This document shows, in pieces, positions 1 through 32,920 of a DNA stretch of 32,920 nucleotides (the first letter of the stretch is position 1; each line of letters opens with the position of its first letter). The notes under the pieces are model-generated. The model did not search any database. It saw only the letters and a list, made by a program, of their open reading frames with translations, and had not been told where the DNA came from. Origin of the DNA: Catenulispora pinistramenti (GTDB taxonomy: Bacteria > Actinomycetota > Actinomycetes > Streptomycetales > Catenulisporaceae); NCBI RefSeq assembly GCF_018274385.1, contig NZ_JAAFYZ010000108.1:1-32920 (forward strand). The letters are read 5' to 3'. The translations under genes were made by a program, and so were the position numbers.

Positions 1-943
1 CGCCCGCACCTCCACCACCGCCACCGTCGGCCTTCCGGACCAGATACGCGAACCCGAAAAGCCCACAGAGCAACGCGCCGATCACCACGAACACCCCGGC
101 ATTGCTCTGCGAGCCGGAGGAAGTGGTAGAGGTCTGATCGGCGTCCTGTCCGTCCGAATAGTAGGTCGAGTACGGATACGCCCCGGCCGCGTCAGTGGAC
201 GTCGGATCCGACCCGGGGGTGGCCGACCCGGGATCCGGCACGGGAGTCGCGGACGGCAGTGTCGCGCTGCCGAGTGCCGACGACGTCTGCACCACGAGCT
301 GCTGGTCGACGTCGAGATGCCCCTGCTTCAGCGTGAGTGTCGAGCCGTCCTTGGTGTCCGAGTCGCAGCCCCCGCCGGCACCGAGACCGCCGGCCCGACA
401 CTGGTCGCCGGAGATCGCGCCCGGCATCGTCACGGTGACCTCGACGTCGGAGATCGGCACGTCCCAGTTGTTCACGACGTGCCACAGCGAAGTGGCCGTG
501 TCCGGCTCGTCGATGTTCGCGAACACGTCGTTGTCGACTGTGAAGTCCACGTCGTAGGTGTGCGGGCCGGTGATCGTCGTGCCGGCCCGGCCTACGGTGA
601 TCTTGGACGACTGGTCGTCCGACTCCTCGACCGCGGTGTCCGTGGGAGCCCCGTCCGGGCTCGACACCTTCACGTCGGACACGGCCGCCGCCGGCCCGCC
701 GACGTCGAGCCCGCCGTGGTCGACGTACTGGACGATGCCGTGGCCCGGCGCGGTCCCGAAGTCGAACACGATCTCCTCGTGCACCAACAGGCGGCCGTCG
801 TTCTGTGCCCGCAACGTCGCGTGAAAGGAGGTGATCTTCCACTCCGGCGGCGATTCCGCCCCCGCCGCGGTCGCCACCCCCGTCACACCCGCGGTCGCGA
901 CGGCCAACGCCGCGGTCGCTATGACAGCTCGAAACTGCGACAT
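1..943 (-). CDS. DUF2207-type secreted/membrane protein, C-terminus beyond the window
   Basis: The ATG at 943 opens a frame that stays open to the left edge, about 313 visible residues. Residues 1-29 form a signal peptide (Arg at 5, an Ala/Val core, ending near TAAGAES). The next part reads W-K-I-T-S-F-H, then V-H-E-E-I-V-F-D-F-G and H-G-I-V-Q-Y, the hallmark start of DUF2207 (YciQ-like) membrane proteins. A Ser/Thr/Pro/Asp-rich linker follows, then a transmembrane helix at about 280-304 and a Gly-rich tail (R-K-A-D then a run of six Gly) that continues off the edge. Known family members expose the N-terminal beta domain outside the membrane; their biochemical role is not established. A G-rich stretch just upstream (GGGGGGTTCGGGGG) may serve as ribosome site. 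The 192 bp to the next gene hold a small GCTACC/GGTAGC hairpin (987-1002) but no clear promoter. Confidence 0.8.
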   Translation of the reverse strand, partial: MSQFRAVIATAALAVATAGVTGVATAAGAESPPEWKITSFHATLRAQNDGRLLVHEEIVFDFGTAPGHGIVQYVDHGGLDVGGPAAAVSDVKVSSPDGAPTDTAVEESDDQSSKITVGRAGTTITGPHTYDVDFTVDNDVFANIDEPDTATSLWHVVNNWDVPISDVEVTVTMPGAISGDQCRAGGLGAGGGCDSDTKDGSTLTLKQGHLDVDQQLVVQTSSALGSATLPSATPVPDPGSATPGSDPTSTDAAGAYPYSTYYSDGQDADQTSTTSSGSQSNAGVFVVIGALLCGLFGFAYLVRKADGGGGGGAG

Positions 944-1108
944 CCCCCGAACCCCCCATGCAATTGTCCGACGATGGTGAACACTCGCTACCCAGCGGTA
1001 GCCGAGGTCATGTCATCGTTCGGGTATTGCTCCTAAGGGTGCGGGGGCAGGCGCGAAGGGCTGAGCCGGCCGGCTGCCCGGCCGTTCGTGGCCCAGCCGC
1101 TCGGCCCC

Positions 1109-1138
1109 CCGCCGCCCAGGTCAGCGCCGCCCAGGTCA
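1109..1138 (-). repeat. 15-bp tandem duplication starting at the CYTH-gene stop codon
   Basis: Read on the minus strand, the stop TGA at 1138-1136 begins a 15-bp unit (TGACCTGGGCGGCGC) that is followed directly by TGACCTGGGCGGCGG, 14 of 15 identical. The stop is therefore duplicated in the same frame. It belongs to a group of stop-linked arrays seen at several gene ends in this window. Confidence 0.85.
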
Positions 1139-1921
1139 CCGTCGCGTGAAGTAGTCCAGCGTGCTGTCGGCTTTGGTCGGGCACGGGCCGGATTGCGTGA
1201 TCGCGTGCCGGTCCAGGAACGCCTTGGCCTGTGCGGCGGTCTGGAGCAGGTCCGCCGAGCCGCACCGGGTCGACACTTCCATCAGCCGCGAGCGGTCCGG
1301 GTAGATCCATTCCTGGAGCTCCAGCCCGCGGCCGGGCCCGTCCTGGCCGGGCCGGGTGCGGCGCACCTCGACCGGGCCCAGGGCCTGGAGGTCGTCGACG
1401 GTGAGCACGCCGTGCAGCCGGCTGTCGATCAGCGCCAGCTGCTGGTCGGAGAACAGCGTCCGCAGCGGGTTCCGGCCGTGGACGGCGCGCTCGACGGCAT
1501 GCCGGCGCAGTCGGCGCTTGAGGCTGCCGGAGCAGATGAAGCTGTCGGGGGTCACGTCCACCTCGACGGTGAAGTCGTCGCGCCGGCGCAGCGCGGCCGG
1601 CACGGCGTCGGGGTCGATCGGCCGCAGTTTGACCACCGAGTCCGGCCGCTGGCCGCCGCGCACGCGGGCCAGCACGCCCTGCCGGCGCAGCGTCAGATCG
1701 CCGGTGTCGAGGTAGTACACGGTCCGGACCCGCTTGGCGCCGACCTCCAGCAGCGTGCGCACCGCCGCATGGGACTCCTCGGCCACGGCGAATTTCAGTT
1801 CCACCTGCCCGACCTCCTGGACCAGCGCGAACATCCGGTCCAGATCGTCGTTGGCCATCCGCCATGCCCGCGGGGCGGCTTTGCGTCCCGTCTTCTTCGA
1901 AGCCTTCAGCGTCGCTCCCAC
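1136..1921 (-). CDS. CYTH domain protein (triphosphate tunnel metalloenzyme family)
   Basis: The 261-residue product has the CYTH pattern: a strand with V-E-L-K-F at 40-44, R-V-R in the GVLARVRGG segment, then V-V-K-L-R-P and F-T-V-E-V-D-V strands rich in alternating charged residues. Family members bind triphosphate (thiamine triphosphate, inorganic triphosphate) with metal inside a beta tunnel. The signature E-x-E-x-K is here Q39-V-E41-L-K43: the first glutamate is Gln, so activity or metal use may be altered. No CHAD domain is attached. The start is GTG at 1921 with AGGAG eight bases upstream; an ATG at 1858 (MANDDLDRM) is possible, since the first 21 residues are basic and outside the domain. 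It diverges from the MgtC gene. Substrate cannot be told from sequence. Confidence 0.8.
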   Translation of the reverse strand: MGATLKASKKTGRKAAPRAWRMANDDLDRMFALVQEVGQVELKFAVAEESHAAVRTLLEVGAKRVRTVYYLDTGDLTLRRQGVLARVRGGQRPDSVVKLRPIDPDAVPAALRRRDDFTVEVDVTPDSFICSGSLKRRLRRHAVERAVHGRNPLRTLFSDQQLALIDSRLHGVLTVDDLQALGPVEVRRTRPGQDGPGRGLELQEWIYPDRSRLMEVSTRCGSADLLQTAAQAKAFLDRHAITQSGPCPTKADSTLDYFTRR

Positions 1922-2048
1922 CTCCCCGTCTCCTGATCGCCGTCCGAGGCCGGATGACGCACAAAGGCTCCATTATGCGCGATCTCCGTCCAACATTCGA
2001 GTCCTGACGCTCACTGACGCCTCCGGCGAAGCAGGGCATGATGGCGGA

Positions 2049-2831
2049 ATGAGTACATCGATCTTGTGGGAGGAGCCGACGGGCCAAGGCTGGACCCAGG
2101 TCGGCGAACTGGCTGTGGCGCTGGTCCTGTCCTCGGCGATCGGACTGGAGCGTGAGATCCGGCAGAAGGCCGCGGGCCTGCGCACTTACACGATCGTGGG
2201 GCTCGGGGCGGCCTTGTTCGTGCTGGTGAGCAAATACGGCTTCACGGATGTGCTCAGCCCGGGCCGGGTGGTCGTCGACCCCTCGCGGGTCGCCGCGCAG
2301 ATCGTCTCCGGCCTGGGCTTCATCGGCGGCGGTGTGATCTTCATGCGCCGGGACACGGTCCGCGGCCTCACCACGGCCGCCGCACTCTGGCTGACGGCCG
2401 GCGTCGGCGCGGCGGCCGGTGCGGGACTGGGCCTGCTCGCGCTCCTGACCACGGTCGGCTACTTCGTGGTGGCGTACGCCCTGCGCCCGCTGACCCACTG
2501 GATGCCCGCGCTACGCACACCTCCGGTTACCTACCGCATCGAATACCTCGACGGCAGAGGCTTGCTCCGCACAGTTCTCGACGTCTGCACCGGCGCGGGC
2601 TTCTTCGTCGCGTCGTTCAGCGGCACCGGCCGCCACGACCACTCCGACAGCCGCGACCTCGAAGCGCCCCAAGGAGCCCAAGCGCCCGAAGCCGGCCGGC
2701 TGGACCGGACGGTCGAGGTCGTGCTGACGCTGCACGGACGCGGGAACGTCAACGACCTGACCGAACAGCTGGTCGCCACCTCCGGGATCGTCGCCGTCGC
2801 CTACAACCGCGCCGACGACGAGTTCTCCTGA
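2049..2831 (+). CDS. MgtC/SapB family membrane protein
   Basis: The 260-residue protein carries the MgtC signature: L-V-L-S-S-A-I-G-L-E-R-E, then K-A-A-G-L-R-T-Y-T-I-V-G-L-G-A, G-L-G-F-I-G-G-G-V-I and R-G-L-T-T-A-A-A-L-W. About five hydrophobic helices occupy residues 15-155. A soluble C-terminal domain of about 90 residues with ACT-like pattern follows, interrupted by a His/Asp-rich loop. MgtC proteins are inner-membrane proteins linked to growth at low magnesium and to ATP-synthase control in pathogens; in soil actinomycetes the role is open. The ATG at 2049 is preferred because the domain starts soon after; the upstream in-frame extension lies over the divergent gene's leader. The 3' end overlaps the rhamnosidase gene by 31 bp tail to tail. 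Confidence 0.88.
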   Translation: MSTSILWEEPTGQGWTQVGELAVALVLSSAIGLEREIRQKAAGLRTYTIVGLGAALFVLVSKYGFTDVLSPGRVVVDPSRVAAQIVSGLGFIGGGVIFMRRDTVRGLTTAAALWLTAGVGAAAGAGLGLLALLTTVGYFVVAYALRPLTHWMPALRTPPVTYRIEYLDGRGLLRTVLDVCTGAGFFVASFSGTGRHDHSDSRDLEAPQGAQAPEAGRLDRTVEVVLTLHGRGNVNDLTEQLVATSGIVAVAYNRADDEFS

Positions 2832-5455
2832 CCGCGGGGGCAGCTGAAGCGCGACGTCCCTGATCCGGCGCCGAACACCAGGCAACCGTCCTGCGGCCGC
2901 AGATACTCGGCTCCCTCATAGCGGGTGCCGGCTGCCGTCCGGACCGGCAGCCAGATCTCGGCCGAGGTGTTCGGGGCCAGCGTGACCTCCAGCTCGAATC
3001 TGCCGTCCCGGTCGGTCCAGTGCGTGGTGACCGGACCGTAGGGCGAAGTGAAGCGGGCGCGGGTCTCGTGCACTTCGCCGCCGGGACGCGGGCGGATGCG
3101 CAGGGTGCGGAAACCCGGTGCGGTGGCGGCGATTCCGGCGATGTTCGTGTACATCCATTCGCCGACCGAGCCGTACGCGTAGTGGTTGAAGGAGTTCATC
3201 TCCTCGCTCTGGAAGGTCCCGTCCGGCTTGATGGAGTCCCAGCGCTCCCACATCGTGGTGGCGCCGCGCTCGATCGGGTAGCCCCAGCTGGGGAAGGTGC
3301 GCTGGTGCAGCAGGCGGTAGGCGACGTCCGTGCGGCCCGCCGCCGTGAGTACCGGCAGCAGCCGCGGGGTGCCCAGGAAGCCGGTGGACAGGTGCCAGTC
3401 GCGGGCCTCGATCAGCTGGATGAGGCGGTCGGCGGCCGGGCCGCGGTCGGCTTCGGCGAGCAGGTCCATGGACAGCGCGAGGACGTATGCGGTCTGTGTG
3501 TCGCCGTGTATCCGGCCGCCTTCGGTGACGTAGGCGGTGCGGAAGGCGTGGCGCACGTCTTCGAACAGCTCCCGGAACGGATCGGCGTTTTCGCCCAGGA
3601 CTTCGGCGATCCGCGCGGTCAGATCGGCGCTGTGGGCGAAGTACGCGGTGGCGATGACGTCCTTCGGGGTCTCGTCGTCGATGTTCAGCCAGTCGCCGTA
3701 GACCGCGGCGGAGCGGATCAGCTCCCGGCTGGACGCGCGCAGGTGGTCGATCCAGCGCACGATCGAGGACCAGGATTCCGCCAGGATCCGCCGGTCGCCG
3801 TAGGCCTGGTACAACGCCCACGGCACCGTGACCCCGGCATCGCCCCAGCCCGCGACCCCGTCGCCGACCGGGGCGCCGCCGACCCGGCCGAGGTGCGGTG
3901 CGGTGTCGGGGAAGATGCCCTCAGGGGTCTGACAGTCCCGCAGATCGGTGAGCCATTTGGTCAGGAAGCGCGCGGATTCCATGACGGAGCAGGCTGTCGG
4001 GGCGAACACGTTGATGTCGCCGGTCCAGCCCAGCCGCTCGTCCCGGGCCGGGGTGTCGGTGGGGATGGACAGGAAGTTGCCGCGCTGGCCCCAGCCGATG
4101 TTGCTGTGCAACTGGTTCAGCATCGGCACGTCGGTGGCGAAGTCCAGGGCGAACGGCGCGTCGGTCTGGAGCACCACGCCGGTCACCGCTGATGCCGGGA
4201 CGGCGCCGGGGTGGCCGCTGATCTCGACGTAGCGGAAACCGTGGAAGGTGAAGCGCGGCTCGTAGGTTTCGAGGCCGTCGCCCCTCAGCGTGTAGGTGTC
4301 GGTGGCCCGCGCCTTGCGCAGGTTCGCGGTGTAGCAGGTGCCGTCGGGGTTCAGCACCTCGGCGTAGCGCAACGTTACCGTGGTCCCGGCCGGCCCTTCG
4401 ACGCGCAGCCGTATAGAGCCGACCATGTTCTGTCCGAGGTCGAGCACGAAGATGCCCGGCTGCGGCTCGGTGACGGTCTGCGCCGCCAACTCCCGCACCG
4501 CCCGGATCGGCGCGTCGACCTGGGCCACGACCTGCGCGCCGGGGCGGGTGCCCGCGGTGTCGAGGACGTCCACCGGCGACCAGTCCGAGTCGTCGAACCC
4601 TGATGCGGTGGTCCAGCCGGGCGTCTCCGACCGGGCGTCGTAGCTCTCGCCGTGCAACAGGTCGGCGGCGACGATCGGGCCACGGGCCGCGGTCCAGCTC
4701 GCGTCGCTCACATACCGTTCGGTCGTGCCGTCCGCGTACCCGACTTCCAACTGTGCGAGAAGCGCGGGCCGCTTTCCGTAGTTCCGCGTGCCGTACCAAG
4801 CGACGGTCCCGGCGTACCAGCCCTCGGCCAGCTGCACGCCGATGGCGTTGGCGCCGCTGCCGATCAGCTCGGTCACATCATGGCTCTGATACTGCACGCG
4901 CCGCCGATAGTCGGTCCAGCCCGGGGCCAGCCGGTCGTTGCCGACGCGCTCGCCGTTCAGGTGCACCTCATACAGCCCGAGCGCCGTGATGTAGAGCCGG
5001 GCCCGCGTGATCTGCTTGTCCGCGACCGAGAACCCGCGGCGCAGCCGGGCACTGGTGCCGAGCGACTCGGGCGCGGCGATCCACGAAGCAGACCACTGAC
5101 TCTTCTCCATCAGGCCGGTCTCCCACCACGTCGGCGTGCTCCACTCCGAGGCCCGGCCCTCGTTGTCCCAGGCCCGAACCGACCAGTGGTAGCGAGTACG
5201 CGGAGCCAAGGCGGGGCCGTCGTAGGGGACGAGTACGGACTCTGAGGACCCCACTCGCCCGCTGTCCCAGACATCGGCAGACGACAACCGCTCGGCGTCG
5301 GTGGCGACCCGAACCTGGTACGCGGTCTGCACCCGCCCCGGCTCCTGCGCCACCAGCGGCCACGTGAAGCGCGGACGCGCCACGTCCAGGCCCAGCGGAC
5401 ACGACGCGTATTCGACCGTGGGACCTGCCACGGCCCACTTGCTGGTGCTGGTCAT
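2801..5455 (-). CDS. alpha-L-rhamnosidase, glycoside hydrolase family 78
   Basis: This 884-residue protein hydrolyses terminal alpha-L-rhamnose from glycosides or polysaccharides by inversion. Order: an N-terminal Fn3-like domain (about 10-115, including Y-Q-V-R-V-A-T and Y-H-W-S-V-R-A-W-D), beta-sandwich domains carrying H-L-N-G-E-R-V-G and L-D-L-G-Q-N-M-V-G, then the (alpha/alpha)6 barrel. Near residue 470 the P-A-R-D-E-R-L-G-W-T-G-D motif supplies acidic catalytic residues; G-W-G-D-A lies near 533 and T-M-W-E-R-W-D-S near 737. A C-terminal beta domain closes it. No signal peptide is present, so it should act in the cytoplasm on imported oligosaccharides or glycosides. ATG at 5455 follows AGGA by seven bases; a GTG lies one codon earlier. 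No transporter or sugar regulator is adjacent, which is unusual for a dedicated utilisation locus. Confidence 0.93.
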   Translation of the reverse strand: MTSTSKWAVAGPTVEYASCPLGLDVARPRFTWPLVAQEPGRVQTAYQVRVATDAERLSSADVWDSGRVGSSESVLVPYDGPALAPRTRYHWSVRAWDNEGRASEWSTPTWWETGLMEKSQWSASWIAAPESLGTSARLRRGFSVADKQITRARLYITALGLYEVHLNGERVGNDRLAPGWTDYRRRVQYQSHDVTELIGSGANAIGVQLAEGWYAGTVAWYGTRNYGKRPALLAQLEVGYADGTTERYVSDASWTAARGPIVAADLLHGESYDARSETPGWTTASGFDDSDWSPVDVLDTAGTRPGAQVVAQVDAPIRAVRELAAQTVTEPQPGIFVLDLGQNMVGSIRLRVEGPAGTTVTLRYAEVLNPDGTCYTANLRKARATDTYTLRGDGLETYEPRFTFHGFRYVEISGHPGAVPASAVTGVVLQTDAPFALDFATDVPMLNQLHSNIGWGQRGNFLSIPTDTPARDERLGWTGDINVFAPTACSVMESARFLTKWLTDLRDCQTPEGIFPDTAPHLGRVGGAPVGDGVAGWGDAGVTVPWALYQAYGDRRILAESWSSIVRWIDHLRASSRELIRSAAVYGDWLNIDDETPKDVIATAYFAHSADLTARIAEVLGENADPFRELFEDVRHAFRTAYVTEGGRIHGDTQTAYVLALSMDLLAEADRGPAADRLIQLIEARDWHLSTGFLGTPRLLPVLTAAGRTDVAYRLLHQRTFPSWGYPIERGATTMWERWDSIKPDGTFQSEEMNSFNHYAYGSVGEWMYTNIAGIAATAPGFRTLRIRPRPGGEVHETRARFTSPYGPVTTHWTDRDGRFELEVTLAPNTSAEIWLPVRTAAGTRYEGAEYLRPQDGCLVFGAGSGTSRFSCPRGQENSSSARL

Positions 5456-5555
5456 CACAGGATCCTAGGGGACCGCTTCGGATCCCGGCCCCCCGGCAGA
5501 CGCTTCGAATCCCCACCCCTGGATATCGCAGTCCGGACGCCGTAAGCTCCTCGCC

Positions 5556-6044
5556 ATGCCGGAGACCGTTACGTACGTCGAGATGGCCAGCCGCGATCAG
5601 TTCACGCCGAGCCCGCCGGTGTCGGGATTGACGCTGGACCGGCTCGAACCCGGCTCGCCGCTGATCGCCGAAGTGATGGCCGGGGTCGGTGCTCCGTACG
5701 GCTGGAAGAGCGCGCGGCGCGGCCCGGAGGAGTGGGTGACCTGGCTCGCGGAGAACTCCGGGCGGGACTTCTGGCTCCTGGCCCTGCACGGCGAGCCGGC
5801 CGGCATCGTGGTCTTCGACCCGCAGCCGGGCGGTGAGGTCGAGATCAAGACCTTCGGGCTGCTGCCGGCGTTCGTGGGCAAGGGTTTCGGCGGCTATGCG
5901 TTGACGCTCGGGGTGGACCGGGCGTGGCAGTTGCTGCCGGAGGTGACCAGGGTCTGGTTGCACACGCAGACGTCCGACCATCCCCATGCCCTGTCGAACT
6001 ATCACGGCCGGGGGTTCCGCACCTTCAAGACCGAACCGGCGTAA
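5556..6044 (+). CDS. GNAT family N-acetyltransferase
   Basis: The 162-residue protein has a GNAT fold: L-L-A-L-H-G-E-P-A-G-I-V-V-F in strand 2-3, E-I-K-T-F-G-L-L-P-A-F-V in strand 4, then G-K-G-F-G-G-Y-A-L, the acetyl-CoA pyrophosphate loop, and a C-terminal N-Y-H-G-R-G-F-R that matches the usual 'Y.k.GF' end. The first 35 residues are not typical and might contribute to substrate choice. The acceptor is unknown. It stands alone between the divergently transcribed rhamnosidase (97 bp gap) and the convergent superoxide dismutase. Its stop codon opens a 12-bp tandem array. No strong Shine-Dalgarno sequence precedes the ATG at 5556. Confidence 0.85.
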   Translation: MPETVTYVEMASRDQFTPSPPVSGLTLDRLEPGSPLIAEVMAGVGAPYGWKSARRGPEEWVTWLAENSGRDFWLLALHGEPAGIVVFDPQPGGEVEIKTFGLLPAFVGKGFGGYALTLGVDRAWQLLPEVTRVWLHTQTSDHPHALSNYHGRGFRTFKTEPA

Positions 6045-6093
6045 ATAGGCGTAACAAACGGCGTGGTCAACGGCGTAATAGACGGCGTGCCCG
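6042..6093 (+). repeat. Stop-anchored 12-bp tandem array after the GNAT gene
   Basis: The stop TAA at 6042 begins a first 10-bp unit (TAAATAGGCG). Three 12-bp units follow at 6052, 6064 and 6076 (TAACAAACGGCG, TGGTCAACGGCG, TAATAGACGGCG) and a partial one starts at 6088. Stop triplets recur in units 1, 2 and 4. The last 12 coding bases (6030-6041) also end in CGGCG and match unit 2 at 7 of 12 positions, as if they were a diverged copy. Confidence 0.75.
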
Positions 6094-6150
6094 CCGCGGG
6101 GGAGCGAACGAAGCCCATCGTGACTGCGGTCTTCGAGAACGGGCACGCCG
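6083..6150. repeat. Inverted repeat, 11-bp perfect arms, between convergent genes
   Basis: CGGCGTGCCCG at 6083-6093 is the exact reverse complement of 6140-6150. The 46-bp interval is too long for a standard intrinsic terminator, but the pair sits exactly between the GNAT and superoxide dismutase stops and could form a transcript-end structure on both strands. Confidence 0.5.
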
Positions 6151-6159
6151 GGTTCGGGG

Positions 6160-6771
6160 TCAGCCCGCGGCGTTTCCGCTCGCGGCGCTGAACCGGGCGG
6201 CGACGTCGGCCCAGTTGACGATCGACCACAGCTTCTCGACGTAGTCCGGCCGCACGTTCCGGTACTGCAAGTAGTACGCGTGCTCCCAGGCGTCGAAGAC
6301 CAGCAGCGGCGTCATGCCGGCGGCGACGTTGCCGTGGTGGTCGTAGACCTGGGTGACGATCAGCCGGTCGGCCAGCGGCTCGTGGGCCAGCACGCCCCAG
6401 CCCGAGCCCTGCACGCTCGCCGTGGCGGCGGTGAGCTGCTTGCGGAAGGCGTCGAAGGACCCGAAGTCGCGCTCCAGGGCGGTGGCCAGGGCGCCGTCCG
6501 GCTTGTCGCCGCCGTCGGGGGACAGGTTCTGCCAGAACAGCGTGTGCAGGACGTGGCCTGAGGTGTTGAACGCGAGGGTCTTCTCCAGCCCGACCAGTCC
6601 GCCGAGCTGTCCCTTGTCCCGAGCCTCAGCGAGTTGCTCAAGGGTGTCGTTGGCGCCCTTGACGTACGCGGCGTGGTGTTTGGCGTGGTGCAGCTCCAGG
6701 ATCTCCCCGGTGATCGCCGGCTCCAGCGCGGAGTAGTCGTAGGGCAGGTCAGGCAACGTGTACAAGGCCAC
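6160..6771 (-). CDS. sodF: Superoxide dismutase, Fe/Mn family
   Basis: The 203-residue enzyme converts superoxide to oxygen and peroxide in the cytoplasm. Metal ligands are H28 (L-H-H-A-K-H-H), H76 (H-V-L-H-T-L-F-W), D160 and H164 (D-A-W-E-H-A-Y-Y); Q121 in V-Q-G-S-G-W-G is the second-shell glutamine of Mn-type geometry, but Streptomyces Fe(Zn) SodF looks the same here, so the metal is not settled. The start is taken as GTG at 6771: it gives the family N-terminus ([13 protein letters not shown]) and has AAAGG eight bases upstream, whereas the GTG at 6780 touches that AAAGG. A Nur-like box lies 110 bp upstream and overlaps a candidate promoter. In Streptomyces, nickel-loaded Nur represses sodF while nickel SOD takes over, so a sodN gene elsewhere is expected. 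Confidence 0.93.
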
Positions 6772-6880
6772 GAATGGCACCTTTCACTCGGCAGTGCTCC
6801 AGCGAAGCTGAAGCGGCGCGAACCGTCCTCCCGCGGGATCGCGGCTATCACGTTGTCCGGCCCGCGCCGACTCCAGCTTA

Positions 6881-6897
6881 TTGCGAATATCTCGCAA
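6881..6897. promoter_or_regulatory. Nur-like operator (nickel-responsive Fur-family box)
   Basis: TTGCGA, five bases, TCGCAA is a perfect palindrome with the TTGC-n2-N5-n2-GCAA layout known for Streptomyces Nur boxes (consensus tTGCaa-N5-ttGCAA as I recall it). It sits between the superoxide dismutase and the CGNR regulator, about 110 bp and 70 bp from their starts, and overlaps candidate promoters on both strands. A third TCGCAA half-site follows at 6909-6914. Confidence 0.65.
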
Positions 6898-6908
6898 CTG
6901 CATATGCT
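6881..6908 (+). promoter_or_regulatory. Candidate promoter for the CGNR regulator
   Basis: TTGCGA (6881-6886) and TATGCT (6903-6908) are spaced by 16 bases. The -35 is the left arm of the Nur-like palindrome, so the regulator may be co-controlled with the superoxide dismutase. The start codon lies at 6967. Confidence 0.35.
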
Positions 6909-6914
6909 TCGCAA
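6886..6914 (-). promoter_or_regulatory. Candidate superoxide dismutase promoter
   Basis: On the minus strand TTGCGA (6914-6909) and GATATT (6891-6886) are spaced by 17 bases. The -10 element falls inside the Nur-like palindrome, so a bound repressor would block it. The expected transcript start is near 6879, giving a leader of about 108 nt. Confidence 0.4.
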
Positions 6915-6966
6915 CTATGGATCTGATGACGTGTCGCGGCCGGACGAGGGCGCGGGGGAGCGCGGG

Positions 6967-7524
6967 ATGGAACTGATCGCCTACGCCGAGCGGGCTGTCG
7001 CGCTGGTCAACACCCATGACCCGGCCGCCGGAAGCGACCGGCTGGCGTCCGAGGACGACGTGCTGGACCTGCTCCCGCCGAGTTGGACCGTGACCCGGAC
7101 GGCGGCACGCGACGCCCTCGCGGACCTCCTCGCGGCCCGCCCGCGCCTGCGCCACGTGTTCGAACAGGCCGCGGCCGGACACCACCGCCGCGCGGTCCAC
7201 GCACTGAACACGCTGCTGTCCGACTTCCCGGTGTCGCTGTCGATCAGCGGCCACGAACTCCAGGACTGGCACATGCATCTGGCCGACGACGACGCGGGGC
7301 AGGCCCGCACCTACGTCACCGGCGCCGTGTTCGGGCTGGCCTCCACCATCGCCGAGCGCGGGATCGAGCGGTTGGGGATGTGCTGCGCCACGTCCTGCCA
7401 GGCCGTGTTCGTGGACACGACCACGAACGCCTCGCGGCGCTACTGCTCCGATCGCTGCGCCACCCGGACGAACGTCGCGGCCTACCGGGCGCGGGTCAAA
7501 GCAGCACCCGGCGACGCATTCTGA
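6967..7524 (+). CDS. CGNR zinc-finger/ABATE domain regulator
   Basis: The 185-residue protein has an N-terminal ABATE-like domain (A-E-R-A-V-A-L-V-N-T-H-D, typical opening, residues 5-130) and a C-terminal zinc finger. In the finger two Cys in C-A-T-S-C and two in R-R-Y-C-S-D-R-C are in place and the tail is N-V-A-A-Y-R-A-R, as expected. The name-giving C-G-N-R is C-A-T-R here, a notable change. Such proteins are thought to bind DNA and act as stress-linked regulators; targets are unknown. The ATG at 6967 is chosen because GGGGGAG lies six bases upstream; an ATG at 6904 would lie in the promoter region. It diverges from superoxide dismutase across a 195-bp region holding the Nur-like box, so an oxidative or metal-stress role is plausible but inferred. 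Confidence 0.82.
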   Translation: MELIAYAERAVALVNTHDPAAGSDRLASEDDVLDLLPPSWTVTRTAARDALADLLAARPRLRHVFEQAAAGHHRRAVHALNTLLSDFPVSLSISGHELQDWHMHLADDDAGQARTYVTGAVFGLASTIAERGIERLGMCCATSCQAVFVDTTTNASRRYCSDRCATRTNVAAYRARVKAAPGDAF

Positions 7525-7534
7525 CTCTGCTCGA

Positions 7535-7589
7535 TGCTCAGATCAGGCTCAGGTCATGCTCGGATCAGGCTCACATCAAGCCCAGATCA
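7535..7589 (-). repeat. Five 11-bp tandem units each starting with TGA, anchored at the FHA-kinase stop
   Basis: On the minus strand the kinase stop TGA (7589-7587) is the first triplet of an 11-bp unit. Four more units follow without gap, starting at 7578, 7567, 7556 and 7545, each beginning TGA with consensus TGATCTGAGCC. Because 11 is not a multiple of three, TGA appears in all three frames within three units. The last 11 coding bases before the stop (CGCCCTGGGCC) match unit 1 at 7 of 11 positions. The array fills nearly the whole gap to the convergent CGNR gene, and no terminator hairpin is seen there. Confidence 0.9.
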
Positions 7590-8975
7590 GGCCCAGGGCG
7601 ACAACGCCGCCCGGAACTCGGCCGCGGTCTGGAACCCGATGGCCGGCGTCTCCCGCAGCGCCTCGTCGATGACCTCGGCGAGCCCCGGCGGCAGGCTCGG
7701 CTCATGCTCCCGGATCGGCGTCGGCGTCATCTGCAGCACCGCCTGCCACGGGTCGCGGGCCCGGGAGAAGTCCCGAGGGAACTCGCCGGTCAGGCAGCGG
7801 TAGAGCGTCGCGGCCAGGGCCCAGACGTCGACGGCCGGGGAGGAGTTGCGGAAGTTGATGACCTGCTGGCGCGGCAGGTACCAGGGTTTGCCGGCGGTCG
7901 CGCCGGTGCGGGTCAGGCCACTGAGACCGGCCTGGTCGAAGGCCTTGGCCAGGCCGAAGTCGCAGACCTTGGCGGTCAGCGCCGCCCCCTGCCCGGTCAG
8001 CAGGATGTTGGACGGGCTCAGGTCGCGGTGCACGATACCGGCGTCGTGCGCGTGCTCCAGCCCTTGCAGCACCTGCACCGCGAGCCGGACCGCCTCGTTC
8101 GCCGGCAGCTTGCCGCCCCGGCGCTCCACCAACCGGTCCAGGCTGCCGCCTTCGCAGTATTCGAGGGTGAAGTAGAAAGTGCCGCCGGCGTATCCGGCGT
8201 CATGCAGGGCGGCGATGTTCGGGTGTCGCAGGGTGCTGGTGAGCTTCGCCTCGCGCAGGAAGCGGTCGCGGGCGACGGTGTTGGCCGCCGCCTTGGGCAG
8301 CATCACCTTCAGCCCCACCACCTGGCCGGTCGCCTCGTGCCGGGCCAGATACACCGCACCCATGCCGCCCCGGCCCAGTTCGCGGACCAGGGTGTAGCCG
8401 GCGATCGGGGCGAGCTCGGGGGTGGGCTGGGCACTGCCGGCCAGGCGTAGCAGGAGCCTGAGTACGGCGCCGGGATCGTTCTGGCAGACCGCGCAGACGT
8501 ACTCGCCGGTCCGCGCGCCGATCTCGCCGGCGACGTCGCGTCCGCAGTTGGAGCACTGGGCCGGGACGTCGGCGAACGGGGTCAGGGTCGCCGGCACGTG
8601 GATACCGACCCGGAACACCGTCTCGCCGAGCCGGATCTCGTCCCCGTCCAGCAGATCGCGCTCCGGATAGGACACGGCCGCGGCTTCGTCAGGGCTCTGG
8701 TGCTTCTCCCGCTGGCCGATCTTCTCGCCGTTGACGTAGGTGCCGTTGAGGCTGCCGAAGTCGCGGATCCGGGCCTCGGGCGGGTTGATGTCCAGCAGGC
8801 AGTGGTGCCGGGAGACGGTCCGGTGGTGCTCGTCGTCGGGCAGCCGGGGCGCGCAGTCGTCGGCGCGGCCGAGTACGCACGTGCTCCGCTCGGCGAACAC
8901 GTGCCGGCTCTGGCCCCCGAGGCCCTTCACCATCGTCAGCGAGATCGTCGGCACGTCGGTCGGGGTCGGCGTCAT
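7587..8975 (-). CDS. FHA domain - zinc ribbon - Ser/Thr protein kinase
   Basis: The 462-residue protein starts with a forkhead-associated domain (30-125: L-G-R-A-D-D, S-R-H-H, G-S-L-N-G-T-Y-V-N-G), which binds phosphothreonine peptides. A four-cysteine ribbon (C141, C144, C161, C164) follows, then a Hanks-type kinase (193-460): G-R-G-G-M-G loop at 201-206, K223, E242, H-R-D at 316-318 and D-F-G at 339-341. The catalytic loop reads H-R-D-L-S-P-S-N: Ser320 replaces the usual Lys, a change also known in other bacterial kinases. No transmembrane helix is present, so the kinase is cytoplasmic. The ATG at 8975 overlaps the Clp-like gene's TGA by four bases (ATGA), implying translational coupling. 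The FHA domain may read phosphorylation made by this kinase or by the nearby WD40 kinase. Confidence 0.92.
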   Translation of the reverse strand: MTPTPTDVPTISLTMVKGLGGQSRHVFAERSTCVLGRADDCAPRLPDDEHHRTVSRHHCLLDINPPEARIRDFGSLNGTYVNGEKIGQREKHQSPDEAAAVSYPERDLLDGDEIRLGETVFRVGIHVPATLTPFADVPAQCSNCGRDVAGEIGARTGEYVCAVCQNDPGAVLRLLLRLAGSAQPTPELAPIAGYTLVRELGRGGMGAVYLARHEATGQVVGLKVMLPKAAANTVARDRFLREAKLTSTLRHPNIAALHDAGYAGGTFYFTLEYCEGGSLDRLVERRGGKLPANEAVRLAVQVLQGLEHAHDAGIVHRDLSPSNILLTGQGAALTAKVCDFGLAKAFDQAGLSGLTRTGATAGKPWYLPRQQVINFRNSSPAVDVWALAATLYRCLTGEFPRDFSRARDPWQAVLQMTPTPIREHEPSLPPGLAEVIDEALRETPAIGFQTAAEFRAALSPWA

Positions 8976-11293
8976 CGGGATGCGGGCTCCTTCGGGGTGA
9001 AGAGCAGGGCGGCGCCGTCGGCGTCCGGCTCGGCGTAGACCACTGTGCCATCCGGGAACCGCTGGTCGAGCAACGCCCGGGCCAGCGGCTGCACCAGCAG
9101 GCGCTCGACGGCGTGTTCCAGCTCGCGGACCCCGGCCCGGGCCCCGCTGCCCTGCTGGACCAGCAGGGCATAGGCGTCCTCGCTGAGGACGACGCTGATC
9201 CGCCGATCGGCCAGACGCTCGGTGAGCCGGCCGAGGAGCTTGTCGACGATCGGACGCAGCGCGGCCTCGCCGAGCGGATGGAACACCACGACCTCCCCGA
9301 CGCGGCCGAGCAGCTCGGGACGCAGCCTCTGGCGCAGCGCGGCGGTGACCCGCTCGGCGGCGGCCTCCCGCGCGTCCGGACGGTCGCGAACGGCCTGCGC
9401 CGCGAACCCGAACGCCCGTGCTCCGGCAGCGGGGTAGTCCGCGGAACCGAGGTTGGACGTGAGGATGACGACCGCCTCGGTGAACGGCACCCGCCGCCCC
9501 CGCGCATCGGTCAGCCGCCCCTCATCGAGGATCTGCAACAACAGGTCCAGGACCTCCGGATGCGCCTTCTCCACCTCATCGAACAACACGACACTGTGCG
9601 GATGGTCCCGAAGCGGACCGCTGAGCTGCCCGTCGCGGTCGTGGCCGAGATAGCCCGGCGGAGCTCCCAACAGGCGCGAGATCGCATGCCGCTCCTGGTA
9701 TTCGGACATGTCGACGGTGATCAGCCGCCGCTCGTCGGCGAACAGGAAGCCCGCGAGCGCCTTGGCCAGCTCGGTCTTGCCGGTCCCGGTCGGCCCGGCG
9801 AACAGGAACGAGCCGATCGGCCGGTGCGGGTCGCCGAGCCCGGCGCGCGCCGTCCGCACCGCCTCGGCGACCGCGTGGACCGCGGCGTCCTGGCCGACCA
9901 CGCGGGCACGCAGCGCCTCTTCCATCCCGCGCAGCCGCTCGGCCTCCTGCTCCCCGATCCGCTCGATCGGCAGGTGCAGGCGCCGGGCCAGGACGGCGAC
10001 GACGTCGTCCCGTCCGATCCGCAGCTCCGCGGGCCGCGCATCGTCCGAATCAGGGGTCAGCGATCCGATCCGCACGCCCGCGCAGGCCTGGTCGACCAGA
10101 TCGATCGCCTTGTCCGGCAGCCGCAGCTCCGGCAGGTGACGGATCGCGAGGTCCACGGCCGCGGCCGGGACGTCCGCGTCGATCCCCACGCCGTGGTGCC
10201 CGGCCAGCCGGTCCACCACCCCGGCCACGATCTCGACCGCCTCGCCCCGGGTCGGCTCGTCCACCCAGATCACCTCGAACCTGCGCTCCAACGCGGCGTC
10301 GGCCTCGATCCGCTGCCGGTACTCGGCCGGCGTCGTGGCGCCGATGCAGCGCAGCTCCCCGCGGGCCAGGGCCGGCTTCAGGATGTTGGCGGCGTCGCTG
10401 GCCCCTGATCCACCGGCGTGCAGCACGGTGTGCAACTCATCGATGAACAGGATCAGCCCGGGGGAGCGGGACTCCCGCAGCACGGCCGCCAACCGCTCCT
10501 CGAACTCGCCCCGGTACTTGGTCCCGGCCAGCAGCGTGGCCATCGACAGCTCCACGAGGCGAGCGTCCGCCAACCCGGCCGGCGGCGTCGGCCCGGCCAG
10601 ATGCGCGGCCAGGCCCTCGACGATCCCCGTCTTGCCGACCCCGGCCGCGCCGACCAGGACGGCGTTGGCCTTCCGCTGCCGCACCAGGACCCGGGCCAAT
10701 GCGCGCAGCTCCTCGCGCCGTCCGATCAACGGTTCGAGCGCTCCTTCGCGGGCCAGGCGGGTCAGGTCGCGGCCGAAGCGGTCCAGGAAGGGGGTCGGCG
10801 AATCAGGGGACTGGCGTGCGTCCCGGGGTTCGCCGGCGTCTTCCGGGAAGAAGGCTCCCGGCTCCAGACCGAACTGATCGGCGGTGTCCGAGTCCTGCAA
10901 TATCGCGCGGAGCAGCTCGACGGTTCCTATCCGCCCCCGCCCGGCAGCCCGGGTGAACGCCTTACGCGCCGCCGGACTCCGCCTCGGCGTACCGCCCTTC
11001 GGCCCGCTGACCGCCAACCGCGCACGGATGCGGCGCCGCACGGCCGTCGGATCGACCCGCGCGGTCGCGAAGCACTCCCGCAACTGCTCGGCCTCGGCCA
11101 TGACCGCCGCACCGTCCATATCGGCCGCGCCGAAATCGCCCAGCATCGCCTCAAGGTCTGGACGGCACAGAGTTGTCAATCCCATGAGAAGGTGGCCCGG
11201 CTCGACGTCGCGGGCCCCACCGGCGCGCGCCTCCAACCTGGCCAAACCCAGGGCGAGCGTCACGCCGTCGCTGTAGTGAGCCACGGATTTCAC
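8972..11293 (-). CDS. ClpA/ClpC-like double AAA+ unfoldase
   Basis: The 773-residue protein has a Clp N-like domain (1-150: H-L-L-M-G-L and a second V-E-L-L-R-A-I-L repeat), then two AAA+ modules. D1: Walker A G-A-A-G-V-G-K-T (215-222), pore K-Y-R-G (259-262), Walker B L-F-I-D-E-L-H. D2: Walker A G-P-T-G-T-G-K-T (500-507), pore G-Y-L-G, Walker B V-L-F-D-E-V-E-K-A-H. There is no coiled-coil M domain between them, as in ClpA. A-F-G-F at 627-630 lies where ClpA/ClpC carry the I/L-G-F loop that docks ClpP, so protease coupling is possible. No clpP is adjacent. The start is GTG at 11293 (or 11284); longer readings run across the divergent gene. It is probably first in an operon with the FHA kinase, which suggests a dedicated, phosphorylation-controlled unfoldase and not housekeeping ClpC. 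Confidence 0.9.
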   Translation of the reverse strand: MKSVAHYSDGVTLALGLARLEARAGGARDVEPGHLLMGLTTLCRPDLEAMLGDFGAADMDGAAVMAEAEQLRECFATARVDPTAVRRRIRARLAVSGPKGGTPRRSPAARKAFTRAAGRGRIGTVELLRAILQDSDTADQFGLEPGAFFPEDAGEPRDARQSPDSPTPFLDRFGRDLTRLAREGALEPLIGRREELRALARVLVRQRKANAVLVGAAGVGKTGIVEGLAAHLAGPTPPAGLADARLVELSMATLLAGTKYRGEFEERLAAVLRESRSPGLILFIDELHTVLHAGGSGASDAANILKPALARGELRCIGATTPAEYRQRIEADAALERRFEVIWVDEPTRGEAVEIVAGVVDRLAGHHGVGIDADVPAAAVDLAIRHLPELRLPDKAIDLVDQACAGVRIGSLTPDSDDARPAELRIGRDDVVAVLARRLHLPIERIGEQEAERLRGMEEALRARVVGQDAAVHAVAEAVRTARAGLGDPHRPIGSFLFAGPTGTGKTELAKALAGFLFADERRLITVDMSEYQERHAISRLLGAPPGYLGHDRDGQLSGPLRDHPHSVVLFDEVEKAHPEVLDLLLQILDEGRLTDARGRRVPFTEAVVILTSNLGSADYPAAGARAFGFAAQAVRDRPDAREAAAERVTAALRQRLRPELLGRVGEVVVFHPLGEAALRPIVDKLLGRLTERLADRRISVVLSEDAYALLVQQGSGARAGVRELEHAVERLLVQPLARALLDQRFPDGTVVYAEPDADGAALLFTPKEPASR

Positions 11294-11303
11294 GATAGCC
11301 GCC

Positions 11304-11332
11304 GACCGGTCCGGCCCTACCGGGACCGGTCC
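11304..11332. promoter_or_regulatory. Paired ACCGGTCC palindromes in the divergent kinase/Clp promoter region
   Basis: ACCGGTCC occurs at 11305-11312 and again at 11325-11332, exactly 20 bp apart, with flanking bases that make each copy nearly self-complementary (GGACCGGTCC in the second). They lie in the 66-bp gap between the Clp-like and right-arm genes. Two helical turns of spacing suggests a cooperative operator for both arms. TACTGT at 11347-11352 could be the right-arm -10, which would make the gene at 11360 leaderless. Confidence 0.45.
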
Positions 11333-11359
11333 TCCGGCGGCCCGGTTACTGTCGGCGGC

Positions 11360-11968
11360 ATGCTTATCACCTTCGACACCAGCGGCTTCCAGCCTTCCGG
11401 CGACGGCACCTGGCAGCATCCCCGAACCGGCGACTACATCAGCGTCTCCGGCGACAACGGGCGGCTGACCGAGCCGGTGTGGCTGGACGACCTGCCCGCG
11501 CTGCGGCGCGAACTGGCCCGCGAGTACGCCGAGATGGGCTGCCTCATCGAGGCCGACCGGGTGCGGGTCGGGACCGGGCCGGAGGCCGCCGACGCCGCGT
11601 ACCAGCTGGCCAAGACGAAGATCCCGAACCGGGAGCACGGGCTCGTGTTCATGGTGCAGTTCATGTTCGCCAAGCAGGACGCCTCGTTCTACGTCACGAT
11701 GATGGCCGAGGAGCTCGGGGTCACCGGGGTGCGCGAGGCGACGCTCGCCGCCAAGCTGGGCGTCGACGGCTTCTACCTGGACCACCCGTACGACCCGCGG
11801 CTGAAGTCGCAGCTGCCGTTTCTGCGCGCCGACGACCCCGCGTTCGACCAGCAGTACCCCGACCACCCGCTGTCCCGGGCCCGGGCCTGGGCGCGCGGCT
11901 TCGCGGCGAGTGCGGCGGTCAACCCCTCCTTCGCCGCGCTCCCCGACTTCTATGGCGCCGGTGCCTGA
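11360..11968 (+). CDS. Unrecognised protein of the kinase/unfoldase module
   Basis: The 202-residue product matches no family I can name. It is soluble, with no signal peptide or membrane helix. The first 50 residues read like a short beta-rich domain (F-D-T-S-G-F, G-T-W-Q-H-P, G-D-Y-I-S-V-S), followed by a helix (L-P-A-L-R-R-E-L-A-R-E-Y-A-E-M), strands with V-R-V-G-T-G-P-E-A and G-L-V-F-M-V-Q-F-M-F, then T-G-V-R-E-A. Conserved-looking aromatic and Asp-rich parts (Y-L-D-H-P-Y-D-P, D-Q-Q-Y-P-D-H-P-L-S) near 150-180 recall proteins that report on a partner and not enzymes. It overlaps the WD40 kinase gene by 17 bp, so the two are almost surely co-translated. A role as substrate, adaptor or sensor for the kinases and the unfoldase is inference only. 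Confidence 0.8.
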   Translation: MLITFDTSGFQPSGDGTWQHPRTGDYISVSGDNGRLTEPVWLDDLPALRRELAREYAEMGCLIEADRVRVGTGPEAADAAYQLAKTKIPNREHGLVFMVQFMFAKQDASFYVTMMAEELGVTGVREATLAAKLGVDGFYLDHPYDPRLKSQLPFLRADDPAFDQQYPDHPLSRARAWARGFAASAAVNPSFAALPDFYGAGA

Positions 11969-14900
11969 GAGCGACAGCCGGGTCCCGGCGCTGTGGCAGG
12001 TCGGGGACGTGGTCGCCGGCCAGTACCGGGTCACCCGGATCCACGAACGCGGCGGCATGGGCCTGGTCTACCGGGTCCGGCACCTGGGCTGGGACACCGA
12101 CCTGGCGGTCAAGTGCCCGCGTCCGGAGTTGTTCGCCTCGGCCGCCGACCAGGAGCGGTTCGTCGCCGAGGCCGAGACCTGGGTGTCGCTGGGCCTGCAT
12201 CCGAACATCTGCGGCTGCCACTATGTCAGGGTCCTGGGTGGTATTCCGCGGGTCTTCGCGGAATACGTCGAGGGCGGCAGCCTGCGGGAGTGGATCGATG
12301 ACGGCCGGCTGTACGCGGGCGGGGGCTCGCCGGGCGGTCCGGGCGGTCCGGGCGCGTCGGGCGGTCCGGACCGGGCCACGGCCCGGATCCTCGACCTGGC
12401 GATCCAGACGGCCTGGGGCCTGCACCACGCGCACGAGCGCGGTCTGGTGCACCAGGATGTGAAGCCCGCCAACGTCCTCATCGCGGTCGGCCCGGACGGC
12501 GAGGTGACCGCGAAGGTCACCGACTTCGGGCTGGCCAGGGCCCGTGCGTCCGCTACGCCGACCCCCGCCGCCGATGCGGCCACCACGCCGGCAGATGTCA
12601 GTGTCCTGGTTCCCAGCGGCGGCCTGACCCGCGCCTACGCCTCGCCCGAGCAGACCGAGGGGCGTCCGTTGGGGCGCCGTACCGACGTGTTCAGCTTCGG
12701 GGCCTGCGTGCTGGAGATGTTCACCGGCGGGGTCGTGTGGATGTTCGGCCCGGCCGCCGGGGAGGCGTTGGCCGCGGTCCGCACTGACGGGGTGGGCGAC
12801 GATCGCTTGCCGGCCCTTCCGCCTGATCTCGCTGATCTGCTGGCACGCTGTCTGGAAGCGGATCCGTCGCAGCGTCCTGCGTCGATGGCCGTCGTCGCCG
12901 ATGAGCTGACCGGCGTCTATCGGCGGGTGACGGGAACCGAGTACGCGCGACCCGTCCCGCGAGTCGCGGAACTCCGCGCCGACGAACTGAATAACAGGGC
13001 ACTGTCTCTTTTGGACCTGGGCCGGACCGCCGAGGCCGAGCAGACGTTCGCCGACGCGCACGCCGTCGATCCGCAGCACGTCGCGGCCGTCTACAACCTG
13101 GGCCTGCTGCGCTGGCGGCGCGGGGCCCTGACCGACGAGGAACTCCTCGCCGAGATCGAGGCCGTCGCCTCGGACACCGGAAACCCCTGGACCGCGCGGC
13201 TTCAGCTGGCCCGCGTCCACCTGGAACACGGCGACCTCGACGCGGCGCGCCGGCTGCTGGACGGCATCGAGCGGGAGCAGACCGGCCGGGACGGGGTCGC
13301 CGATGCTCTCGCGGTCCTCACCTCCGGTCGGCTGCCGGACGCCAAGTCCGTCCAGCGCTGGGAGGTGCCGTGGTACTGGACCAAGCCCGGCTGGCACCCG
13401 CCGATCCTCACGGCCCGCCTGACCGAAGGCCTCGGCCGGGTCCTGATCGGCAACGTCGACGACTCCGTGCGGCTCTACGACATCCCGAGCGGGCAGTGCC
13501 TGCGCACCCTCGACGCACGCGGCCACGACATCGATGTGACCCCGGACGGAGCGTTCGCCGCCACGTGCAGTTCGGACACCGGGATCCGGTTCTGGGATCT
13601 GGCCACCGGAGCCTGCCTGCGTACCTTCGCCGAGGACGAACGCGCCGCCTGGTCCGTCCGCCTGAGCGTGGACGCGCGCGTTCTGATCGCGTCGGTTTCC
13701 GGCGGCGAGGTCAAGGTATGGGATCCGCGCACCGGAGCGCACCGCTGGACCTTCGGCGGCCATGGCGGCACCACGCCTGTCGAGCTGAGCGCCGACGGCC
13801 GCCGCGCGCTCACCAGCGGCCGGGACGACGGCACGACGCGGTTGTGGGACCTGGAGACGGGACGCTGCCTGCTCAGTCTTAAGCGGGGCGACAGGTCCGG
13901 GAACGCGATGCGCTTCAGCCGCGACGGCCGGCTCGCCGCCCTGGCCGGCTACAAGGAGCCGACGCTCGCGGTCTGGGATCTGGAGGCCGGTCGCCGTATC
14001 AGCGTTCTGAAGGGCCATGCGCGCTTCGGCGGGCAGATTGAGTTCAGCCTCGACAACCGGCACCTGATCTCCTGCGACTCTCGTGACATCAGGGTGTGGG
14101 AGGTGGCCGGCGGGCGCTGTCTTCGGACCTTCCGCGAGCACACGGCCAGGGTGTGCGCCGTGCGGTTCGACGCGACGGCCACGCATGCGGTGTCGGTGAG
14201 CGAGGACAACAGCGCGCGTAGGTGGGTGCTGCCCGGCGCCTATACCGCGCCGGTGCAGCTGAGTCGGCCCCGCGAGCACTCGGAGTTGGACCGGCTGCGC
14301 GGCACCGTCGAACGGCTGGTCGCCTCGGCTGAGGAGGCGATCGCCGACTCGCGCTATCCGGCGGCGTTGGAACTGTTGAGCCAGGCTCGCGCACTACCCG
14401 GCTATGAACGGGCACCGGGGGTCACGGCGGCTTGGCGTTCGCTGGGTTCGCGGGCGATGCGCTCGGGCCTGCGTGGCGTGTGGCCGGTGCGGACCATGTC
14501 TGGGCACGAATACGCCGGGCACGAATACGCCGTCAACACGGTGGCGATCAGCGGTGACGGTCGCTTGGCGGCGTCCGGGGGCCAGGACAAGACGGTTCGG
14601 CTGTGGGATCTGGCATCCGGGCAGTGCCTCCGGGTCATGGAAGACCTCACGGCGCCGGTGTTCTCGGTCGGGCTGAGCGCGGACGGCGAGCGCGTCCTGG
14701 CCGTGAGCCGGACCGGCGCGGTGGAACAGTGGTCGGTCCAGACCGGCGCGCGGTTGGGCATGGACGCCTCGGGGAGCGCCGACAGCGTCCCCGGCTTCGG
14801 CGGCTGGCAGAAGCAGCCCGACCGGATCCGCGACAACGGCGCCCGGACGGCGCACTTCACCCCCGACGGCCGACTGGTGCTGATCGGCGCGGCCGACGAC

Positions 14901-15629
14901 ACGGTCCGGCTGTGGGACATCGCTTCGAGCACCTGCGTGCGCGCGATGAGCGGCCACCGGAACGACCTGCGCACCGTCTTCCTCAGCGCCGACGGCCGCC
15001 ACGCCGCCTCGGCCGGCGCCGATCTGGCGGTCCGGCTCTGGGACACCGCCACCGGCGAATGCCGCCACGTCCTCACCGGCCACACCGACCCGGTCGCGGC
15101 GGTGTGCCTGAGCGCCGACGGCCGCTTCGCCCTGAGCAGCGGCGCCTACGACGACCGCCACATCCGGCTGTGGGACACCAGGACCGGCGCGAACCTGGGC
15201 ACCACCGACCGCCTCCCCGCCGTCGCCAAGGCCTTGCGCTTCACCACCGACGGCCGCTTCGCCCTCTCCGGCGACGAAGGCGGCGCGCTGCGCATCTGGG
15301 ACCTGACGACCGGCACCTGCGTCCGCTCCGTCAAAGGCCACGGCAACCCGGTCAACGACCTGGCCCTGACCCCCGACGCCCGCTTCGTGCTGGCCGCCCA
15401 CGACGACGGCGTCATGCGCCTGTGGGAGACGGACTGGAACCTCGACGCCCGCGAACCTGCGGACTGGGACGAGGGCGTGGCGCCATACCTGGCGGCGTTC
15501 ACGGCGCGACCGCCGTCGCAGCAGACTGACGCCGCGATCGAGGAGCTGCTCCAGCTGCTGCGGCACGCGGGCCTCGGGTGGGTGCGCGGCGCGGCGGTCC
15601 GGGCGCGGGTGGCGCGGCGGGCCCGGTAG
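11952..15629 (+). CDS. Ser/Thr kinase with two seven-bladed WD40 propellers
   Basis: The 1225-residue protein begins with a Hanks kinase (20-320): G-loop E-R-G-G-M-G, K54, E-Y-V-E-G-G-S hinge, H-Q-D-V-K-P-A-N at 167-174 (H-R-D changed to H-Q-D, Asp kept), D-F-G at 191-193 and S-P-E-Q. A Gly/Pro-rich insert sits at 123-140. A TPR-like part (about 335-430: N-N-R-A-L-S-L-L-D-L-G-R-T-A-E-A) precedes WD repeats. I count seven blades ending S-V-R-L-Y-D, G-I-R-F-W-D, E-V-K-V-W-D, T-T-R-L-W-D, T-L-A-V-W-D, D-I-R-V-W-E and S-A-R-R-W-V. An 80-residue helical linker and seven more blades follow (first T-V-R-L-W-D, last V-M-R-L-W-E). No membrane helix is seen. The propellers likely scaffold partner proteins. 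The ATG at 11952 is preferred; the preceding gene runs into it. Confidence 0.92.
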   Translation: MAPVPESDSRVPALWQVGDVVAGQYRVTRIHERGGMGLVYRVRHLGWDTDLAVKCPRPELFASAADQERFVAEAETWVSLGLHPNICGCHYVRVLGGIPRVFAEYVEGGSLREWIDDGRLYAGGGSPGGPGGPGASGGPDRATARILDLAIQTAWGLHHAHERGLVHQDVKPANVLIAVGPDGEVTAKVTDFGLARARASATPTPAADAATTPADVSVLVPSGGLTRAYASPEQTEGRPLGRRTDVFSFGACVLEMFTGGVVWMFGPAAGEALAAVRTDGVGDDRLPALPPDLADLLARCLEADPSQRPASMAVVADELTGVYRRVTGTEYARPVPRVAELRADELNNRALSLLDLGRTAEAEQTFADAHAVDPQHVAAVYNLGLLRWRRGALTDEELLAEIEAVASDTGNPWTARLQLARVHLEHGDLDAARRLLDGIEREQTGRDGVADALAVLTSGRLPDAKSVQRWEVPWYWTKPGWHPPILTARLTEGLGRVLIGNVDDSVRLYDIPSGQCLRTLDARGHDIDVTPDGAFAATCSSDTGIRFWDLATGACLRTFAEDERAAWSVRLSVDARVLIASVSGGEVKVWDPRTGAHRWTFGGHGGTTPVELSADGRRALTSGRDDGTTRLWDLETGRCLLSLKRGDRSGNAMRFSRDGRLAALAGYKEPTLAVWDLEAGRRISVLKGHARFGGQIEFSLDNRHLISCDSRDIRVWEVAGGRCLRTFREHTARVCAVRFDATATHAVSVSEDNSARRWVLPGAYTAPVQLSRPREHSELDRLRGTVERLVASAEEAIADSRYPAALELLSQARALPGYERAPGVTAAWRSLGSRAMRSGLRGVWPVRTMSGHEYAGHEYAVNTVAISGDGRLAASGGQDKTVRLWDLASGQCLRVMEDLTAPVFSVGLSADGERVLAVSRTGAVEQWSVQTGARLGMDASGSADSVPGFGGWQKQPDRIRDNGARTAHFTPDGRLVLIGAADDTVRLWDIASSTCVRAMSGHRNDLRTVFLSADGRHAASAGADLAVRLWDTATGECRHVLTGHTDPVAAVCLSADGRFALSSGAYDDRHIRLWDTRTGANLGTTDRLPAVAKALRFTTDGRFALSGDEGGALRIWDLTTGTCVRSVKGHGNPVNDLALTPDARFVLAAHDDGVMRLWETDWNLDAREPADWDEGVAPYLAAFTARPPSQQTDAAIEELLQLLRHAGLGWVRGAAVRARVARRAR
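14503..14532 (+). repeat. Perfect 15-bp in-frame duplication in the WD40 kinase
   Basis: GGGCACGAATACGCC occurs twice without gap and adds one G-H-E-Y-A peptide before the first blade of the second propeller. Perfect identity suggests a recent slippage event, and the 15-bp size preserves the frame. Confidence 0.9.
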
Positions 15630-15698
15630 GCGTGCCGCTCAAGGATGGTGGGGATGTCGACGTGGTCGGACTGACGAGCAACCTTGGGACGGTGGGGC

Positions 15699-16397
15699 AT
15701 GAGTACGGTCGGGGTTCTGCTGTGGGACTTTGACGGGACGTTGGGCGAACGTCCGGGGATGTGGTCGGGTGCGTTGATGCAGGCGCTCGATGAGGTCGCT
15801 GACGGCCATGACTTGGAGCGGTCGGACATCGCCGGGCAACTGTCGGCGGGCTTCCCCTGGCATGAGCACCAGATCGGCCACCCCTGCCTGAACACCCCCG
15901 ACCTGTGGTGGGCGCACCTGGCTGGCATCCTGTCCGCTGCTCTGAAGCGGCGCGGTGTCCAGCCCGACACCGCCGACCTGGCGGCCAGGGCGGTTCGCGA
16001 GATCTACCCCGATCCAACGTATTGGCGTCTGTTCGACGACACGCTCCCAGTGCTCGGTGCTTTGTCCGGCGACGGGTGGAGCCACGTTCTGGTGTCCAAC
16101 CATGTCCCGGAGCTGGATGGGCTGCTGGCGGCGTTGGGGCTTCGCGAGCGTTTCTCGACTGTGGTCAACTCGGCTGTCACCGGCTATGAGAAACCACATC
16201 CGGAAGCCTTCCGGCTCGCGCTCGAGGCGGCCGGGCACCCACGGCGTGTCTGGATGATCGGCGACAGCTGGACCGCCGACGTGCGGGGGGCGCAGGCCAG
16301 CGGTATCCCCGCGATCCATGTTCGGACGGACGGCAGTATCGCCGAGCGGCAGGCCAAGGACCTCTACGGAGCGGCCGTGATCGTCGCCGAACCATGA
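15699..16397 (+). CDS. HAD-superfamily hydrolase
   Basis: The 232-residue protein shows all four HAD motifs: I, W-D-F-D-G-T with nucleophile D10 and D12; II, V-L-V-S-N-H; III, Y-E-K-P-H-P; IV, G-D-S-W-T-A-D-V-R-G-A. The layout fits a subfamily I phosphatase with an alpha-helical cap between motifs I and II (residues 18-105). Motif I is followed by L-G-E-R-P-G in place of the common D-S, so the substrate may not be a standard phosphoglycolate-type sugar phosphate. The ATG at 15699 has GGTGGGG just upstream; an upstream TTG is less likely. It lies 69 bp behind the WD40 kinase on the same strand and may be read through from it, but nothing else ties it to that module. Confidence 0.88.
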   Translation: MSTVGVLLWDFDGTLGERPGMWSGALMQALDEVADGHDLERSDIAGQLSAGFPWHEHQIGHPCLNTPDLWWAHLAGILSAALKRRGVQPDTADLAARAVREIYPDPTYWRLFDDTLPVLGALSGDGWSHVLVSNHVPELDGLLAALGLRERFSTVVNSAVTGYEKPHPEAFRLALEAAGHPRRVWMIGDSWTADVRGAQASGIPAIHVRTDGSIAERQAKDLYGAAVIVAEP

Positions 16398-16420
16398 TCT
16401 ATAGCGCCGAGCGGAGAAAA

Positions 16421-16820
16421 TCAGGTATGGGCCCGCTGTTCAGGGCCGTTGACGGGTTCGCTCACCCGATGCGAAGCCTCCTGCAACCACATCGTCCCGC
16501 CGGGTGCCACCACGATCGCGGGCACGCGGCGGGGGACGGTGCCGCAGTCCACGTGGATCGGCTCGGCGATGGACCAGCCGTCGGGGGCCAGGGTGCGGCC
16601 GCTGACCGGGGGGGTAGACGTGCAGGGCCACGACGTTGCGGTGGCGGGTGGCCCACAGGCACATGCCGAAGCGTTCGGCGTGCTCGCCGCTGCCGAAGTA
16701 GGCGGCGGGGAAGAGGTAGCCGAGGTGGGAGACGGTGTCGGGGCGGGCGCGGAAGGCCAGGCGGACCATGTAGTGGGGTGCCTTGGGGTCCGCCGAGGGG
16801 GTCATCGTTGTATCGGCCAT
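16421..16820 (-). pseudogene. Small gene split by a one-base frameshift in a run of seven G
   Basis: The reading frame from ATG 16820 is coherent through R-N-V-V-A-L-H-V-Y-P-P, then turns into Arg/Pro-rich out-of-frame text. Removing one base from the seven-G run at 16608-16614 restores sensible protein: S-G-R-T-L-A-P-D-G-W, then I-H-V-D-C-G-T-V-P and V-A-P-G-G-T-M-W, ending at the TGA at 16421-16423. The intact product would be about 132 residues. I do not recognise the family; it has no signal peptide or membrane helix. Either the gene is inactivated, the homopolymer is a phase-variable site, or the base is a sequencing error. The unusual ending beyond the run argues that the loss is recent. 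It lies between a HAD gene and an FMO-like gene. Confidence 0.7.
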
Positions 16821-16897
16821 ACAATAAGAGACGGCCGAAGTGGCGAATCATTACGCGGCTTTGGGCCCCGATTTCTGCGGACCCGTCCATGCCGCTG

Positions 16898-18322
16898 CTA
16901 GGTCAGGGCCCTTACCGCCGCCGCGAGCGGGTCCCGGAAATCGGTCGAGTACGAGCGTCGGGTCCATTGCGCTGTCCGCGTTCGTAGGGGCAGGACCGCG
17001 TGCAGATCGCTCAGCATGGCGTCGATGGTGCCGAGCGAGTAGGGGAGGACGACGGTGCCGCTGGCGTGCTTGCCGCGGGTTCGGGCCTTGCGGGCTGCCA
17101 GGTCTCTGGAGATCGTCGCTTGTCGGGCCGAGGGCGAGGGCAGGTTCAGGGCGCCGGCCAGGTGCGCCGCGATCCAGACCGCGCCGACTTCGGCGCTCAG
17201 GGAGCTGGTGAGGGACGCGTTGTAGCCGGCGAAGGTGAGGTTGGGGACTGAGATCGGCAGGGTATTGCGAAAGAGTTCGAACTCGCCGTCGGCGTTCTGC
17301 ACGGTGAGCGACGGGCCGAGGAACGGCACACTCTGTTCGAAGCCGGTGGCGGCGACGATCAGGTCGGCGCGGAGTACGGTGCCGTCGTCCAGCACGGCCT
17401 CCGGTATGCCGGTGCCGCTATCGGCGCGCGCGCCGCGCAGCTCGGCGATGGAGCAGTCGCGGCGGACCGCGATCTCACCGGCCCGCACCATGTCGAAGAA
17501 GCCGTCGGTGGCCAGGCTCGCGGTACCGGCGATGATGTCGTCGAAGCGGCCGGGCGGGACCAGACCCAGGGCGGCTAGCCCCTGCTGCTTGACCGTCGCA
17601 CGACTCAGAACCCTGAACACCGGCCCGAAGCGGCGGGGGTTGGCGAACAGCCGTTCGCCGAGGCGGGTGATCGCCACGTCCTCGAAGTGCTTGCCCAGCA
17701 GGACTTTCGAGCCCTTCCACAACAATCGGCGCGGCACCACGATCACCGACGCCGCGACCGCCGACAGGGCCATCGCGGTGTCGCACGCCGACTTGCCGTA
17801 GCCGACCACCACGACGTACTTGTCGCGCGCGTCGTCCAGGGTGAGCTGCTGCGACGGGGCCTTGACCACGCCGCCGGCCTCGGCGTGCCCGGCCCGGCCG
17901 GGCCAGTCGGGGACCAGCGGTTGGGAGAAGACGCCGTTGGCGACGACCAGCTGTTCGGCCTGGAAGCGTTCGCCGGAGTCCAGGTGCAGGTCCCAGCCCT
18001 CGGGCGTGGGCTCGGCGCGGCTGACGCCGGTGCCCAGGCGCAGGCTCGCGCCGAAGCCGAAGCGGTCCACATAGCCGCGCAGGTAGGAGTGCCACTGCTG
18101 GGCGCTCGGGTAGTCGGGCCAGGAGGCGGGTGCGGGGTGGTCCGAGTACTCGTAGGTCATCCGGGTGTTCTGCGTGGTCAGGCCCGGGTAGTGGCGGGTG
18201 GGGCTCCACACGCCGCCGAGGTCCGGTTCGGTGTCGAAGGCCGTGACGCCGTGGCCCACGACGGTGAGGACCTTGGTCGCGGCCAGGCCGGCGATACCCG
18301 CTCCGATGACGGCGATCTGCAT
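16898..18322 (-). CDS. FAD/NAD(P)-dependent flavoprotein monooxygenase (FMO-like)
   Basis: The 474-residue protein has an N-terminal FAD-binding Rossmann motif (G-A-G-I-A-G at 7-12, then F-D-T-E as the ribose-binding acidic end), G-G-V-W-S-P and H-Y-P-G-L-T-T-Q-N as in FMO and Baeyer-Villiger-like enzymes, a second nucleotide motif V-V-V-V-G-Y-G-K-S-A for NADPH, and V-A-A-T-G-F near residue 325. These enzymes oxygenate N, S or carbonyl carbons of small molecules using NADPH and O2. No substrate can be given. It lies 111 bp behind marR on the same strand, with a heptamer array filling most of the gap, so MarR control of both marR and this gene is plausible. The ATG at 18322 gives an immediate Rossmann strand (M-Q-I-A-V-I-G). 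Confidence 0.88.
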   Translation of the reverse strand: MQIAVIGAGIAGLAATKVLTVVGHGVTAFDTEPDLGGVWSPTRHYPGLTTQNTRMTYEYSDHPAPASWPDYPSAQQWHSYLRGYVDRFGFGASLRLGTGVSRAEPTPEGWDLHLDSGERFQAEQLVVANGVFSQPLVPDWPGRAGHAEAGGVVKAPSQQLTLDDARDKYVVVVGYGKSACDTAMALSAVAASVIVVPRRLLWKGSKVLLGKHFEDVAITRLGERLFANPRRFGPVFRVLSRATVKQQGLAALGLVPPGRFDDIIAGTASLATDGFFDMVRAGEIAVRRDCSIAELRGARADSGTGIPEAVLDDGTVLRADLIVAATGFEQSVPFLGPSLTVQNADGEFELFRNTLPISVPNLTFAGYNASLTSSLSAEVGAVWIAAHLAGALNLPSPSARQATISRDLAARKARTRGKHASGTVVLPYSLGTIDAMLSDLHAVLPLRTRTAQWTRRSYSTDFRDPLAAAVRALT

Positions 18323-18352
18323 GCGGAGAGTTTCACAGAATGCTGATGGTGT

Positions 18353-18422
18353 GGCCAGGTGCCAGGTGCCAGGTGCCAGGTGCCAGGTGCCAGGTGCCAG
18401 GTGCCAGATGCTAGGAGCTAGG
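18353..18422 (-). repeat. Ten 7-bp tandem units between marR and the flavoprotein gene
   Basis: On the plus strand the unit is TGCCAGG. Six perfect copies occupy 18360-18401. One variant lies on the left (GGCCAGG, 18353) and three on the right (TGCCAGA 18402, TGCTAGG 18409, AGCTAGG 18416). Read in the direction of marR, the array starts 12 bp after its TGA, and its first two units contain TAG before turning to TGG. The perfect core with diverged edges is typical of slippage expansion. It lies in the possible leader of the downstream flavoprotein gene. Confidence 0.92.
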
Positions 18423-18433
18423 CGTGCTCTCGC

Positions 18434-18874
18434 TCATTCATCCAGCACCCGCCCGAGCAACTCAAGAAGCTGCCGCCGCTCCCCGTCCTCCAGCGGCGCC
18501 AGCAGTTCCGCGTTCACCCGCTCGGCTTCCTTCAAGCAGCGGTTGAGCGCGGCCGAGCCCTGCGGCGTCACCCGGATCACGTTCTTGCGCCGGTCGCGCG
18601 GGTCGGGGTCGCGGACCACGTGACCGAGGTGTTCCAGGTGGTTGATCAGCAGCACCATGTCCTTGGCGTCGATCGTCAGGCGTCGCACCAGGTCCGCCTG
18701 CGCCAGCGGCGCGTCTTGGACGGCGGCGGCCAGGACCGCCAGGTGGGCGAGGTTCAGGTCCTCCTTGGCGATCGCCTCGGTGAGGCGGGCTCGGCCGCGG
18801 GCGGCGACGCGGCCGGTGAGCCAGCTCGGGAGGGCCTGGATGCGGTCGAGGGGGCGTGGCTGGGTGCGGGCCAT
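18434..18874 (-). CDS. MarR-family transcriptional regulator
   Basis: The 146-residue protein is a winged-helix MarR dimer subunit: recognition-helix part L-A-Q-A-D-L-V-R-R-L-T-I-D-A-K-D-M-V-L, wing D-P-R-D-R-R-K-N-V-I-R-V-T, and N- and C-terminal helices for dimerisation. It diverges from the quinone-oxidoreductase-like gene, and two near-identical palindromes lie between them, one over each candidate promoter; autorepression plus repression of the oxidoreductase is the natural reading. The likely ligand is a phenolic or quinone-type compound, given the neighbouring enzymes, but this is inference. A TAGACT -10 element ends eight bases before the ATG at 18874, so the message may be leaderless. 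Confidence 0.9.
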   Translation of the reverse strand: MARTQPRPLDRIQALPSWLTGRVAARGRARLTEAIAKEDLNLAHLAVLAAAVQDAPLAQADLVRRLTIDAKDMVLLINHLEHLGHVVRDPDPRDRRKNVIRVTPQGSAALNRCLKEAERVNAELLAPLEDGERRQLLELLGRVLDE

Positions 18875-18881
18875 GGTGGGC

Positions 18882-18911
18882 AGTCTAGCGTCAGTTCATT
18901 GGACATCCCAA
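18882..18911 (-). promoter_or_regulatory. Candidate marR promoter
   Basis: On the minus strand TTGGGA (18911-18906) and TAGACT (18887-18882) are 18 bases apart. The start would fall at about 18875, next to the ATG, so the transcript is probably leaderless. The first palindrome covers the -35 and half of the spacer. Confidence 0.45.
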
Positions 18912-18915
18912 TGAA
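18895..18915. promoter_or_regulatory. MarR operator 1
   Basis: TTCATTGG, five bases (ACATC), CCAATGAA: perfect 8-bp arms. It overlaps the -35 elements of both divergent promoters. Its near copy lies 38 bp away centre to centre. Confidence 0.8.
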
Positions 18916-18928
18916 GTGTGGCTACAGT
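18899..18928 (+). promoter_or_regulatory. Candidate oxidoreductase promoter
   Basis: TTGGAC (18899-18904) and TACAGT (18923-18928) are 18 bases apart. Operator 1 covers the -35 and operator 2 covers the expected transcript start near 18935, an arrangement suited to tight repression. Confidence 0.5.
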
Positions 18929-18933
18929 GAAAG

Positions 18934-18952
18934 TCATTGGAAATCCCAATGA
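18934..18952. promoter_or_regulatory. MarR operator 2
   Basis: TCATTGG, five bases (AAATC), CCAATGA: perfect 7-bp arms, same core and same spacer length as operator 1. It lies between the candidate -10 and the ribosome site of the oxidoreductase gene. Confidence 0.8.
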
Positions 18953-18972
18953 GTTGGCGGGGAGGTGCGGCC

Positions 18973-19920
18973 ATGCGCCGTGTCAGGTATGAGGTCAGCG
19001 GCGGCCCGGAGGTGCTGTTCCTGGAGCAGGTCCCGGTTCCGGAGCCGGGACCCGGTGAGCTGCTGGTGCGGGCCGAGGCGATCGGGGTCACGCTGCCGAT
19101 GGTGCGCAAAGTGCGCGAGGGCGATGCGCCGGTGCCGCTCGGTGGTGAGGTGGCCGGGACGGTCGTCGGCGTGGGTGAAGGCGTCGTGGGCGAAGGGGTT
19201 CAGGGCGCCGAAGGCTTCGCGCCGGGCGATCGCGTCACCGGCCTGTGCTTCGGCCATGGCTACGCCGACCTGGCGATCGTCCACCAGGCGATGGCCTCTC
19301 CCATCCCCGACGACGTGAGCGCGGTCCAGGCCGTGGCGCTGGTCCGCAGCGGGCTGGTCGCGCGCGGCGTCTATGAGGCGGGATCGGTCGGCAAAAGCGA
19401 TTCGGTGCTGGTGACGGCCGCGGCGAGCGCGATCGGTTCGCTCCTCGTGCAGTACGCCAAAGCGCGCGGCGCCGAGCGCGTCGTCGCAGCCGTCAGCAGC
19501 GCGCACAAGGCCGACTTCGCCAGGGAGGCAGGCGCGGACGAAGTCGTGCTCTACGACGCCCAGTCCTGGGGCGAACCGGTGGACGTCGTCCTGGACGGCG
19601 TCGGCGGCGATCTCCTCGCCCCCGCGGTCCGCGCCCTGCGCCAGGCCGGTCGCCTGGTCGCCTTCAGTTCCGGCGGCGGCATGATCGACGCCTACGAACT
19701 CCTGGCTCGCGGGGCCTCGGCGATCGGCTTCCAGATGGCGGCCATCGCCCGCGGCAAGCCCGAGCTCTACGCCCGCTGGCGCGACGAACTCTGGGCCGAC
19801 TACCGCTCCGGCACCCTCCGCCCCCGCGTCCACGCGCAGCTCCCGCTCGCCGAAGCGGCCCGCGCGCACCAGATCATCGAGTCCCGCAGCAACCTGGGCA
19901 AGGTCGTTCTGGTTCCCTGA
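18973..19920 (+). CDS. Zinc-type medium-chain dehydrogenase/quinone oxidoreductase
   Basis: The 315-residue protein follows the quinone-oxidoreductase (QOR/zeta-crystallin) plan: P-G-P-G-E-L-L-V-R-A-E-A-I-G-V-T at 24-39, G-G-E-V-A-G-T-V-V-G-V-G, F-A-P-G-D-R-V, then a Rossmann part with V-T-A-A-A-S-A-I-G-S-L-L-V-Q-Y-A-K and V-D-V-V-L-D-G-V-G-G. The catalytic-zinc Cys/His set of alcohol dehydrogenases is absent, as in QORs, which reduce quinones or enones with NADPH. The glycine motif is A-A-S-A-I-G rather than A-A-G-G-V-G. The ATG at 18973 has GGGGAGGTG six bases upstream, a strong ribosome site. It is controlled by the divergent MarR through two operators. Its stop codon opens a tandem array. 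Confidence 0.9.
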   Translation: MRRVRYEVSGGPEVLFLEQVPVPEPGPGELLVRAEAIGVTLPMVRKVREGDAPVPLGGEVAGTVVGVGEGVVGEGVQGAEGFAPGDRVTGLCFGHGYADLAIVHQAMASPIPDDVSAVQAVALVRSGLVARGVYEAGSVGKSDSVLVTAAASAIGSLLVQYAKARGAERVVAAVSSAHKADFAREAGADEVVLYDAQSWGEPVDVVLDGVGGDLLAPAVRALRQAGRLVAFSSGGGMIDAYELLARGASAIGFQMAAIARGKPELYARWRDELWADYRSGTLRPRVHAQLPLAEAARAHQIIESRSNLGKVVLVP

Positions 19921-19950
19921 CGACTGGCCCTGACGACCGACCCCTGACGC
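19918..19950 (+). repeat. Stop-anchored 13/14-bp tandem array after the oxidoreductase gene
   Basis: The stop TGA begins TGACGACTGGCCC (19918-19930), followed by TGACGACCGACCCC (19931-19944) and a partial TGACGCG. Stops repeat at 19931 in another frame and at 19945 in the original frame. The preceding coding bases (CTGGTTCCC) resemble the unit end CTGGCCC. Confidence 0.75.
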
Positions 19951-20021
19951 GGCGATGCCAGCGATGCCTCGCCGCCGCCGCGCGCCGGACCACCGGCTAT
20001 CGTGGGTCCGGCCCCAACCAT

Positions 20022-20039
20022 ACTGAGCAGTAGCTCAGT
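20022..20039. promoter_or_regulatory. TetR-type palindrome upstream of an NTF2-like gene
   Basis: ACTGAGC, four bases (AGTA), GCTCAGT is a perfect 7-bp-arm palindrome 20 bp before the start codon at 20060. Its TGAGC-N4-GCTCA core resembles many TetR operators. No TetR gene is in the window, so the regulator, if real, is encoded elsewhere. It could also form a small hairpin in the leader. Confidence 0.5.
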
Positions 20040-20059
20040 CAGCCCCGAGCAGGAGTCTG

Positions 20060-20452
20060 ATGCACCCGTTCCGGCAAGCGGTGGAAGCGCGCGACACGGC
20101 CGCGATCGAGGCGATGCTCGCCGACGACGTCGTGTTCACCAGCCCCGTCGCGTTCAAGCCCTACCCCGGCAAGGCGATCACCGCGGCGATCCTGCGCGGC
20201 GTCCTGCGGGTCTTCGAGGACTTCCGCTACGTCCGCGAGATCGCCGGCGCGGACGGCCGCGACCACGCCCTGGTCTTCACCGCGACCGTGCACGGCAAGC
20301 AGGTCACCGGCTGCGACTTCCTGCACTTCGACGACGACGGCCGGATCGACGACTTCATGGTCATGGTCCGCCCGCTGTCCGGTGCCCAGGCGCTCGCCGA
20401 GGCCATGGGTGCCGAGTTCGAGCAGATCAGCCAGGAGGCGATGAACGGCTGA
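20060..20452 (+). CDS. SnoaL-like/NTF2-fold protein
   Basis: The 130-residue protein has the NTF2-like pattern: F-R-Q-A-V-E-A-R-D-T-A-A-I-E-A-M-L-A-D-D-V-V-F at 4-26, a conserved P-Y-P-G-K loop, D-H-A-L-V-F-T-A-T-V strand and F-L-H-F-D-D-D-G-R-I-D-D-F-M-V-M-V-R-P end. Members include polyketide cyclases, isomerases and many small-molecule-binding proteins of unknown role. AGGAG lies eight bases before the ATG at 20060. It faces a second NTF2-fold gene of a different subgroup; the two share only fold-level similarity, so this is not a simple duplication. A TetR-type palindrome upstream suggests ligand-controlled expression. Confidence 0.85.
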   Translation: MHPFRQAVEARDTAAIEAMLADDVVFTSPVAFKPYPGKAITAAILRGVLRVFEDFRYVREIAGADGRDHALVFTATVHGKQVTGCDFLHFDDDGRIDDFMVMVRPLSGAQALAEAMGAEFEQISQEAMNG

Positions 20453-20456
20453 GGCC

Positions 20457-20500
20457 GCGAGCAGGGTTCGCGACCGGCCGCACGGTCGCGGCCTGCTCGC
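20457..20500. terminator. Long hairpin between convergent NTF2-like genes, likely bidirectional terminator
   Basis: Two stacked stems: GCGAGCAGG (20457-20465) with CCTGCTCGC (20492-20500), and CGCGACCG (20469-20476) with CGGTCGCG (20483-20490), loop of six. Only small bulges (three bases and one base) separate the stems. No T-run follows on either strand, as is common for actinomycete terminators. Confidence 0.75.
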
Positions 20501-20514
20501 CACTGGCCGCACCG

Positions 20515-20964
20515 TCACGGTGCCGGCTGCAGGATCCCCGGATCGCCCTCGGCCCACGTGCCGATCAACACCCGGCCCGCGATGAGCCACCGGCCCTCGA
20601 CCCGGCGCAGCTCGTCCTCGTAGCGGCCGGCGGCCAGGAACCGCTTGCCGTCCTTGAGGTGCTGCGCCAGGTAGTAACAGGTGTGCCGGGCGGTGTCGCC
20701 GTCGAGGGTGACCACGTGGTTGGTCATCACGTGCTGGGTGCCGTCGAGGTGGTCGATGGTCGGCCGGATCCGGCCGGCGATCTGATCCGGCCCGACGTGG
20801 CGCTCGCCGCCGGCCAGGTACTCCCACACGGCGTCCGGAGTGAACAAGGACTCGAACATGGGCCAGTCCCGGGTGTCGAGCGCCGTCGCGTAGGCGACGG
20901 CGGTGTCGACGATCGCCAGGCGGTCGGCCAGGGCCGGGGCCGGGGCATCGGCGGGTACGGTCAT
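20515..20964 (-). CDS. SnoaL_4-type NTF2-fold protein
   Basis: The 149-residue protein matches the SnoaL-like domain found alone or as dioxygenase small-subunit relatives: A-D-R-L-A-I-V-D-T-A-V-A-Y-A-T-A-L-D-T-R-D-W at 13-34, F-E-S-L-F-T-P-D-A-V-W-E-Y, then H-V-M-T-N-H-V-V-T-L-D-G-D-T-A and a G-R-Y-E-D-E-L-R-R-V-E-G-R-W-L-I strand. Asp30 and the T-R-D-W segment are typical of the subgroup. The substrate is unknown. GAGGAG lies seven bases before the ATG at 20964. It converges on the other NTF2-fold gene over a strong hairpin and diverges from the HAD gene at 21058. Confidence 0.87.
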   Translation of the reverse strand: MTVPADAPAPALADRLAIVDTAVAYATALDTRDWPMFESLFTPDAVWEYLAGGERHVGPDQIAGRIRPTIDHLDGTQHVMTNHVVTLDGDTARHTCYYLAQHLKDGKRFLAAGRYEDELRRVEGRWLIAGRVLIGTWAEGDPGILQPAP

Positions 20965-21023
20965 GTCGGCTCCTCGGCGGTAGGCGAGAGGACCACGATA
21001 TCCAGCGTGGCTCTGCTCGGCAT

Positions 21024-21051
21024 TTCGACGACCTTATGACCTCCGTATGAT
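21024..21051 (+). promoter_or_regulatory. Promoter of a leaderless HAD gene
   Basis: TTCGAC (21024-21029) and TATGAT (21046-21051) are 16 bases apart. The start codon at 21058 is where transcription should begin, so the mRNA is probably leaderless; no ribosome site is seen before the ATG. Confidence 0.55.
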
Positions 21052-21057
21052 CACCGC

Positions 21058-21723
21058 ATGAGTTACGCCCTCTTCGATCTCGACGACACTCTCGTGGACG
21101 CCAAGGCGGCCCTGCGCGCGTGGGCCGTGGATTTCGCCGCCGAGTACGTCTCAGGGATCGAGGACGCGGCTTCCGACGTGTTCGCCCTGGTGGACGGCGC
21201 CGCCAACTGGCCGGGGTTCGTCGCGGACGCCCGTGCGCGCTACGGGATGACGGCGCCGGACGAGGAGTTGATGGCACACGTCGCCGCCGTGTATCCGGGC
21301 AAGTTCGTCCTGGAACAGCGGGTGCGACGCGGACTGGCCGAGCTGCGCGCGGCCGGGTGGCGGCTCGGCGTCGTCACCAACGGATCCACCCTCGTGCAGC
21401 AGGCCAAGGTGGACAGCGTCGGGCTGCGGCCCCACCTGGACGCGGTCGTCGACTCCGAGGCGGCCGGGCATCGCAAGCCGGATCGGCGGATCTTCGAGAT
21501 CGCGGCGGACGAACTCGGTGTGGAGCTGGGGCCGGGCGGCTGGATGGTCGGCGATCGGCTGGACAAGGACGTCGCCGGGGGAGCGGCGGTCGGCCTGCGG
21601 ACCATCTGGATCTCCCAAGGCGACCCGCTGCCGGCGGGAAGCACGCCGCCGACCCACATCGCCGCGTCGATCACCGAAGCGTTCGCGATCGTCCAGGCAT
21701 CCGGGCCGCCGCGCCAGTCTTGA
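21058..21723 (+). CDS. HAD-superfamily hydrolase
   Basis: The 221-residue protein shows motif I F-D-L-D-D-T-L-V-D (D7, D9), motif II L-G-V-V-T-N-G-S, motif III G-H-R-K-P-D-R-R-I-F and motif IV G-D-R-L-D-K-D-V-A-G-G. The helical cap between motifs I and II marks a type I phosphatase, and the D-D-T form of motif I is typical of the REG-2/YjjG-like group that acts on nucleotides or small phosphates. The exact substrate is open. It is not closely similar to the HAD protein at 15699. Candidate promoter elements put transcription start at the ATG. The last 15 coding bases are one unit of an 18-bp tandem repeat that also contains the stop. Confidence 0.88.
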   Translation: MSYALFDLDDTLVDAKAALRAWAVDFAAEYVSGIEDAASDVFALVDGAANWPGFVADARARYGMTAPDEELMAHVAAVYPGKFVLEQRVRRGLAELRAAGWRLGVVTNGSTLVQQAKVDSVGLRPHLDAVVDSEAAGHRKPDRRIFEIAADELGVELGPGGWMVGDRLDKDVAGGAAVGLRTIWISQGDPLPAGSTPPTHIAASITEAFAIVQASGPPRQS

Positions 21724-21756
21724 CCGCCGCGCCAGCCGTGAGCGTCGCGCTGGCTC
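21706..21756 (+). repeat. 18-bp tandem repeat spanning the HAD stop codon
   Basis: The coding end CCGCCGCGCCAGTCT plus stop TGA is repeated as CCGCCGCGCCAGCCG plus TGA (21724-21741; 16 of 18 identical), and a more diverged copy follows up to the convergent pcp stop. Stops recur in frame at 21739. The arrays of this class thus reach into coding sequence. Confidence 0.8.
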
Positions 21757-22372
21757 AGTGCGTCTCGCCGGCGGGCATGGCGATGTCTTCCCGCGTTCGC
21801 ACCGCAGTGGTCAGCAAGGCGCGCAGCCCGTCAGCGACCGTCACGGCCGGAAGATCCGGCAACGCGGGAACGTGGACGAACCCGCCACGCGTCCCCGGCC
21901 GCTCGGTCGCGATGCAGTGCATGAGCCCGTAGAACACGTGGTTGCACACGAAAGTCCCGGCCGTATACGACAACGACGCCGGCACCCCGGCAGCACGCAC
22001 CGCCGCCACACACGCCTTCACCGGCAGCGCCGAGAAGTACGCCGTCGGCCCGTCGGCGACGACCGGGGTGCCGTGCCGCGACACCCCGGCGTTGTCGGGG
22101 ATGCGCGCCTCGTCGAGGTTGATCGCGACGCGCTCGACCGTGACGTCCAGCCGCCCGCTCGCCTGCCCTACACAGACCACCACGTCCGGATCGGTCTCGC
22201 GGATCGCGGCCGCCAGCTGCTCCAGCGCGCGGCCGAAGACGCAGTCGAGCCGCACCACGCTCAACTCCAGGCCGGCCGGCGGTTCCTGCCCGACCAGACG
22301 GACCGCCTCCCAAGAGGAGTTGAGTTCGTCGCCACCGAAGGGCTCGAAACCGGTGAGCAGGACACGGGACAC
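21755..22372 (-). CDS. pcp: Pyroglutamyl-peptidase I (peptidase family C15)
   Basis: The 205-residue cysteine peptidase removes N-terminal pyroglutamate from peptides in the cytoplasm. The opening V-L-L-T-G-F-E-P-F-G-G and the catalytic triad E80 (V-E-R-V-A-I-N), C143 (G-T-F-V-C-N-H-V-F-Y) and H167 (G-F-V-H-V-P) match known enzymes almost position for position. GTG at 22372 is chosen: it starts right at the family N-terminus and has GGAGA seven bases upstream; in-frame codons further upstream (to 22444) overlap the preceding gene. It lies 55 bp behind the long helical-repeat gene on the same strand and may be co-transcribed with it. Confidence 0.95.
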   Translation of the reverse strand: MSRVLLTGFEPFGGDELNSSWEAVRLVGQEPPAGLELSVVRLDCVFGRALEQLAAAIRETDPDVVVCVGQASGRLDVTVERVAINLDEARIPDNAGVSRHGTPVVADGPTAYFSALPVKACVAAVRAAGVPASLSYTAGTFVCNHVFYGLMHCIATERPGTRGGFVHVPALPDLPAVTVADGLRALLTTAVRTREDIAMPAGETH

Positions 22373-22402
22373 GGCGATTCTCCACTGGTGATCTGTGCTG
22401 GG

Positions 22403-22437
22403 GCTTGCTGTTCCTAGATCGCTGTCCCTAGACCCTA
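22403..22437 (-). repeat. Stop-anchored 14-bp tandem repeat after the helical-repeat gene
   Basis: On the minus strand the stop TAG (22430-22428) begins TAGGGACAGCGATC, followed by TAGGAACAGCAAGC (11 of 14 identical). The last coding bases, TAGGGTC at 22437-22431, look like a shortened third unit placed before the stop. Confidence 0.75.
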
Positions 22438-25400
22438 GCCGCACCTATGTCCAGGTCCAGCGCCTCCTCCACCACGATCGGATCCGAGTGTCGCCGCAAC
22501 GCCCCGACCACCGACCGATACCCCTGCGGCCAGTCCAACCGGGCACCGGCGATGCCGGCCAGCCGCGTCGCGATCAGCCCGGCCGCCGACTCCTCACGCG
22601 CGGCCAGCGCGTCGACCGCCGCGAGCACCGCGGCCGGGTCCCACGGCTCGCCGATCGCCACCATCGCGACCAGATGCTCGCCGGCCCGCACCGCAGCATC
22701 GGGTCGTCCGGCCAGTTCGGCGGCGAGCTCCAACAGTTCCCCGGCTACTTGCTCGACCTCGGCGTCCAGATCCACGGCGCTCGCGGCCAACGTCGCCGCC
22801 AGCCGTGCGTAGCCGGGGTGCTCGGCCAACGTCTGCGCGGTGAGGCTGCGGATCGCGCGGCGCTCGACCGGATTCGGCCCGCGCACCTCGGCCGCGGCCT
22901 GTGCGATCTGCACCAGTCGACGGCGGGCTGGCCGGTCGCGGCCGTCGACGCGGTTGTGCTGCGCATTGTCTTGGTGGGTGTGCTGCGCGGCGTCGTGCTG
23001 GTGGGTGTGCTGCGCGGCGTCGTGTTGGTGGTTGTGCCGCGCGGCGTCGTGTCGGCGGTGCGGTGCGCCGTCTTGGCCGTCCCGGGCGTCGCCGGCGAGC
23101 AGAGCCTCCAGCACCGCCCGGTACCGGGACACCGGCATCCCTTCGGCCAGCAGCGCGAACAGCGCCGACGGCGGGGTGGCCCGGTCGCCGAGCCGGTCGA
23201 GGTCGGTCATCGCTGTGCAGACCACGGTCGCCACGGCGTCGCTCCACCGGTGCCAGCGCGGCGCGACCGCGAGCGCCTGGCTGGAGACCTTCGGGTCCCG
23301 GGCGTCGCAGGCTGCTGCGATGAGGTCGCCGTAGACGTGGCGGTGTCGGTCAGGGAGCTGGTGTGGACGCGTCCGCAGCAGTTGGAGAGCGATTGCCGGG
23401 TCCTCGCCGACCGCTTCGCGCAGCAGCGCGGGCACGCGCTCGTCGTCCAGCCGGTCGGTCAGGCGCGAGATCACCGCTGCTTTGACGTCGCGGTGCTGCC
23501 CCGGCACGCGCCACACTGCCTGGAGAAGGTCGACCAGGCCGGGGATCTCCAGGCCCGCGGCGATCCGCAGGGCTTCCTTGCGGCTGGTGACCTTCGCGGT
23601 CGGCGACAGGGCGACCTCGGTCAGGACCGGGGCGGCGGCCGAGGGCCGGGCGAAGCGGGCGGCGTGGGCCGCGGCGTAGACGGCGACCCGGGCGCGGTCG
23701 CCGTCGGCGTGGGCGAGCAGGATCGGCAGCGTGGCCGCCGGGTCGTCGCTGGAGGCGAGCGATTGCAGCGCTGCCTCGGCCAGCGGGATCTCGGAGGAGT
23801 CGAGGTAGCGCCGCACTTCACGCTGGCCCTCGCCGGAGATGGTGCCCAGCACGCTGATCGCGCCGGTCCGCACGTGGGTCTTGGCTCCCCGGTCCGCCGC
23901 GACTTTCGCGAGCTGCCGGGCGTAGGCGGCCAGCTGGCGCGGGAGCCAGTGGTGCGACGGCCGGAACTGCCCCACCCAGGTGGCGTCGCTCTGGGCGATG
24001 AACCTGCCCTTGATCGCCCGCTCGCCGGACACGTACGGGTCCAGCAGGTCGGTGCGGCGCATTGACGGCACGCCGGCGACCCGCCACAGCGCGGCCACGC
24101 TCGGATCCCAGGCCGCGAGGCGTCCGACCCGGACATCGCGGCACGCCGGGTCGGCCAGCCACAGGTCGATCGCCGAGCGCGCGGTGGAGCTGGTGCCATG
24201 CCAGATCGCGTGCGCGATCGCGTCCTGCAACTCCGGGATGCGCCAGGCCCGGCGGCCGAGGGACTGGGCCAGCGCCAGCACCAGGCGGTGATCGGCGCGC
24301 TCGATGCCGCGCTCGATCCACGGCCGCATGGTCCGGTAGACGGCGAGTTCCTGGCCGCGCCGCAGGTTCTGGTCGAGCTGGCCGAGGTGGAAGGCGCTGG
24401 TCGCGCCGGCCAGGTGCTCGAAGGCGAGCAGGGACCAGGCGAGGAGGTCACCGGTGCCGGTACCAGAGCTGGAGCTGCCCGCCTCTTCGGCCGCGCCACT
24501 GCCGTCCGTGGCCTGATGAGCCAGGATCCGGCACGCCAGCTGCTGCAACGCCGCGCGGGTGCCCCAGCCGCAGTCGCGGGCCTCGAGCGCGTAGGTGACC
24601 AGGCTCAGCAGGGTGTCGGACATCGCCGGAACGTCCTGGAACAGCCGGGCCGGAACCGCCGCGAGCGCCGCCAACGCGGCCCGGCGTACCGGATCCTGCT
24701 CGTTGCGCAGCCGCCCGAGCTCCTCGGTGACCAGCGCGGTGACGGCCGGCGCATGGTCCTCGGCGGCGGCGCAGGCCACCAGCAGCGGATACGCGTCCGC
24801 GCGCTCCTGCGCGTCGGCGCGGCGCACCGCGGCCCGCAGCTCGGCCCGCGCCTCGTCCCACGGCAGCCGGGCGATGTAGACCAGCCGCTGCCCGGGGCGG
24901 TCGGTGAACGAGGGCAGCACGAGCATCCGGCGGGCTTCGGCGTGCCGATGCCGGCGGGGCAGCGCGTCCAGAACGGCCGGGGCGAGGATCGCCGTGCCCT
25001 TCTCCCGGTCGGCGGTGACGGCGTCGTAGAACTCGGCCCGCGCGCTCGGCGGCAGGCCACCCAACAGATCAGCGAACGCCGCCGCGTCGTGCTGGAGGGT
25101 GCGGCCGATCACCACGATCTCCGGCCGTCCCGACCTGGCCAGCCGCCTGCGCGTGGTGCGCGACAGATACCACCAGCGGTTCGCCAGGCCGCCGTCGGCC
25201 ACGGTGAGCAGGCGCAGCGTGCGGTCTTCGTCGGCGCGCGCCAGCACTCGGATCCGACGTAGGAAGGCGTCCGGAATCCCTTGCGGGAGCGGGAATTCCT
25301 CCAGGAGGTCCAGCACCTGGCCGGGGCGCTCCTCGGCGGCGGCCACCAGACCCGCGCCGAAGATCGCCCACCCGCCGGCGCGCGACCCGGCCGGCGTCGC

Positions 25401-25688
25401 CGCCAGCTCGCGCCGCGCGTACTCCAGCATCAACGCGGGATGCCGGACGCCCAGCCGGCTCCAGCCGGTCAGCTCGTGGGCCAGCTCGGGCAGCAACCGC
25501 TCGGCGACCTCGGCGGTACACAGCGGCAGCAGCCGCGCGGTGTCCGCCTCCCCGAGCGAGTCCCGATAGGATTCGGCCAGCCGATCGGCGAGGTCCGACC
25601 GCCGCGCCGCCCCGACCATCCGCACCAGGGTCCGCCGCCACTCCAACGACGCGTCGGCGACGGTCGCCAGCACCGCGGCATCAGTCAC
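22428..25688 (-). CDS. Large helical-repeat (HEAT-like) protein of unknown function
   Basis: The 1086-residue product is Ala/Leu/Arg-rich and built of repeating helix pairs of about 35-40 residues throughout (for example V-R-R-A-A-L-A-A-L-A-A-V-P-A, I-P-L-A-E-A-A-L-Q-S-L-A-S-S and V-R-T-G-A-I-S-V-L-G-T-I), which fits a HEAT-like solenoid. It has no signal peptide, membrane helix or catalytic motif that I can see. A Ser/Gly-rich loop lies near 410-420. Residues about 880-906 form three 9-residue His-rich repeats (unit H-D-A-A-Q-H-T-H-Q), encoded by 27-bp tandem DNA. Solenoids usually serve as scaffolds. The start is GTG at 25688, without a convincing ribosome site; nearby ATGs are out of frame. 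Probably in one transcription unit with the VOC genes and pcp. I cannot assign a family name. Confidence 0.82.
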   Translation of the reverse strand: MTDAAVLATVADASLEWRRTLVRMVGAARRSDLADRLAESYRDSLGEADTARLLPLCTAEVAERLLPELAHELTGWSRLGVRHPALMLEYARRELAATPAGSRAGGWAIFGAGLVAAAEERPGQVLDLLEEFPLPQGIPDAFLRRIRVLARADEDRTLRLLTVADGGLANRWWYLSRTTRRRLARSGRPEIVVIGRTLQHDAAAFADLLGGLPPSARAEFYDAVTADREKGTAILAPAVLDALPRRHRHAEARRMLVLPSFTDRPGQRLVYIARLPWDEARAELRAAVRRADAQERADAYPLLVACAAAEDHAPAVTALVTEELGRLRNEQDPVRRAALAALAAVPARLFQDVPAMSDTLLSLVTYALEARDCGWGTRAALQQLACRILAHQATDGSGAAEEAGSSSSGTGTGDLLAWSLLAFEHLAGATSAFHLGQLDQNLRRGQELAVYRTMRPWIERGIERADHRLVLALAQSLGRRAWRIPELQDAIAHAIWHGTSSTARSAIDLWLADPACRDVRVGRLAAWDPSVAALWRVAGVPSMRRTDLLDPYVSGERAIKGRFIAQSDATWVGQFRPSHHWLPRQLAAYARQLAKVAADRGAKTHVRTGAISVLGTISGEGQREVRRYLDSSEIPLAEAALQSLASSDDPAATLPILLAHADGDRARVAVYAAAHAARFARPSAAAPVLTEVALSPTAKVTSRKEALRIAAGLEIPGLVDLLQAVWRVPGQHRDVKAAVISRLTDRLDDERVPALLREAVGEDPAIALQLLRTRPHQLPDRHRHVYGDLIAAACDARDPKVSSQALAVAPRWHRWSDAVATVVCTAMTDLDRLGDRATPPSALFALLAEGMPVSRYRAVLEALLAGDARDGQDGAPHRRHDAARHNHQHDAAQHTHQHDAAQHTHQDNAQHNRVDGRDRPARRRLVQIAQAAAEVRGPNPVERRAIRSLTAQTLAEHPGYARLAATLAASAVDLDAEVEQVAGELLELAAELAGRPDAAVRAGEHLVAMVAIGEPWDPAAVLAAVDALAAREESAAGLIATRLAGIAGARLDWPQGYRSVVGALRRHSDPIVVEEALDLDIGAARV
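22971..23051 (-). repeat. Three 27-bp tandem units coding a His-rich peptide repeat
   Basis: Units lie at 22971-22997, 22998-23024 and 23025-23051; the first two differ at one base and the third at three or four. The period is a multiple of three, so each adds nine residues with four His, inside the helical-repeat protein. A shorter, diverged unit lies on the left side. Confidence 0.9.
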
Positions 25689-25774
25689 GGGCCATGCGGC
25701 ATGAGCCGGGTAGCCCGCGATCCGACCCTCGCCAGCAGGCCAGGGCCGGATCGCCGATGAAGGCAGAATCCCGA

Positions 25775-26401
25775 TCAGGCGTGGATGTGTGAGGCTTCCC
25801 AGGCGAGCCCGTCCGGGTCCGTGAACTCCGGCCCGGAGGTACTGATCGCGAAGCGGCGCGCCCCGGTCCCCTCCGGCGCCACGCCCGCGTCCTTCGCCGC
25901 GGCGCGGCGGGTGTAGAGCGCCAGCTTGACGGCCGAGGATCCGGTTTCGAACTCGACGTACTTGCTGCCGAAGCTCTTCGCGACGCCCAGCCCCTGCCCG
26001 ACGTAGAACTGCTTGGTGGCCTTGACGTCCTCGACGCCCAGCAGCACCACGACGGAGTCGATGTCCCGCGTGACCGGCTTGCTGTCCTTCTTCTCGGACG
26101 TCGCGATCTTCCAGATCGCCCCGTCCGGGGCCTGGAGCACGCCGCCGTACCCCCAGAAGCTCTTCTTGGCCGGCTTGATGATGGTGGCGCCGCTGTCGAG
26201 CGCGGCGTTGAACAGCGCGTCGACGTTGCCCGGCTGGGCCACCACGAGCGAGAGCACGTAGCCGCGGAAGCCGGTGGTCGGGGCCTGCGATGTGCGCACG
26301 CGCAGCCGGTCGCCGAGGCCGAACGCGGTCGTGTAGAAGGACTCGGTGGCCGTGGCGTCCGGGGCTTCGAGGATGACGGAGTCGATGGTGGGGGTGGACA
26401 T
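25775..26401 (-). CDS. VOC-superfamily protein with two beta-alpha modules
   Basis: The 208-residue protein has two VOC (glyoxalase/bleomycin-resistance) modules: D-S-V-I-L-E-A-P-D-A-T-A-T-E-S-F-Y-T-T-A-F-G-L at 7-29, and D-S-V-V-V-L-L-G-V-E-D-V-K-A-T-K-Q-F-Y near 118-136, each ending in a D-P-D/A-P-D-G turn before the last strand. Together they could form a single binding cleft. Metal ligands are not clear, so it may bind or modify a small molecule without glyoxalase activity. ATG at 26401 has AAGGAG eight bases upstream; an upstream in-frame ATG at 26473 has none. It follows the shorter VOC gene by 77 bp on the same strand. Confidence 0.87.
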   Translation of the reverse strand: MSTPTIDSVILEAPDATATESFYTTAFGLGDRLRVRTSQAPTTGFRGYVLSLVVAQPGNVDALFNAALDSGATIIKPAKKSFWGYGGVLQAPDGAIWKIATSEKKDSKPVTRDIDSVVVLLGVEDVKATKQFYVGQGLGVAKSFGSKYVEFETGSSAVKLALYTRRAAAKDAGVAPEGTGARRFAISTSGPEFTDPDGLAWEASHIHA

Positions 26402-26423
26402 TTCGGGTGCTCCTTGGTGGGTT

Positions 26424-26459
26424 CGCAGTGCTCGCTGTGTCTGCTGTGTCCGTTGCGCT
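26424..26459. repeat. Four degenerate 9-bp units between the two VOC genes
   Basis: CGCAGTGCT, CGCTGTGTC, TGCTGTGTC and CGTTGCGCT follow each other at 26424, 26433, 26442 and 26451. The second and third differ by one base, the outer ones are diverged. The array fills half of a 77-bp gap and is not anchored at a stop. Confidence 0.55.
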
Positions 26460-26478
26460 TGTTGGGCCGTCATGAGAA

Positions 26479-26835
26479 TCACTGGTCCTGAATCAGGCCG
26501 AGTACGTTGCCGTCGGCATCGGTGAAGGTGGCCACCAGGCGCCCGGCGCCGACCTCGCGGACGGGCTCGCGGACGGTGGCGCCGGCGGCGGTCACCGCGG
26601 CCAGCCGGGCCTCGATGTCGGTCACGTGCCAGTACGCCACCGGCGAGGTCATGCCCTGCGGCCCGCCGCCGGGGACCAGCCCGATGTGCTGGCCGGCGAC
26701 GTCGAACCCGACGTAGTACGGCCCCTCGGTCTGCGGCTCCGTGCCGAGCAGCGCGGTGTAGACCGCCTTGGCCCGCTCCAGGTCGGCGACGGGGTGCAGT
26801 ACGGTCTTGATGCCCAGCGTGGTGGGGTCGGTCAT
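26479..26835 (-). CDS. VOC-family (glyoxalase-like) protein
   Basis: The 118-residue protein is one VOC unit of two beta-alpha-beta-beta-beta modules: V-L-H-P-V-A-D-L-E-R-A-K-A-V-Y-T-A-L-L-G-T-E-P at 12-34, P-Y-Y-V-G-F-D-V, then V-A-Y-W-H-V-T-D-I-E-A and the closing F-T-D-A-D-G-N-V-L-G-L-I-Q. The H14, Y/H in A-Y-W-H and E/Q pattern leaves metal binding possible. AGGAG lies seven bases before the ATG at 26835. It is the first gene of a minus-strand group (VOC, VOC, helical-repeat protein, pcp) and diverges from the LuxR-STAND regulator across 124 bp, which is thus a candidate controller. Confidence 0.9.
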   Translation of the reverse strand: MTDPTTLGIKTVLHPVADLERAKAVYTALLGTEPQTEGPYYVGFDVAGQHIGLVPGGGPQGMTSPVAYWHVTDIEARLAAVTAAGATVREPVREVGAGRLVATFTDADGNVLGLIQDQ

Positions 26836-26916
26836 GCTCGCTCCTAAGGTCGTCCGTCCGGGTGCGGCGGCTGTGCCTCCAGCTTCGTGGCCGGCGGGTT
26901 CGGTGCCATCCGTGCT

Positions 26917-26938
26917 CACCACTGAGCCACCACTGATC
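26917..26938. promoter_or_regulatory. 11-bp direct repeat in the VOC/LuxR divergent region
   Basis: CACCACTGAGC (26917-26927) and CACCACTGATC (26928-26938) are adjacent and 10 of 11 identical, one helical turn apart. They lie 22 bp before the GTG start of the regulator and could be its operator or a product of the local tandem-duplication tendency. Confidence 0.4.
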
Positions 26939-26959
26939 CCGGTACGGTTCAATGGGTCC

Positions 26960-29900
26960 GTGGACACCGCAGCGGAGGTTTCGGCCCGGGAGGCTGAGGT
27001 GTTGTCCCTGCTCGGGGAGCACCTGAGCAATGCGGAGATCTCGACGCGGCTGTTCATCTCGGTACGTACGGTCGAGAGCCACGTCTCCTCACTCCTGCGC
27101 AAGCTCCAGGCCACGGACCGGCGGGCCTTGGCGCAGCGCGCGGCCGGGATCGCGCGCGCCGCCGCCGAAGCCGAATCGGCCGCTGCCACGGCTGCCACAG
27201 CCACAGCCACAGCCACAGCCACGTCTACGGCTACCGCCACGGCCACCGCGGCGCCCACAACCTCGGCCCCAGCCCCAGCCCCAGCGCCAGTACCGACACC
27301 GGCCCTGCCGCAGCCGCTGACCCCCTTCGTGGGCCGCACCCGGGAGTGCGCCGAGCTGGCCGACCTGATCCGCGCCCACCGGCAGGTGGTGGCGGTCGGC
27401 CCCGGCGGCGTGGGCAAGACCCGGCTGGCGCTCGCCGTCGCCGAGCGCGTCGCCGAGGAGTTCACCGACGGCGTCTGGTTCGTAGACCTGGTCCAGGTGA
27501 CCGAGCCCGGCCTGGTCGGGGCCACAGTCGCCGGGGCGCTCGGCGTCGGCGAACAGCCCGGCCGCGCTCTGCCGGAGTCGGTGGCCGCGACGCTCGACGA
27601 CCGGCGCGCGCTGCTGGTCCTGGACAACTGCGAGCAGGTCCGGGACGGCGTGGCGCCGTTCCTGGAACGGCTTCTCGGCGCGTGCCCTCGGCTGACCGTG
27701 CTGGCGACCAGCCGCGCCCGGCTGATGGTCCCGTTCGAGCGGGTCTACCAGGTCCCGCCGTTCTCGCTGGCCGGCGGCGGCGAGTCGGACGCGGTCGCGC
27801 TGTTCGCCAGCCGCGCGGCGGCGGTCGGCTGGGTGCCGGATCCCGCGCAGCGCGAGCGCGTCGCCGAGGTGTGCGGGCGGCTCGACGGGATGGCGTTGGC
27901 GATCGAGTTGGCGGCGGCCCGCCTGCCCACGCTCGGGCTGGACGGCATCACCGCCGCGCTGGCCGATCCGCTGCGGATGCTGGCCGGCGGCTCACGGGCC
28001 GACGACCGGCACCGCTCGGTGCGCGCGGCGTTGGACTGGAGCCACGCGCTGCTGGAACCGTCCGATCAGATGCTGCTGCGCCGGGTGTCGCTGTTCGTGG
28101 CGCCGTTCGCTGTGACGTCCGCGGCCGAGGTGACCGGCGCCGAGATCGGCGTCGTCGCCGACGGCCTGGCGCGGCTGGCCGAGCAGAGCCTGCTGACGGT
28201 GGGTGTGACGGTGACGGTGTCCGGCGGGGGCACCACCTACCGCGCGCCGGAGACGATCCGCCGCTACGGGATGGAACGGCTCACCGCCGCCGACGAGCTG
28301 GCCGAGGTACGCCTTCGGCACCTCCGCTGGTGCCTGGCGCGCGCCGCCGAGCTCGCCAAGGGCGGCGGGCCGGATTGGCGGGCCCGGTTCGATGCCGTGG
28401 CCGACGATCTGCGTGCTGCTTTGGCGTGGGCGGCCGAGGACGCTGAACAGCGCGCGGACGCCTACCGGCTCGCGCAGGATTTGGCGATCACGACATTCAC
28501 CCGGCAGCTGATCGGCGAGTCCCAGCGCCGCTATGAGCAGGCGGCCGGTCTCGCTGACGACCCGGCGCAGGCCGCCGCGATGCTGCGTCAGGCTGCGGCT
28601 GTGGCCGGGTGTCGGATGCGCGGCGATGACCTGCACCGGTTGCGGCTCGAAGCCGCGGACGCCGCGCGGCGCTCCGGCGACGACGGCGGAGCCGCACGCG
28701 ATCTCGCGACCGCCGCCAGCGACGCGTACCGGTTCGCCAGCAAGTTCGTCAGGGCTCTGCCGCCGGAGGAAGCGGCGTCGCTCATCGCCGAGGCGCAGCA
28801 GTTGGCCGGCGGCGATCCGGCTGCCGCAGCGGCAGTGGCGCTGGCTGAGGCCGGGCGGATGCTGACCGAGTCCTTCGCTGTCGAGCAACGGCAGCAGCAG
28901 TCAGGTCCGGATTCGGATTCGCATCCGGATTCCAGTCCGTATTCCAGTTCGTATCCCAGTTCGAGTCAGAGTTCGGATTCGAGTTCGCGTTCTGATGCGA
29001 GTGCGATGATCGCGGCGACGATCGCGTGTGCTGAGAAGGCGGTCGACCTTGCCCGGCGTACCGGTGATCCGCTCGCCGAGTCGGCCGCGCTCGACACCCT
29101 CGCCGGTGCGCAGAGCTGGGCCGGCGAAGCGTTCGCGGCCACGGCGACCGCGCTGCGACGCCTCGCGCTGCTGGAGTCCGTGCCGCACACCGACACGCCC
29201 GCCGCAACGCTTGAACTGATCGAAGCACTCGGCGAGGCCACCGAGGCCACGGTCGGAACCGGAGACCTCGCCGCGGCCAAACGCTGGGCCCGGCAGCTCG
29301 CCGACCATCCGCTGCTGGCCGAGGTCGGGCACCGGGCCACGGCCGGTCTGCTGGCCGCCGACGCGCTGGCGGGTGACGTCGCGGAGGTCCTGGCCGTCAG
29401 CGACCGGTTCCTTGAGGCGTGGCAGAGGTCTGGCAGCCCCGCGAAGTCGATCCTCGGCCCGGCGGCGGCCGGGGTGGCGATGGTCCACGGCTTGCGTGGG
29501 GACCAGGAAGCACGGCATGCGTGGGATGCGGTTCTGCGGCAGCTTGGCAGCTCGCCGTGGGAGACGTATGGCTACGGTGCGGTCTTCGACGCCTTGGTCC
29601 TCCTACATCGCGGGCAGGCGCGGGAGGCGCTGGAGCGCGTGACACCGGGGCCTGATGAGGTCTGGCGGTGGGTCACCTGGACGTGGCTGCACTGGTACGT
29701 GGCGCTGCGCGCCGAAGCAGCCGTGCTGGCTGGGAGCCCCGATGCTCGCGATCGGCTGGTCGAGGCGCGGGCAGCGGTGGCGGGCAATCCGATTGCCGAT
29801 GCGTTGGTGGAGCGTGCCGAGGCACTGCTCGACGGCGACCGGGAACGGGTGCTCGCCACCGCGCGTGTGTTCGATGCCGCCGGCTGCCGGTACCAGGCGG

Positions 29901-30004
29901 CGCGGACCTTGGTGCTGGCGGGCGGGCCGGACGCGGTTCGGGGTGAGGCGTCGATCGCAGAGCTCGGACTCGCTCCGATGGCTACGGCCGCCACTCCCGC
30001 CTGA
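26960..30004 (+). CDS. LuxR-type HTH - STAND ATPase - helical repeat regulator
   Basis: The 1014-residue protein has an N-terminal GerE-type helix-turn-helix (5-60: V-S-A-R-E-A-E-V-L, S-N-A-E-I, R-T-V-E-S-H-V-S-S-L-L-R-K-L), an Ala-Thr then Ala-Pro linker (about 75-118), a STAND/NB-ARC ATPase with Walker A G-P-G-G-V-G-K-T near 148-155 and Walker B A-L-L-V-L-D-N-C-E-Q, the G-R-L-D-G-M-A-L-A-I-E-L-A-A segment, and a TPR-like helical half from about 440. A Ser/Asp-rich stretch (about 648-682) interrupts that half. Such proteins switch between ADP and ATP states on ligand sensing and then control transcription. GTG at 26960 begins five codons before the HTH; an earlier GTG at 26912 lacks a ribosome site. 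The 3' end overlaps a convergent GNAT gene by 23 bp. Confidence 0.88.
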   Translation: MDTAAEVSAREAEVLSLLGEHLSNAEISTRLFISVRTVESHVSSLLRKLQATDRRALAQRAAGIARAAAEAESAAATAATATATATATSTATATATAAPTTSAPAPAPAPVPTPALPQPLTPFVGRTRECAELADLIRAHRQVVAVGPGGVGKTRLALAVAERVAEEFTDGVWFVDLVQVTEPGLVGATVAGALGVGEQPGRALPESVAATLDDRRALLVLDNCEQVRDGVAPFLERLLGACPRLTVLATSRARLMVPFERVYQVPPFSLAGGGESDAVALFASRAAAVGWVPDPAQRERVAEVCGRLDGMALAIELAAARLPTLGLDGITAALADPLRMLAGGSRADDRHRSVRAALDWSHALLEPSDQMLLRRVSLFVAPFAVTSAAEVTGAEIGVVADGLARLAEQSLLTVGVTVTVSGGGTTYRAPETIRRYGMERLTAADELAEVRLRHLRWCLARAAELAKGGGPDWRARFDAVADDLRAALAWAAEDAEQRADAYRLAQDLAITTFTRQLIGESQRRYEQAAGLADDPAQAAAMLRQAAAVAGCRMRGDDLHRLRLEAADAARRSGDDGGAARDLATAASDAYRFASKFVRALPPEEAASLIAEAQQLAGGDPAAAAAVALAEAGRMLTESFAVEQRQQQSGPDSDSHPDSSPYSSSYPSSSQSSDSSSRSDASAMIAATIACAEKAVDLARRTGDPLAESAALDTLAGAQSWAGEAFAATATALRRLALLESVPHTDTPAATLELIEALGEATEATVGTGDLAAAKRWARQLADHPLLAEVGHRATAGLLAADALAGDVAEVLAVSDRFLEAWQRSGSPAKSILGPAAAGVAMVHGLRGDQEARHAWDAVLRQLGSSPWETYGYGAVFDALVLLHRGQAREALERVTPGPDEVWRWVTWTWLHWYVALRAEAAVLAGSPDARDRLVEARAAVAGNPIADALVERAEALLDGDRERVLATARVFDAAGCRYQAARTLVLAGGPDAVRGEASIAELGLAPMATAATPA

Positions 30005-30530
30005 GCAGCCCGTAGACCCACGAGTCGGAGACGTCGCCGTCGACGGTGCAGTCCTCCCGCAGCGTCCCTTCCCGCAGGAAGCCCAGCTTCTCCAACACGC
30101 GGGCGGACGCCACGTTGCGCGTGTCGGTCTCAGCCTGGACGCGATTCAGGTCCAGCGTGTCGAAGGCCCACCGCAGGAGAGCGTGCGCGGCCTCGGTCGC
30201 GTAGCCGTGGCCCCATGCCGTGTCGCTGTAGCAGTAGCCCAGCGAGGCGCTGCGGTAGTCCGGATTCCACCTGGCCAGGGTGCACCAGCCGATGAACGCC
30301 CCGTCGGAGACGCGCTCCACGACCACCCGCGCCCCGGTGCCCTCCTGCGCCATCTGCCGACACGTGGCGATGAACTTCTCGGCGCGCGCGGGTTCGCTCC
30401 ACGGTGGCGAATCCCAGTAGCGCAGCACGTGGGCGTTGCTGTGCAGGGCGAAGAGGTCGTTCGCGTCCGTGTCTTCGAAGGCGCGCAGTCGAAGGCGCGA
30501 GGTCTGCAATGAGGGGGTGGGCAGCGGCAT
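29982..30530 (-). CDS. RimJ/RimL-type GNAT acetyltransferase
   Basis: The 182-residue protein follows the RimJ/RimL pattern: T-S-R-L-R-L-R-A-F-E-D-T-D-A at 10-23, F-I-G-W-C-T-L-A-R-W strand, S-L-G-Y-C-Y, then the acetyl-CoA loop A-W-G-H-G-Y-A-T-E-A, L-N-R-V-Q-A-E-T-D-T-R-N-V-A-S-A-R-V-L-E-K-L-G-F and a final G-L-L-R-R-E-W. Such enzymes acetylate N-termini of ribosomal or other proteins, or small amines; the acceptor is unknown. The ATG at 30530 has no clear ribosome site. The 3' end overlaps the LuxR-STAND gene tail to tail. Confidence 0.92.
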   Translation of the reverse strand: MPLPTPSLQTSRLRLRAFEDTDANDLFALHSNAHVLRYWDSPPWSEPARAEKFIATCRQMAQEGTGARVVVERVSDGAFIGWCTLARWNPDYRSASLGYCYSDTAWGHGYATEAAHALLRWAFDTLDLNRVQAETDTRNVASARVLEKLGFLREGTLREDCTVDGDVSDSWVYGLLRREWRP

Positions 30531-30580
30531 GGTCGATCATTCGAGCAGCTGCTGCCGGTTGGCCGCAATTGGTTTTCTCG

Positions 30581-30612
30581 GTGACCCGGTGACTCAGCAA
30601 CTCAGTAGCCCG
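30581..30612 (-). repeat. 8-bp tandem units around the membrane-protein stop codon
   Basis: On the minus strand four 8-bp units run CGGGCTAC (coding), TGAGTTGC (starts with the stop), TGAGTCAC and CGGGTCAC. Neighbouring units share 4-6 of 8 bases. The stop recurs once. Shortest and least certain of the stop-linked arrays. Confidence 0.5.
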
Positions 30613-31369
30613 CCCGCGAATGGTCGCGGTTCCAGAAGTCCTTCCTTGCGGCGCGGAACCACTGGTAGCAACCGGCCAGCCACAGCCACCCGTTCTCGCC
30701 TATCAGGGCCCAGCGATCGTGCGCGTTGCTGTGGTCCAGCAGGGCCCAGGCGCCGACGGCCACGGCGAGCGCCGCCGCGAACGCCGTGCGCGGGCCGGGC
30801 AGGGCGCAGGCGACCAGGACCAGCGCGCAGACGACCGGCTCCGCGATCACGTGCCAGCCTTGCGCCGATACCGGGCCGTCTGTATTGGCGCGGAACGACA
30901 GGATCAGCGGGAAGGCCGCGGCCAGCAGCTTCAGTCGCATCAGGCGCAGTTGTGCGAAGGACGTATCGACGGAGAAGCCGCGGCGCTCGCAGATCGCCTT
31001 CAGCATTGCGACGAGGAGCTGGCCGTAGCAGAACAGGAACGCGGCAAGACCGGCGCGCGCCGCGTCGGTCGTCGTCCCGGCGTAGGTGAGGCCGCCGGGC
31101 AGGATCGCCCACATGGTCAGGGCGGCGACCCAGGCCGGCGTCGGGATCCACTCCACGCCGCGCCAGTAGGTCAGGGCTATGACGAGCAGCGGTGCGAGCG
31201 GAACCAGGATGCTGAACCAGCCCGCTCCGGTCAGCGCCGCGCCGAGCGTCGGGATCGCGGCCGCGGCCGACCAGAGGGCGAGGATGGTCCAGAAGGTGGC
31301 GTGGGGCCAGCGTTCGTGGAGCTTGTCCACGAGTTGTTCCAGGCCGTCGAAGAAGACGTCCAGCCACAT
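30602..31369 (-). CDS. Multi-pass membrane protein of unknown function
   Basis: The 255-residue protein has about seven hydrophobic segments (roughly residues 25-48, 52-70, 78-97, 104-126, 145-160, 172-192, 195-212) and no signal peptide. A basic loop between helices four and five (C-E-R-R-G-F, L-R-L-M-R-L-K) and a tryptophan-rich C-terminal part (W-L-W-L-A-G-C-Y-Q-W-F-R-A-A-R-K) are the only striking features. The N-terminus (M-W-L-D-V-F-F-D-G-L-E-Q-L-V-D-K-L-H) looks amphipathic. I do not recognise the family and see no transporter or enzyme motif. A G-rich site precedes the ATG at 31369. It diverges from the GST gene. Confidence 0.78.
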   Translation of the reverse strand: MWLDVFFDGLEQLVDKLHERWPHATFWTILALWSAAAAIPTLGAALTGAGWFSILVPLAPLLVIALTYWRGVEWIPTPAWVAALTMWAILPGGLTYAGTTTDAARAGLAAFLFCYGQLLVAMLKAICERRGFSVDTSFAQLRLMRLKLLAAAFPLILSFRANTDGPVSAQGWHVIAEPVVCALVLVACALPGPRTAFAAALAVAVGAWALLDHSNAHDRWALIGENGWLWLAGCYQWFRAARKDFWNRDHSRAGY

Positions 31370-31486
31370 GCCATGCCCCCCGGCTCTCGCTGTCTGCGAG
31401 GGAGGCTACCCCACCGACGCGGTGATCCTGCGTAGTCGCCGGGGCGCGTGGAGAATTGGACGGGAGCGAAGGGACCAGGATCCGAT

Positions 31487-32500
31487 ATGACCACCGCCCC
31501 ACGGGCTGCGAGCCCTGTTGATTTTGAGACTTATGGTGCTTACGGCGCTCCGAAGCCGGCTGTGGCGCCGACTCCGCCGCCGCCGACTCAGCCCCCTGCT
31601 TCAGCCGCCAAGCCGACGGGCCGCCCGGGTCCCGCCTTCCCCCACCGCGTCACCGCCGCCGACGCCGAACCCGGCCGCTACCACTTCTACGCGGCCAAGC
31701 CGTGCCCCTTCTGCCAGCGGAGCATGATCATCCGCGAGCTCAAGGGCCTCCAGGACGTGATCTCGGTGTCCGTCCTGGACCCGATGCGCGACGGCCGCGG
31801 CTGGGCCTTCCGCGAGGGACCGGGGTACGGCCTTGACGAGGTGAACGGCTTCGCACTGCTGCGCGAGGCCTACGAGGCCTCCGACCCCGACTTCGCGGGG
31901 CACGCATCCGCGCCGGCGCTGTGGGACCGCAAGGAAAACCGGATCGCCACCAACGACTTCCGCACGCTGGACCTCGACATCGCCACCTCCTTCGACCGCT
32001 GGGCCCGCAACGACGTCGACCTCTACCCCGAACCCCTGCGCCCGGAGATCGACGAACTCAACGAGTTCCTGTTCGAACGCGTCCACAACGGCCCCTACCG
32101 CTGCGGCTTCGCCCCATCACAGGACGCTTACGAACGCGAGGTGCGCGCGCTGTTCGAAGCCCTCGATGAGATGGAGCAGCGCCTGGCCACCCGCCGCTAC
32201 CTCTTCGGCGCCCAGCTGACCGTCTCCGACATCCGCCTGTTCGTCACCCTGGTCCGCTTCGACGCCGTCTACGCCACCCACTTCAAGGCCAACCTCCGCC
32301 GCATCACCGACTACCCGAACCTCTGGGCCTACGCCCGCGACCTCTACCAACGCCCCGCGTTCAGCAGCACCACGGACTTCGACCAGATCAAGCAGCACTA
32401 CTTCCGGACGCACACCTGGATCAACCCTTCGCAGCTGGTGCCGCTGGGGCCGGAGGCGGACTGGTCGGAGTTGGGCGATCGGGCTCATTCGGCGGGGTGA
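31487..32500 (+). CDS. Xi-class glutathione S-transferase (glutathionyl-hydroquinone reductase-like) with CPFC site
   Basis: The 337-residue protein matches the YqjG/ECM4 Xi class: R-Y-H-F-Y, L-K-G-L-Q-D-V-I-S-V-S-V-L-D-P, R-G-W-A-F-R-E-G-P-G-Y, L-D-E-V-N-G-F-A-L-L-R-E-A-Y and a C-terminal helical domain with L-F-G-A-Q-L-T-V-S-D-I-R-L-F-V-T-L-V-R-F-D. Xi enzymes reduce glutathionyl-hydroquinones via a C-P-W-A cysteine. Here the site is C73-P-F-C76, a dithiol pair as in glutaredoxins, and the usual V-N-N-E-S is A-T-N-D-F. The first 62 residues include a Pro/Ala-rich extension (21-50). Actinomycetes lack glutathione, so mycothiol is the likely thiol if any. AGGA lies eight bases before the ATG at 31487. 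It ends 12 bp from the convergent thioesterase-like gene. Confidence 0.88.
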   Translation: MTTAPRAASPVDFETYGAYGAPKPAVAPTPPPPTQPPASAAKPTGRPGPAFPHRVTAADAEPGRYHFYAAKPCPFCQRSMIIRELKGLQDVISVSVLDPMRDGRGWAFREGPGYGLDEVNGFALLREAYEASDPDFAGHASAPALWDRKENRIATNDFRTLDLDIATSFDRWARNDVDLYPEPLRPEIDELNEFLFERVHNGPYRCGFAPSQDAYEREVRALFEALDEMEQRLATRRYLFGAQLTVSDIRLFVTLVRFDAVYATHFKANLRRITDYPNLWAYARDLYQRPAFSSTTDFDQIKQHYFRTHTWINPSQLVPLGPEADWSELGDRAHSAG

Positions 32501-32512
32501 GAGAACCCGACC

Positions 32513-32920
32513 TCACCCCTTTCGGGCCTGCACCAGAAGCGGCTGGACCCCGGTCCCGACAGCGCCACTCGCATCATGCAGCTCCGCGACCGTGGCCCCG
32601 ATCCCGTCCCCGGCCAGCGAAGTGCGGGCGTCCAGCAGGATCCACTCGCCGACGGGGTGCCGGTGCAACGTCAGTTGCAGTGCCGTCGGTACGAACAGGA
32701 AGCGGTCCAGCGGCAGCTCGTTCGAGATGCCGTTCGCCGAGTCGGCGACCACCGCGAGGCGTTGCAGTGGCGTGGGCACCTCGCCGTCGATCAGCGGGAC
32801 GCGGACGCGGGTCCAGATCGCGGCCGGGCCCGGGTCGGCGCTGCTGCCGTGGACGGGGCGCCATTCGATGGCGGCGGGATAATGCCAGCTGGCGGGGAAG
32901 TCGGGGAACGGGGTGTCGGG
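32513..32920 (-). CDS. Thioesterase-like (double hotdog) protein, N-terminus beyond the window
   Basis: The frame is open from the right edge to the TGA at 32513-32515, about 135 residues. It reads W-R-P-V-H-G, then I-W-T-R-V-R-V-P-L-I-D-G-E-V-P-T-P-L-Q-R-L-A-V-V-A-D-S-A-N-G-I, which is the second hotdog half of actinobacterial thioesterase-family (TesB-like) proteins, and continues F-V-P-T-A-L-Q-L-T-L-H-R-H-P-V-G-E-W-I-L-L-D-A-R-T with the catalytic-side D-S and T-S-L positions, ending in P-L-L-V-Q. The enzymes hydrolyse acyl-CoA thioesters. The N-terminal half and start lie outside the window. Confidence 0.8.
   Translation of the reverse strand, partial: PDTPFPDFPASWHYPAAIEWRPVHGSSADPGPAAIWTRVRVPLIDGEVPTPLQRLAVVADSANGISNELPLDRFLFVPTALQLTLHRHPVGEWILLDARTSLAGDGIGATVAELHDASGAVGTGVQPLLVQARKG

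Follow-up and report, generated by a model that had tools for sequence, protein, structure and literature searches.

Short tandem arrays are concentrated in the 3' flanks of genes in the soil actinobacterium Catenulispora pinistramenti. They are real and fast-changing, and they are mostly not aimed at the stop codons that many of them contain. The most probable explanation, to which we give a probability of roughly 60%, is that frequent slippage-type duplication, filtered by selection, leaves the 3' flanks full of arrays. The original prediction had listed eight arrays at gene ends in the window (the whole stretch of 32,920 nucleotides that was analysed). All eight are present at or near the predicted places, and six of them were reported by TRF (score of at least 30).

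The six TRF arrays differ in unit and copy number. The first (15-bp unit, 1.9 copies, 1110..1138, minus strand) has its first unit starting, on the minus strand, at the TGA of the gene at 1136-1921(-), called CYTH in the original prediction; contig L066 of C. pinisilvae has a single copy there, followed by unrelated sequence. An imperfect 12-bp array with 4.5 copies at 6037..6088(+) spans the TAA of the GNAT gene at 5556-6044(+) (Pfam Acetyltransf_1), and has fewer copies in G002, a Catenulispora genome roughly 93% identical to the own genome (G000). The 11/22-bp array with 5.5 copies at 7534..7597(-) fills a 62-bp convergent gap, takes in the TGA of the FHA/kinase gene at 7587-8975(-) and adjoins the ABATE/CGNR gene ending at 7524(+) (Pfam FHA, Pkinase, ABATE and zf-CGNR); its counterpart in G002 is degraded and the detector finds no array there. 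About ten copies of a 7-bp unit (GCCAGGT on the plus strand; 18354..18422, minus strand) lie between the marR stop (18434) and the start, at 18322, of a gene that we take to be FMO-like, and G002 has in their place a few copies of a similar 7-mer, some direct and some inverted. The 13/14-bp array with 2.6 copies at 19915..19949(+), which spans the TGA of a zinc-binding dehydrogenase gene ending at 19920(+) (Pfam ADH_zinc_N), is absent from G002. The last one, an 18-bp array with 2.5 copies at 21706..21750(+), spans the TGA of the HAD gene at 21058-21723(+) (Pfam HAD) in a 31-bp convergent gap with the gene at 21755-22372(-). It has about 7-8 copies in G002, and the same gene end in G008 and L181 carries a 17-bp stop-spanning array whose unit is unrelated to the 18-bp one.

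Two further arrays were read by eye. A 14-bp unit with 2-2.5 copies at 22403..22437(-) spans the TAG of the large gene at 22428-25688(-), and an 8-bp unit with 3-3.5 copies at 30579..30606(-) spans the TGA of the gene at 30602-31369(-), called a membrane protein in the original prediction. Both are weak alone and gain support from G002, where the same gene ends carry the 14-mer in about 5 copies and the 8-mer in about 10 (score 51). There is no array at the stop codon 32498..32500(+) of a presumably glutathione-transferase-like gene; at its counterpart in G002, 14-bp units that carry the stop extend over about 90 bp. Pfam confirmed the labels kinase plus FHA, GNAT, zinc-binding dehydrogenase, HAD and MarR. 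The genes that had been called CYTH, helical-repeat and membrane protein gave no Pfam hit at 1e-3, and the labels glutathione-transferase-like and LuxR-like are our putative ones.

With a fixed detector (ungapped self-match, lag 4-40, score at least 12), the stop lies inside an array at 4 of the 18 gene ends in the window that have at least 30 bp of gap after them, and an array lies within 60 bp at 9 of 18; at a score of at least 10 the counts are 5/18 and 10/18. The earlier figure of 7-8 of about 21 gene ends is right for arrays at gene ends and somewhat generous for arrays on the stop. In 1.36 Mb of the own genome, the stop was inside an array at 47/591 gene ends and an array was within 60 bp at 124/591. 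The per-end count used for shuffling gave 51 and 124 of 591, and five rounds of dinucleotide shuffles averaged 0.4 and 1.6, so that occurrence across the genome was borne out. Head-to-tail copies of short units exceed chance, as in VNTR or slippage-type arrays. In this actinobacterium and its close relative, roughly one in five gene ends that have a gap after them carries a short, fast-changing array.

It is scarcely credible that the arrays are artefacts, whether from GC-rich DNA matching itself by chance, from errors in the draft assembly or from miscalled genes. The own genome is a draft in 671 contigs, and genes were called with our own codon-composition model and not with a standard caller, with gene starts approximate. 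But the shuffles yielded 0.4 of 591 against 51 observed, in the single-contig genome G001 an array lies within 60 bp of 40/313 ends compared with 1.0 in shuffles, and contig C662 of the separately assembled G002 has the same units with other copy numbers at several gene ends. On the shuffle counts and the arrays in G001 we rejected chance and assembly artefact.

The units are unrelated between loci, as the original prediction had said. Among the 41 stop-spanning arrays of the own genome, a match at E<=0.05 was found for 3 of 820 pairs, the matching stretch being just 10-11 bases in each, and a dispersed, MIRU-like element is rejected because the loci share no unit sequence. Orthologous gene ends in G002 often have a different copy number or no array. 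A G002 counterpart was available for 103 of 787 gaps, and 88 passed the length filters. Of the 65 convergent or codirectional ones, 8 have an array in both genomes, 16 in one only and 41 in neither, and for the 23 divergent ones the counts were 5, 1 and 17, where "both" is not always the same unit and "one only" may hide a weaker sub-threshold array. Copy number at the same locus varies between these species, and iterated duplication, which had been named among the possible causes, was correct as to the kind of process: G000 and G002 have different copy numbers, and in other species different units stand at the same gene end. Conservation by substitution is lower in the flanks on the stop side, at 0.914-0.938 within 60 bp of a stop, than on the start side, at 0.946-0.964. 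When a 20-kb stretch of C1 was placed in G002, 103 matches were obtained, mostly paralogous, and we read this stretch as resembling a multimodular biosynthetic cluster.

Reading frame filters duplications in coding DNA. Among perfect duplications with periods 10-36, there were 68 in-frame and 7 frame-shifting ones in 1785 kb of coding DNA, 12 and 32 in 3' flanks, and 1 and 6 in 5' flanks; codon shuffles gave almost no in-frame coding segments (0-6 per Mb). The end homology k of 91 two-copy perfect non-coding arrays was 0 in 26 (29%; chance 50%) and at least 4 in 22 (24%; chance 2.7%), an excess which the decay of longer arrays can mimic. It was alike in 245 coding arrays, with k=0 in 38% and k>=4 in 25%.

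The arrays are probably local VNTR-like products of frequent short tandem duplication (units of 4-40 bp within the detector range), and replication slippage or template misalignment between short direct repeats would be the most likely source. Such duplications would arise along the whole genome. Selection would purge the frame-shifting ones from coding DNA and most of them from promoter and 5' DNA, and those within the 3' flank would persist. Duplications straddling a gene end would persist too, because translation would still finish at the original stop, which is kept in the first copy. The permitted zone would then extend about one repeat unit into the coding sequence, giving many arrays the look of being "anchored" on the stop, with copies of it inside. 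We infer slippage as the mutation and neutrality of the arrays, and on this account the arrays would let the raw duplication process be seen.

Placement agrees with this for the most part. Arrays cover 12-14% of the first 60 bp behind stops, but 1.5% of the last 30 bp ahead of starts and about 1% of coding DNA 50-200 bp upstream of stops. The 3' flanks as a whole are far richer in arrays than 5' flanks and coding DNA. Around the stop (four genomes, gaps of 120-1000 bp), the numbers of array starts per half period were 1 and 4 in [-2,-1), 15 and 12 in [-1,0), 13 and 8 in [0,1), and 11 and 9 in [1,2). In convergent gaps 25/28 intrusions into the gene were shorter than one period. Arrays enter genes by about one unit and rarely more, which would make them a simple readout of selection on gene ends. 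Inside convergent gaps the placement is nearly uniform: 17/55 arrays of the own genome touch the stop against 14.9±2.7 under uniform placement, 24/85 against 22.7±3.3 expected in four genomes, and gaps of 100-200 bp in five genomes have no gradient from the stop (0.135, 0.141, 0.149). The idea of the stop codon as the anchor mostly found no support here, and what stood of it is an excess in codirectional gaps of the own genome and of the own genome with G002. Comparison of stops with other points, as had been proposed, was divided likewise: convergent stops are no richer, and 3' flanks are richer than 5' flanks and coding DNA.

In codirectional gaps of the own genome, stop contact was 16/48 against 10.5±2.5 under uniform placement. 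For the own genome with G002, whose counts are not independent, it was 29/91 against 12.9±3.2 with no promoter exclusion (0 bp), 27/81 against 16.6±3.1 with 30 bp excluded, 23/67 against 14.8±2.9 with 50 bp, 21/58 against 13.9±2.7 with 70 bp and 18/46 against 11.1±2.5 with 90 bp, an excess that holds at all five sizes, in a test that depends on how far constraint reaches upstream of the next gene. It is about 1.5-fold in the own genome and, with 70 bp excluded, in the own genome with G002. Five genomes with 90 bp excluded gave 20/63 against 14.6±2.9, and four genomes gave a weak excess (19/72 against 15.9±3.0).

Such excess is what would be seen if duplication were actively biased to the ends of transcription units, for example by RNA polymerase pausing or termination, R-loops, or replication meeting transcription, so that in some lineages these ends were hot zones spanning about 100 bp. 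We regard this as unlikely, yet deserving real weight. Besides the codirectional excess, it is favoured by the very strong 3'/5' asymmetry and by coverage in convergent DNA, which is 0.114-0.120 within 100 bp of the stop, about 3.5 times the 0.033-0.034 found at least 100 bp from gene borders; the difference persists after weak ORFs are masked. Convergent gaps of 400-1000 bp have low coverage throughout, also near the stop. Against a hot zone, convergent gaps show no gradient when a single length class is taken, convergent stop contact equals uniform placement, frame-neutral duplications occur in coding DNA too (68 in 1785 kb), G001 has no stop excess (codirectional 3/21 against 4.9±1.5; convergent 3/23 against 3.9), and the codirectional test hinges on the reach of constraint mentioned above. 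It is rather doubtful that in some lineages, namely this Catenulispora pair and Kitasatospora, the duplication process is concentrated at transcription-unit ends and copies the last codons with the stop. If so, stop-proximal DNA would be continually rewritten, an evolving hot zone and not merely tolerated. Against the preferred reading, tolerated duplication, count the codirectional excess, the lower coverage at least 100 bp from genes and throughout convergent gaps of 400-1000 bp, the equal end homology in coding arrays, the differences between lineages, which track neither NucS nor MutS_I nor the density of in-frame coding duplications, and the inserted bases per position in G000-G002 alignments, which were 0.329 at 0-25 bp on the codirectional start side and 0.238 at 0-25 bp on the stop side, with the sides not cleanly separated and gap placement uncertain.

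Selection could also keep the arrays since extra stops back up termination. Stop copies do recur in later units, as the original prediction had noticed, and stop-spanning arrays have 1.78 stops in any frame per 60 nt compared with 1.31, but this density is higher because the stop gets copied. Of 66 periods, 25 are multiples of three and keep the frame (p=0.25), and another stop in frame follows within 60 nt in 16/37 arrays and in 171/475 other ends (p=0.38). In the own genome an array lies within 60 bp of 124/591 ends, but the stop itself is part of an array at only 47. We rejected a back-up stop device, which is extremely unlikely with neither a frame-keeping bias nor an excess of later in-frame stops. 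The repeated stop codons are a caution against reading such repeats as a functional device.

It is also very unlikely that the arrays work on RNA or DNA, be it as terminators, as Rho sites or as arrays that bind proteins. The location is right for 3' UTR elements, and in the accessible part of PMC2734929 longer arrays of the rnc-fpg1 intergenic repeats of M. tuberculosis went with higher expression of the downstream gene in strains. But the units here have no common sequence (3/820 pairs), and orthologous ends vary freely in copy number, in unit and in whether there is an array at all. C-G skew is equal (0.031 and 0.032), and the fold z is -0.36 for 85 array flanks and -0.76 for 150 of the 380 non-array flanks. 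The RNA-level signal offered earlier found no support there, and we rejected a terminator, Rho or structure signal since folding and skew of the array flanks show none.

Lineages differ in their arrays. The stop was inside an array at 8-9% of sampled ends in this Catenulispora pair and Kitasatospora, 2.6% in a congener and 0/92 in the E. coli sample, and the pair and Kitasatospora are richer in arrays than several relatives. All lineage loci surround superoxide dismutase, so the comparison is of similar neighbourhoods and not of a random sample of each lineage. The coverage count took 78 of 80 loci (L075 and L144 were left out), the Streptomyces group includes one Wenjunlia locus, and Janibacter (23 ends), Protofrankia (14), MAGs (26), G009 (35) and G007 (41) are groups too small to rank. 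Mismatch repair was rejected as the cause, because NucS (20/20 genomes) and MutS_I (0/12) give no contrast between genomes. The genome-wide duplication rate was rejected too, since 3' arrays showed no clear correlation with the density of in-frame duplications in coding DNA (Spearman 0.23 and 0.35, n=9 groups). The differences pose the question of which replication or repair factor sets the rate.

Our search, which covered the literature only partly, found no paper on short arrays associated with stops or 3' ends in actinobacteria. Mycobacterial MIRUs are also tandem and intergenic, and touch stop codons according to the original prediction. They share a family sequence, whereas the arrays here share none. 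In the accessible part of PMC2734929 MIRUs are 40-100 bp, and the units here are shorter. The rnc-fpg1 VNTR in the same part of that paper is alike in having variable-number tandem units behind a stop codon, starting 40 bp after it, but it has compound units of 16-79 bp at one locus, compared among strains of a single species complex; the arrays here involve roughly one gene end in five, have mostly short units and were compared between species. The TAACTGA heptamers of Beggiatoaceae and others are likewise short intergenic direct repeats with stop triplets, but, as far as the accessible part of PMC4679880 describes them, one fixed heptamer lies mostly just upstream of starts in the described strain; here each locus has its own unit, mostly at 3' ends. 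Archaeal Borg repeats, in the accessible part of PMC9879509, resemble our arrays in independent origin, rapid turnover between relatives and flanking partial repeats, and in that units in ORFs are divisible by three and most intergenic units are not. They are perfect, A-biased and extrachromosomal; the arrays here lie on cellular contigs, many are imperfect, so perfect units with A bias are not the rule, and their placement relative to stops was tested against uniform placement. They are GC-rich, and the 3' flanks with arrays have 68% GC, similar to flanks without.

Short tandem arrays were far more abundant at gene 3' ends of the source genome (11.46 Mb in 671 contigs, one of them the contig of the window, C11) than expected by chance. 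We called 976 genes over 1.364 Mb of this genome and counted gene ends only when followed by a gap of at least 30 bp; arrays were detected as ungapped tandem self-matches with a lag of 4-40 and a score of at least 12. The stop codon lay within an array at 47 of 591 gene ends and an array was at most 60 bp away at 124 of 591; the end-by-end count gave 51/591 and 124/591, respectively. Five dinucleotide shuffles of these ends gave means of only 0.4 and 1.6. Array coverage was 12-14% in the first 60 bp downstream of the stop, compared with about 1% in coding sequence 50-200 bp upstream of it and 1.5% in the 30 bp preceding starts. The window exceeded the rate of the whole sample: of its 18 ends, 4 had the stop in an array and 9 had an array at most 60 bp away. 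All eight arrays of the original prediction are present in its sequence, and TRF reports six, all but the 14-bp and the 8-bp one.

Among published descriptions that we found, the one of Borg tandem repeats (PMC9879509) comes closest; the arrays belong to the general kind of bacterial VNTRs, of which the M. tuberculosis rnc-fpg1 repeats (PMC2734929) are an example. The TAACTGA repeats (PMC4679880) differ in having a fixed motif and lying mostly near starts. In the literature searched, of partial coverage, no description of a 3'-flank array pattern in actinobacteria was found.

The stop codon had been proposed as the anchor of the arrays, and this was mostly not supported. Our null model placed arrays uniformly in the gap and allowed a reach of one period into each gene. 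In convergent gaps, 17 of 55 arrays of the source genome touched a stop against 14.9±2.7 expected (four genomes: 24/85 against 22.7±3.3), and in those of 100-200 bp the coverage was flat with distance from the stop (0.135 at 0-30, 0.141 at 30-60 and 0.149 at 60-100 bp). Gap geometry therefore accounts for most of what looks like anchoring. Beyond it there is an excess of about 1.5-fold in codirectional gaps of the source genome and G002, another Catenulispora roughly 93% identical. With the 70 bp before the next start left out, stop contact in codirectional gaps was 16/48 in the source genome (10.5±2.5 expected), 3/21 in the congener G001 (4.9±1.5) and 19/72 in four genomes (15.9±3.0). The source genome and G002 together showed the excess at all exclusion sizes used, from 29/91 against 12.9±3.2 (0 bp) to 18/46 against 11.1±2.5 (90 bp); five genomes gave 32/123 against 16.7±3.6 to 20/63 against 14.6±2.9.

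The sharp feature of array placement is a limit of one period on the reach into the gene. Counted in bins of one period, 27 arrays started in the bin that ends at the stop, 21 and 20 in the next two bins downstream and 5 in the bin one further upstream; in convergent gaps, 25 of 28 intrusions into genes were shorter than one period. Such a limit is expected if a duplication at a gene end would be tolerated provided that the gene end and its stop stay unbroken in the first copy.

We favour the reading that short duplications are frequent and a selection filter leaves them as arrays in 3' flanks. Perfect duplications with periods of 10-36 were counted in four genomes: coding DNA (1785 kb) had 68 in-frame and 7 frame-shifting ones, 3' flanks (65 kb) 12 and 32, 5' flanks (85 kb) 1 and 6, and other non-coding DNA (190 kb) 10 and 11. 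It means that the reading frame constrains duplications inside genes, not behind them. Between the source genome and G002, stop-side flanks were less conserved in substitutions than start-side flanks, a difference inflated by uncertain alignment within arrays, and inserted bases in these alignments did not separate the two sides. The window also has coding tandem arrays at 22955-23052, 27194-27290 and 28908-29026, with periods of 27, 6, 12 and 18 bp, all divisible by three; they sit in the large gene 22428-25688 and the LuxR-like gene 26960-30004.

None of the tests for a functional device supports one. Back-up stops had been suggested; periods were in frame in 25 of 66 arrays (p=0.25), and a later in-frame stop followed in 16 of 37 arrays versus 171 of 475 other ends (p=0.38). 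Nor did an RNA-level signal appear: fold z was -0.36 for 85 array flanks versus -0.76 for 150 of the 380 others, and C-G skew was 0.031 versus 0.032.

The arrays were unevenly distributed among lineages. The stop lay in an array, and an array within 60 bp, at 13 and 29 of 138 ends in G002, 8 and 40 of 313 in G001 (a single contig), 2 and 8 of 41 in G007 and 1 and 4 of 35 in G009. For actinobacterial loci outside Catenulispora, which all flank one gene and thus sample a single neighbourhood, the counts were 11 and 23 of 118 in Kitasatospora, 4 and 17 of 158 in Streptomyces, 4 and 22 of 270 in Streptosporangiales, 2 and 3 of 79 in Micromonosporaceae, 0 and 1 of 58 in Pseudonocardiales, 0 and 3 of 23 in Janibacter, and 1 and 4 of 14 in Protofrankia. 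MAGs gave 1 and 5 of 26, and E. coli K-12 0 and 0 of 92. The stop-in-array rate of the source genome differed from that of G001 (p=0.0011) and also from the rates of Streptomyces, Streptosporangiales, Pseudonocardiales and E. coli. It did not differ from the rate in Kitasatospora (p=0.58) or in Micromonosporaceae (p=0.10). At Kitasatospora loci (L105, L115, L126, L128, L129, L131, L134, L139, L141, L145) stop-spanning arrays were about as common as in the source genome and commoner than at Streptomyces loci. These differences came without contrast in NucS (20/20 genomes) or MutS_I (0/12 genomes), and the density of in-frame coding duplications did not clearly track 3' arrays across lineages.

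Because these lineage differences are without explanation, and because of the codirectional excess and the low coverage of far DNA, the duplication process may be truly biased to gene 3' ends, to which we give about one chance in four. Coverage in convergent gaps was 0.033-0.034 at 100 bp or more from gene borders versus 0.114-0.120 less than 100 bp from the stop, also with weak ORFs masked. However, long gaps are low in coverage everywhere, even beside the stop, so the low value may reflect the nature of such gaps (missed genes, acquired DNA) rather than distance.

Turnover between species was rapid. The window is syntenic with the 38,425-bp contig C662 of G002, with 88-95% identity over the blocks that match. 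The 14-bp array (22403-22437) and the 8-bp array (30579-30606) are weak in the window but long in G002 (2 versus about 5 and 3 versus about 10 units), and the HAD gene end has 2.5 versus about 7-8. The marR and dehydrogenase arrays are lost or degraded in G002. The glutathione-transferase-like gene end (32500) is bare in the window, and in G002 (L177 among loci compared) has about 90 bp of 14-mers repeating the last codons and stop. Orthologous gaps were compared between the two species: of 65 that are convergent or codirectional, 8 had an array in both, 16 in one and 41 in neither; 23 divergent ones fell into these classes as 5, 1 and 17, with a likely MarR operator pair among the shared arrays. 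Unrelated stop-spanning arrays occurred at some of these gene ends in other Catenulispora, namely HAD in G008 (L181) and the FMO-like (L150) and glutathione-transferase-like (L187) genes in G003; many further orthologous ends in the same comparison had none.

Some other features were observed in the window. In the divergent marR/dehydrogenase gap (18896-18952) the palindrome TCATTGGAnATCCCAATGA occurs twice, 38 bp apart; G002 has a tandem pair of equal period and position, and the two palindromes are probably MarR operators. In G002 (L166) the marR 3' flank (18354-18422) carries a 7-mer resembling the window unit, repeated in both direct and inverted orientation, so that a hairpin could form there. 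At the FMO-like gene 3' end (stop 16898; 16885-16900) G002 is longer by about 2.1 kb, its matches skipping from 16884 to 16900 as its coordinates run from 19307 to 21433. Positions 15633-16457, with a HAD-like ORF ending at 16397, have no G002 match at this place (825 bp versus about 430 bp). The LuxR-like and GNAT genes overlap by 23 bp at their 3' ends (29982-30004), and the 51 bp spanning this overlap (29960-30010) differ by one base in G002.
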